Below, one piece after another: positions 1 through 64,000 of a stretch of DNA of 64,000 nucleotides. This DNA comes from Chondrosia reniformis. Its lineage: Eukaryota > Porifera > Demospongiae > Chondrillida > Chondrillidae. Location: contig OX359199.1 of NCBI GenBank assembly GCA_947172415.1, positions 956,001-1,020,000 on the forward strand. Reading direction: 5' to 3'. The stretch's first letter is position 1. Each line of letters starts with the position of its first letter. The position numbers were made by a program, and so were the translations under genes. The notes under the pieces were generated by a model. The model was not told the origin of the DNA. It ran no database searches and saw only the letters and a program-made list of their open reading frames with translations.

Positions 1-479
1 AAACTGAACTGTGTGCATATAAACATGTCAAACCTTTAAAAGATTGCTTGGTGCATCTTTCTGTTCTTGCAGTTAACGTCTGTTCAAGTTGAGTTAAAAA
101 TTTTAAATTTCAATCTGTAAAGTTGAGTTGAAATATCTGTTCAAGTTGAAAATTTTCTGTCCAAGTTGAGTTGAAATTTCTGTTCTGAAGTTAAATTTCT
201 GTTCAAGTTGAGTTGAAATTTCTAAGTTATTTTCATTTAGAAGATGAAATTAAGTGACCATTCAAAGTTATCCATGTTTTCTTCCTTTGTCGTATTCAGT
301 TAAGAGTTGTTTTTTCTTGCAATTTTTACTCTAACTATATACTGGCATTAAGTAAGTATATAGAATAATGTAGCAGTTATTTTAAAGTTGATAAAAATGA
401 AATTAATTATAAGTGACCATAAAATTCTTAAGCCATCGTGGTTTTCTTCTTAAAGCAAAATGAATCGTTAAAAATCAAA
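1..479. other. AT-rich intergenic DNA, no gene seen
   Basis: Low-complexity DNA with repeated short phrases such as ctgttcaagttgagttgaaat between about 80 and 220. No open frame with coding character was seen on either strand. Confidence 0.5.
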
Positions 480-715
480 ATGCAAAAATCAAAAATGCCT
501 TCTTGCTGAATTGTTAGAAATAAAATGCAAAATGCCAATCTTGCTGAATTGTTAGAAATAAAATGCAAAAATGCCAATCTTGCTGAATTGTTAAAAATCA
601 AATGCAAAATGCCAATCTTGCTGAATTGTTAGAAATAAAATGCAAAAATGCCTTCTTGCTGAATTGTTACAAATAAAATGCAAAAATGCCAATCTTGCTG
701 AATTTATAAATGCAA
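480..715. repeat. Minisatellite, unit about 40 bp
   Basis: About six tandem copies of a unit containing ttgctgaattgtta followed by aaataaaatgcaaaaatgcc. Copies differ by a few substitutions and short indels. Confidence 0.8.
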
Positions 716-1257
716 GTTATACCGAGTGTATTTAAGCCAAAAGCCAATGTCTGAGCAAACTGTTGCTGCAATGTACAAGGCCAAATTAATCACATATGCA
801 TGCCTTGAGTTAACTATAATCGATATATATATAGCCAGCTCATGCAAAGTGGCCAGCTGAAAGTAATAAGTTGAAAAAACAGGATATTAAGAGCTAATAT
901 TTCAAAGTAACAAGTCAAAAAACAGACCAGGGACTGCCAGCTCAGTGACAAGTCATAAATGGAACAGGGCAGCCAGTTCAAAGTTGCAACTCCACAGAAA
1001 CTGGGGCATCCGGTTTAAAAAATCAGTCAAAGAAAATGAGTCCCGAAAGATCACCATTTCAAAGATTGCAGAACCTGTAGAATATATATAGAAAAATAAT
1101 ATAATACAACTGAATAGTGTATATATAATCATGACAAACCTTCAAAAGACGAAGATCTGGCTGCCTTGGTGATAAATTACTGTTCTGAAGTCATTGAATT
1201 GAAGTTCAGTTGATTCTTTGGTTTTGAATTTTCTTACTCTATTTGAACACTGGCATC

Positions 1258-1795
1258 CAATCTTGAAAAAGTGCAAATCTTGAAAAAGTGCAAATCTTAA
1301 AAAAGTGCAATTCTTGAAAAAGTGCAAATCTTGAAAAAGTGCAAATCTTGAAAAAGTGCAAATCTTGAAAAAGTGCAAATCTTGAAAAATGCAAATCTTG
1401 AAAAAAATGCAAATCTTGAATCTTTAAAATGAAACTTACCATCAACTCCACATATATATACTACCCTTAAAATACATACACAAAATCTAAAAATGCAAAT
1501 CTTGAAAAAATGCAAATCTTGAAAAATGCAATTCTTGAAAAATGCAATTCTTGAAAAATGTCAAACTTACCTTCCACATATATACTACCCTTATAATATA
1601 TATACGAAAAATGCAATATTCTTGAAAAATGTCAAACTTATAAATTACCTTCCACATACGTATAATACCCTTATACATATGAAAAAATGCAAATCTTGAA
1701 AAAATGCAAATCTTGAAAATGCAAATCTTGAAAATGCAAATCTTGAAAATGCAAATCTTGAAAATGCAAATCTTGAAAAAATGCAAATCCTGATA
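1258..1795. repeat. Short-unit tandem repeat (gcaaatcttgaaaaa)
   Basis: Dozens of copies of a 14-18 bp unit around gcaaatcttgaaaa, interrupted at about 1420-1490, 1560-1680 and 1795-1850 by a sub-repeat containing cttaccttccacatatatactaccctta. Open frames here on the minus strand only encode repeats of KICTFSRFALFQ and are artefacts of the repeat. Confidence 0.85.
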
Positions 1796-1984
1796 ATGTC
1801 AAACTTACTTAACTCCACATATATACTACCCTTAAATCACGTATAAATCCTACTGTCAATATTATATATATTTTAAAAGCTAACAAATAAATTACACATC
1901 CAACAGATTTCCTGTGCAAACCAATGCAAACGTTGTAAAATGCCCAAATGAAAACCAAATTCCAAGTGTATGCAAATACAATTA

Positions 1985-2340
1985 CCTTAAAACGGGCAGC
2001 CTAAAACAGGGACTCCGGTCAGAGCTTCTCTTCGCCGAGTCGGTGGGTACTGGTCCCACGCACTGCTTCCAGACCATCAGCCTCGATCTTCGGGAGAACA
2101 AACGCACAAAGGCGAGTTGCTAGGGAGGAACAACTCCGGATCCTAGGCCATAATGGAGAAGACCACCCCCCTCAGAGAAACCTCAAGTCCTTCAGCAGCA
2201 CATGGTCCCATGACCGTACTCCAAGCCATGGTTGTCGCACCAAATTCCCGGAGGCTGGCGAACCGTATACTCCGGCGCTGGAACGGAGTGGGGCCCGAAG
2301 GCCAAAGAATGAAATTTGCCAGGGTCTATTTATAATAAAC
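1985..2340. other. GC-rich island with a TATA-like box on the minus strand, identity unknown
   Basis: This stretch is much richer in G+C than its surroundings. Read on the minus strand it opens with a TATA-like tataaata (about 2328-2335), followed by roughly 300 bp of mixed-composition DNA. This would fit a promoter plus first exon, or an LTR-like piece of a mobile element. Plus-strand frames of 60-69 codons exist but show no recognisable protein. Confidence 0.3.
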
Positions 2341-2354
2341 GTCTTTTTTACGAA

Positions 2355-2510
2355 CGATCTTCTGGTGGCAAGTTCGAGAACAATGGGTACGTGTAGTACA
2401 TCTATTCAGCTATTCAGCAAAGGAAGATTTCTGCTGTCGAGTTCGAAAACAATGGGTACGTACATCCATTCAGCAAAGAATAGTCATAACAGCTCAGCAA
2501 AACCTTCCTC
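2355..2510. repeat. Imperfect direct repeat, unit about 75 bp
   Basis: Two copies of a segment carrying gttcga(g/a)aacaatgggtacgt and ending in attcagcaaag. A third partial copy of the end follows at about 2490. Confidence 0.55.
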
Positions 2511-2559
2511 AATAGAACATCTTCAGACAGGCGAAAGTCACAACAGCTCAACCACGAAC

Positions 2560-3635
2560 TTATAATTCTCTATAGACTCATTCTTCCGTAGGATACCCAG
2601 TACAACAACATGTATTCAATAATAATACTACAATTGCAATCGAACACTACACACATGCAGATCTAGAGCAAGTTATAGTAGAACATTCTGTAAGTCCATT
2701 ATATACATCGCAGAAATTCAAACATTATGACAGTTTGGTATATACGTACACCGTTTACTCTAGGTACGTACTCTTGCTATATATACCTGCAGACTTAACA
2801 TTCGGAGACAATGAGACAATGCTTGTATATATTAAGATGGAGCAGTTTACAGATCGTTTATAAACTCGTAAGAAAGTTACAAAATGTATTTTGTTTGCAT
2901 CTTTGTAGCTTTCGTAATACCTATACATGTATGTACAAATACAATCCGACATTGTATCTCTTTCAATTACCAATAAGTGCTACATTTTATATTGAGCATT
3001 GCAAAATTCGAAATCTAATGTGTACAATAAACACCCTCAATCTACGTATACGGGAAGATCTAGAGAAAGACGCAATGATTCATGAGATAGCTACGTCTAC
3101 TGGCAACGTGATGATAAGATGGCAGCCGTCAAGTTAAGTGAAGGTACGGCTTTATAAAAAAAGTTACTTTTACGATTACAGTTGTTTATAAACCACACTC
3201 CGAGCTTTCATTATACTGTCAATGGCGTTAATAAAGCACTTCTTAAGTCGTTTGAAAGGCTGAGAAATTGATAGTGTACGAAATGATATGAATCGTATTT
3301 TATTAAAACTACATGCACTGTATGTGTATATAAGACAAGTCCAGACCAGCTAGTTATAACACTTGATCAATTATGTACACTTACAGGCTTATTTGACAAC
3401 TAATATATTTTGGTGTTGTCATGGTGATTTGTACTTGTATACTTAAATGGTTTGATAATTTTCCTTCAAGTTAGACTGGAATCATTTGAATTGTTTTTAG
3501 AGTTATCTATCTCAGTCCAGACCAATGAAAGTACATTTTCAGCCATGTTCGTTCTTAGGATCTCGCTACTACAAGTTTTAATTGTTTTAAATTTCTAAAG
3601 GAACTATATTTATGGTATAACCAAAGGATTCCTGA
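2560..3635. other. Intergenic DNA, no supported gene
   Basis: AT-rich sequence. The only gene-like item is an ATG in good context (ATGGCAGCCGTC, about 3118) followed after eight codons by a donor-like GGTACGG. No downstream exon could be attached to it. Confidence 0.35.
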
Positions 3636-3637
3636 AA

Positions 3638-3692
3638 GTGTTTCATACAGTTTGCCCGTAGTTATAGCCACTACAAACTGTATGAAAACATA
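3638..3692. repeat. Short hairpin (inverted repeat)
   Basis: The arms gtttcatacagtttg and caaactgtatgaaaac are complementary around a loop of about 19 bases. It may be a remnant of a foldback element. Confidence 0.6.
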
Positions 3693-3850
3693 GCATGACT
3701 GCCCTATTCAATGTATTTTTAATTACATAAATCAGTAACAAAGCAGTTTTGCGGTCATTTATCCATGATTTTCTAAATGTCAAAGTGTGTTTCAATGTCC
3801 TCAACCTTTGCATTGCAATGGTTAATATAAGAGGCCAATTTCTGAAATTT
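3690..3850. repeat. Dispersed repeat copy
   Basis: The segment from ctgccctattcaatgtatt through the cataaatcag and tgtttcaatg phrases recurs at 42585-42740, inside an RTK-E intron. It is a low-copy dispersed element of unknown class. Confidence 0.5.
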
Positions 3851-3964
3851 TTTTCTTCTTTATTTCAAATGAATAGTACTAGCATGTAAACTTAGGCATG
3901 CATGTATATACTACGTAGTTCTAAATTGTGAATAATTTTTACTAACTAGCTAGGGAATAGGCTA

Positions 3965-4210
3965 AATTTCTGCCAAAACCTACCATCCCTATACTTCATG
4001 CAACTATCAAAGCCTATCATTTTTGAGCCCAAACACAGAAGTGATGTGTATGATTAAATTTTTAGTATGCCACTTCTGACTTACCACAGGATCAATGTCT
4101 TGTTTTGTTAAGTTTTGTACCAGTCTCTCTTGCAGGCACTGCCGTATATGCCTGTATACTTCTAGATTTAGTTTTTAATGTTTACTTGTTTTTATGTTTA
4201 TGATTGCCTA
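3965..4210. mobile_element. Degenerate copy of the MITE at 28001-28247
   Basis: It shares with the intact hairpin element a run of phrases in the same order: ccatcccta, gcccaaaca, gaagtgatgtgtat, caatgtcttgttt and tgcaggcactgcc. The terminal arms have decayed here, so the hairpin is no longer obvious. Confidence 0.6.
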
Positions 4211-4966
4211 CCCTGTTAAAAAGAAAGTGAGATATTCACACTATGTTTTGGTAAAAGTGATGAATACTGCCACAATAAGTTGATCTAGTTGAGAATATCT
4301 CACTATTTTTAACAGAGTACTGTTAGATAGAGATAGAATGTTCCAGTTGGCATTGTTATAGGACAAGCTCAGCACAAGTCATGCCATATTTAGCAGTTCA
4401 TTTTCAGAATAACAGCCAAGCGGCACCAATAGAATTGGAATAACAGTCATGCAAGCATTTGCTGTGAAAACAATTAGGAATTTTAATAATTCTATATTTA
4501 TCTAAAAAATTCTACATATTGTTTATTAATTGCAACTTATACGTAGTTTTTAATAATTAATAAAAATACTTGTAATATGTACTCTTATGTCTATTTTAGA
4601 CACTATACAACCAAGAACTATTTATTTACAGGCTAATTTGTGTGCTGGTACAACCTAAAGGATAAGAAGAATTTAAGGAAAACAAGTAGGCTGTTCTGTT
4701 CTGCTTGGAGATGTTTCAGGCAACTGTAAAATTATATAATAGATGTAGCATGTTGAGAAGGGTGTGTTAGATTATTCATTTGGTGCTGAAAATCTAGCAA
4801 ATGGAGAGATAGGAAGCTGAAACTTGGTGTTAGCCCTTACAACCATCTCCAGGAAATGCATTGCGCAATCATTGTATAATAAAATTACGCAACATATTAG
4901 TGGCGGCTGACGGACTACGTCAGATTGCATAACCAATAAAAAGTCCCACGAGAGGCTCAATGCAAA
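4211..4966. other. Upstream region of RTK-A
   Basis: AT-rich DNA between the degraded MITE and the RTK-A start codon. It should hold the RTK-A promoter, but no element can be named. Confidence 0.4.
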
Positions 4967-7900
4967 ATGCTTATGTTTGCTTGCTTGTTTGGCTTTCTCG
5001 TTCAACTCATACCTGTTGATGGCGCTGAGGTAGTCAAACTAGGTAAGAAATAAGGGATCGGTCAGGTATAATATCTGCTGGGTGGAGCGTAAAGTTTTAG
5101 CAAGCTAAACGAAGATCACTTTGCCAGTCGACAATTGCTTTAGGTTTGAACGTGTCCTCTGGATCTGGTGATTGTAGGTGAAGTAATAAAACGTTGCAGA
5201 ATCATTGGATCTCACGTATGCGTAACTTTAATGGCTATACGTAGGTATAGAATAATAAATGATATTAAACTCTTACTTGCTTTTCATCTATTCAATCACG
5301 TACGAGTCTATACTGTAACGATGTTTAATTTCGATATAAAACATTTGGCGGATCTAGGATGCCCTGCAGGCTTTTGAGAACTAGGAGCACTTAGAAGGTC
5401 TGGTGCTTGTGGGCGGTTTTCGTAATGTAGTAGCTTTGCATTGTGATGCAAGATTCTTTGTTTTACAGGTGATCCTTCCGCCTCTTGTAACGCTTTGGTA
5501 AGAGGAGGAGAACAGATTACAAGTGGTCCTTTTCTGGAGGGTAGCACGTGCGTCACTTATGATGATGATCAGGATTCTTGCAATGATTGTCTCTCCCTTA
5601 ACTGCACATTGGTCATTGAAAGCGTGTTTTCCATTCCATTTCGCATTCCCTTCAGAAATGTCATATTACCTTGCTATGATGAATATAACGGTAGCAACAT
5701 TCATGCTGTAAATTCAATAGTGTATCATTATTTACAAGCTGACAAGGTCTGGTCTAATGTCACAGTGACTGGACATGATGAAGATATTGTATCTTTTGAC
5801 TTTGGTTTGACTAGTGGTAACCTTACCATTATAAGGGATGTTATACAGAATGATACAGGAATCACTTTTGCTGTGAGTGCTATAATCACAATCTCTTAAT
5901 TTTGCTTTCATGCTTTCTAGGCTCTGTTGAGGTGGGCTGGCTAAATATGAAAGAGTTTTATAGTTCTAAAGTTAATTTTAGCAGTAAATTGTTTCGAGAA
6001 TATAATTAAAGACATAATAATTAGTAATTTTCTTTTATTATTATCTTTTTGATTCTTTTTGAAACAGCCGTGCACTGCCATCACTATTACTTATGTTCAT
6101 ATCTGTTCTTCTTTGTATAGGTTAGAGTAAGAAATAATCCGGCAATATTTTCTGTTCTGAATCCTGTCTACATTCCAATTGCTTGTGGTTAGTCTGTGTG
6201 TCTACGTATGTTACAATGTAGGGATACACTGATGATAAGTGAGTGCTAGTGTAGCTTATCCAGATCTGTGGCAGCAATCTCTCTGAAAAGTAACCACATA
6301 AAGTATAAGCAATAATTTCATTTGCTATAGTTTGCTGTTAAAATTATTCTTTAATGTGTATATAATACAATAATATTGCTGTTATATGATAATTGGGCTC
6401 TACAGTTGCTTTACATAAAATGGACAATCTAGAACGACACATTTCAAAAAATATGGCCTATACGTATATAATGACATGAAAAATCTAATACACCATTTTC
6501 CTACATGCTATGCCTAAACAAGCCTATAGGGAACTAAACCTGAAGAGAGCTTTGGATGAATATACAGGAATCTTTTCTTTTTTTTTCTTTCTTCTTCTGC
6601 TCCACTGGGCCAGGCATGTTAAAATAGTCACTATATATGACTTTCGACTTTATGCTATATAGTGTATGTAAATGACACGGAATGTGCCGTAATGACAACT
6701 GTACAGCCGTTTGTTCAAATGGAACTACAACCTGGGGAAATAGTTGGCATAGTGGTTGGAGCAATTCTATTTAGTGTTGTTGTCGTCTCACTTGTGATCC
6801 TTGTGATGATTTGCATAAAGAAACAAAGAAGAAAGAGGAAAAGAGTAAAATGGTTTAATAAGAAGTGAGCAATTAATTATATATATTTGGAGCTCAATTC
6901 ATAACTTTTAGCTTCAGTTTATGACACCAATCTCTATTACGTAGTTGCATCATACCACCTAAGTATTGCATAATGTCCATTCTCTGTTTGCAGGAGTATT
7001 GCTATGTCTCCAGAGAAATCATTTGGTGTAGTAAATAGCAAATTTGAAAATATGCTAGTAAGTCATAGCCAACTCATTTGTTATGGTTTCAGATATTTTT
7101 GTGGGGAATTTAATATGCTGTTTTGAGAGGGAAAACCTAATGTTTAATTATTAATTAAGTTAAAATCATCAGAACATTTGATTAACAAATATGATTAATT
7201 AAATACCTCTTTCGCTATCACTGCAGATGAGAGAGGAGGTTACTAGTTACCAACAGGCTGAAGATAATCCTTACTTGACCTTTGACCTGAAATATGGGCT
7301 TTCTACTCCTTCAGTTGAATTTTCAAATTACAACAAAACTAGATTGGAAACAGAGAAAGATGTTAGTACAAACTGACTGACTATTCACGCTCTGAGGATG
7401 TCCCTCTAATCAGTTGCTTATCTGATTGTTTGTCTATAGATTTGGGAATTTCCTCGTGAGAATCTCATTTACATGAGAGAGTTGGGAAGATGTGCCTTTG
7501 GAAAAGTATTACTAATGAAGGCCAAGGTAGCAAACACATGACATACGTATATTACAAGTTATTGACTCAAGCTTATCTTTAGATGTGATAGAAAGAGTTA
7601 GTGTAGTTAAGTGTTATGTAATACATGTTAGTATGTGTAGCTCTAAGACGACACCAGCAGTTATATTTGCAAGTCTATGAAGTTAAGACTTTCACACCAT
7701 CTTATCTGATATACAATGTGTTTTCTCTGAAAATGTGTTAGGACATTGCTGGCTACGAGGGAACCATTCCTGTTGTTGCAAAGACATTGCAAAGTGACGA
7801 TCCTGATGATCAGAGAAAGTTTGAAGAAGAAACGGAACTAATGAAAAAGTTTTCTCACAAAAATATAATTAGTTTGTTGGGTGAGCATTAGTCTCCTAGC

Positions 7901-10900
7901 AACACATTCTGATTTTGGCTTGCTAGTTCTGTTGACTGTGTGACACTTATCTTCTGTTCCTACCACCATCACATCTGTTGCACTGTTGGCTCAAAGCTGT
8001 ACAATACTTGCATTCATTACTCCTTTTGGATCTCAAGATGGAACATCACTGCACAATAATATATTCTAGGCACAATAGTTTTATATCTATCTAATTCACA
8101 TGTATTCCTTTGTTGGAAGTACACATAGCTATGTTATACTGGATGTAAATATAGTACTGTTCAACTTCAACAACTTAATTGCCACAATATTGTTCATTAT
8201 CTGTAGGTACCTGTGGAAAGGTCCTAGATGGAGCTCCTATGATAATTCAGGAGCTAATGCCTTACGGAGATCTTCAAGGCTTTCTTGAAAACATAAGGTT
8301 AATCATTAATATGCAGTACATGTATTTAACTGTTTCTATCAATGGGAACCTGATACAGCTACACTAGCATTTGTAGCAGTAACTGCAGAATTAAATCTTA
8401 TAATGATATTCATAGGGAGAGTGGTGGAAATGAGATTTCTTCCAGTTTGATGTGCCAAATGGCACTGGATGTGAGTCTAGTGGACACACCCATTTCATGC
8501 ACATAAACCCCTCCCCTCTCCCATGGCTATGTACATGTAGGTGTTGGCTGGTTTGGAGTTTTTGGCTGAGAATAACTATGTTCACAGAGATATAGCCGCA
8601 AGAAACTGCATGGGTAAGGTACATGCGTACGTACATACAGAGTTGAATGCCTTTGAATCTTCTCAGTGTCTAACTCAAGCATTCCTAAGTGCTTGCAGTA
8701 GGATGATTGTGTTCCTAAAGGTCTGGCTAATGGTTAACCACCTTCTGAGGATGCTCTATTGCTCTATCTCGCTCTTTGCTGATTCAATAATAGAAATCTT
8801 ACAAAAGGGTCTTGTTCAGAAGTCTATTGATATATACCAATTGTATAGATGCTTTTTCTCACTGTTGTTCAGTACATAATATATCTTTTAAACATACAAC
8901 TTTTACCTCATTATATTCACTGCTATGTAGTTGGGGATGAATTGATAGTGAAGATAAGTGACTTTGGCTTGACAAGAGCAATCCATAATACCGAATTCTA
9001 CAAAATTCAGAGGCCAGCTCAGTTCCAATTTAGATGGCTGGCACCAGAGTGCATACTTTACGGTATCTTCACTCTCAAGAGTGATATTTGGTGGGTGCAC
9101 ACAAGTGTAGTAGCTACGTACCATATTTCATACAATCTGGTATAAACCCTTAAAATCTTACATAAAAGCTATTCATTTGAGTCATTTTCAGCTGTTTCTT
9201 GTACAAAGTGTACAAATTTGTACCCTTTCAATATAAAACTGTATACACTTGTACAAGAAACAGCTGCAAATTTTGAATAGCCGCTATTTAAGATTTTAAG
9301 GGTTTATACCAGATTGTGTTCGACGTTTGATAGAATATTACCCAAACCATCTCATACCTTTCTCTATCACACCCTATATAACCATGTATATTAGGGGCGA
9401 GACCATCTATGCCCATTTGAATTCCAGGTGACCCCACATACCCATCTTGTAGCCCGCTTTTGTACTTTTTCAATGTTATCACTAAGCCTCTGTTGGTGTG
9501 GAGCCCATACCAGGGCACAATACTCAAGGTGGGGGCGTACTAATGCTGTATATGCTCTAATCTTGGCGTCACGCTGACAGCCATACATTGATCTTCTCAG
9601 TAGGTTTAACACACACTGTGCTTTGAATGCCACCTCTAGTGTGTGGTCGTCCCAGGTAAGTTTGCTGTTGAGCTTTAAACCAAGGTATTTGAATGACTCC
9701 ACCCACTCGAGGTCATTGTTACTGATGTGATATGGAAAGGTAGGGGTGTTTCTTTTACGAGAGATACACATTACCTTGCACTTGCTGGCGTTCAATAACA
9801 ACTGCCACTTATTTGCCCATCTGAGGAGTCTGTTGAGGTCTTCCTGGAGGGTCAGGCAATCTTGATGCGATGCTACCTCTTTGGAGATAGTGCAATCATC
9901 AGTGAAGAGGCCAGTATGGGAGGAGAGATCTTTACCAATGTCGTTAATATAGATAATAAATAATAGGGACCTAGAATTGAACCTTGAGGTACACCAGATG
10001 TAACAACAGACCATTCAGAGCAGGTGCCATCAACTAACACACATTGCCTACGATTCAGAAGGAAGCCACTAACCCAGTCGAGGGGTTTCCCTCTGATGCC
10101 TACGTGCTCCAGCTTAAGCAGAAGATGCTCATGAGGTACAGTGTCAAAAGCTTTGGAAAAGTCAGTAAATATCACATGCGAACTGCTGGTTCTATCAAGA
10201 CAGCGAGCCCAATGGTGCACTGTCTCAAGTAGTTGAGTCTGGCAAGAGTGACCCTTCCGGAAACCATGTTGGAAAGGTGTGAGCTTGTTGTAGCTGACAA
10301 GGAAATCTGTTAGCTGGTTGTGAATAAGTCTCTCCAAGATCTTCACCACGGTACAGGTAAGACTAATGGGTCTGTAGTTGGCAACTAGGTGTTTGTTGCC
10401 TTTCTTAAAGACATGTAGGGGTGACGTTAGCAGAAGTCCAATCATCAGGGAGGTAACCCTGATACACTGACAATGTAAAGAGCTTGGCCAATAACAGATC
10501 ATGGACATCCTCACATGAGATAATGACATCACTTACTTCTTCGTAGCTCCAGGAATCACTTAGCTCCTCTCGTAGTGTGCTGAGGTGGGACGCATTCTCC
10601 TGCACAAAGATGGACTCGAAATGATCGCGAAAGGCTCTCGCTTTCTCACTGGGGTAGGATAATGTATTGCCTTGGTGATGGAGGTCAGGAAAGCGAGAGT
10701 GCTGGCCCCTTACATTTTTCAACCAGCGCCAGAAGAGGCGTTGATCATTATGCAAGTTGGATGTGATTTGGTTTAAGTGATGGTGATGATCCTGCCTGGT
10801 TAGGCTTTGTACCTCATTGCTGATGACTCTGTACCTCTGGAAGTGGTGAGGTTTGCCAGACCGTTTGGCTAATTTGTATGCTCGTCATTTTTTTCGAACC

Positions 10901-13306
10901 ATACGGAGAGTTTGACCAGATAGCCAGTGCATCCTTTTCTTGGGACAGAGTGTGGTTTTGGGTATGCATTGATCAGCCACTGACAGTAGTACATCCCTAA
11001 AATTTATCCAGCAGTCATTGGTGGAGTCTCTTAAGAAGCAACAATTCCAGGGTACTTTGCTCAATAACTCTCTGTATCTGGAGAAGTCAGCCCGCTTAAA
11101 GTATAGGTCCATCGCTTTTGCCCCAAGGGTCTTGGCTTGTGGAAATTGGTAGTAAAAAGAACTGCATCATGATCTGTTCCGGGCAAGTTATCAACCACTC
11201 TCACATCACAAACACCATTGACTTTATTGGTGAAAACAAGGTCGAGGATGCTGGAAACTCTTGTTGGTTCAAGAACCACTTGCTGCAGGTTGTAATCATG
11301 GAGTAGATCGCACAACAGGGTTGCTGAAGGAGATGGACTTGAGTGGCTCCAGTTGATATTAGGTAAATTAAAGTCTCCGCAAAGAACAATTGGGAGGGTG
11401 TTGGGTAAGGAGCTAAGGGAGTTTTGCAGTTGGAGTAAGGCATCAACCCTGAAGCCTGGAGGGTTGTAAAACACCTAGGGGGAGACTTGAGGGAGAAGAA
11501 GCAATCTCGACCCATAGCAGCTCACATTCAGTCTCAATGTCTTGTCTTCGGGTGGCTCCAATGGAATCCTTGATGATGAGCATTACTCCCCCACCATGTC
11601 TGTTTCTATCCCTCCTAAACACTGAATAGCCACAACCAACAAGCTCACCATCAGTTATGGCATCACTAAGAAAAGTCTCAGTTACTGCCAGCACATCAAC
11701 ATTCTGACTATGTAGGAAAGCCTGCACATCAAGCGACTTGTTTACCACACTTCTTGCATTCAGCAGGCAGCACTTCAGTGTGTTAGCTGGGCCAGGATTA
11801 ACTTACATCACCAAAGAGCAGTAGGAGCCAATAGCAATTGGTGGAAACAGGCCGCCGATGCTGATGGTAATAGCGTTTGAGGTGCATGTGAACCCTCGCT
11901 CGCAATGCTGATGATGACAAACACGTAGCTGCTGCCCTTCACAAAGAGGCGACTGGGAGCGAATAGTAAACTGCCACAAGCTTCCTTGTAAGGGTCCCAA
12001 GGATCATGGGTGAAACAAAGACAATAGATCAAGAGGGAAATCCACATGGCCACAGGCACAAATCTAGGTGCCGCCATCTTTTTAAATTGATGAACAGAAA
12101 AATTGATGGTTTAGCATAGGAATCTCTATCTGTATATTTGAAGTATCTTAAGGCCTCATCATCGGTTTTTATCCGTACTATACACGACTTGGCCTTCCTT
12201 CCACTTCTTCATGACTGAAGAACTATAGAGTTGTATACCTTAATAATCCTGTCCACAGGACTGAAATTGAAATGCAGGATATGTCTTGTAGCAGCAGTAG
12301 GAGTAGCTGATTGGAAGTGTTAATTATATTCATAGCTTGTATAATATATTCAATTATAGGTCATTTGGAGTCCTGTTATATGAGATCATCACACTAGCAG
12401 GTACCCCCTATGAAGACTTGGATTGTGACCATGTGGTGGCAGCAATTCAAAATAAGAACTTGTTTCTTGAAAAGTATGTAACTTTATTAAGTATTTAGTA
12501 TGCCTGAGATATATGTACCATACTAACTGCTCACATATTAAGTTGGTCCTTCTTCTTTGAGTTCTTGGTGAAACGTTTCAATCCTGTGGATCTTCTTCAG
12601 TCACTGCATCTCCAAATGCTCTTCAAGCCTAGAGTCCCACCCTTATCATAGTTTGGATGCAGTAAGAAGAAATCCCTACCCCATATTAAGTGTAGACATT
12701 TTTATGAATTGCTGTAGCTATCCTATTTTGTACAAATAAATAAACTCTTAAAAGAAAGAAAATGTAATAAGTTACATGTGGGTTGGTATCCAATGAGTGA
12801 TTATAGCTATAATGAGCTGACATAAAGACTGCAAGGTTGGCTTTGAGGTTTAGCACCCTAAAGACAGCAGATATAGATCTTTGCAACTGTGTATATACTG
12901 GATAGGGAAGGCACCCCATTGTAGTAAGAGTTGGGTAGGCTGTGGATTAGAAATGGGTCCATGCCCCTCCCCTCCCAACTGGACTAGAGGCCTTTTCACA
13001 TTGGCAAACTGAATGCGCATTAACCATTTGCAGTGTGAAAAGGCCTCTAGGTGACCTTGGAAGTCTTTCTGGAAGCTCCTAAGCAAGATTTACTAATATA
13101 TGCACTTCTGATTGCACAATATGATGCCTTTGATGTTAAATATTTCTATTTCAGTATTATCTCTGTCATGCAATTTGTATTCCCCCTGTAGGCCTAGTGA
13201 CTGCCCCAAGGAGGAGATGTATACGGCCATAAGAAGATGCCAGACATATGATCCTGATGACAGACCATCATATGATGAGATTAGAAGCTACTTGTCAATG
13301 AGATAG
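4967..13306 (+). CDS. Receptor tyrosine kinase RTK-A, short Cys-rich ectodomain, atypical P-loop
   Basis: Single-pass RTK, 593 residues, 14 exons: 4967-5042, 5469-5872, 6121-6187, 6663-6864, 6994-7057, 7227-7361, 7440-7526, 7742-7880, 8207-8297, 8416-8470, 8541-8613, 8931-9090, 12360-12473 and 13192-13306. All have GT-AG borders, and the phases give one open frame. A signal peptide (about 1-20) precedes a roughly 185-residue ectodomain with a SCNDC motif, several N-glycosylation sites and no named domain. The transmembrane helix is about 209-234, followed by a basic stop-transfer. An NPYL site and the family juxtamembrane motif precede the kinase (about 325-590). Lys359, HRD (455-457) and DFG (475) are present. 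The glycine loop is GRCAFG instead of GxGxFG, the activation loop has lost one of the paired tyrosines, and WMAPE reads WLAPE. It could be an impaired or pseudo-kinase. Intron 12 (9091-12359) holds a LINE and a hairpin element. The start was chosen for the signal peptide. Ligand unknown. Confidence 0.85.
6475..6618. repeat. Copy of the 'CCACTGGGCCAG' dispersed repeat family (RTK-A intron 3)
   Basis: Carries the family phrases aatctaatacaccattttcc, gctttggatgaatatac and tctgctccactgggccag. Other copies lie at 22720-22925, 24335-24535, 31860-32070, 33480-33675, 40075-40195 (inverted), 57245-57335 and 58905-59120 (inverted). Confidence 0.65.
9132..9317. mobile_element. Palindromic MITE-like element
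   Basis: The left end (acaatctggtataaaccctt...) and the right end (...aagggtttataccagattgt) are near-perfect inverted repeats. A second inner pair is built on cagctgtttcttgtacaa and ttgtacaagaaacagctg. Total length is about 186 bp with no coding capacity, so it is a nonautonomous foldback or MITE. Its right end abuts the broken end of the LINE. Confidence 0.75.
9320..12080 (-). mobile_element. Non-LTR retrotransposon (LINE), decayed, APE endonuclease plus reverse transcriptase
   Basis: It lies antisense inside RTK-A intron 12. Reading down the minus strand: an N-terminal hydrophobic segment (about 12077-11808); a 2A-like LLLLFGDV...NPGP remnant (about 11845-11788) with a frame break; an LLNARSVVNKS start and an APE-type endonuclease with VTETFLS, GDFNLPNINW and TDHDAV motifs (11750-11061); a linker; then a reverse transcriptase with YRPISLT, QHGFRKGHSC, FSKAFDTVPH, SGVPQGSILGP and an altered catalytic box FTDD (10755-9391). 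At least four frame changes show it is dead. The layout, with no RNase H seen, suggests the CR1/L2/Jockey group. The 3' end appears cut off shortly after the thumb region, which is unusual because LINEs normally lose the 5' end. Confidence 0.9.
12568..12604 (-). ncRNA. Hammerhead-ribozyme-like motif (RTK-A intron 13)
   Basis: On the minus strand: stem I GTGA, core CTGAAGA, stem II GATCC-ACA-GGATT, core GAAA, minimal stem III CGTT, then TCAC, which pairs with GTGA. Stem I and stem II both differ in sequence from the copy at 25551-25587 but keep their pairing. The order matches a type I hammerhead with a very short stem III. Activity is not shown. Confidence 0.45.
12984..13051. mobile_element. 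Short perfect hairpin element (RTK-A intron 13)
   Basis: The arm ctagaggccttttcaca is repeated as tgtgaaaaggcctctag about 50 bp later, with a small loop holding gcgcattaa. It looks like a miniature foldback element. Confidence 0.65.
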
Positions 13307-13517
13307 CAATTTGTACATTCTTAGAATATTAAGTGTATATACATTGTTTTTGTATATTTTGTATTTTTTCTTAAGTAATGGCATCGATATTGGTGGGACG
13401 AGCAGCCTTTTTATATCAACCCTCTTAAGTATATCTGTATAGTAGTTTGGATCTATCGATAGAAGGTAGTGTGGACATTTTATTGTCTATATCTATACGA
13501 TACGTATTGCAGTCATC

Positions 13518-16500
13518 ATGGCGTCGTACATCGCCGTTACGTTGATTCTGCTTCGAATCTCGGATGCTGTAGCTCAGACAGCGACAACTGCAAGTGGACG
13601 GAATAGCAGTGAACTGACCGTTAAGTATATCAGTAAGTGGCTTCCTTCCTATTCGTATATACTTCGATTGATTATATAAGACGACGTACAGCATGTACTG
13701 TAATATTATAACTTGGAAGCTCGTTTGCTCTAAAGCTTCTATATCTATAGCCAGTTGCATGCGCATAGCTAGGGTCGTCTGAATCAGGCTATGATTTTGA
13801 TGTGTGGGAGTATAGGAATTAATAAGAAAAAGGGAGGAGGTGTAGCGTGTGAGTAGTGAGGAGGGAGGAGGGTGTAGTGTGTGAGTAGTGAGTAGGGAGG
13901 AGGGTGTGAGTAGTGAGTAGGGAGGAGGGTGCAGTGTGTGAGTAGGGAGGAGGGTGCAGTGTGTGAGTAGGGAGGAGGGTGCAGTGTGTGAGTAGGGAGG
14001 AGGGTGCAGTGTGTGAGTAGGGAGGAGGGTGCAGTGTGTGAGTAGGGAGGAGGGTGCAGTGTGTGCATGAACAAGTAAGGTGGGGAAAGTGTGATATGTG
14101 AGAATTTAAAAGTGTCTAGTTATCCATTCATCCACTTTTAGTATATGCATCATGTCAAGATTTTAATCACATCTTCTTTATCCTTGTAGCAAATGTAACA
14201 AATACGTGTAGAGCTCTTCAATCAGCAGTTGACTCTAGATCTGTGGTAACCAATGATTCATCAGCTGTAAACACTTGCGATCCCCTGGTAGACAATGATG
14301 GTTACACCTGCAATGATTGCTTGAGATTATTTTGCAACTCTTCTGTTATAGTAGACGGCCAACCTAGGCCTATCTTCACTTTCCCTGTAAGGATCATTTT
14401 ATTGCCATGTGAAGGTGGACCACAAAATCACTCTGTCACAGTCATCGTTTTTAGAAGTGGTCAATTTGACGATACATTAGTTAACCTTACTACTAGTAAA
14501 AGCGTTAATCAAACAGTGACTACCATGCTAGCTACATTTCAGGCTAACTACACCCTTACTGTGTCAGTTGTCCAATTAGATTATGGAATCAACCTGGAGG
14601 TGAGCATGTTCATTGTAGTACATACAGTCTATAGTCTACCAACCTGTAGCATGATTGCTTTATAAATTAAAAACATGGACAGTATATAGTATTTATTCAT
14701 ATCTATAGCTATAGTCACCTACCTACTGAGCTAATACATCCCCATTGGTCCACTAGTGCTTGCATGTGACAGCCCCTGAGTGGCTTAATGTACCCAGGCA
14801 ACTGGGATATATAGGGTGAAAGACTGGTTAGCCTAATAGTAATGTCTTGTACCTGCCCAGGTATAGCCCTTTGCTCTTTGACTAGTATACTGGTGCACAT
14901 ATTGTATACATTAATTATATTGCATGCATTGTAACACTAACAATAATAATAACAACCTTTGTATACGTAGGTTGTTTAGAATTATATTGCATGCATTGTA
15001 ACACTAACAATAATAATAACACCTTTGTATGTAGGTTGTTTTGAATGGTCTCATGGAAATGGATCCTGACGTTGTCCTATTTCCGAAGCAAGATGTACCA
15101 CTACAATGTGGTAGGCATATTACTAGCAATATGTAGCGTATATAGTAAACATCAAATGGTTATATATTCTTTCATTAGCATTTAATATAAATACTAGTGG
15201 TGGAGTTATAGTACTATTTCTATTTTGCATTGCATACATAAAATAATCATTAATATTGTCAGTAAGAATATTTGGCAGTTTGTATAACATTTGGCCTTTT
15301 ATCATACATTGTACATATTGATATATGAATGCTGATTATTTTGTAGTGAATGTCCCAAGTTCCCAGTGCTATGTAAGTACAACTGAAATGGGTTTGGAAC
15401 CATTCCTTACAGCTGGAGAACTAGCAGGTGTCGTTATTGGAGTGATGCTTCTTGCTGTGCTGGTCAGTCTCTTTTTTATTCTGACCATATATGGTGTAAG
15501 AAGAGCTTCCAAAGGTAGAAGACAGACAGCAACAATAAATAGGTATTACATTGAACATCCTATAAATTAAATGATATTCATTGATTATTGGATATTTCAT
15601 CATGCAGTGAAGATGTTGACAGTAATGTCGTTAAGTTGGCTGTAAACCCAAGCTATTCAAGTATTGGTCAAGTTAAGGTTAGAAGAATTATAATGGCATT
15701 AAATTTTAATAACTTCTTGAAGCTACGTATAATAACAAGACTTTATGTAAGCACTGGTTTGATCATGTATCATTTGTCTTGTGCATGTATGATCTATAGA
15801 TACACTATACAGTAAGTTATCAATGCATCAAGCCATTTTGTGCTCATAGTCAAAATACAATAGGTATGGCATGTACGTATGTATATCATGTAAGATTTAT
15901 TTTGCTAGCGAGCTCAAACTACGTATAATTCTTGATGATAGGGATTTCTTTTGACTGCACCAAACTTATCTTTGAGACAGTTCATCTTTAGTCTTTGAGT
16001 ATCTCTAAGGTTACCTTAATATTTGTGGTTCATTGTGTGTAATCATTAATCATTAATGCGCCTATGTAATTTATGTGTATTATGTACATGTGTATATACT
16101 TATATAGGGAAGTGACACAACTGAAAATCCCTACTATTCTGAAATAGAGATGAGCCTTGATGAGGCAGCTATAATTTCTCCATATATTGTCTTTAACACC
16201 AAATATGGAGTGACTGCGCCAGATGTGGACTTTAGTTCATTTAACCAAAAGAGAATGGAATCCAGCAATGATGTGAGAACAAGCGACAGCTACTGCTATA
16301 ACATTGTGAATTATACATGTGTAACCAGCATGCGTATACAGTATATATAGTCCTGCTCAGCCCATTTTTGGAATATAATTATAATTTGCACTGAAGATAA
16401 TTATTTGAGAGAAAGTGTACTTATTGCAAAAAGCTATGTACTGTACTTATGACATCTCATATATATACTATACACTATGTATATATATATATACTCATTA

Positions 16501-19500
16501 TACCACCAATTTCTATACATATTCATTGAATATTCTCCTTTTCTTAGGAGTGGGACTATCCAAGGGATAATCTAGTCTACATGCGAGAGCTTGGGGAAGG
16601 ACAGTTTGGAAAAGTTTTACTAATGAAAGCATCCGTATGTTAATCCCTGAGAAGCTTCTCTTAATAAGAAATCATTAGACCCGATCTATAGTACAATTCA
16701 CTTCTATAGTCTCACAATATTTTGCAGTTTTCCCTCAAATATCTGCTATGGAGGAAAACCCTGTAATTTCAATAGAATCTGATCCTCCCCCCAGAGTCCA
16801 TGCTAGAGATGTTTCATTATATAGTAATTGTTGTACACATCAAGTATGCAGTTAATACTCCGAATCTTGTATTCTCTAGGATATTGCTGGATTTCAAGGT
16901 AGTATTCATGTTGCTGTTAAGACCTTGGCAAGCACTAAGAAAGAAGATAGAGAGCTCTTTCTAGAAGAAACTGAACTCATGAAAATATTTACACATCCAA
17001 ATATTGTCAGCCTGTTAGGTAAATTAGACCAATATATTGCCAACGAATAAAGCAGCTATGCACACACCATATGCTTCTAAATCTAGGAGTGCATAGATAT
17101 GAGCATAATCATGTTATTGTGGTATTGCCTAATCTATCACATGATAGTCACATGATCAGTGATCTGTGTCAGTATTACTAGTAGTGAAAGGTCATGTATA
17201 TATTAAAAAGATTCAATGCTTAACCAATTATGGATTATAAACATTTTGTTCTCAGTCTTAAATCTCAATTTGTATTGTAGCACACAAGTACGTATTAGTA
17301 GGTGATGAGTATACCAGTGGAAAAAATAGGGGAACTTTAAGATCTAAAGCCGATCTTAAAGCACCGATGTCATCATCATTTAACTCTGGATATTACCAAT
17401 TATATTATGAGTGGGTAATATCCAGAGTTAAATGATGATGAGTATACCAGTGTCATATTTCCACACATAACAGGCACTTGCAAAGAGGAAGATGATGGAA
17501 ACCCAATGATGATCCTAGAATTAATGCCCTATGGCGATTTAAAAGGATTTCTTTTAAAGCAAAGGTAAGCTAAACCTTCCATGTTTATAATTAGTTCCCT
17601 ATAAACTTTTTAATTTATTAGAAGGTAGGTAAAGCATGTAAAAAATGGTGTACGTACTAGATACAGTATTTCCAATGTTAATATTACACTGCATACTTAC
17701 AGTACTTTTTTGCTCACATTGCTATTACATTTCCAAATACATATACATACGTATAGTGAAACATAATATTACCATAATATATTGTCAAAGCAAACTACGA
17801 ATAATCTATAATATATAATATCCTGTATGCATTGTTAGGATTTAGTGACAATCTTTCCAGACAAAAAAGAAGTACTTCTGTCATATTTCCTAAGGACTGG
17901 CTAACATTTTACTATTTAATTTTAAGTTTAGCAATAAATGTTTCATCTTGCATAATTTAGTTCACAGTTATGCAACATTTGGCCAATAGAAAACATATTT
18001 TATCCTAAATAGGGAGAATGAGACTACTGCTGATGCAATATATAACTTTGAAGTGTACCACATTGCCTCAGATGTAAGTCATAATATACTGAATAAAGAT
18101 ATTATTATTGTACACTGTTGGTGAATAATAAGTTGTATGTGTACGTTCAGTTTTGTAGTGTTCCTATTGTATTTCCAATCATACGTATCTCAGATATTTG
18201 CATGTCTGTTCACATATATATTGCCGTTTAGATTGCCAATGCAATGGATTTCCTAGCATCTAAAAAATATGTTCACCGAGATCTGGCTGCAAGGAACTGT
18301 CTAGGTCAGTCAGGATACAGCCCTAAGAGCGTATAGAATGCTCTGAGATTATCTTCCATGCCATTCACGAATTCAGTTTATTATATGTACAAGTATTCTG
18401 TAATGCATACACATGATATATAGTCATCCTATTCTTGATTAATTAAGGAAGAATTGAGACATCCCTATCATAGCTGTAGCTCAGCTGTGGTTTAACAGCT
18501 GATGACTAAAGTTATTTGTAAAGGAATAGTAACACTCCTTTTTTATTATAGTATAACACTTGTGATTTGAGTATCACTTAGATTCAGGCATATCCGTTTT
18601 TTCATCACATGCCTATATGATTTTGTTTACTCTGGTACTGTATTTTGGTTTCTAGTTGGAGAGGGTTTAAAGGTCAAAGTTGCAGATTTTGGCTTAGCAA
18701 GACCCATTCATGACAAGGATTACTATAAGCTCAATTCACCGGCGAAACTACCACTTCGATGGATGGCTCCAGAATCCATCAAATTTGGTCTCTTTGACAC
18801 CAGCACGGATGTGTGGTCATTTGGGGTACTCTTGTATGAAATCCTCACATTTGGGGGAATCCCCTATGAAGATTTGGCATCTTCTGATATCATAAGCCAT
18901 GCTAACAATGGTACTTTGGCAATGTCCCTGTAAGTTACACTATAAGCTATAGTAATTACTGATTGTCTGTTACTTACCTCAATCAATCAATCAACAATCT
19001 ATGCAGAGGGTTGCAAAAAAATATTGTGCACATTTGTCCATCCTTTCCCAGGTCTGCCTCTTTGCTGCCTGCCTTTCACTTCATTTTCAAACAACGTCTT
19101 TACCACTGTCCCTTTAGAGAGCTTTACCAGCCTCCTGATCTGCCTCCTCTCTATCATGCTCAAATTACCTCCTGCCCTAGTCTTTCTCTTACCTCCTCAT
19201 GACACACTTCAATCCATCATTGTTACTCTCGCCACCTTACCTTAGGCACCTCATTTCCACTGTTTGTAACCATGTATACTAAACCACCTGTATTATTTAT
19301 ATTGTATGCATGTTATGAGGAAGGTAGCTGTGAATTACCAAACATCTTGTCAATGTGCGTTTGGCCAGTTTTTTGCAGATCATTTGAGCATAAGTTTATC
19401 TGTCAACAAGTTTACTGATTTAGTATGCATTTACTTTTAGAATAGCAAGTACAGTATATACAATTGCATGTATATATGCCTCTTATTTTTCAGTCCTAAC

Positions 19501-19665
19501 GACTGCCCTGAAATGTTGGAGGGTCTAATTGTGTCTTGTCATAACCTTATCCCAGAAGAAAGGCCTAATTTCCAGGATATTCGAAGCAAACTTAAGCGCC
19601 AACGTACCAAGACTAAAAATGAAATATTGAAGAGTATTTCTACTAAAAGAACACTGATTACATAG
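13518..19665 (+). CDS. Receptor tyrosine kinase RTK-B, short Cys-rich ectodomain, canonical kinase
   Basis: Single-pass RTK, 642 residues, 13 exons: 13518-13632, 14190-14599, 15035-15110, 15347-15542, 15608-15677, 16108-16272, 16548-16634, 16880-17018, 17474-17564, 18013-18073, 18232-18304, 18656-18929 and 19494-19665. A signal peptide (about 1-20) leads to an ectodomain related to RTK-A: matching cysteines, a TCNDCL motif and the QCG end before the transmembrane exon. The helix is about 226-249. Cytoplasmic docking-like tyrosines include NPSYSSI and NPYYSEI. The kinase is complete: GEGQFG (360-365), VAVK with Lys387, HRDLAARN (485), DFG (505), a YY activation loop and WMAPE. The intron splitting the DVW/SFG codons in the other four genes is absent. 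The tail after the kinase is short and basic. It should be an active kinase; ligand unknown. It lies only about 210 bp from the end of RTK-A. Confidence 0.88.
13843..14068. repeat. Minisatellite, 25-bp unit (RTK-B intron 1)
   Basis: Exact 25-bp tandem copies of gggaggagggtgcagtgtgtgagta from about 13920, with shorter degenerate units before. It is purine-rich on the plus strand. Confidence 0.9.
14917..15034 (+). repeat. Tandem duplication that copies the splice acceptor of RTK-B exon 3
   Basis: A segment of about 62-64 bp (ttatattgcatgcattgtaa ... gtaggttgttt) occurs twice. The second copy gives the used acceptor before 15035. The first copy ends in an acceptor at about 14970, followed by GTTGTTTAG, which would put a stop after two codons. 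Confidence 0.8.
17363..17440. repeat. Hairpin next to RTK-B exon 9
   Basis: The arms catcatcatttaactctgga and tccagagttaaatgatgatg flank ggatattacc/ggtaatatcc. The whole hairpin ends about 33 bp before the exon. A short phrase gatgagtataccagtg is also duplicated on both sides. Confidence 0.7.
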
Positions 19666-19946
19666 ATATATTTCTGACTCTATTTTATCATACGAATATA
19701 TTTTATATTGCAAGCCGTTCCGTGATTCAGACAAAAATACTACTACAGTGTACGTAAGCCTAACCTTCAGTAAACCAGAATTCTCTTTATTAACACTAGA
19801 ACTATTCAAATTGCATGTCATCAGAATCAAGCATGGCCCCCCCTAGAGAGTTGTATATCTAACAATTTCCATTTGCCGTGTAGGCACGTGACTTCGACCT
19901 CAAAGCCATTCTAGCTATCATAGCTAACGGTAAATAGAAAGAAGTC

Positions 19947-22900
19947 ATGGTCGAGGGGATGACTGGATTTCAGTTGTTTATCGTTGCCGTAGTGACGCTG
20001 TTTCACGCAGTTCACTCTCTAAAAGGTTAGTTTTAGCTACTTACTCTCCTAATGAAGTACTATGCTGTAGCAGGCCGCAAAGTGAACGATTCTGAGTTAT
20101 AAATGCGTTATTCCTGAATTGATAATGCCATTAATATTACTATTCTTTTTATGATTAGATCTGTCTTCAGTTACGATTTTATTCACGACATGTGGATCGG
20201 TCGGCAGAAGTGGACCGTCCTACGAAGAGTGTATAGAATACTACAGTGAAAGCAGCCCCAATATGTTACCATATTTAGAGAGAAGTGAAACGAGAGGTGT
20301 CCAGCTATTTACTGTTCCTCGTACTGGTATTTACGACGTTGTTATTGCGGGTGCGAGCGGAGGTCGGGGTGTCTGCAGTACCACTTACGGCTTAGGATAT
20401 GCGTTTACTAAAAGGTACATATTGCCTCAAGGTGTCCCTTTTGAAGTGATCGTTGGACAGCGAGGTTTGAGTGGCTGTAGAGGTAGCGCCACTTTTGAGT
20501 ACTGCTCTAGTCCATTGAACACTACTGCCTTGATAGACGAATGTGTGGCCGCCTATCGAAATCTCTCAACTGTAGATCTAGATGGTGGTGGCGGGGGAGG
20601 CGGTGCTAGTGTATTTAGATACTATTCTAGCGATCCTGGGACACTTCGACTGATTGCAGTAGCTGGAGGAGGCGGCGGCGGTGCATCTTTTGAAAATAAT
20701 TCATTTAGTAGTTATTTTAAATCTAACAATTACTCAATCGATGCTTCAAAACCTTCTGATATGAACGTTGGTTTCAGTGGTGGAGTGATTGTAGGCACAA
20801 TAGCACCAGGAGTTGGAGCCGGGTACTTTGATGATGTTGGTTCTAGAACTGCATCCTCTGGTGATGCCCTGTCTTTGACATTTCCAGTACGACCTAATGG
20901 TCCTGAAGGTGGCACAGATGTTTGTCATATTGTTCATTTTGATAGCCTCCTTCCGTCTCAAGGTGGATATGGAGGTGGTGGTGCTGGTTGTGGAGGTGGA
21001 GGTGGAGGAGGAGGATATAATGGTGGACGAGTTGGTGATTTTTTGTTTGGTGCAACTATAGATTTTGCCCAACTTTTATACATTCCAGGAGAGGGTGGCA
21101 CTTCTTTCATCTCTTCTGACAAAATAGCATTGAACTTTACTGAGTTATCACTGAATGAGGGAGACGGCTATGTTATGTTAGTTCCATCAGACTGCGACTG
21201 TACAGGAAGTTGCCTTTTATACAAAAATAACACTTTTGAATGTACATGTCCAAGTAACACATATTTGGCACCTGATGAATTTGACTGCTTTCAATGTGAG
21301 TATATATTGTTGAAATTAAAAATTTTCCTTATACGTACTGTAATTGTAACACTAAACCTTTGTTAATACAGTGATCACCATTTCTTCGTTGGACATTGAA
21401 AGTCAATCCATTGTAGGTAGTTACAGAGTAGTAAGTTACATTTTAAGTGAAGTAATGGCCCAGGAAGGGAATGGTAGCAGGACTAATTCTAATATGAGTA
21501 ACCGGTCTATTGAGATATTGGAGGTGTACAGTGTAGAGGCGAAAATAGTGATAGTACCAGAGGAAGGGTCAGGTGCCTGTGTTCTAGCACTAGTGGGTAG
21601 TAACAATACCATATATGGAGTTCAGCTGATACAGAGGTGAGGGAATTACACTATTACTATTTTTAGATATTCTAATGTATGCAAATTCAATATAAACCTG
21701 ATATACGTATATCTACTGTATGAAGCTCTAGTGAGATAGGACATTAAATCCTTGTATCATCTTAGGAATAGTCAGTCCAGTATTACTGTAACCAAGCTGT
21801 ACAACTTGATGGTAATGGAATTTGGTGAAGTAGCAATTAGCAATACTTCACTGAAGACTTTTGATGATCCGTTGAGAATTGGATACCTTGTCTTGTTTGA
21901 AGAGAGTGCTACATGCAGACTGAACTCTGTGATTGTCAATGCCAGCATCAGAGAAAGAGAAAGTGGTAACTTAAAAGAGCAATGAAATACATACATACGT
22001 ATACGTATGTATATCTGCTCATGCTCCATTGACTCATAGCTATTTAATATACATAGTACATGTATCTCATTTGTACTAATGCTAGCTATTTAATATACAT
22101 AGTATGTGTATCTCATTTGTACTAATGCTAGCTATTTAATATACATAGTACATGTATCTCATTTGGCTGGATCACAAAATGTTTTAATTTCGCAGTTCTA
22201 CTAGAAGCTCCATTGTTTGACTTATCAACTGTTGACTATATATATGAGGTTCTGTTACCAGTTGACGAAGGCAGTACCTCCAGTCTCAGTGCTGGAGAAG
22301 TGGCAGCCATTGTGATAAGTCTCCTTCTACTGGTGATAGCAGTACTTTTTGTCATTGCCGGCTCTATATGGTTCCTTAAGAGGAGAAGGATGAAGCAAGG
22401 AAATGCAAATATATCTTCCTTGGGAGCCAAGTTAGTATGTACATCATTAAATATATGCCAGGCAGTGATCATCTTTCTGTTTTATATGGCACTAAGTATG
22501 ATTATATTGACTTCATCATTATTATGTGAAGTAGTAGTACTAACTATAGTACGTAACTGTATAATTATCATCTTCCAATTTTAGTGACTATACCAGCTTT
22601 GAAATGAGTAACAGACAGATGGCCTTTACACCTGTAAGTGTTTTATGACTACATTCATTGCGTGTATGTACAGTATTTAGGCTATTCTAAATATAATAGT
22701 AGATTTCATGTCCCATATATATATGAATAGTCTAAAACACCATTTTCCTACAAGCTACATCTAAAGTAAGAAAAATATACATAATAAGAGCTTTGGTATA
22801 GTCTTCTCCTTCTTCTTCTTCTCCACTGGACTAGAAAGCTATTTCTGGGAATTACACCCTTCCTCAGTGACCCTGGGAGTCTTTGTCTTCTTGTTGATCT

Positions 22901-25900
22901 TTTGTGAGTTCTTGGCCCTTATATTTTGGATGGACATTTATGGTAGAAATGTATGGTTACAATACTATTGGACTAAGCACTGTTATACAATTTCAATTAT
23001 CCACTGTTTGTGTATATGGGGTTGCGTATTGTATATAGATTCCTTGATTTCTGAGCAAACAATGCAATTTGCTTATTATATATGTACTTGTACTTCTTAA
23101 GACCTTGAGCTGATACTTGGCATATTAATTTTTATTAGAATCCTGCGTATACAGAAATTCAACCAGATTCTCCCAAAGATTTATCGGACAATTCCCTTCC
23201 TCAATTGATCATCCCAAACTATGAGAGGTCGGGCTCTCTCTTTCAACCTGAATTTGGAGTCAGTGTGCCTGAAGATGTAAACTTTGCATTGTTTAATCAG
23301 CAGAGAACAGAAGTTGCTTTAAAGGTAGAATTATTTGTGTCAGATAGAAGTATAGGAATGTTATATAATATGTACGTATATGCAGATCATTCAGGTATGT
23401 ATATATAGGCATAAATGTGTCTGTGGCCTGTAGAGGTTTAAGCATTATTGCGAAACATGAATGATCTAGATGGACACTCTATCTACCTATAAAGGTACAG
23501 TTTGTGGTTAATTGCACAATACCTGTGCTAAGACTATAAGATAATTATGGATAATACATGTTTGTACCTTTTTATTAAATCAGCAGTAAATTAAAGTAGC
23601 GAGTCCATATTGGTAATTAAGGAGCTTGGGTGATCCGTGTGTCCTACGTTGCTTTGGCTAAATCTTTGGTCTTGTAGTGAAAATGTCATGGAGCCTTCCT
23701 CATGTAATACGTGCATGTACATGCCTGTATAGATTTTTGTCCCCTATGTCCCTTTAATTAGGAGTGGGAGTATCCAAGGGAAAATTTGATATACATGAGA
23801 GAACTTGGTGAGGGACAATTTGGAAAGGTTCATCTTATGAAAGCGAAGGTCAGTCACTATTCTCTTGTCGCAGCATAAACGTGGACTAGTTAACCTGTTC
23901 AGTTTCAGGAAATTCAGTCATCACCTAAAATTAGCAAGGATTGTTATATGTATACAACTTAAGATATGAGCAGTGATGAACTATACAATTTATAGGAATC
24001 ATACAATGACTCAGTGGATAGATACAGGATGGTAGAGTATAATGGTAGACCATTTGTACTATTATAGTGCTATTGCACTACTAAAGAGACAAGAGTAGAG
24101 TGAATCCACCTATAGGGTCCAATGATTTTGACACCTAAGCTAGCTACCTACACTAGCAGGTTGCTATTATAAGACTGTAATGGCATGTGTATACATACAT
24201 AAATATGTGTATGTTATGATTGTACATACATATATGTACATTTGCACTTTGAATTAGCACACACTTCCGATGTAGTAGTGACATGTGAGATGCCAGAGTA
24301 ACACCCATTAACTTGTACTTTGATTCCTATCTCAATGAATAATCTAAGACAGCATTTTTTACATGCTACACCTAAGGCCTTTAGGGAGCTAAACCTAGTA
24401 AGAGCTTTGGATGAGGATACAAGAGTTTTCTCCTTCTCTTCTTCTCCACTGGGCCAGACAGCTGTTTCTGGAAATTCCACTCATCATCAGTGACCCTGGG
24501 AATCTTTGTCTTTTTCTTGATCTTTTGTATATATAATAGCATAATCTGCCCCAATCTCTGTCTACTAATTCCCATGTTATATTTGATTCCTACAATTAAA
24601 TTATTGCACCATTAAGAAAGATTGCCTATTTCTGCACTTTTTAGTTAGAGATGGTATAGTATTCCAAATTCCATTTAACCTCAGAACATCTGCGGTTACA
24701 AGGGGACTGTACCAGTTGCTGTGAAGATCTTGAGTAGTCTGAAGGAGGAGGACAGACACAAGTTTTATGAAGAAATTAATTTGATGAGAAAGCTACCACA
24801 TCCCAATATTGTATCTCTTCTTGGTATGTGTCATCAGACATACTTACTGTACATATAATATATGAGACATGTATGTACATATACAATGCAGTTGTCTCCC
24901 AAAATTTTCAAATTGTTTCATTCTAGTGATGATTGTAAGTCTAGATACTAAACTTCACACTGATATCTCTTAGGTTTCTGAGGTTATACTGAAAGATGTA
25001 CATCTGTAGGTACATCTCATAAGGCTCATGAAGAAGTTCATGTAACGTATAAGTCTTTATAAATTAAGTACAGTACATACGCATGTTGTTAGATAAGTAC
25101 TTAATAGAATGGATAGCCTCTAAAATGAGGTCTAATAGATTTAGACCCGGGTCAAGATGGAATTGATGCAAGCGATGTAAATCTAGTCATGTCGGGTGAT
25201 TCTAATGTGGTCATACACATTTTATATTTTTGCCACATTAATTCTCATAAAGTGATTTCTATCTGATATTTTCTTTTCTTCATATTATTTAGGAATGTGT
25301 TCAGCTGAGGAGGATGGTGCTCCCATGTTGATCCTAGAACTGATGGAATATGGAGATTTAAGGAGCTTTCTGATAAAGAATAGGTGGAATACTTATTATG
25401 TCTCCTGAGAAAGATTTTATAATAGAATAAGGATTTCTTTAACTGCTTCAAACTTACGTACATATTTTTTGAAAGGATCATCTTTTGACCTTTAGAGCAT
25501 CTAGTAAAGATGCAGTTTTGTTATCTCTCTTGATTGTGTCGGACATTTCAGTCACTGAAGAAGACCCTCGGGGCTGAAACGTCTGACACTCAAGAGAGAC
25601 AGCAAAACTGTGTCTTTAGACGCTCTAAAAGTTTCCTATGTATCCTTTCAGTGATTAATGTGGCATTTTGGATGACTGGTTGCCATTTTAATAGAACTTT
25701 GTTCCCCCAGACAAGATAGACTTCCATCACTTAGTTGGTTGGCATAATTTATTTCAATTATTATTCACTTTTTCATCATAGCCTTTGCCCAGGTTTAGTT
25801 CAAATATGTCGCGTCACTTAGTTCATATTGTATATACATATGTATACCTTAGTACATAAAGCATTGCATATCTTTTACATGACATGTAGCTCCAATAATG

Positions 25901-27827
25901 ATCAAGCAGAGAAGCTGAATTTTGACTATTTCAATAAATTTGCTTCAGATGTGAGTATTTTCATAGTATGTCAGAATTATATACACTTTTACAACGTGTG
26001 ACTACACCAAGTAGCTATATCTCTTTGGTTTATGGGTAGATATCCAGTGCAATGGCCTTCTTATCCAGTAAACAGTATGTTCACAGAGACATTGCAGCAA
26101 GAAACTGCCTTGGTCAGTTATTATTTTACATTTATACACAACAGATATGCATACCTACTGTACGTATACTGTATACGTGCATAATATTTATATCTATATA
26201 CGTATGTACAAATGTGGTTTGAAGTCTACATTTATAGCTACAGAAGCTACATTTGATACTAACCTTCCTCGCTCTACTTCTTTAGAGGATTTTATAGAAC
26301 TCTACGTAGTTTATACATTACATATTTCCTCTAAACTAAAGAGAGTCTGTATGTAAATATCGTATACCCTATGTATAAATTGTAAGAAGCAATATTAACA
26401 GTTCCAATGGGTGGTTCTCGATGCAGTTGGTAGTGGTTTAAAGGTAAAGTTAGCAGACTTTGGTTTGACTAGAGCTGTTCATGATAAGGACTACTACAGA
26501 ATAGCTAAAGAGACCATGTTACCAATAAGATGGATGGCACCAGAATCTGTACTCTACGGAGTGTTTACATTGGAGAGTGATGTCTGGTAAGATAACAGTT
26601 AACTGCACATTTATACATGTATGTGATACGTATATGTAAGATAAATGTCTGTCTGTATGTACATGTAGTTACTTACTACACTTATGAGTTTGAATACATA
26701 TTTAGATAGGTTGTTTATACTATAATTCCCCCCCCCCCCCCTCCCAGGATTGATTTTGCCCTCCTCTCTTGCAGATTTTTGGGAAGTTAATATAAACACC
26801 CTCATACCATTGCTCCCTCCCCCTAAATTTTGAAAATTTTCATTTTGCATATTTAACTGATTTAGATAGGTTATTTATACTATATATAACTTTGGTGTAT
26901 GAATCTTTTTTGATCAATTTTCCACATGTTCATGGCCAGGTTTCAGTATCTTTGACAAAGACACTGAAACCTGGACATGTGGAATCCATTAAAATATTTG
27001 TGTATACTTTTCAATACTTCAGGGCATTTGGAGTGTTGCTATGGGAGATTGCTAGCTTTGGAGAGAGACCCCTGCCAAATCTTTCTGGAGTAGACATTGT
27101 TGACATTTTTCAAAGGAAAGGATCAGAAGTGTTATTAGAAAGGTACAGCTACGTATATCAAAGTTGTCATAGTAACCGTTTTCCCCTGATTTACAAAGAG
27201 GACACCATTTTCCTTAGTACGTGATTGATTTGCCATATTAGGAAACATTTGAATAGAATTGGCTTGCATTTGTTGCTTATTTAACTATGTATGTATGAAT
27301 GCTATTTTTTCGTATGACCTACGTTTTATGAAAAATGCACTTTATTAAATTATTAGAATTGAAACAGCAAATCCACAAATGCTAGTGGTATATACATATA
27401 ATGTAATTTACTGTCTTTTATAATGAAAATGGGAGTTAAGTGCTAGTGTGAAGGCTATTTTCCAGCAATATATAGTAAGAGTATCTTTTGTTGAGCATCA
27501 ACAACACTACTGGTGTACAGAAATTGAACATTTGGACCAGCATGTCTTCACCATGCAGCAATGAATAAGGAAAGATGCAACCATTTTAAAGAGAGAATTG
27601 AACTTACAATTTCTGTATCAAAGTAGTGTGACTGATGGTCAAAAGATAACAATATATAATTGACACCTCAATCTCCTGTTTCTTTTAGGCCGAAGGATTG
27701 TCCACTTGAATATTATAAGAGAATGCAAGAATGTCAGAGCTATGATCCAGCATCTAGACCAAACTTTAAAACACTACATCAACACTTTAGCAGTGTAGCC
27801 AATATCAGGCTCTATGCGGATTCATAG
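19947..27827 (+). CDS. Receptor tyrosine kinase RTK-C, ALK/LTK-like glycine-rich ectodomain
   Basis: Single-pass RTK, 1006 residues, 15 exons: 19947-20025, 20159-21295, 21372-21636, 21766-21965, 22196-22430, 22585-22633, 23139-23324, 23762-23848, 24685-24823, 25293-25383, 25890-25950, 26040-26112, 26427-26586, 27023-27142 and 27689-27827. A signal peptide (about 1-25) is followed by one long exon encoding a glycine-rich domain: [16 protein letters not shown], two GGGGGGGAS-type runs, a [16 protein letters not shown] run and GDGYV. A Cys-rich EGF-like end follows (CDCTGSC...CTCP...CFQC). This order matches the ALK/LTK glycine-rich and EGF-like region. The transmembrane helix is about 597-621. 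NPAYTEI and the juxtamembrane motif precede a complete kinase: GEGQFG (733), Lys760, HRD (858), DFG (878), YY loop and WMAPE. It is near-identical to RTK-D. The kinase does not look like ALK itself. Confidence 0.88.
22036..22170. repeat. VNTR in RTK-C intron 4, about three copies of a 47-bp unit
   Basis: The unit contains tagctatttaatatacatag and tgtatctcatttgtactaat. The matching intron of RTK-D holds about four copies. Confidence 0.85.
22720..22925. repeat. Copy of the 'CCACTGGGCCAG' dispersed repeat family (RTK-C intron 6)
   Basis: Contains caccattttcctacaagct, gagctttggta, ttctccactggactag and tgaccctgggagtctttgtc. A longer copy than the one in RTK-A; the duplicate in RTK-D is at 31860-32070. 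Confidence 0.65.
24335..24535. repeat. Copy of the 'CCACTGGGCCAG' dispersed repeat family (RTK-C intron 8)
   Basis: Contains aatctaagacagcattttt, gctttggatgaggatacaag, ctccactgggccagacagct and tgaccctgggaatctttgtc. Duplicated in RTK-D at 33480-33675. Confidence 0.65.
25487..25635. mobile_element. Foldback element with hammerhead-like apex (RTK-C intron 10)
   Basis: Long imperfect arms pair: ctttagagc / gctctaaaag, cagttttg / caaaactg and tctctcttga / tcaagagaga. At the apex (25551-25587) lie GTCA, CTGAAGA, GACCC-TC-GGGG, GAAA, CGTC and TGAC, the order of a hammerhead core. The apex can also pair as gacatttcag with ctgaaacgtc, so simple foldback is an alternative explanation. Copy in RTK-D at 34630-34780. 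Confidence 0.55.
26926..26984. repeat. Hairpin in RTK-C intron 13
   Basis: Arms ccacatgt...caggtttcagt and actgaaacctggacatgtgg. In RTK-D only the right arm remains (about 35898-35928), so the left arm was lost there or gained here. Confidence 0.65.
27484..27646. mobile_element. MITE family 2 copy (RTK-C intron 14)
   Basis: An inverted-repeat element with outer arms around ttgagcatcaacaacactac and gtagtgtgactgatg, and inner arms cagaaattgaac / acaatttctgta. Related copies lie at 36454-36600 and 59340-59500. Confidence 0.7.
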
Positions 27828-28000
27828 TTTCACTTTGTTTTGTTTGCATCAGCTGAGCTACAGGATTAAATTAATTACTATTTTGAACTTAATATGTATG
27901 GTGAGAGATATAGGACAAATATATGAGTAAACATCAAAATTTGAAAAACTCAGTGGATATATATATATATGTATATATATATACTTATACATTATAAATA

Positions 28001-28247
28001 AAAACATTTAAAAAATGAAATGAGAAGTAGGGATGGCAGTGCCTGCAACAGTAACTATCACGTGTGCCCAAACATGGAAGTGATGTGTATTGTTAAATCA
28101 CTGAAATTTGAGGCTGTATATATTCCATTTCTGCATTGTTAGCCTTATCATACGATCATTGTCTTGTTTCTTTGCTTTTTCTAGATGTGATAGTTACTGT
28201 TGCAGGCACTGCCATCCCTACTTCTCATTTCATTTTTTAAATGTTTT
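28001..28247. mobile_element. Intact palindromic MITE with 61-bp perfect terminal arms
   Basis: Bases 28001-28061 are the exact reverse complement of 28187-28247, as far as can be checked by eye. The core is about 125 bp and has no open frame. It lies between RTK-C and RTK-D, outside the duplicated block, so it probably inserted after or at the edge of the duplication. Confidence 0.9.
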
Positions 28248-28941
28248 CATTTACTTGTATTCCTTCTTTTTTGTAATGTTATATATTTGTATTTTTTTGG
28301 CGATAACTCGAAATATAACGTCGTAGTCGAAGAGATGACCAAGAACTCCTAATTAGAAAATGGCGACAAAAAGGTTCCAATTTTCTTACGCGCCACAGAA
28401 AACCGTCTTTGCACAAATCGTTTGAAGACAGAAAGGTGCCAATTCCCTAGTTGCTAAAACGTTTCGACGATATATATATGCCCCTAAGATGTATTTATCT
28501 ACAAGCGCGTTTATGCACTAGCGTGAAATAAAAGGAAGAAGAAAATGAGGAAAACCAGAAGTAGGCCTGAAACCGTTTTACAAACTTGGAGCCTTTGTGC
28601 GCTCTTGAAAACAGCTTCCCTCAATTGAAATCGTACAAAAAGACACATTACGAGTTTAAAAGAGGTAAAAACGCATTCGCTGCCTACTTATAAGGTGTTA
28701 ACCCGTAATACATTGAATACGGCAGCCATTTTTTTTCGGGCCATCCCTACTTAGAGAGTACTACCATAGACTATCTATACTTAGTTACGTAACCGTCTAT
28801 GCTCTTAGTAACTAACTTCCTGAATATATGTGATTGTGCATGTGGTTGAGTGTTATATTTTAATAACAGCTGTATATATATTTAACCATTTGCTTTATGT
28901 AATCAGAATGTAATTAGTTTTATTGCTGGCCGTGAGTGACA
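28248..28941. other. Upstream region of RTK-D
   Basis: Unique DNA between the MITE and RTK-D. It does not match the DNA upstream of RTK-C, so the two near-identical receptors probably have different promoters. No promoter element can be named. Confidence 0.5.
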
Positions 28942-31900
28942 ATGGTGGAGGGGATGACTGGATTTCAGTTGTTTATTGTTGCCGTAGTGACGCTATTTCA
29001 CGCAGTTCACTCTCTAAAAGGTTAGTTTTTAGCTACTTACTTGTTACTGGGTGCCTTTGTAGTAGCCTCAGGCTATTGGCCTCCCCAGTTTAAATAAGAT
29101 TTCCTTATATCCTGATATCCTGATACTTTACTCTCCTAGTTAAGTGCTATGTTCTAGCATATGGCTCTAGCTAAGAGTAGGCCGCAAAGTGAACGATTCT
29201 GAGTTATAAATGCATGCGTTATTCCTGAATTGATAATGCCATTAATATTACTATGATTATAGATCTGTCTTCAGTTACGATTTTTTTCACGACATGTGGA
29301 TCAGTCGGCAGAAGTGGACCGTCCTACGAAGAGTGTATAGAGTACTACAGTGAAAACAGCCCCAATATGTTACCATATTTAGAGAGAAGTGAAACGAGAG
29401 GTGTCCAGCTATTTACTGTTCCTCGTACTGGTATTTACGACGTTTCTATAGCGGGTGCGAGCGGAGGTCGGGGTGTCTGCAGTACCACTTACGGCTTAGG
29501 ATATGCGTTTACTAAAAGGTACTTATTGCCTCAAGGTGTCCCTTTTGAAGTGATCGTTGGACAGCGAGGTTTGAGTGGCTGTAGAGGTAGCGCCACTTTT
29601 GAGTACTGCTCTAGTCCATTGAACACTACTGCCTTGATAGACGAATGTGTGGCCGCCTATCAAAATCTCTCAACTGTAGATCTAGATGGTGGTGGCGGGG
29701 GAGGCGGTGCTAGTTTATTTAGACTCTATTCTAGCAATCCTGAGAGATTTTACCCGATTGCAGTAGCTGGAGGAGGCGGCGGCGGTGCATCTTTTGAAAA
29801 TAATTCATTTAGTAGTTATTTTAAATCTAACAATTACTCAATCGATGCTTCAAAACCTTCTGATATGAACGTTAGTTTCAGTGGTGGAGTTGTAGGCTCA
29901 ATAGCACCAGGAGTTGGAGCCGGGTACTTTGATGATGTTGGTTCAAGAACTACATCCTCTGGTGATGCCCTGTCTTTGACATTTCCAGTACGACCTAATG
30001 GTCCTGAAGGTGGCACAGATGTTTGTCATATTGTTCATTTTGATAGCTTCCTTCCGTCTCAAGGTGGATATGGAGGTGGTGGTGCTGGTTGTGGAGGTGG
30101 AGGTGGAGGAGGAGGATATAACGGTGGACGTGTTGTAATTAACATTGGTATTACACAATTACAGGATGAATTACAGGCTCCCGGTGAAGGTGGAACTGCT
30201 TTTGTAAATCCAGTAGGCTCCTACTTTACTGAGCTACCACTGAATGATGGAGACGGTTATGTTATGTTAGTTCCATCAGACTGTGACTGTACAGGAAGTT
30301 GCATTTTTTACGAAAATGACACTTTTGAATGTACATGTCCAAATAACACTTATTTGGCACCTGATGAGTTTGACTGCTTTCAATGTGAGTATATATAGTT
30401 GAAATTTTGTTTTTCCTTATACATACTGTAATTGTAACACTAAACCTTTGTTATTTTTTCGTAATACAGTGATCACCATTTCTTCATTGGACATTGAAAG
30501 TCAATCCATTGTAGGTAGTTACAGAGTAGAAAGTTACATTTTAAGTGAAGTGATGGCCCAGGAAGGGAATGGTAGCAGGACTAATTCTAATATGAGTAAC
30601 CGGTCTATTGAGATATTGGAGGTGTACAGTGTAGAGGCGAAAATAGTGATAGTACCAGAGGAAGGGTCAGGTGCCTGTGTTCTAGCACTAGTGGGTAGTA
30701 ACAATACCATATATGGAGTTCAGCTGATACAGAGGTAAGGGAATTACACTATTACTATTTTTAGATATTCTAATGTATGCAAATTCAATATAAACCTGAT
30801 ATACGTATATCTACTGTATGAAGCTCTAGTGAGATAGGACATTAAACCCTTGTATCATCTTAGGAATAGTCAGTCCAGTATTACTGTAACCAAGCTGTAC
30901 AACTTGATGGTAATGGAATTTGGTGAAGTAGCAATTAGCAATACTTCACTGAAGACTTTTGATGATCCGTTGAGAATTGGATACCTTGTCTTGTTTGAAG
31001 AGAGTGCTACATGCAGACTGAACTCTGTGATTGTCAATGCCAGCATCAGAGAAAGAGAAAGTGGTAACTTAAAAGAGTGATTAAATACATACATACGTAT
31101 GCGTATGTATATCTGTTCATGCTCCATTGACTCATAGCTATTTAATATACATAGTACGTGTATCTCATTTGTACTAATGCTAGCTATTTAATATACATAG
31201 TACATGTATCTCATTTGTACTAATGCTAGCTATTTAATATACATAGTACATGTATCTCATTTGTACTAATGCTAGCTATTTAATATACATAGTACATGTA
31301 TCTCATTTGGCTGGATCACAAAATGTTTTAATTTCGCAGTTCTACTAGAAGCTCCATTGTTTGACTTATCAACTGTTGACTATATATATGAGGTTCTGTT
31401 ACCAGTTGACGAAGGCAGTACCTCCAGTATCAGTGCTGGAGAAGTGGCAGCCATTGTGATAAGTCTCCTTCTACTGGTGATAGCAGTACTTTTTGTCATT
31501 GCCGGCTCTATATGGTTCCTTAAGAGGAGAAGGATGAAGCGAGGAAATGCAAATATATCTTCCTTGGGAGCCAAGTTAGTGTGTACATCATTAAATATAT
31601 GCCAGGCAGTGATCATCTTTCTGTTTTATATGGCACTAAGTATGATTATATTGACTTCATCATTATTATGTGAAGTAGTAGTACTAACTATAGTACGTAA
31701 CTGTATAATTATCATCTTCCAATTTTAGTGACTATACCAGCTTTGAAATGAGTAACAGACAGATGGCCTTTACACCTGTAAGTGTTTTATGACTACATTC
31801 ATTGCGTGTATGTACAGTATTTAGGCTATTCTAAATATAATAGTAGATTTCATGTCCCATATATATATGAATAGTCTAAAACACCATTTTCCTACAAGCT

Positions 31901-34900
31901 ACATCTAAAGTAAGAAAAATATACATAATAAGAGCTTTGGTATAGTCTTCTCCTTCTTCTTCTTCTCCACTGGACTAGAAAGCTATTTCTGGGAATTACA
32001 CCCTTCCTCAGTGACCCTGGGAGTCTTTGTCTTCTTGTTGATCTTTTGTGAGTTCTTGGCCCTTATATTTTGGATGGACATTTATGGTAGAAATGTATGG
32101 TTACAATACTATTGGACTAAGCACTGTTATACAATTTCAATTATCCACTGTTTGTGTATATGGGGTTGCGTATTGTATATAGATTCCTTGATTTCTGAGC
32201 AAACAATGCAATTTGCTTATTATATATGTACTTGTACTTCTTAAGACCTTGAGCTGACACTTGGCATATTAATTTTTATTAGAATCCTGCGTATACAGAA
32301 ATTCAACCAGATTCTCCCAAAGATTTATCGGACAATTCCCTTCCTCAATTGATCATCCCAAACTATGAGAGGTTGGGCTCTCTCTTTCAACCTGAATTTG
32401 GAGTCAGTGTGCCTGAAGATGTAAACTTTGCATTGTTTAATCAGCAGAGAACAGAAGTTGCTTTAAAGGTAGAATTATTTGTGTCAGATAGAAGTATAGG
32501 AATGTTATATAATATGTACGTATATGCAGATCATTCAGGTATGTATATATATGCATAAATGTGTCTGTGGCCTGTAGAGGTTTAAGCATTATTGCGAAAC
32601 ATGAATGATCTAGATGGACACTCTATCTACCTATAAAGGTACAGTTTGTGGTTAATTGCACAATACCTGTGCTAAGACTATAAGATAATTATGGATAATA
32701 CATGTTTGTACCTTTTTATTAAATCAGCAGTAAATTAAAGTAGCGAGTCCATATTGGTAATTAAGGAGCTTGGGTGATCCGTGTGTCCTACGTTGCTTTG
32801 GCTGAATCTTTGGTCTTGTAGTGAAAATGTCGTGGAGCCTTCCTCATGTAATACGTGCATGTACATGCCTGTATAGATTTTTGTCCCCTATGTCCCTTTA
32901 ATTAGGAGTGGGAGTATCCAAGGGAAAATTTGATATACATGAGAGAACTTGGTGAGGGACAATTTGGAAAGGTTCATCTTATGAAAGCGAAGGTCAGTCA
33001 CTATTCTCTTGTCGCAGCATAAACGTGGACTAGTTAACCTGTTCAGTTTCAGGAAATTCAGTCATCACCTAAAATTAGCAAGGATTGTTATATGTATACA
33101 ACTTAAGATATGGGCAGTGATGAACTATACAATTTATAGGAATCATACAATGACTCAGTGGATAGATACAGGATGGTAGAGTATAATGGTAGACCATTTG
33201 TACTATTATAGTGCTATTGCACTACTAAAGAGACAAGAGTAGAGTGGATCCACCTATAGGGTCCAATGATTTTGACACCTAAGCTAGCTACCTACACTAG
33301 CAGGTTGCTATTATAAGACTGTAATGGCATGTGTGTACATACATAAATATGTGTATGTTATGATTGTACATACATATATGTACACTTGCACTTTGAATTA
33401 GCACACACTTCCGATGTAGTAGTGACATGTGAGATGCCACAGTAACACCCATTAATTTGTACTTTGATTCCTATTTCAATGACTAATCTAAGACACCATT
33501 TTTTACATGCTACATCTACTTAAGAGTAAGGCCTATAGGTAGTGAGAGCTTTGGATGAGGATACAAGAGTTTTCTCCTTCTCTTCTTCTCCACTGGGCCA
33601 GACAGCTGTTTCTGGAAATTCCACTCATCATCAGTGACCCTGGGAATCTTTGTCTTTTTCTTGATCTTTTGTATATATAATAGCATAATCTGCCCCAACC
33701 TCTGTCTACTAATTCCCATGTTATATTTGATTCCTACAATTAAATTATTGCACCATTAAGAAAGATTGCCTATGTCTGCACTTTTTAGTTAGAGATGGTA
33801 TAGTATTCCAAATTCCATTTAACCTCAGAACATCTGCGGTTACAAGGGTACTGTACCAGTTGCTGTGAAGATCTTGAGTAGTCTGAAGGAGGAGGACAGA
33901 CACAAGTTTTATGAAGAAATTAATTTGATGAGAAAGCTACCACATCCCAATATTGTATCTCTTCTTGGTATGTGTCATCAGGCATACATACTGTACATAT
34001 AATATATGAGACATGTATGTACATATACAATGCAGTTGTCTCCCAAAATTTTCAAATTGTTTCATTCTAGTGATGATTGTAAGTCTAGATACTAAACTTC
34101 ACACTGATATCTCTTAGGTTTCTGAGGTTATACTGAAAGATGTACATCTGTAGGTACATCTCATAAGGCTCATGAAGAAGTTCATGTAACGTATAAGTCT
34201 TTATAAATTAAGTACAGTACCTACGCATGTTGTTAGATAAGTACTTAATAGAATGGATAGCCTCTAAAATGAGGTCTAATAGATCTAGACCCGGGTCAAG
34301 ATGGAACTGACGCAAGCGATGTAAATCTAGTCATGTCGGGTGATTCTAATGTGGTCATACACATTTTATATTTTTGCCACATTAATTCTCATAAAGTGAT
34401 TTCTATCTGATATTTTCTATTCTTCATATTATTTAGGAATGTGTTCAGCTGAGGAGGATGGTGCTCCCATGTTGATCCTAGAACTGATGGAATATGGAGA
34501 TTTAAGGAGCTTTCTGATAAAGAATAGGTGGAATACTTATTATGTCTCCTGAGAAAGATTTTATAATAGAATAAGGATTTCTTTAACTGCTTCAAACTTA
34601 CGTACATATCTTTTGAAAGGATCATCTTTTGACCTTTAGAGCATCTAGTAAAGACGCAGTTTTGTTATCTCTCTTGATTGTGTCGGACATTTCAGTCACT
34701 GAAGAAGACCCTCGGGGCTGAAATGTCTGACACTCAAGAGAGACAGCAAAACTGTGTCTTTAGACGCTCTAAAAGTTTCCTATGTATCCTTTCAGTAATT
34801 AATGTGGCATTTTGGATGACTGGTTGCCATTTTAATAGAACTTTGTTCCCCCAGACAAGATAGACTTCCGTCACTTAGTTGGTTGGCATAATTTATTTCA

Positions 34901-36782
34901 ATTATTATTCACTTTTTTATCATAGCCTTTTCCCAGGTTTAGTTCAAATATGTCACGTCACTTAGTTCATATTGTATATACATATGTATACCTTAGTACA
35001 TAAAGCATCGCATATCTTTTACATGACATGTAGCTCCAATAATGATCAAGCAGAGAAGCTGAATTTCGACTATTTCAATAAATTTGCTTCAGATGTGAGT
35101 ATTTTCATAGTATGTCAGAATTATATACACTTTTACAACGTGTGACTACACCAAGTAGCTATATCTCTTTGGTTTATGTGTAGATATCTAGTGCAATGGC
35201 CTTCTTATCCAGTAAACAGTACGTTCACAGAGACATTGCAGCAAGAAACTGCCTTGGTCAGTATATTATATTACATTTATACACAACAGATATGCATACC
35301 TACTGTACGTATACTGTATACGTACATAATATTTATATCTATATACGTATGTACAAATGTGGTTTGAAGTCTACATTTATAGCTACAGAAGCTACATTTG
35401 ATACTAACCTTCCTCGTTCTACTTCTTTAGAGGATTTTATAGAACTCTACGTAGTTTATACATTACATATTTCCTCTAAACTAAAGAGAGTCTGTATGTA
35501 AATATCGTATACCCTATGTATAAATTGTAAGAAGCAATATTAACAGTTCCAATGGATGGTTCTCGATGCAGTTGGTAGTGGCTTGAAGGTAAAGTTAGCA
35601 GACTTTGGTTTGACTAGAGCTGTTCATGATAAGGACTACTACAGAATAGCTAAAGAGACCATGTTACCAATAAGATGGATGGCACCAGAATCTGTACTCT
35701 ACGGAGTGTTCACATTGGAGAGTGATGTGTGGTAAGATAACAGTTAATTGCAGTACACACAGCATTTATAAATGTACATAGTATATGTATGTAAGATAAA
35801 TGTCTGTCTGTATGTATGGTATTATACTTATGATGAGTTTGAATACATATTTATATAGGTCATTTATACTACAACTTTTGTGTATGAATCTTTTATGATC
35901 AAAGACACTGAAGTCTGGACATGTGGAATCCATTAAAATATTTGTGTATACTTTTCAATATTTCAGGGCATTTGGAGTGTTGCTATGGGAAGTTGCTAGC
36001 TTTGGAGAGAGACCCCTGCCAAATCTTTCTGGAGTAGACATTGTTGACATTTTTCAAAGGAAAGGATCAGAAGTGTTATTAGAAAGGTACAGCTATATCA
36101 ACAGTTGTCATAGTAACCTTTTCCCCCTGATTTACAAAGAGGACACCATTTTCCTTAGTACGTGATTGATTTGCCATATTAGGAAACATTTGAATGGAAT
36201 AGACTAAGAAAATTATGACTTAGAGCAAGCATTTGTAGCATTCATTGCTTAACTACGTATGAATGCTATTTTATTCATACAAATGACCTAAGTATTATGA
36301 TAACAAATGCACTGTGACAGTATTAAATTTGAATTTAAACAGCAAATTAGCAAATGTTAATGGTATATACATATAGTGTAATATACGTACTGTCTAATAT
36401 AATGAAAATGGGAAGTAAGTGAAGGCTATTGTCTAGTGATATATAGTAAGAGTACTTGTTGAGCATCAACAACACTACAGAAATTGAACATTTGGACCCT
36501 CATGTCTTCATTGTGCAGCAATAAATGAGGAGAAATACAATCATTTTAAAGAGAGGATTGAAACATTCAATTTCTGTATCCAAGTATTGATGCTCAAAAG
36601 ATAACAATACATAATTGACTCCCCAATATTCTGTTTCTTTTAGGCCGAAGGATTGTCCACTTGAATATTATAAAAGAATGCAAGAATGTCAGAGCTACGA
36701 TCCCGCATCTAGACCAAACTTTAAAACACTACATCATCACTTTATCAATGCAGCCAATACCAAGCTATGTGCGGATTCATAG
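28942..36782 (+). CDS. Receptor tyrosine kinase RTK-D, near-identical duplicate of RTK-C
   Basis: Single-pass RTK, 1001 residues, 15 exons: 28942-29020, 29263-30384, 30470-30734, 30864-31063, 31340-31574, 31729-31777, 32283-32468, 32906-32992, 33829-33967, 34437-34527, 35034-35094, 35184-35256, 35572-35731, 35967-36086 and 36644-36782. Domain order is as in RTK-C: signal peptide, ALK/LTK-like glycine-rich domain, EGF-like end, transmembrane helix (about 592-616), NPAYTEI, juxtamembrane motif and full kinase (GEGQFG 728, Lys755, HRD 853, DFG 873). Most exons and even introns match RTK-C almost base for base. The exception is a patch of about 35 residues near the end of exon 2 ([15 protein letters not shown] here against [15 protein letters not shown] in C) and the last exon's tail. 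It could be a real paralogue or, less likely, an uncollapsed assembly copy; the unique flanks and the patch argue for a real gene. Confidence 0.87.
31134..31310. repeat. VNTR in RTK-D intron 4, about four copies of a 47-bp unit
   Basis: Same unit as at 22036-22170, with one extra copy. Copies within the array are more alike than expected by chance, fitting recent slippage or unequal exchange. Confidence 0.85.
31860..32070. repeat. Copy of the 'CCACTGGGCCAG' dispersed repeat family (RTK-D intron 6)
   Basis: Duplicated together with the gene; near-identical to 22720-22925. Confidence 0.65.
33480..33675. repeat. Copy of the 'CCACTGGGCCAG' dispersed repeat family (RTK-D intron 8)
   Basis: Matches 24335-24535 except for a changed stretch around ctacttaagagtaaggcctataggtagtg. 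Confidence 0.65.
34630..34780. mobile_element. Foldback element with hammerhead-like apex (RTK-D intron 10)
   Basis: Duplicate of 25487-25635. The apex (34695-34731) has GAAATGTC where RTK-C has GAAACGTC. That change breaks the two-base stem III of a hammerhead but improves the alternative simple hairpin. Confidence 0.5.
36454..36600. mobile_element. MITE family 2 copy (RTK-D intron 14)
   Basis: Inverted-repeat element with ttgagcatcaacaacactac at the left and attgatgctcaaaag at the right. It corresponds in position to 27484-27646 but is clearly diverged from it, unlike the introns upstream. Confidence 0.7.
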
Positions 36783-37285
36783 TTTCCGCTTTGTTTTGTT
36801 GTGTATTATCTGATTTACAGGACTACATTAAATACTATTATGAACTTAATGTGTACAGTGAGAGATATAAGGCAAATGTATGAGTGAACATCAAAATTCA
36901 GTGTATATATATAGGTGCTAAAATATATGGCTGTAGCCGCTGCATACATAAAGATGCATTATTGGAAAATTCAAATAATTTATAATAGAATTATTCTAGA
37001 TTTACTTCTAATATATGGAAAAAACCTATACGTACGGATGAGGATATCGATACAGTTTATATATAAAAGCTCTTAATTTCCTGGGATATAATGTACTGTA
37101 TATTATTATTAGAAACTGTTTTCTGTAAATAGAGTTGCAATCAGTCCTTCATATACTGTATATACCAACACTTAAATTTATATACATTGTACTTCCCTAC
37201 TTTTATGGTTGCGTAATGGGCGTGGTCACAAGCTACTGGTTTTTGATTATTTGTATAGCTATACGTACACTTTAAATTTCAAATC
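36783..37285. other. Intergenic DNA between RTK-D and RTK-E
   Basis: The first 120 bases match the RTK-C 3' flank, with many differences. The rest is AT-rich, and no gene or named promoter element was seen. Confidence 0.5.
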
Positions 37286-40200
37286 ATGGAACGAAGAATG
37301 GTTGAGTATGGATTTCAGCCACTTATTGTAATAAGTCTGATGTTCTTCGGCGTAGTTCATCCTTTGAAAGGCTAGTTTAATTAACCAAATTTTATAGAAT
37401 ATAGCTAGGGATTTAGTAGCTACCAGCATAACAAGCATGCACGTCTCTCTCTCTCTATATATATATCATCGATATGTCTTCATTCGTTCTATACTTTTCA
37501 GATCTATCTTCGTGCAGGTCGTATACATAATATATAAAGTGGACGAGATTCTGAGTTATAGTTCTTATACCATTTTTTCGTATAATTAGATCTGTCTTCA
37601 GTTTCTCTTCGTTTCACCGCATGTGGAGCAGTCGGCAGAAAAGGACCGTCTTACGAAGACTGTGTAGAGTACTACCGTGAAAACAATCCCAATATGCTCT
37701 CTTTCTTAAGAAGTGGCGAAACGGAGGGAGTTCAATATTTTCAACTCCCTAAAAGCAAGGAATACAAGATTGTTGTGGCTGGAGCAAGCGGGGGGAGGGG
37801 TATTTGTGCTTTGAATTATGGTCGTGGATATGCTCTCAGCGGATCATATTTGTTACATGAAAGTGTTAAATACGAGGTTATTGTAGGTCAGCGAGGTTTA
37901 AGTAGCTGTGGCGAAACTGCTATATTTCAATACTGTTCACGAAACGATTTAGAGAACTGCACTAATGCATACTTGAACCTTGACTTAACAAATAAGGATG
38001 GACACCCAATTGATGGAGGAGGTGGTGGAGGTGGAGCCAGTGTATTAAGGGAGACCGTTGATCAGCCTTATGTAGTTGCTGGTGGAGGTGGAGGAGGGTC
38101 GGCACTCAGTAATCATTCATTACTACAGACTATAGCAATCGAATATAATTACTCCTCTGATGCCTCTGGTCCTGGTGTTACTATCAATTTCACATCAGAC
38201 TTAGTTTCATTAATGGACACAGCAGGTGTAGGGGCTGGTTACTATAGCAACGGGTATTCCACTACAAGATTTTCTGGCAATGATTTATCCTTGACATCGC
38301 CAAGTAGTCCTGATGGAGGAGAAGAAATTTGTCATAAGTCAATGCAAGATATCACCACTCCATCGCAAGGTGGATATGGAGGTGGTGGTGCTGGTTGTGA
38401 AGCTGGTGGAGGGGGAGGAGGATACGATGGCGGAGCCGTAGGAGATTTCTTGTACTATGAAGACCTTGTTAGTTTGAACCAGCTTCTTTACATTCCTGGA
38501 CAAGGTGGATCTTCTTATGCACTAAAGGATAAAATAGTTCTGAATAATATTATTGACTATACAGATTCTGAGCTACCACTGAACGAGGGAGATGGCTATG
38601 TTATGTTAGTTCCATCAGACTGTGACTGTACAGGAGATTGCATTTTATACGAAAATGGCACTTTTGAATGTACATGTCCAAATAACACTTATTTGGCAGC
38701 TGATGAGTTTGACTGCTTTCAATGTGAGTATATATTGTTGAAATTAAAAATTTTGTTTTTCCTTATACATACTGTAATTGTAACACTAAACCTTTGTTAT
38801 TTTTCCATAATACAGTGATCACCATTTCTTCATTGGACGTTGAAAGTCAATCCATTGTAGGTAGTTACAGAGTAGAAAGTTACATTTTAAGTGAAGTAAT
38901 GGCCCAGGAAGGGAATGGTAGCAGGACTAATTCTAGTATGGGTAACCGGTCTATTGAGGTATTGGAGGTGTACAGTGTAGAGGCGGAAGTAGTGATAGTA
39001 CCAGAGGAAGGGTCAGGTGTCTGTGTTCTAGCACTAGTGGGTAGTAACAATACCATATATGGAGTTCAGCTGATACAGAGGTAAGCGAACAGAAATTGAT
39101 CTAAAATGTTAAGTTTTACATTTATAAACAGGGATAAGTATAATAAAAAGTTGATTATTGATGAATTTGGATATACATATATATACAGTAGTACTGTTTG
39201 TATATCTTGTAACATTAATTATACATTATACAATATTCAAATAATAGAACAAAATTTAATGAATTACTAGCTGTGGTCGATGGAGAAGTGGTGTTGAATA
39301 ATACTTCAAAAACGTTATTGGATGTACCCATTCAAGTTGGATATTTAATCATTTTCGGGAAAGAAGCAACATGTGTACTGAACTCTGTAAATATAAATGC
39401 TAGCATCAGACCAAGAGATACTGTAGCAGGTACATATGCATATATAATACATATACGTGAATGATATATTTTTTTTAACTTGTGATCATGATATTTTATA
39501 TTAGAATCGTTGGATGATCATGTATTTACTGCTGCAACTATCAATAGTATATTTATGACCTTACTGCTGGATGGAAGTGCTATTGATGGACTTACTACAC
39601 TTAGTCCAGGAGTATTGGCTGCTATTATTGCTTGTTCTATTATTGTACTGTTAATTTGTATTACAAGCTGTTTGGTAGTCCTAGGTTGTATGAAAAGGTA
39701 CAAGAGACAGAGTGTTTTACTTGAAACCAAGTTAGTGCAATATTTAGAAATTTTGTTTAAAACTGATGAACAAGTACGCAAACAAGTACACCTGCGATCT
39801 GTGTATATACATACGTATATGTACATTGGTTGACATTTAACCTGCTATAGTCATATATTCAATGTTGCCTCATATATGGTCTATTTATGATAAATATCAC
39901 GTGATAAATACACATGTACAGACAGATAATCATATATAATATATTATAAGCCATGCAGTATTCTATATTAATAAATGTATTTTACCATAGTGCATTTAGA
40001 GAGTGGTAAATTAAGAATTTAAGGATTTTATTATGCATACTTACAGCTTTGTACAGTAAAATACATTACCCAGTGGAGAAGAAAGAGAAAACTCTTGTAT
40101 CCTCATCCAAAGCTCTCACTAGGTTCCCTATAGGCCTTTGATCTAAAGTCTATAAAGTAGAATATATAGGAAAATGATGTGTTAGATTATTCATACATAG

Positions 40201-43200
40201 TGAGATCATGTTACACTGCATGATTATACGTATTGGCACCTTATTATGTATTCCAGTGATGTGCATATTAACCATTATGAGATGAATGAAGTGGCTTCAA
40301 TAGGAATTGAACCTGTAAGTGTATATATGTAGGAAAAAAGAGTAATGGTTTGACGGTTATTATACAATTAATACATTGTTATCCATCCCCACTGAATACA
40401 TGCGAAAGAATAACTGTTTCCATTCTTGTGGCTTATACATGAAAATGCTCAGACTATATACTCATGTCTTATTGGCCTAAAGTTTAAATTAGATCATCAC
40501 ATGCCAATAAACAATGCCAGTTGCAATACATACATACCATATGACTTCTTACATAGAAAATTGGAGCACTAAATGCTGAGTATGAGTCATTTCCACAGTT
40601 GGAGTTTCCTAATTATGAGCGAATGCCAGTATCTCTCTTCCAACCTGAATTTGGAGTCAGTGTACCTGAAGATACTAATTTTGCATTGTTTAATCAGCAG
40701 AGAACAGAAGTTGCTCTAAAGGTAGGATTATTTGTATCAGATAGGAGTATAGGAACGTTAGTTACAGTCATCCATGTAATACTTACAGTATATATATATA
40801 ATAGATAGCTATATATATATAGGATAGGATATGTCCTGAATTACATAATTTATGTATGTTATATCTGCAGAAACATACATATACATTATATTGCATTGCA
40901 GCAGTTTTTAAGACTGAAATGTGATTCTACAATACTGTACGTATGTAATTTCCTAATTATGAAGTAAATTACATGTATGAATATTATAATTTTACTTATT
41001 ATATATTTGTGATCCCTATGTCCCTTTAATTAGGAGTGGGAGTATCCAAGGGAAAATTTGATATACATGAGAGAACTTGGTGAGGGACAATTTGGAAAGG
41101 TTCATCTTATGAAAGCGAAGGTGAAATGCTTAACATTATACATGGGTACTGACATTAAGTAAAATCTATAAAATATTTATACAAATTATGTGGATTTCTT
41201 GAGTTATAGTATATAAATTTGTAATACCCTATATACATTGCATTTGATCTACGTAACTACAAACTCTTTTCCAATTTCCATTTATTCTCAGAACATCTGT
41301 GGGTATCAAGGTACTGTACCAGTTGCTGTGAAGATCTTGAGTAGTCTGAAAGAGGAGGACAGACACAAGTTTTATGAAGAAATTAATTTGATGAGAAAGC
41401 TACCATATCCCAATATTGTATCTCTTCTTGGTATGAAATTTGTATATGCATAGTATGCATTCTTACTATGTATATATATAGTCATTGCATGGGATGGATA
41501 TATATATACATATGTACAGTATGCATAAAGCAATGTAAAGTTAATATGTATATGTATAATAATATTATACATATGTAAATAGCATGAAAGAACTTTAAAT
41601 CAAATCTCAGATTACTGTACTAGTAGCCTACATAATAATCGGACATGAATTGAATGATTACTAGTTGACCGGCAATATTGTGTAACATTTATTACGTAAT
41701 GCAAGTGATTTCCTTCTGATAAAGATATTTCTTATTTAGGAATGTGTTCAGCTGAGGAGGATGGTGCTCCCATGTTGATCCTAGAACTTATGGAATATGG
41801 AGATTTAAGGAGCTTTCTGATAAAAAATAGGTGGAATACTTATTATGTATCATAAAGTCTGTGTTTATGTACTGATTGATGACTGAAAACTGCATGTGAT
41901 TCTATATACATGTATCGACTGTATATGGATGTCCTGGGTTCCATTCCTAGTAATTAATGTTGCTTCTTTTAGTTTGTGTTTAAATTTCCCCCCTTTGTTC
42001 ACAATTTACTGAATGCCAGGGTTTGATGAATATATATAACTTATTGAAAATAAAAACATCCTATAGTTGATACTTGTATTATAATAACACCAGTTTGATA
42101 TATATACTCATGCAGGCTATATGTATATTTTACATGATTTATACTAATTATATAAATAAAGTATTAAAATGCACATGCATACACATGAATTATTTAACTC
42201 ATGTTTGCCACAATGTAGATCTAGACCCAATGGCTCTTCAGCTGAAACACTGAATTATGACTATTTTAATATGTTTGCCTTGGATGTAAGTTCAATTGTA
42301 TATATCTAATTTCACAGAAACAATTTGAAAGCGTATGTATATATTAAGTGGAATGTATATGTATGTACTATATGTAATGTGCATGTATGTGCTGTATAAC
42401 TATTATATACATGATGCATATATTTTCACGTACGTAGATATCCAGTGCAATGGCATTCTTATCTAGTAAACAGTACGTTCACAGAGACATTGCAGCAAGA
42501 AACTGCCTTGGTCAGTATATTATATTACAGTACATGTGCCTACATTTTAGAATATATATATATATGGTTTAGTATATAGGGATGGCTAAAAACATGGCTG
42601 CCCTATTCAATGTATTATATCAAGCATCACCTCATAAATCAGCAATAAAGTGATTTTTGGTTACATTTGACCATTTATAGTCATTAACATATATATTTCA
42701 TGTTTCAATGCTCTACTACCGTCACAAAATTGTAAACATGTAAAGTTATAGGCAAAATTCTGAAATTCCTCGTGCATTTTATTCTTTATTTGGTAAGCTA
42801 CAGGAAGATATTTTGTCGTCCAAGATCTGACATATATATACCTTCTGCACATTGTACTTGTTCAACGTTTATACACTGCTTTGAAGTAATTGATTATATT
42901 ATGTACACACATAAAAATTGTGTGTGTGTAAATCTCGTAAATATATTCTATGTATAAATATGTAAAAAGGGTGGTTCTCAATGCAGTTGGTAGTGGCTTG
43001 AAGGTAAAGTTAGCAGACTTTGGTTTGACTAGAGCTGTTCATGATAAGGACTACTACAGAATAGCTAAAGAGACCATGTTGCCAATAAGATGGATGGCAC
43101 CAGAATCTGTACTCTATGGAGTGTTTACATTGGAGAGTGATGTCTGGTAAGGTAACAGTTAACTGCACATTTATACATGTGCAGGGCTCACATGGAGGGG

Positions 43201-44218
43201 GTAGGGGGAGGCTAAGATTGATCTTGCCCCACCCCCGTAAAATAATCTACAGTAGCACAAGGTAATTGGGATTTTAAACACTGGGCCCAGGCTCTTTTGC
43301 AATGTTAAATAGCTGAGGATTTCCTGAGTGAACATGTAAATTAAAGTTATTAAATGCATAGTGCACATCTTTGGGATGGTACATCCTTTGACTTTTGAGT
43401 ACTTAAAACTGAAGAAGATCCCCAGGGTCAAAACGTTTGACCAAGAAACGAAACCAAACTGCGTTTCTAAATGCTCAAAAGTCGAAGGATGTACCATCCC
43501 AAAGATAAGTTTGACGCAGTTAGAAGGAATTCTTATTCTATCACAATACACATGTACATAATTCATATTTTGCATACATATTTTTAATATTGTTTTGTTG
43601 GCCTCCTTCATAGGGCTTTTGGAGTGTTGCTATGGGAGATTGCTAGCTTTGGAGAGAGACCACTTCAGCATCTCGATGGAGTAGAGATTGTGCACATTAT
43701 TCAAAGTAAAGGATCACAGTTATTTTTGGAAAGGTATGAAAGGTACCACTTATTTAAATAATTGGCAGTTGATCCAAGTACTTTATAAATGTATAAAAGA
43801 TATTATAGAGTGGCTATAGGAAAGCTCACGTTGAAATTTGATCACTTGTACTTCCCGCTTTACACTCTGTTGTATCACACGTGACCTATCACTATCTGCC
43901 TGCTTTTTGTACTTATACAGTATATAGTGTTTGTTTACTTGTCATTACTGATGAAGGCTGCCGTAGGTTGTCGAAACGTTTGAGAGAACCACTTCATGTT
44001 GGCTAGTGTTTACAAGTGATCGAATTTCAACAGTATAATAGATATGTAATTCTATATTAATATTATATGTACATACATATAGACCTCTAGAATGTCCCGA
44101 TGAGTACTTCAAAAGAATCAAAGATTGTCAAAATTATGATCCAGCTTCTAGGCCAACATTTCAGGAAATCTACCAACATTTTAGTAATACAAAACAGACT
44201 ATACCCGTCAACAAGTAG
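37286..44218 (+). CDS. Receptor tyrosine kinase RTK-E, ALK/LTK-like ectodomain, mosaic gene
   Basis: Single-pass RTK, 995 residues, 15 exons: 37286-37370, 37590-38723, 38816-39080, 39248-39429, 39505-39730, 40257-40314, 40557-40721, 41034-41120, 41292-41430, 41740-41830, 42219-42285, 42438-42510, 42987-43146, 43614-43733 and 44083-44218. Exon 1 gives a signal peptide (about 1-27). Its donor reads G|GCTAGT, where C and D have G|GTTAGT, so intron 1 would be a GC-AG intron. The ectodomain has the glycine-rich runs and EGF-like end of RTK-C but is diverged over most of exon 2. The end of exon 2, intron 2, exon 3 and kinase exons 8-10, 12 and 13 are almost identical to C/D. The transmembrane helix is about 592-616 with its own sequence. 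The C/D site NPAYTEI is missing. Kinase motifs are complete: GEGQFG (721), Lys748, HRD (848), DFG (868) and YY loop. Probably active; ligand unknown. Confidence 0.86.
40075..40195. repeat. Inverted copy of the 'CCACTGGGCCAG' family (RTK-E intron 5)
   Basis: Reverse-complement family phrases: cagtggagaagaa, cttgtatcctcatccaaagc, ccctataggcctttga and aaaatgatgtgttagatt. Confidence 0.6.
43368..43504. mobile_element. Foldback element with degenerate hammerhead-like apex (RTK-E intron 13)
   Basis: Arms atctttgggatggtacatcc and ggatgtaccatcccaaagat are perfect inverted repeats, extended inward by cttttgag / ctcaaaag. The apex (43405-43441) has CTGAAGA, GATCC-CCA-GGGTC and CAAAACGTT. The conserved GAAA is changed to AAAA and stem I is absent, so this copy would not be a working ribozyme. 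Confidence 0.6.
43830..44031. mobile_element. Foldback element with CTGATGA...GAAA motif (RTK-E intron 14)
   Basis: Arms gttgaaatttgatcacttgta (43830) and tacaagtgatcgaatttcaac (44011) are inverted repeats with one mismatch. Inside lies CTGATGA (43948-43954), then about 18 bases, then GAAACGTT (43973-43980). The core matches the hammerhead consensus but stems I and II are weak. Confidence 0.5.
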
Positions 44219-44663
44219 GTTCTCCAACATGAAGAGCACTTGTGTCAACACTGGACAAGATGCACTGTATCCACATAGCAGAAACAATTTAAGCATGTTT
44301 AATTCTCTATTATTATGCCTTCATCTAGTGGTATATACGTATGAGTAAATGAGACAATAGACTCAAATCTCAAATATAGCATTGAGGATGACATTACTGA
44401 ATACGTATATACAGTGTATAGTCATATTGCTTGGATATACTTACTGAACAATGTACAATTTCTAAGCATTCAAATACTTCCATGTGTTACAGTACAGCTA
44501 ACAATTACAAGTGTAGACAGCATGTATATACATTGCATGAACTAGAAGAGCATCTTAAATAGCTTGTTTAAAGAGCATTTAATTTATATAAATGACTTAA
44601 AATGCACATTGTTACAATAAAAGATAAAATATTGTTTAGAAAGTACGAAAGCAATGGGATATT
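44219..44663. other. Convergent 3' region between RTK-E and LSM12
   Basis: No gene seen. The plus-strand RTK-E and minus-strand LSM12 end toward each other here, and a polyadenylation-like aataaa lies near 44620. Confidence 0.5.
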
Positions 44664-45568
44664 CTATTGATCTTCTTCAACACTATATTCAAGTATCTTT
44701 CTAATTCTTTCAACACCTTGCCCCTCTCCCAAACAATTGACAGGATAGTAAGGTGCCTGAATGGTAGCCCTGGCTTCCGGTATGACTATGTCACTCTTGC
44801 TCCAGTGACAGCTGGGATACCTACCAATTGACAGACATACAATCAACCTTTTTATTCTTTTTTCCTTTTTTCAACAGGAAAGACACATCAGCTAAAGAGT
44901 TGCTGGGTCTCCCAACTAATTACATATATACACATAACATTCAAAAGGTGTATAGTTCTATATAACTACGTATTTCTGGAGTTAATTCAACTCACATTTT
45001 GTAAAGTTTATATAGTTTAGCTAAAGAGTTGCTGGTCTACCTCGACTCACATTTTATAAAGTTTGTCAAACAGCTTCTGTGCACTGGGACTAACATTCAG
45101 TCCTCTCCTCCTAGCCTCCTTTACGGCCTCTTGATACCGCTTTGTTACTTGATCAACATCAGTGGTCAACAATTGTTCCTTCATGAATTTGTATTCTGAC
45201 AAATCTGTCGTTTCCTTTATGGTCAAACTCTGTAGCTGTGTAAGGTTTATCAAGTGAACATGGAAAGTACCTGTCTTCTTACCAGGAGAACCTAAAATAT
45301 ATAAAATAGCAAAAGTTATGCCCAAATAGCCCTGTCAATATTCAGTTAAATCATTGCTATGTACGTGTATGTACGTATTTACAGTGACGTTTAAAGATCC
45401 ACAGAATAACTCTATTACGCGTTTAGAAGCTATCTATTGAAACTCACCTATTAACACAGTCTTAGAAGGTTCGTGTACACTCAACACGTATCCGTTAAAT
45501 TCTTCTCCTAAGCAAGCAGTAACACAGGATAAAGTGGAGCCAATAGGAATATGCTCTGCTAGCGCCAT
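44664..45568 (-). CDS. LSM12: LSM12 homologue (LSm-like domain plus AD domain)
   Basis: Protein of 172 residues in three minus-strand exons: 45568-45448, 45291-45051 and 44820-44664. Phases agree and give one open frame. The N-terminal part (about 1-70: IPIGSTLSC, GYVLSVHEPSKTVLI, GTFHVHLINLTQL) fits the divergent LSm fold of LSM12. The rest (REAVKEARRRGLNVSPSAQKLFDKLYKM, then WSKSDIVIPEARATIQAPYY and VERIRKILE) fits the AD (anticodon-binding-like) domain. LSM12 family members work in RNA metabolism and translation control, with ataxin-2 as a known partner. The acceptor of exon 3 was chosen because it keeps alignment length with animal LSM12; an acceptor 9 bases further in would also stay in frame. 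The gene starts 63 bp after the stop of the sulfotransferase upstream. Confidence 0.9.
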
Positions 45569-45631
45569 TTTTCAATGTTTCGCAATGTATATTCATATTG
45601 TATTATACAAAGGTTGCAAAATTAAAACATA

Positions 45632-47089
45632 TTAAGTATCTTTCCATAAAAACCTGTCATCTTCTAATAGTTGAGCCAATTTTTTATTGTGAATTTCAAA
45701 AAAGTCATCCAATAGTCTTCTTGTGCTGTCTTTCATAAGAATAGTACCCTTCCGTACTGAATGAATATTGTTATTAGCATTTATTTTCTTTTTGCCCTCA
45801 CCTGCTATCTTTTTTAGTAGTTCATCTGTGGATTGATAGTCCATATTAAGAAAGTTTAATATATCTACAGCAACCTTTGTTGCATTTATCTGAAGGTCCT
45901 CCATCCTCAGGAATAGAAATTGTTTTCTAGGAAAATATCTCAACCACTTTGCAATGTGTATGTAATAGACAGTAAAAGGCAGCATCACTTGATGACAAGG
46001 GTTAGGCTGAATTTTCAATCCAGCAAATATCATCTTTGTGCATTGTTCTTCATCAAAACCTTTTGCTAAACACAGTCTATAACTGGAAATGCTATCTTCG
46101 ACTGCCTCATGAAATGTCTCACTATTGGGGGGCTGCGGGCAACTAAATTTGTTGAAAAAGTAATAATAAGACTTTGTCCTCTCTGTTGGATTGCGAAGTA
46201 TCACAATATACTTTTTAGATGGAAATAGCTTGGAGAAGAGATAGGGGAGACCGTCACTGTACATCACGTTAGGGTTTGCTTTCAGTGGAAGGGCATAGGC
46301 TACTGCAACACTCATATCTCCCACAACTGCAGATTTTGGGTTCTTTAAAACCTTTCTCCCAGCTGGCAGAAAATGATAAAGGTATCTTAAAACAAGTGCT
46401 ACATTGATGGGGTACTGATTTACAAACTCAAAGTGAGTGAATAAGTGCAGTTCCTTGTATTCGGGTGCAGCATAGTCTGGATGAAGGTTGAGCATGTTTG
46501 AGATGGTAGTTGTGCCACATTTTTGGAAGCCGATTAGAAAGAAATCGGGCAAACATACTAACTGTTTGGTTGAACGGATACTAGACGACGAATACATGCT
46601 ATGTACCGCCTGTTTGCTGTATTTTAAGCGAGTTTCTTGGTCTACTTCATGATGAGGGTGAAATATACTTGATACAACACTGCTGACGTAGTAATCCGGA
46701 TACCAGCACTGACTTTTAAATCCTTCCAAGTATTGCTCGGGAAGAAGACTTTGAAAGGTTGAGATTATAGATTGGAGCCATTTCATTTCTTTTGAAATGC
46801 TATCGTTAACTAACTTGTCTCCTTTAATTCCGAGATTAGTCTCAACGGGTACGGTAGATCGATTAGGATTTGACTGGAGCGTTTCTGTGGTTTTGTGACT
46901 ATTTGTGATTTCTTGTTTTTCTGTGAGTATTCCATGCTTTCCAGAATTCCGAGTCTTGCGGTCACAATCGTCGGTTGTGTATCTAGTATCACTGATAGCA
47001 AACACTAGGACGAGGAAGCATCCCCCCACTGCTCCAGCAAAGAGGAATATCTTCAACATTCTCACAGGTCGAGGCTGCAAAATGCACAA
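45632..47089 (-). CDS. Type II membrane carbohydrate sulfotransferase
   Basis: Single open frame of 485 codons from the first ATG. It would transfer sulfate from PAPS to a sugar in the Golgi lumen. After a short cytoplasmic tail there is a signal-anchor helix (LKIFLFAGAVGGCFLVLVFA), then a Ser/Thr/Asn-rich stem and the catalytic domain. The 5'-phosphosulfate loop reads FLIGFQKCGTTTISNMLNLHP, and the 3'-phosphate-binding region reads YIVILRNPTERTKSYYYFF. A LRMEDLQ segment follows. The layout resembles CHST15-type (GalNAc4S-6ST-like) and related chondroitin/heparan sulfotransferases; the exact substrate is not certain. The true start is more likely the second Met (47059), because the ten codons before it overlap a strong splice acceptor (tttttgtgcattttgcag), which would make them intron. 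Confidence 0.85.
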   Translation of the reverse strand: MCILQPRPVRMLKIFLFAGAVGGCFLVLVFAISDTRYTTDDCDRKTRNSGKHGILTEKQEITNSHKTTETLQSNPNRSTVPVETNLGIKGDKLVNDSISKEMKWLQSIISTFQSLLPEQYLEGFKSQCWYPDYYVSSVVSSIFHPHHEVDQETRLKYSKQAVHSMYSSSSIRSTKQLVCLPDFFLIGFQKCGTTTISNMLNLHPDYAAPEYKELHLFTHFEFVNQYPINVALVLRYLYHFLPAGRKVLKNPKSAVVGDMSVAVAYALPLKANPNVMYSDGLPYLFSKLFPSKKYIVILRNPTERTKSYYYFFNKFSCPQPPNSETFHEAVEDSISSYRLCLAKGFDEEQCTKMIFAGLKIQPNPCHQVMLPFTVYYIHIAKWLRYFPRKQFLFLRMEDLQINATKVAVDILNFLNMDYQSTDELLKKIAGEGKKKINANNNIHSVRKGTILMKDSTRRLLDDFFEIHNKKLAQLLEDDRFLWKDT

Positions 47090-47859
47090 AAAGACTTAAA
47101 TTCTACATTATCGGTGCCTAGTAACCTACGTACATGTGTACATTGCTACACTCACCATTTCATGAATTTGGGGAATTCAATATGCAGCTACTAGCTGAGC
47201 TAGTAATCACGGATACAAAGAGCTTTTGTTATCTGTAATTAACCACAACTATTTGGTAGAGTCGCCAAAATCAAGTAGATGTAGGCCTATAGGCCTAACG
47301 GTCGTCGGGCTTTCCAAATTGTTTTTCGATGGCTTCGAGATATTAGTCGTTCTAATGCAAAAGGTTAAATAAACACATTCAAAAAGAAAGAAGAACAATC
47401 GGTTTTGGAAGGCGCTTTGCCTGAAGGTGCAGTTAACTTGGACTTGATCGTTTATGGCGAACTAAGTAATGTGCTCTGCATTAGGGAATGAATCATTAAA
47501 TATCGAGGTTAGACAGTTCGTTTTAATTCTGTCAGGATAGAAAAGCGTGGAACACATTGAAGCGTTGGTTAATCATAGCGACTCACAGACAGGTTTAGCA
47601 GCACGTAGGCCATGCAATGACACAACTCCAATACGCGCTCGCAGGTATAAACAATATATAGTCCGTATTTTTTGCTTTAAAATAAGACCGTGAATTCATA
47701 TGCATACAATTTACCATAATTATATGCTATATGCTGCTCCCATTCTTCATCCACATGTACAAGTAGACGATGCTTACCATTCAGTGTACTTTAATCACCG
47801 GAGAGTAAATGAGAACAGTTTGGGTCTGCAACTACTAAACCTACAGATGTATGATTAGC
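47090..47859. other. Upstream region of the sulfotransferase gene
   Basis: Likely 5' UTR exon(s), intron and promoter of the minus-strand sulfotransferase gene. It contains one copy of the dispersed phrase ttctacattatcggtgccta (about 47100). No coding exon seen. Confidence 0.45.
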
Positions 47860-48605
47860 TAGTGCTTAAGCCAAAAAGTGGATTAAGCACCAGGAGGCCT
47901 ATAGGAGTTGCAAAGTGTCATTTCAAGTCATCTTGATTGCATATTTTAATAGTACAAGGCTTGCCGTTACTTAAGCCAAACAGTGGATTAAGCACCAGGA
48001 AGCATATAGGAGCTACAAGGTGTCATTTCAAGTCACCTCGATTGCATTTTCCAATAGTACAAGGCTTGCCGGTGCTTAAGCCAAAAATTGGATTATAAGC
48101 ACCAGGAGGCCTATAGGAGCTACAAGGTGTCATTTCGTCACCTCGATTGCATATTTCAATAGTGTAAGGCTTGCCGGTGCTTAAGCCAAAACATGGGTTA
48201 AGCACCAAAAGGCCTATAGGAGCTACAAGGTGTCATTTCAATTCACCTCAATTGCATTTTCCAATAGTACAAGGCTTGCCGGTGCTTAAGCCAAAAAATG
48301 GGTTAAGCACCAGGAGGCGTAAAAGGGCTACAAGGTGTCATTTCAAGTCACCTCAATTGCATATTTCAATAGTGCAAGCTTAAGGCTTACCGGTGCTTAA
48401 GCCAAAACGTGGGTTAAGCACCAAAAGGCCTATAGGAGCTACAAGGTGTCATTTCAAGTCATCTTGATTGCATATTTCAATCGTACAAGGCTTGCCGGTG
48501 CTTAAGCCAAAAAGTGGGTTAAGCACCAGGTGGCATATAGGAGCTACAAGGTGTCATTTCAACTCACCTTGATTGCATATTTCAATAGTACAAGGCTTGC
48601 TACTA
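47860..48605. repeat. Tandem repeat, unit about 102-113 bp, seven copies
   Basis: Each unit has cttaagccaaa, ttaagcaccaggaggccta, taggagctacaaggtgtcat and caatagtacaaggcttgcc. Unit starts lie near 47868, 47973, 48075, 48179, 48282, 48395 and 48500. Each unit also holds an inner inverted pair (gtgcttaagcc / ggttaagcac). Open frames across it are repeat artefacts. Confidence 0.9.
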
Positions 48606-48997
48606 CTACTGTCTTGTCCCTGCACCAACATAGATGGCAGGTAGGCTTGTATATATATCCATACATATATACAAACATGGAAGGCACGCAGGAAGTAGGG
48701 TGAAACAGCTGTACGTGTCTGTGATTCTTTTTCCCTCTTTGTATGACTGGAAGGCAATCCACTGATTGCCATTTAAATACTCTCCTAACCAATATAAGAC
48801 TTGGTCGCTGGCCAGCATGCATAATCATAATAATATTATCTTCAAGTGATTCACTTATTTATAGGTACATATACTTCAACACATACTATATATATTCTGT
48901 ACATGTACTGTATAGGCATACAGTTCCTTTGCATATAAATTATATAGGCTGATGTACATATGTGTTTATAGTTTAAGCAGCTTTCTCCAAAAATGGT
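48606..48997. other. Spacer, no feature seen
   Basis: AT-rich DNA after the tandem repeat. No gene, RNA or clear repeat was recognised. Confidence 0.4.
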
Positions 48998-49046
48998 TCA
49001 GTTCATCAACTTCTCCAATTTGGCAACTTCTGGAATAAGTTTTCTC
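48998..49046 (-). pseudogene. Probable last exon of a DNAI1-like fragment
   Basis: Behind a good acceptor (cttattctgcctctcag) the minus strand reads RKLIPEVAKLEKLMN then stop. This resembles the C-terminal AKLDKLLN stretch of axonemal dynein intermediate chain 1. Its link to the WD exon at 50276-50431 is inferred from order and strand. Confidence 0.4.
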
Positions 49047-49099
49047 CTGAGAGGCAGAATAAGAAGATTGTGTAGTATATACACTCACACATTCATGTA

Positions 49100-49515
49100 A
49101 AAGACCACCACCTCTACTTAAACATTTTTAAAACAATTCATCAGATCCATCCTCCATATCTTTGTAATCTTGCTATCAGACAATCTTCAATTCACCAGTA
49201 CAACACTCGAGAAGCATCCCTAAATCTTCATCCTCCACTGCCATCAACAGTTAATGGAAAGAGAGCTTACTCATACATGATGCCAAGTCTATGGAACCAA
49301 CTACCCAGTGCAATCAAGTCCATAAACAATTTCCAACTATTTAATAAATCCCTCGAACATTATTTATGTAATTAACTTGGATTTCTTTTTATCAATAAAC
49401 AATTTTTATTTTTATTCTCAAACTTAATGTATATGTTACGGTGGGCTCCTTGTAAAGTAGCCAATTTGGCTAATAGGCCCTCCCACCTAAAATAAGATTG
49501 ATTGATTGATTGATT
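49100..49515 (+). mobile_element. LINE 3' end fragment with (attg)n tail
   Basis: The plus strand encodes a reverse-transcriptase C-terminus (HQYNTREASLNLHP..., GKRAYSYMMPSLWNQLPSAI, NNFQLFNKSLEHYLCN, stop at about 49373). A short 3' UTR and a gattgattgattga tail end at about 49515. This is a 5'-truncated LINE, as expected for target-primed insertion. It sits between the two DNAI1-like exons. Confidence 0.75.
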
Positions 49516-50275
49516 GAAAGACTGCATTTAAATGAAATGTAATAGTGAAAGCTTGCATACCTTTATACCAATGAGCATACAGACATATACGTACATACAA
49601 TATTAAGGTGTAAACATGGAACCTGTTGAAAACAAAGATCTATGGGGTTTTCCCTAAGTCGTAAGTCTGGGAATAAAGTCTATTCTAGTATTTTCCTTTG
49701 CCTCCTATTGATGCCCACCATAGAAACTGTTGTTTTAGATCATTCATAGCCAGCCATTTTTTGTTGCCTCTCTATACTTGAAGGGTACTACCCTATTCAC
49801 TGACTTTATATTACTCTGAAAATGTATTTTGACATGGAGTCTAAGACGTATCAATGAGTACACTAGATTAGACAGTCATAAGACAACTGAACTAATGCAG
49901 AAAATGTCTAATAATCTAGCATACAAATAATATTAATAATATAGGTTAGTAGTGTGAATGCTAAATTACACTTGTATGTACGTAAACAAAGGATATGGTG
50001 CTAAGTGAATAATCACTGGAATGTATTTTGTCAGACCAGTACAGTGACCAGGGTCTTAACTTGCAATTGACCAGGATCTTAGATAGCTGTGAGGTGATCA
50101 CTGGATGCTATTTTAATAGGATCTCAGTCTCCCGTCAAGACTCACTGTATAGATAGATTTTTAACATTTCATAATTTTTTTCCAATAAGTAAATAATCAC
50201 TGGAACATATTACTCCTGATCAGCCCAGTGGCATGTATGCATAATACTATAATGCAATGATGTCATGTGACTTAC
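49516..50275. other. Spacer between LINE tail and DNAI1-like exon
   Basis: No exon was recognised. The DNAI1 segment expected between the two fragments (the GDDRG-type WD blade) was looked for on the minus strand and not found. Confidence 0.4.
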
Positions 50276-50431
50276 TTGGTTGTACACAAAGTGGTTCATA
50301 TTTGTTAATGTTGAGATTAAACACAAACACCTTCCCATCAGGAGTGCAGGCAGCAAACACAGTTGAGGCAAAGTGGGACCAAGCAATGTCACACACACCA
50401 CTGTTCAAATCATACGCGAACATGGGATCCT
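50276..50431 (-). pseudogene. Exon of an axonemal dynein intermediate chain 1-like gene (fragment)
   Basis: Between an acceptor (tttcttcccttcag) and a donor (GTAAGTCAC) the minus strand encodes [39 protein letters not shown] and [10 protein letters not shown]. This is a WD-repeat blade with close resemblance to the penultimate blade of DNAI1, which acts in outer dynein arms of cilia. The exon itself is intact. Upstream exons are missing from the next 13 kb, which hold satellite and two unrelated genes on the same strand. It is therefore probably a truncated duplicate, unless a very long intron spans those genes. Confidence 0.65.
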
Positions 50432-50574
50432 CTGAAGGGAAGAAAACACATCAATTTCTGTACACAAGTATATACTATCCTAATATACTTACAAGTATAT
50501 ATACATTATACGTACATCATTACTTAATTAAGCTGCCAATATGCACATATATACGTACATACGTATATACTATA

Positions 50575-52030
50575 ACTCTGTAAAATGGAAAGTTAATAAG
50601 CTAAACCTTGGTGTCAGCATTCACAAACATGATTGAATCATTTCCAAAGAGTTTTTGAAATTTTTATAAATCTTTACATTTGCCCTATCTCTCACCATAC
50701 ATTAATTTGGTATTCCAGTATATTAATGTACATTTGGTGCTCTAACTCTGTCAAATGGAAAGATATGAAGCTCAAACTTGCTGTCAGCATTCACAGATAT
50801 GTATGAAACATTTCAAATGGGATTTTGAAATTTTCATAAATCTTTTTATTTGCCTTATCTCTCACCATACATTAATTTGGTATTCCAGTATATTAATGTA
50901 CATTTGGTGCTCTAACTCTGTCAAATGGGAAGATATGAAGCTCACACTTGCTGTCAGCATTCACAGACATGTATGAAACATTTCCAATGAGAATTTGAAA
51001 TTTTCATAAATCTTGACATTTGCCCTATCTCTCACTATACATTAATTTGGTATTCCAGTATATTAATGTACATTTGGTGCTCTAACTCTGTCAAATGGAA
51101 AGATATGAAGCTCAAACTTGCTGTCAGCATTCACAGACATGTATGAAACATTTCCAATGAGAATTTGAAATTTTCATAAATCTTTTTATTTGCCCTATCT
51201 CTCACCATACATTAATTTCGTATACCAATACTTTAATGTACATTTGGTACTATAACTCTGTAAATGGAAAGTTAATAAGCTAAACTTTGGTGTCAGCATT
51301 CACAAAAATGATTGAATCATTTCCAAAGAGTTTTTGAAATTTTTATAAATCTTTACATTTGCCCTATCTCTCACCATACATTAATTTGGTATACCAGTAT
51401 ATTAATGTACATTTGGTGCTCTAATTCTGTCAAATGGAAAGATATGAAGCTCAAACTTGCTGTCAGCATTCACAGACATGTATGAAACATTTCCAATGAG
51501 AATTTGAAATTTTCATAAATCTTGACATTTGCCCTATCTCTCACTATACATTAATTTGGTATTCCAATATATGAATGTACATTTGGTGCTCTAACTCTGT
51601 GCAATGGGAAGATATGAAGCTCACACTTGCTGTCAGCATTCACAGACATGTATGAAACATTTCCAATGAGAATTTGAAATTTTCATAAATCTTTACATTT
51701 GCCCTATCTCTCACCATGCATTAACTTAAATGTACATTTAGTGATGTAACTCTGTCAAATTGGTAAATTTGAAGCTTAAACTTGGTATCCACATTCACAT
51801 ACAAGTATGAAACATTTCCAAACAGTTTTAGAAATTTTGATTTTTACATAAATTTACCCTATCTTTCCCCATACATTTTCTTAATACAATGTACACTTAG
51901 TGCTGTAACTCTGTCAAATGGCTAAATATGAAGTTTAAACTTTGTGTCTACATTCACAGACATGTATGAAACATTTCCAAACAGTTTCAGAAATTTTGAT
52001 TTCTACATAAATTTCTCATCATACATTAAC
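50575..52030. repeat. 170-bp satellite array, block 1
   Basis: About 8.5 monomers of almost exactly 170 bp: tctaactctgtcaaatggaa, tgctgtcagcattcacagac, gaaacatttccaatgagaat, catttgccctatctctcacc and gtattccagtatattaatgt. A second monomer type (taactctgtaaaatggaaag, aacatgattgaatcatttcc) recurs at about 50575 and 51250. Monomers after about 51720 are more diverged. Confidence 0.93.
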
Positions 52031-53089
52031 TAACCCTAATTGCGTAATACTATAAATGGCCGACCTTGAGTAGGTGTAAGAGTGAACATGCCGTTCTGTA
52101 TATATTTCTGAAAAAATAGAACTCTTTGAAAGATTTCTTATACACATGGATATGCACTGTGTAGTACTTGATTGTTGTTGAAGCAGTATCTATCCACATA
52201 TATTATATGGATGTCGTTAAAGTGAAATTTTGCCGATCGACGGCCAACGAAACTCCAAAGAAATAAAGTTGGACCATACCGAACGCTACCATCCACGACG
52301 CTCAGAGGCCGGGATCGGTGGTAACGCTCTGCCGAGTTGAGCTTTGGGTGTCACTTGCGTGAGAAGAACCAGTTCTTCTCGATATGGCCGACTCATATGA
52401 ATCCTAAGATATCAGATGCCAATCCCACATTACGTGGAACCCCCCCGAAATCCGGATTATTGGTGAGCACGTCTCTATGGCACCAACCGATTAGGAGACA
52501 GCTTCAGAGTCTAAGCGCTACCAACCTCTATGGGAACCGCTACCACCATAGAGATGTGTCCAGGTAGGCCTACTTTATAAGGTTTTGCGCTTCTATTTAA
52601 ACAAGAAAATTTCAAAAGGAAACGATTGTGGTTGGCGCTATTCCATACTTAAGAATAGGGTATTTGCGAGAAAAATGTAGTCAAATTATATCAAGTTAAT
52701 TCGGGATGAGTGCATCGTTCCAAGCCATTTTAAAGGTATATCCAGTATTCGTGGTTCATCTAGAAACTGGGAAAAATGGATAGAATCCTGTAAGTGTCTT
52801 GATTGGCGGAGGAGACCAACTTTTGTGGTCCCATGTAGAAACGATTTTAGCGAGAGGTGTTCCGATATGAACGTAAACTGGTATAACCAGCCACACTCAA
52901 TCTCAATTGCAGTAATAGCATAATGGCTACCTGCCTCTATGTAAAGACCTTCTGACAGCTGCGTTCTGGACTGTCCCTGCGTGTTTCTAGTTGCCCCATT
53001 CATGTCAAAACATTTTAACTTCGTATGCCGATAATTTGCACAATAGTATCGCACGATATATATGCTACACCCATTTAAGGTCGTTTACT
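52031..53089. other. Non-satellite insert between satellite blocks, unidentified
   Basis: About 1.06 kb of unique DNA. The stretch 52230-52570 is GC-richer than its surroundings. The stretch 52686-53054 has an uninterrupted minus-strand frame of 122 codons (including GLYIEAGSHYAITAIEIE and GWLYQFTFISEH). Neither part is recognised. It may be a captured gene piece or an inserted element that split one satellite array. Confidence 0.4.
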
Positions 53090-54815
53090 AGAAATTTAAT
53101 GTACATTAGAGTACTGTAGCTCTGTCAAATGGAGAGATATGAAGCTTTAACTTAACGTCAGCATTCACAGACATGTTTGAAACATTTCCAATGAGAATTT
53201 GAAATTTTAATAAATCTTTACATTTGCCCTATCTCTCACTATACATTAATTTGGTATTCCAGTATATTAATGTACATTTGGTGCTCTAGCTCTGTCAAAT
53301 GGAAAGATATGAAGCTCAAACTTGCTGTCAGCATTCACAGACATGTATGAAACATTTCCAATGAGAATTTGAAATTTTCATAAATCTTTACATTTGCCCT
53401 ATCTCTCACTATACATTAATTTGGTATTCCAGTATATTAATGTACATTTGGTGCTCTAACTCTGTCAAATGGAAAGATATGAAGCTCAAACTTGCTGTCA
53501 GCATTCACAGACATGTATGAAACATTTCCAATGAGAATTTGAAATTTTCATAAATCTTTACATTTGCCCTATCTCTCACCATACATTAATTTTGTACACC
53601 AATACTTTAATGTACATTTGGTACTATAACTCTGTAAAATGGAAAGTTAATAAGCTAAACTTTGGTGTCAGCATTCACAAACATGATTGAATCATTTCCA
53701 AAGAGTTTTTGAAATTTTTATAAATCTTGACATTTGCCCTATCTCTCACCATACATTAATTTGGTATTCCAGTATATTAATGTACATTTGGTGCTCTAAC
53801 TCTGTCAAATGGAAAGATATGAAGCTCAAACTTGCTGTCAGCATTCACAGACATGTATGAAACATTTCCAATGAGAATTTGAATTTTTTTAAATCTTTAC
53901 ATTTGCCCTATCTCTCACTATACATTAATTTGGTATTCCAGTATATGAATGTACATTTGGTGCTCTAACTCTGTCAAATGGAAAGATATGAAGCTCAAAC
54001 TTGCTGTCAGCATTCACAGACATGTATGAAACATTTCCAATGAGAATTTGATTTTTTTTAAATCTTGACATTTGCCCTATCTCTCACCATACATTAATTT
54101 GGTATTCCAGTATGTTAATGTACATTTGGTGCTCTAATTCTGTCAAATGGAAAGATATGAAGCTCAAACTTGCTGTCAGCATTCACAGACATGTATGAAA
54201 CATTTCCAATGAGAATTTGAATTTTTTTTAAATCTTGACATTTGCCCTATCTCTCACTATACATTAATTTGGTATTCAAGTATATTAATGTACATTTGGT
54301 GCTCTAATTCTGTCAAATGGAAAGATATGAAGCTCAAACTTGCTGTCAGCATTCACAGACATGTATGAAACATTTCCAATGAGAATTTGAAATTTTCATA
54401 AATCTTTACATTTGCCCTATCTCTCACTATACATTAATTTGGTATTCCAGTATATTAATGTACATTTGGTGCTCTAACTCTGTCAAATGGAAAGATATGA
54501 AGCTCAAACTTGCTGTCAGCATTCACAGACATGTATGAAACATTTCCAATGAGAATTTGAAATTTTCATAAATTTTTTTATTTGCCCTACATACATTAAT
54601 TTGGTATTCCAGTATATTAATGTACATTTGGTGCTCTCACTCTGTCTAATGGAAAGATATGAAGCTCAAACTTGCTGTCAGCATTCACAGACATGTCAGA
54701 AACATTTCCAATGAGAATTTGAAATTTTCATAAATCTTGACATTTGCAGTATATAACTCTCACCATACATTAATTTCGTATACCAATACTTTAATGTACA
54801 TTTGGTATATAGTAC
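53090..54815. repeat. 170-bp satellite array, block 2
   Basis: About ten monomers of the same 170-bp satellite in the same orientation, more uniform than block 1. One second-type monomer lies at about 53625 and a partial one ends the array at about 54770-54815. Confidence 0.93.
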
Positions 54816-55185
54816 TTAAGAAGGTTGGCTATATGTACATACGTATGTACACAATACATACGTATGTTTGAATGTAAATAGCACATCTCTGTTTAATTAG
54901 TTATAATTAGCCAGGCACCTAATTATGAGGCAGTTCATAAAAGGTTCGTATTTAGTGGAGTTCTAACTGGCAACACCTAAAATGTGGTTACATCAGTTAT
55001 GCAGACACTTTTATAATTACATGTAGATGTATGAGAAATCCATCATACGTATACGTATGTATATTCCTTAGCAAAAGGACATTCACTGTTTTACGTACGC
55101 ATCTTTAAATCTTAGCTTGTTCTGTAAATCAGGTGGAGAAATGTGCCACCAAGTACAATGTATATTAATTACATGTATGCAAGGC
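54816..55185. other. Spacer, no feature seen
   Basis: AT-rich DNA with TACGTA runs. No gene recognised. Confidence 0.4.
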
Positions 55186-55187
55186 CA

Positions 55188-55332
55188 AGCCTAACCATCA
55201 CTCCAAGCCTAACCCTCACTCCAAGCCTAACCGACACTCCAAGCCTAACCCTCACTCCAAGCCTAACCATCACTCCAAGCCTAACCCTCACTCCAAGCCT
55301 AACCGACACTCCAAGCCTAACCCTCACTGCTG
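55188..55332. repeat. 18-bp tandem repeat (aagcctaaccctcactcc)
   Basis: Eight copies of an 18-bp unit with variants aagcctaaccatcactcc and aagcctaaccgacactcc in a regular order. Both strands are open over it only because the unit length is divisible by three. Confidence 0.9.
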
Positions 55333-55743
55333 CTTTTAGGTAACAAACAGAAACGAGGAAATGTGCACGTGCTTCAACAAAGTGCAAAAAATTCTACATT
55401 ATCGTTGCCTAGTATATACACTTCATCTAATATATGTACTGGATTTAATGCTCAGACTTGTCAGCTTTTTTGTTATCTGTACATATATATATAATCTGGT
55501 AGAATGACTTAAACCCATGTCCGTCTATCTTGTCTGCTGACATTTATAATTTCCACATTCTATTATACGTGGCATGCATATACAAAGTGAAATGATTTGT
55601 TTTAAATATATATCCTCCGGAGACAGAGCATGTTAGGAGCAAAGTAGGTGTTGAGCACTATCGATCAGAAATACATACAAAATTTAAACTATAGAAAGTT
55701 ATAGCTCCTCTTAGCCTCCGCGTTCATTTCACACCAACCACTA
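55333..55743. other. 3' flank of unknown gene I
   Basis: Contains one copy of the tctacattatcgttgcctag dispersed phrase (about 55394), preceded by caaagtgcaaaaa. No exon seen. Confidence 0.4.
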
Positions 55744-55994
55744 TCAGGTGTCATTCTCCTTCAATGTCACTAAAGGTAAAAAAAACTCTTGTAATTACAA
55801 TCCATCTACGTACATACACAAAGCCAGACTTACCCAGCTGTCTGCTATGATCAGGATCCACCTCGGTAGCCTTTGGACTGGTATCTGTCTTTTGTACGTC
55901 ACTATTCCGATCCTTAGGTACTTTGGAGTGAACCAAATCTGAATCAGTGTCCTACAGAAAGCAAATATATGCAAGTAAAAATGTGTAAAGATAT

Positions 55995-56055
<61 letters not shown>

Positions 56056-59000
56056 TAGACCTGTTTAGAGACAACTAACCTGTTTTTTGGTTTCCAGTTT
56101 TGGAGGAATCAGTGGCTGAATAGTATCTGGTGATTCTTCTGTGGAACATGCTATTTCCTCATTGTATTCTTCGGAACCTGTAATACTCAGCACTTTGAAG
56201 GCAGCAACGACCATCTCTTCAGACACATGGTTTAGGGTCTACATTTGAAGTTATATATAGTCAATAGATGCATATAAATGACATATTACAGACATTAATG
56301 GGATACCACACACACCTCCTCCTGACATTGGACGACTGTATATTCTACAGCATCAGCATCAATCTTTAAATAAAACAAAGTTAGAAACAACAATAAACTT
56401 TATGCCAACAAGGCTGATTTTAGGTAAAATTTATAACAAACAAAGGAAGCATGCTCCATCAAAGTGCAAAAAAGTCTACATTATCGTTGCCTAGTACATT
56501 GTCATACTCTACATGGCACTCACCATATACATAATTATATATTAGGGTTACCCCTGGGTTTTGCTCTTCTTAATGGATACCATTGCTTGCAACTGTTAAC
56601 CTAATCTCGTTTAAGACAGGTGCAAAGTTAACTAATGTGTAATACAATTCTTTAGCCACCAAACACATAGATAGAAAGTTAACTGACAGTTCAATAATTA
56701 ATAGCTAACTCATTTTTACAATAACATTGTTGTGATTTTATTAGGGTAGAATTTGTCTGATTAGATTCATGTTTTTCTAGTACGTACGTATATGGCTCAC
56801 AGTGACAATTTACGTATTAACTAGTACACATTGCAAGTACTTACTGGTTCAGGAACATAAGATGTCTGTACACCCTTTATTTCAGCAGGCAGGTAATTAG
56901 GAACATAAAGTCCAGGATCAGGTCTCTCCAAATCAGCTATACAATAATTAAGAAGTTGCTATTAAAAACATTCATAATAAATATATAACAAATAACAAAT
57001 ATTACAATATTTAAATTATTCTCAAAACCATTTTAATCTGGAAATCTAAAAGTTGCATCGTCAAAGTACAGTGGAACCTTTCTAATCCAGTCACCTATAT
57101 ATGACCTGGCTGCCTTAGACAGGTGACCAGATAATTAGGGTTTAAAATGTGTTTTAGAGTGTAAATTTATGAAGTGGCCACAATAGGCAAATGATTGTCC
57201 TAGAGAGGTGACCACTTATACACGATTATCGACTGTATGCACATGAAAAATCTAAGATACCATTTTCCTATATGCTATATGCCTATTCTGTAAAAGAGCC
57301 TATAGGGGAACTAAACCTGAAGAGAGCTTTGAATGAAGATTGCACTGCACATGTACTGTATAGGCTGGTCAAAGAAATCAAGTGTTTAGCATCACATGCC
57401 ATTAACTATTAAGTTCCTGGTAGAACAGTTTCTGTACTTACACTTCAAAGCATCACCATCGGCTGACGTCGAGACCTAACAAAATTGTGGTATTATATCA
57501 ATGTTAAAATCAAAGAAATGCTACATTCACGCTCAATACCTCATCTCCACTCTTTACTTTCTCAGAACATTCCTCTGGAACCTTTACTGGATCAGTATCT
57601 ATTGAAAAAAGCATGGAAGAGAAGTACATACATACAAATACATTCCCTAAATGAATGTGAAGAGACAGTAGTTAGTCCATGTTGGTCCAACTGTTTTTAA
57701 TGTGTACATACATAGAATATGAATAAATTTTTAAAAATACAGTAACTGATAATGATAAATTGGTAGACTATACCATTGTTGCCTGCTTCTTTGATGCCAA
57801 CTGAATCACCATCCTGTAAAAAAGTACAATTCCTGTTTAACATTTATGAACACACAATTATTGTACACATCCAGATTTACAACTCAAGTGTAGTCCAAAT
57901 CCATTCAAAAACATCATTGAATTTTATCTGAGGTCACTGTAGGTTTTAAGCACATGTATATACGTACATATACATAGAGACTAGGATAATACGACAGATA
58001 CCTGGTTCTCATACTGTAGATACTACTTGCTCAGAAGGTATCTAAAGTCACTATAAACTTTAGAACAACAGAACAAAACAATTGATGACCAAGCCATTAA
58101 TTGCATGTTCTGTTGGTCCAAAGTCTATAACACCTTGAGATACCTTTTTATCATCTTGCTCACTGAAGTCCTCTGCTGAGGAGTTGCCTGATACTAGAAG
58201 TGGATAAACTAAAATGAATGTAACTGTAATTTAGGCAGATCTATAATCTCTACACTAATACCATTAAATAATTAATGTTTTGAAGGGAGTCAAACTCAAC
58301 GTTGTCCATGCCTTAACTACTGAAGGTGTACCAATAAATGGGTTACTTGCATGATCTAACCAAATTTGTGTCAAGGTTAATCAACAACACAACGTTCACA
58401 GAGATTTATTTAAAAAATGGTTAGGGACTACCAGTCCCTTAAAGCCCTTAAATTGGGTAAACACAGTAACTTCCATTTTGCCAACATTTAATAACAATTA
58501 CACAAATTTCTGAACTGTTTTGAATGTTTACGTTTAATTGTTTATCACAAATGCATATGTACGTACGTACATAAATAAGCTATATATACATTATGCTTTG
58601 GAAATTCCATGTTCCAGGGAAAAATTAAGTTTAGTAACCAAAATTAACAGTAAACATTTATGCTAAAACTGTACCCTTTCCTCACAATAAAACTATCACA
58701 CACACACAGATTATTAGGATGAGCCTGAACGAACCCACACTATCAAGAGGTATGATGGTGGCTTTGTCTGTATGTACGTATAGGAGTTATAAAGTCATCA
58801 GCGATTGTGAACTGCATTTGAATACCCACAGTATGCACATCAAAGGGCAAGCAAAGGCTCACCCACAATGAATAGGATATTCCCATAAGCAGACAGATTC
58901 AGGATTCACAAAGGATCACAAAAAGATAAAGATTTCCAGGGTCATTGATGAAGCGTTGAATTCCCAGAAACAGCTGTCTGGCCCAGTGGAGCAGAAGAAA

Positions 59001-59829
59001 AAGAAGATTCCTGTACCTCATCCCAAGCTCTCTCCAGGTTTAGTTTCCTATAGGCTTTTAATTTATTACAGAGTAGGCATAGCATGTAGGAAAATGGTGT
59101 ATTAGATTATTCATGAAATATCTCACCTTTTTCTCGTACATAGACCAGAACAATAATCACATACTGATAAAGTCTCCTCAATACTAGAGTAAGAACAAGA
59201 TATCATACATATACACATGCAAAGGTAAATGCAAGAATAATAGAACTGATGTAGATTTAAAGTGTAACTATATGTATTACATGGTCAGAAGAGCAAAACA
59301 ACTGGAAATATGAAATGTGTAGTAAGTTTAGAGTAGATACTTTTGAGCATCAACAACACTACTGGGCTACAGAAATTGAACATTTGGACCCTCAAGTGTG
59401 CTAATCATGCAGCAATGAATGAGGAGATACGACCACTTTAAAGAGAAGATTGAAACGTTCAATTTCTGTATCCAAGTAGTGTGTTACTGATGCTCAAAAG
59501 TAATCAATTTTCTACATATAATACATTTCTGCTTCCAAGACAATCTGTTGAATGACACATACGTATCTATACTTACACTGTAAGAAACGCTTTCCCACTT
59601 GGTACACCCTCGGGTACACCTGTCTATCGGCATGGCCTCCGTTGGACTTATTACAGTCTAGTTGGCGTTCTCCATTATACAGTGTGACCATACCATCTCC
59701 GTGTTTACGCTGTTGATTTGGTGGAGACATTAGAAACGCTACATACAAACAGAGAATACTATCATGGCATTGAAAGACGGCAACCTTAAGCATACAATAA
59801 ATCAGTTGTAACACCATTTTCCAGATCAA
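55744..59829 (-). CDS. Gene I: unrecognised acidic, mostly disordered protein
   Basis: Manual model of 11 minus-strand exons: 59829-59577, 59183-59127, 58193-58144, 57813-57774, 57598-57540, 57475-57442, 56936-56845, 56363-56316, 56238-56080, 55951-55834 and 55769-55744. All junctions are GT-AG with matching phases, giving 311 residues. I do not recognise it. The first 33 residues are hydrophobic; a later Met at 59730 (MSPPNQQ) is an alternative start. A hydrophobic stretch (LRRLYQYVIIVLVYV) follows, then a long Glu/Asp/Ser/Thr-rich region with many PxxY-like phrases (GLYVPNYLPAEI, TSYVPEP). Near the end a helix-prone LNHVSEEMVVAAFKVLSI could be a docking helix (guess). It could be a small membrane-anchored or scaffold protein. 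Its neighbour gene H is similar in style. Confidence 0.6.
55999..56056. repeat. (GA)n microsatellite
   Basis: About 28 dinucleotide units, almost uninterrupted, in the intron between exons 9 and 10 of gene I. Confidence 0.95.
57067..57237. mobile_element. Possible pogo/Tc1-type MITE
   Basis: A 167-bp segment starts with cagtggaacc and ends with cgactg, bordered on both sides by TA, the usual target duplication of Tc1/mariner/pogo elements. Inner phrases (gtcacc, aggtgacca, gaggtgaccactt) form partial inverted repeats. The terminal repeats are weak, so this is tentative. It is in a gene I intron. Confidence 0.4.
57245..57335. repeat. Partial copy of the 'CCACTGGGCCAG' family (gene I intron)
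   Basis: Phrases aatctaagataccattttcc, gcctataggggaactaaacc and gagagctttgaatga; the 3' part of the family is missing. Confidence 0.6.
58905..59120. repeat. Long inverted copy of the 'CCACTGGGCCAG' family (gene I intron 1-2 region)
   Basis: The fullest copy seen: aggatcacaaaaagataaag, tttccagggtcattgatgaa, ctgtctggcccagtggagca, ctcatcccaagctctctcc, ggaaaatggtgtattagatt. The right end runs into exon 2 flanking DNA. Confidence 0.7.
59340..59500. mobile_element. MITE family 2 copy (gene I intron 1)
   Basis: Best-preserved member: cttttgagcatcaacaacac at the left and gtgtgttactgatgctcaaaag at the right, with inner arms acagaaattgaac / gttcaatttctgt. Confidence 0.75.
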
Positions 59830-60574
59830 AACTATATCCCATCTATGTACATATTCATCTCAAACCTGATAAGGTCGGTGAAAACCTATTGAAGCGCTGA
59901 TAGACTAATCAGCTGTTTCTCTAGATCTCACGTTCTGTGGACGATTGTTAATAACCGGGGATATCCCAAATGTGGTATACTATCGTGTTGTTGCGTTTTT
60001 CCGTCTCCGCTTGCTGTGGTTGTTATGTGTTATGCGGACCTAGTGTTTGACTTTCAGTTCATATTTAAGCTTTTTCAAAGCCGTTGATTGTAGTTATGAA
60101 CGGACTTTTGCTGTCAGAGTTGTGTTATTTATTCTGTTGCCCCCAAGCAATCTTTTATATGATTCTTTATAGTGTAGCTAATATTAATCATGTATAACAG
60201 CTTGTAAACTGTGTAGATTCTCCAATACAGAGTCTCCATATTCATCAAAATGATAAAACTAGTGAGTAATCCTTTTCGTTCTTTCTGCTTACAGTTTGAC
60301 CTAGATCTAATCACACCAACTTCATGATAATTACAGTTCATATTGCTCTTGAATACAAATATGTAAATGAAGTAATTGAATTCTAAACTCACAATTGCAA
60401 GGTATTAAAGAGGATTTAACTATATACAAAATTAATAATGAAAAAATCAACTTTACAAGAAAGTTTCATAATTCTATTATTAAAGTTCATCCTATAACAC
60501 AAACACTCGTGCATACACACACTCTCACACGCACACACATCACGATCACCAATTAGGTATTCTCCACCAGGAGT
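59830..60574. other. Intergenic DNA between gene H and gene I
   Basis: Should contain the gene I promoter and the gene H 3' UTR. A minus-strand aataaa lies near 60126-60135. No further gene seen. Confidence 0.45.
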
Positions 60575-63477
60575 TTACCTACGTACACACAAAGAGGACA
60601 TTATTATACACGTATAAAATTATATGTGTAAAATAAACATATATAACAAGACATGCCTATATACCTCCTTGGAAGCATGTGACTGTCAATCTCCACATTG
60701 GTTGATTGAAAGGACACATTTGGCATTGACTGAGCCCTCTGAATGGTTGCCACTGGCATCAAAGAATAACCTTCATCTTCCCTGTTAGATGAACGACAAA
60801 TCAGCCGCTATACAATAATAAAAATATAGGATGTTACATGTGCTACTTATGTATATGTACACAAAATATGCATTGGACACAATGACTTGAAATTACCATA
60901 AAATTATTAGCTGTTATTTCTAGGTGCATAAAAACACCATTTTTGTATTGTATTGTATTGTATTATATTGTATTGTATTGTATTGTATTGTATTGTATTG
61001 TATTGTATTGTATTGTATTGTATTGTATTGTATTGTATTGTATTGTATTGTATTGTATTGTATTGTATTGTATTGTATTGTATTGTATTGTATTGTATTG
61101 ACCCATAGTAGTCCTATTAGCTAACTTTCATGGGAGCCAGAATATAACATGAAAAATACATACACACAAAAAATTAAAAAAAATCAGGTTTTAGTTCTAG
61201 CTACATCAGGAGTTAGGATCACATACGTACGTATGTAAAAAGTACATTTAATATAAACACTAAAATTTATACAGAAACAGCAAAACAAGCTTTGCATACG
61301 TACATACTTGTACATGTACGTACGTATGTTGTAACACTGCTTGCCATTTTATAGGACTTTGGTCCCCAGCCAAGAAACACGTCTGTCACCTGATTTGCCT
61401 TAATCTCTCCAGTGTTTATCGTATTTTTATCATACCATCGCAGGATTTGTGCAATTAACTCTTTCATTGTATGTGGATTGGTTCACTTACCGTGTCAAAT
61501 ACTGGGTCCATTAGATGCTGAAGTGCTGGACGTTTGGTGTTTAAGTCACATTCATGTGGATTTCCTTCTTCCTCCTTAAGAAAACAAGCTTCATTGTCAG
61601 ACTCTGGTTTCTGAGGTTCATCATCACTGTCAGTGAGATGATAGAGGGAGTATCTAGGTCGAGGTATTTGCATCGATGGATGTTCCTCTTTTCCCTGTAC
61701 ATCAACGAAAGCAAATAGACATTAATATGCACAGCTACACCTTAATTGTTAAACTAATCTAATTAGATGAATCTAATAGCTTAAAAGTAACAAAATGGTA
61801 ACACGCGAGATGTATGTATGTAATAGACAGAGGATGGAGTTCCCAGAAGTCTGGTATAGTGGAGAGATGGAAAATGAAGATTCCTTTTTCATTTAAAGCT
61901 ATGTAGGTTATATATGTCAGTCAATATTTAGATATCAATGTTTTAACCACATACATACTTCCTGAACAGGTTCTACAAAATTTGCAATTTCATCATCAGA
62001 TTTGAACAGTGCATTAAAGTTAGGTGCCATTTCTTCAGCTGGATTGATGCAGTCTGTTTCATTCTCCTGGGTAAACAAGTACAGCAATGTCAACTGGAAC
62101 TTGATAATTACCCGTCTACTATGATTGTATGTACGTGTATGCATGATGAAATAGTTACACAGAAATAAATTTAGCAAACATTACATTTGATTACAAGAAT
62201 ACCAACCAAATCATCAAATGGACCCAGTGGCACGGTGGAGCTGACAATGTTACTGTCAGAAGAGGGAAGATGAGGAAGATATTCATTTGGATCGTCAACT
62301 GGTCTCACCACTGCAGTACAGGCCATTTCACCTAAACATACAGGTACATAATACAGGTTGATTCAAAATCATACTTCTAAGAAAAAGTACGTATGTACGT
62401 ACGTACATTACCAACTACACATGCATACATATGTAGTTATTTTACTTTAAGAACTTTAACCACGACATCTCATGCTAAGTACCTACTACTTTTAGGTACC
62501 TCAGTTAGTGTGTACATACATATGCAATATAAGTTAGATATCTTATATATGTACGTATATAAGTGTGTACATAAATACCGTATGTTTGAATAGTGAATAA
62601 TCATTGGACGTTATACTACACTAAACCACCCAAGTAACCAAAGTCTTAACTTATCTTTGGTCATTTGGCTGGTTGCGAGTGATAACTTGGCTTAATGCAA
62701 TTAGCACTACATATTATGTACATACACATGTATGCCTTAAAATGTAAAGAATAAAAATACGTATACTTCAACTCTTACCTTCTCTTCCTCCCTCCTCCTC
62801 AGCATCCACAAACTAAGCATTTTAGAGAGAAAAGATCACTGTCACTTCAAAAATAACAAAAAGACATTACATTAAACAAACTAGGTAGTTTAGAAGTATA
62901 TAAGCATGCAGACTAATGAAGTTTATGTTCTGTCATCTTTGGAACTACCTGATTCATCTGGTCAGGAGGCTCTTTGTGATCTTGGAAAGCTTTGCTTAGC
63001 TTGAAAACCTCATCACGAATCTTAGTTGCTTGCTGTTCGCATTCCACATCTGGCTGCACATGTACTGTTGATGCTAGAAGTGGACAACATTACACCCAGT
63101 AAACATTGACTCATTACTGACCTATTCTCTGTCAGTTAGCCATCAACATAATTTATCATAATTATTAAAGTGACTATCAGTATACACAAAACTGACCAGT
63201 CAGCTGCAGGTTTAGTCACAAAAAAGATGGGTGAGGGTGTCTACAATAAATTATGATGGGAATAAAAGGGATTGTCTGAGATTATACATTTTTTTTAATC
63301 ATTCGTCATTACAATACTTATTAAAGAACCTGAAACTACCTGCACATGTTACTTACAGTCTGCCTGTTGAAGCTTTCTTTCTTCACCAACACCATCTCTC
63401 CTCTGCTCAATGGGATCTCCAGGAGATGATTCTTCTTCTGATGAAGATGAGTCTTTTTTCTTACTTAATGGTGCCAT
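60575..63477 (-). CDS. Gene H: unrecognised acidic, mostly disordered protein
   Basis: Manual model of eight minus-strand exons: 63477-63357, 63073-62949, 62812-62779, 62331-62207, 62066-61959, 61694-61491, 60807-60665 and 60578-60575. Phases agree throughout and give 287 residues; the last exon only completes an Arg codon and supplies the stop. I do not recognise the protein. It opens MAPLSKKKDSSSSEEE and is rich in Glu, Asp, Ser and Pro (DDPNEYLPHLPSSDSN, DSDDEPQKPESDNE). Two parts look ordered: a helix-prone TKIRDEVFKLSKAFQDHKE (about 55-75) and a Met/Pro-rich end (SLMPVATIQRAQSMPNVSF). An ATG-started frame at 61467-61330 in the last large intron is not used in this model. A scaffold or regulatory role is only a guess. 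Confidence 0.6.
60944..61100. repeat. (TATTG)n pentanucleotide microsatellite (gene H intron)
   Basis: About 31 units with a single variant (tatta) near the left end. It lies in the intron before the penultimate coding exon of gene H. A cysteine-rich open frame over it is meaningless. Confidence 0.97.
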
Positions 63478-64000
63478 TACAAACTAAAAAAGACATAAAT
63501 CAATTGATAAGGAACCTTAATTAATAATAAAAGTGGAAGCCATTTTCAACTTCAATAAAGAAAGAAGTGGTTAGACCCATAAGTCTTATCAGGCCCAGTT
63601 AGAAGATTTACCAGGAGTTAATACAGTAAGTTGGCTCTATATCACACAGAGTACACAGGGTACATAGTGTATTATTAAGACCTAAATCCCGACAGGGCAC
63701 CTTTTAAGATCTGGGATATAGAGCCAACATACTGTATTCACGCAGGGCACTTTAAACTATAATTAAAAGCTATTAACAGTGACAGGCGATAAATTGATAC
63801 TGTTTAGAGTGCAAACAATTAACAATCCTTTAGATTTTAATGAAAATTTCGTCACTATATTTGACGGTAAAACGGTTAAACTTTGCCGGCTTACGGATAA
63901 AGCCACTAAGGGCTTATAAGTTCCGTATATGTAAACAAGCTATTATCTCTAAATATAGTCCAAATTATGAGACTGACAGAAGATAATTAAACACAAAGAT
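63478..64000. other. Upstream region of gene H, no coding exon seen
   Basis: Should hold the gene H promoter. It includes the hairpin at 63618-63737; otherwise AT-rich DNA without a recognisable gene. Confidence 0.45.
63618..63737. mobile_element. Hairpin MITE-like element
   Basis: The arms aatacagtaagttggctcta and tagagccaacatactgtatt are complementary with one mismatch around a core of about 75 bp. Located 140 bp upstream of the gene H start codon. Confidence 0.75.

Follow-up and report, generated by a model that had tools for sequence, protein, structure and literature searches.

A sponge receptor tyrosine kinase array with one predicted kinase chassis and two ectodomain types, one of them of ALK/LTK type

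Five tandem receptor tyrosine kinase (RTK) genes, RTK-A to RTK-E, lie on the forward strand of contig OX359199.1 of the sponge Chondrosia reniformis (assembly GCA_947172415.1, positions 956,001-1,020,000; this 64,000-nt stretch is called the window). They raise the question of how one kinase module is joined to two dissimilar ectodomains, and of whether such an array diversifies itself, as the initial annotation had proposed. The array extended past the window: its sixth gene, F, lies 26 kb downstream, and another family member, G, sits 1.3 Mb away on that chromosome. In our main reading, to which we give a probability of roughly 0.8, the predicted proteins A-G make up a single sponge family of RTKs that cross the membrane once, with a replaceable ectodomain block and, in C, D and E, a kinase core evened by gene conversion.

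Table 1. Features of the array, in window coordinates
Feature	Position	Strand	Remarks
RTK-A	4967..13306	+	593 aa, 14 exons: signal exon, short Cys-rich ectodomain, transmembrane (TM), kinase
RTK-A ectodomain exons 2-3	5469..6187	+	phase 1->0->1; matches in A and B only
LINE-like remnant	9394..11802	-	RTK-A intron between exons 12 and 13; Pfam RVT_1, Exo_endo_phos
RTK-B	13518..19665	+	642 aa, 13 exons; architecture as RTK-A; without the DV|W intron
RTK-B ectodomain exons 2-3	14190..15110	+	phase 1->0->1
RTK-C	19947..27827	+	1006 aa, 15 exons; ALK-type ectodomain, TM, kinase
RTK-C exon 2, TNFL-GRD-EGFL module	20159..21295	+	phase 1->1; Pfam ALK_LTK_GRD 42.4 bits; PDB ALK 3.3e-18
Divergent GRD patch, RTK-C	21034..21159	+	versus RTK-D dS 1.34 (codons 319-358); exon before patch dS 0.036
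RTK-C exons 3-4, membrane-proximal domain	21372..21965	+	no Pfam family above cut-off
RTK-D	28942..36782	+	1001 aa, 15 exons; tandem copy of RTK-C
Divergent GRD patch, RTK-D counterpart	30135..30248	+	one genome DNA search: D itself only
RTK-E	37286..44218	+	995 aa, 15 exons; ALK-type
RTK-E exon 2, TNFL-GRD-EGFL	37590..38723	+	58% aa identity to RTK-C
RTK-E intron 2 and exon 3	38724..39080	+	versus C: intron 74/76 aligned bases (16 gap columns), exon 256/265

The gene models of RTK-A to RTK-E contained no internal stops, and all internal splice sites were GT-AG with the sole exception of a GC donor at RTK-E exon 1. Their translations carried a signal peptide, an ectodomain, one TM segment, the catalytic lysine, HRD and DFG (signal, TM and motifs assigned by eye), and Pfam PK_Tyr_Ser-Thr was matched by the three proteins scanned, RTK-A, RTK-B and RTK-C (7.1e-73, 6e-80 and 6.4e-82, respectively). 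The P-loop was degenerate in RTK-A (GRCAFG) compared to RTK-B (GEGQFG). An NPxY-type motif was found in the juxtamembrane exon of C and D (NPAY) and of B (NPYY), and none in E. Behind the ectodomain, the TM exon (1->2), a short exon (2->0) and the juxtamembrane exon (0->0) followed in the same order in all five genes, and the kinase exons had the phases 0->0, 0->1, 1->2, 2->0, 0->1, 1->2, 2->2 and 2->stop. Only in RTK-B were the 1->2 and 2->2 kinase exons fused. The kinase borders of F and G matched those of A-E, minus one phase-0 intron. These findings bear out the five-gene array as annotated, with intact models and common exon borders and phases from which RTK-B alone is short of one intron. 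The remnant in the RTK-A intron was made up of fragments of an endonuclease and a reverse transcriptase, lying in two frames.

The ectodomains fell into two types. In RTK-A and RTK-B, two exons encoded approximately 160 aa with 8 Cys each, counting the start of the TM exon, and the main ectodomain exons of the two genes were 28% identical. When this ectodomain was searched across the genome, matches were found in A and B alone; its profile gave a single match against PDB, at E 1.1, and nothing under E 1. The structure prediction for the RTK-B ectodomain was useless (pLDDT 36.9). In RTK-C, RTK-D and RTK-E, approximately 380 aa with 16-18% Gly were encoded in one exon, and two more exons behind it encoded a second domain. 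A relationship of the A/B ectodomain to this membrane-proximal domain was considered and rejected (hhalign probability 0.1%, the A1 query including the start of the TM exon). The annotated distinction between a short Cys-rich and a long Gly-rich ectodomain held, and there was no detectable homology between the types.

The RTK-C ectodomain gave 13 matches in the genome, all inside the five genes C, D, E, F and G. In PDB it matched ALK (3.3e-18), LTK (8.2e-10) and worm SCD-2 (0.0031). Local comparison to human ALK was significant for 5/5 genes (7.8e-14 to 8.4e-25) and reached 1.1e-34 with a profile, and in each of the five genes 0/1000 shuffles with glycines held fixed scored as well. Identity to human ALK was 31-33% across 317-322 aligned residues, and 10-11 of the 12 ALK cysteines were kept. 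The TNFL part without poly-Gly, compared in C and G, still matched ALK at 2.7e-8 and 4.5e-10, respectively; in C, D and E it opens exon 2 directly after the signal exon. The EGF-like part (EGFL) fit ALK in position and cysteine pattern; taken alone, it did not beat shuffles in C, where 17/1000 were as good, and in G its score of 13.0 barely exceeded that of the best shuffle, 12.8. Composition-adjusted BLASTP against ALK returned nothing for C, E and F; D and G reached E values of 0.15 and 0.028, respectively. A low-confidence structure model of RTK-C exon 2 (pLDDT 38.9) gave 19 Foldseek matches at E<=0.001, all of them ALK/LTK chains; these are taken as supporting only, because the score also draws on sequence letters. 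Judged from these comparisons, the ligand-binding TNFL-GRD region of human ALK/LTK has a homologue in the C-G ectodomain. The stretch annotated as "glycine-rich" in C-E is of this ALK/LTK type.

Taken together with the exon structure, the predicted genes have one kinase/TM chassis with two ectodomain types, each bounded by phase-1 introns. The constant part consists of the TM exon, with phase 1 in front, the juxtamembrane exon and the kinase exons. The replaceable block is phase-symmetric (1-1) and runs from the phase-1 intron behind the signal exon (A-E) to the one before the TM exon, carrying TNFL, glycine-rich and candidate EGF-like parts plus membrane-proximal sequence in C-G, and the short Cys-rich domain in A/B. 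By analogy to ALK, A-G would act as ligand-gated RTKs, with ligand-induced dimerisation and trans-phosphorylation.

The kinases were compared in a tree of 24 rows: the seven members of the family, seven human kinases, and ten further loci of the same genome in which a single open frame covers the kinase; loci L023, L024, L029 and L030 were excluded because they had no usable frame. The genome kinase searches scored 135/629 candidates in one search and 134/1104 in the other. A-G formed a single clade with support 100/100. Grouping of A-G with the ALK kinase was rejected (p-AU 0.0214), as was grouping of B, C, F and G with it in a 14-row tree, a chosen subset holding these four with six human and four sponge kinases (p-AU 0.00238), sampling being thin in both. 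The placement of A-G among RTKs shifted with sampling, from Trk/MuSK-like (78/70) with 24 rows to INSR/ALK/ROS1 (93/94) with 14. The NCL|VG intron of the family was absent from 4/4 other intron-bearing tyrosine kinases fetched from the same genome; loci L075-L078, all four of them with introns, were used solely to compare intron positions. Distant clades for A/B and C-E, with independently placed introns, were looked for as evidence against a common chassis and were not seen in these trees of kinases from this genome and from human: the clade was single, and its NCL|VG intron was lacking in all four of the other kinases compared.

Within the clade, A+B (73/80) and C-G (72/80) were both weakly supported in the 24-row tree. 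Branches ordering A, B, C-E and F-G among themselves had supports of 72-80, and 0/5 tested alternatives were rejected at 0.05, A+F+G coming closest at 0.06. A tree of the GRD was set aside because its branches were too long. The initial annotation had named discordant kinase and ectodomain trees, together with common phases, as support for swapping. The two groupings came out concordant instead, with the ectodomain change on a single, weakly supported branch, which indicates one replacement on one branch and no sign of repeated swapping. The proposed swapping onto a constant module is thus supported insofar as introns are common and one replacement is indicated, and is not supported as a recurrent process.

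The inner order being weakly supported, the tree is compatible with either direction of the replacement. In the mechanism proposed here, an exon block was probably replaced on the A/B branch. The opposite direction, in which the C-G branch acquired the ALK-type module and A/B retain the ancestral ectodomain, is compatible with the same A+B and C-G groupings, and the separation of the A-G kinase from the ALK kinase speaks for it, since that separation means that the module moved between kinase lineages, or that the kinases diverged, at some time. However, RTKs carry the module in this sponge and in bilaterians alike, which speaks for a long-standing association, and the A/B domain had neither another match in the genome nor one under E 1 in PDB. 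We regard a gain on the C-G branch as possible but doubtful.

RTK-C and RTK-D were 96% identical over 7750 aligned positions, and they differed in a GRD patch of 38-42 codons between near-identical flanks. In the exon before the patch, dN (0.032) was almost equal to dS (0.036), compared to a dS of 1.34 in the patch itself. Residues common to C and E in the patch numbered 36/56, and those common to D and E 24/49. One DNA search of the genome with the D version, made for a donor, returned D alone; a donor as diverged as C would escape it. The patch, its residue sharing and its single match would be in keeping with a recognition system, for immunity or allorecognition, that generates diversity by renewing GRD patches from donors. 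Against this, there is a single patch in a small array, dN was below dS in 5/5 C-E segments with defined dS, and the donor search was blind to a donor of that divergence; we consider such a system improbable. Of the annotated "self-diversifying" array, only a germline patchwork was borne out, namely the C/D/E mosaics and one divergent GRD patch.

A mosaic pattern was evident in RTK-E. Kinase exons 8, 9, 10, 12 and 13 had 94-100% nucleotide identity to C, and their flanking introns did not align. Between C and E, dS was low in kinase exons 8-10, 12 and 13 (0.148) and in EGFL plus exon 3 (0.083), and high in the other segments (1.60, 1.80 and 1.41), with exon 11 saturated. Fourfold sites were identical at 88/95 in exons 3, 8, 9, 10, 12 and 13 versus 90/179 elsewhere, a Fisher test for which the exons were picked after the data had been seen. 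Two permutation tests that involve no choice of exons, one of heterogeneity and one of runs of fourfold sites, each gave p 5e-5, the lowest value that 20000 permutations allow. One RTK-E tract spanned an intron, from the EGFL end of exon 2 through intron 2 to exon 3. Intron identity was 66/68 bp between E and D before exon 3 and 33/34 bp between E and C after exon 13; after exon 12, E-D identity was 19/19 bp and E-C identity ended at 6. Conversion through cDNA, raised by the mostly exon-sized tracts, was set aside because identity reaches 19-68 bp into some introns.

The aligned sequences are strong evidence for a mosaic make-up of C, D and E, which short-tract gene conversion fits best. Recurrent conversion of this kind would even out the kinase core across these three genes, and the GRD would stay divergent. 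Plain tandem duplication and divergence, with purifying selection on the kinase alone and no exchange between copies, is in keeping with the usual higher conservation of kinases than of ectodomains, and most C/E-alike exons are indeed catalytic core; but silent sites are alike too, both permutation tests oppose it and the identity extends into introns, so that this reading is already contradicted and very unlikely. An assembly artefact, with C, D and E mixed among themselves or from two haplotypes, is invited by a C/D repeat prone to mis-joining and is scarcely credible given intact frames and splice sites in all five genes and near-identical exons of E flanked by E-specific introns.

The presence of an ALK-type ligand-binding module on RTKs of a sponge gives the module a longer history than the ALK kinase has, and opens ectodomain-kinase re-pairing to direct testing. 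No report of an ALK-type receptor in sponges was found among the matches listed in the open-licence literature. A kinase-based holozoan survey places ALK among the tyrosine kinase families emerging in Bilateria (PMC8662651), and the terms Porifera, sponge, cnidaria and Amphimedon are all absent from the main text of a paper on ALK/LTK evolution (PMC7851593). We suggest tentatively, and as an unlikely rather than a favoured account, that the ALK module sat on RTKs of a non-ALK kinase lineage before the sponge split, that the ALK family arose by later re-pairing, and that in this sponge the module is varied by patch replacement and the kinase core kept uniform by gene conversion, so that the array would serve recognition and evolve slowly. 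Within this one locus, a phase 1-1 block is visible as the unit of exchange, alongside the tracts of conversion.

Among known systems, human ALK/LTK and worm SCD-2 have the same ectodomain order as C-G, TNFL, glycine-rich and then EGF-like, the last being a candidate assignment in the sponge genes, and the sponge family likewise has a single TM and a tyrosine kinase. Motifs of the NPxY type occur in both, as NPNY in ALK and as NPAY or NPYY in the juxtamembrane exons of the sponge genes B, C and D. PF12810 used to be defined more widely, as a "glycine-rich" family with members in protists. In contrast to ALK/LTK, the A-G kinase lies outside the ALK kinase grouping, the sponge ectodomain adds membrane-proximal sequence behind the EGF-like part, and five module-bearing genes lie on one chromosome. 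ALK further has an N-terminal MAM-LDLa-MAM, absent in mammalian LTK, whereas Pfam found neither MAM nor LDLa in RTK-C, the sole GRD gene scanned whole. Receptors of the ALK/LTK family are activated by the ligands ALKAL, Jeb or HEN-1. No homologues of ALKAL were reported to be found in non-vertebrates (PMC10605310). According to a section of the holozoan survey, insulin-receptor-like RTKs combine many ectodomains with related kinases, and the ALK kinase motifs are older than the ALK LDLa domain, the glycine-rich domain being unnamed in that section (PMC8662651). The sponge array resembles that shuffling in its varied ectodomains on related kinases, and differs in that a single array lets the two ectodomain types be compared side by side, together with the block exchanged and its intron phases.

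Tandem families under gene conversion alternate near-identical segments with saturated ones, in short tracts, and C, D and E do likewise. Unlike in those families, the C/D/E tracts are mostly approximately exon-sized and lie between non-aligning introns, and the kinase core is evened, but the GRD is not.

Comparisons of sequence indicate that the array belongs to a family of receptor tyrosine kinases in which an ALK/LTK-type ectodomain is carried on a different kinase, next to a sister ectodomain, and that gene conversion has shaped the array. Exon-by-exon models of the five genes (A to E) contained no internal stops, and every internal splice site was GT-AG except for one GC donor in E. From the transmembrane exon (phase 1 to phase 2) onward, exon order and phases were identical in all five, and only B lacked the DV/W intron. 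These models confirm the initial annotation, whose description of the array was right on every point, and the array is a real and well-formed finding. A LINE-like remnant in reverse orientation was found within the intron of A 5' of exon 13, and the C-lobe exons of A were located beyond it. The P-loop of A, read by eye, was GRCAFG (7440-7526) and the lysine, HRD and DFG were retained, so that the activity of this kinase may be reduced.

Features of the array, its surroundings and related loci (plain coordinates are window positions, the window being C11:956001-1020000; C9, C11 and C12 are contigs, C11 being the chromosome with the array)
Feature	Position	Strand	Remarks
RTK-A	4967-13306	+	exon-by-exon model
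RTK-B	13518-19665	+	exon-by-exon model
RTK-C	19947-27827	+	exon-by-exon model
RTK-D	28942-36782	+	exon-by-exon model
RTK-E	37286-44218	+	exon-by-exon model
GC donor, RTK-E exon 1	37371-37372		GCTAGT in E, GTTAGT in C and D
Short dispersed element	24431-24515; 33575-33659; 58920-59004		88% alike; C intron; D intron; inverted
67-nt inverted repeat	27995-28253		99% complementary; directly downstream of RTK-C
487-codon open frame, sulfotransferase domain	45635-47095	-	Pfam 4.9e-23; adjoins array
105-bp tandem repeat	47850-48699		six register copies, 62-91% alike to reference
170-bp tandem satellite, two blocks	50570-54763		between E and F; 15 register copies, 65-92% alike to reference
GRD of F	about C11:1026.7-1027.9 kb		26 kb downstream of E
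GRD of G	about C11 2.30 Mb	-	genome search with C ectodomain
L070, orphan copy of RTK-C 3' end (exons 14-15)	C11:822525-823632	-	1109 bp, 99.8% identical
Kinase cluster L011, L012, L013, L015, L016	C9:6.66-6.70 Mb		each an SH2-like stretch and kinase in one open frame
L009, receptor tyrosine kinase	C12:6814555-6818397		kringle-like stretch (by eye) before membrane; kinase in one open frame

Relatives of the short dispersed element were also seen in an E intron and at about C11:817.6 kb. The SH2 and Src-type labels for the C9 cluster are our reading.

When the genome (117,379,552 bases, 15 contigs) was searched with the C ectodomain, all 13 matches fell within five C11 genes: C, D, E, a sixth array gene (F) and a further member (G). 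A search with PF12810 gave two matches, C and F. Kinase exons of the same family followed the glycine-rich domain (GRD) in F and G, with borders and phases as in A to E except that the phase-0 intron before the helix starting ISSAMAFL (in C) was missing. By eye, the transmembrane exons of F and G likewise started in phase 1 and ended in phase 2, and a phase-1 intron without counterpart in C to E split their GRD. Two genome searches with the A/B ectodomain exon gave 7 and 9 matches; the exon itself was matched in A and B only, while 2 and 4 of these matches, respectively, were to the transmembrane region (query 144-220 at widest).

The exon-2 ectodomain of C matched the human ALK ligand-binding fragment 7mzw over its whole length in a PDB search (3.3e-18), followed by LTK (8.2e-10), SCD-2 (0.0031) and a next match at 0.048. 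Pfam ALK_LTK_GRD scored 42.4 bits in it (cut-off 24.5), and no Pfam family was found in the E ectodomain exon at E<=1. Because glycine-rich sequences mislead, the non-glycine residues of ALK were permuted 1000 times with the glycines fixed in place. In each of C to G the real score (54.8 to 90.9 bits) exceeded those of all 1000 shuffles, the best of which gave 26.1 bits, and a five-gene profile scored 123.9 bits against ALK (1.1e-34; best shuffle 24.9). In C and G, the two examined, the TNFL part was significant alone after removal of poly-Gly (2.7e-8 and 4.5e-10, respectively). The EGF-like part alone was not significant in C, where 17 of 1000 shuffles did equally well, and was narrowly above the best shuffle in G (13.0 compared to 12.8 bits). 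Of the 12 ALK cysteines, 10 to 11 were retained, and all 19 Foldseek hits at E<=0.001 with a low-confidence model of C exon 2 (pLDDT 38.9) were ALK or LTK chains. Composition-adjusted BLASTP against ALK left C, E and F without a match and gave E values of only 0.15 for D and 0.028 for G, which counts against our reading of homology.

The kinases of A/B and C/D/E did not fall in distant clades: in a tree of 24 rows (7 family members, 10 further kinases of the same genome and 7 human), A to G formed one clade with support of 100/100. The best inner split separated A+B (73/80) from C to G (72/80). Groupings of A to E together (AU p 0.27), B with C to E (0.13), B with F and G (0.39) and A with C to E (0.42) were not rejected, and p was 0.06 for A with F and G. 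Among the candidates scored with C, the top kinase outside the family was L009. Attachment of the family shifted with sampling, lying nearer to Trk/MuSK-like kinases with 24 rows (78/70) and nearer to INSR/ALK/ROS1 with 14 rows (93/94); ALK, ROS1 and INSR clustered together in both (88/85 and 98/95, respectively). Joining ALK to the family was rejected with 24 rows (AU p 0.021) and 14 rows (0.0024), and the best single-domain PDB matches of the C kinase were TrkB, MuSK and TrkA, with ALK absent from the best 60. These two results indicate that the GRD-bearing receptors join an ALK-type ectodomain to a non-ALK kinase. Four kinases with introns, encoded at other loci of the genome, all lacked the NCL/VG intron of the family, so this part of the exon layout is a mark of the family. 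An intron near DVW was commoner, lying one codon earlier in three of the four and just after in the fourth. One of these four is Abl-like by our reading.

Comparison of C and E gave a dS of 1.60 for TNFL-GRD, 0.083 for EGFL and exon 3, 1.80 for exons 4-7, 0.148 for kinase exons 8, 9, 10, 12 and 13, and 1.41 for exons 14-15, with exon 11 saturated. Their introns were unalignable (47-64% after forced alignment) except for intron 2 at 97%. Permutation of fourfold sites along the gene gave p 5e-5, the floor of the test, for both C-E and D-E, with exon differences and run lengths alike. Identity continued upstream of exon 3 between E and D (66/68 bp) and downstream of exon 13 between E and C (33/34 bp); after exon 12 it reached 19/19 bp for E-D and ended at 6 for E-C, and at some other exon ends it stopped within a few bases. 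Selection on the protein alone fails to account for this pattern of silent-site and intron identity. Gene conversion in short tracts between C, D and E does explain the mosaics. At the four sites of exon 13 where C and D differ, E matched D, D, C and C in turn, which is direct, if limited, evidence of mixed origin.

C and D were 96% identical across 7750 aligned positions. In a patch of the GRD (C codons 319-358), C-D dS was 1.34; the values were 0.036 for the exon preceding the patch and 0.172 after the patch. Identity within the patch was 36/56 for C-E and 24/49 for D-E; since C is nearer to E, D seems the likelier recipient. A genome DNA search with the D patch returned D alone and missed C itself, hence donors as diverged as C were undetectable; the donor may have been lost, may be an allele, may be missing from the assembly or may have diverged too far for detection. 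C-D divergence was also higher toward the 3' end, and the orphan copy of the C end lay inverted relative to C about 150 kb upstream. The rise in divergence and this near-identical copy thus show recent rearrangement of the array.

The initial annotation had also proposed that ectodomains were swapped onto a constant signaling module. The single kinase clade and the exon phases (1-0-1 in A/B and 1-1-2-1 in C to E) agree with this, and the swap itself would be an exon-block exchange, in which one ectodomain block replaced the other between the signal and transmembrane exons. Since both blocks start and finish in phase 1, either could be inserted there with the frame kept. We lean toward the GRD as the ancestral ectodomain because receptor tyrosine kinases with this module occur in this sponge and in bilaterians. 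Insertion of phase-symmetric blocks is classic exon shuffling.
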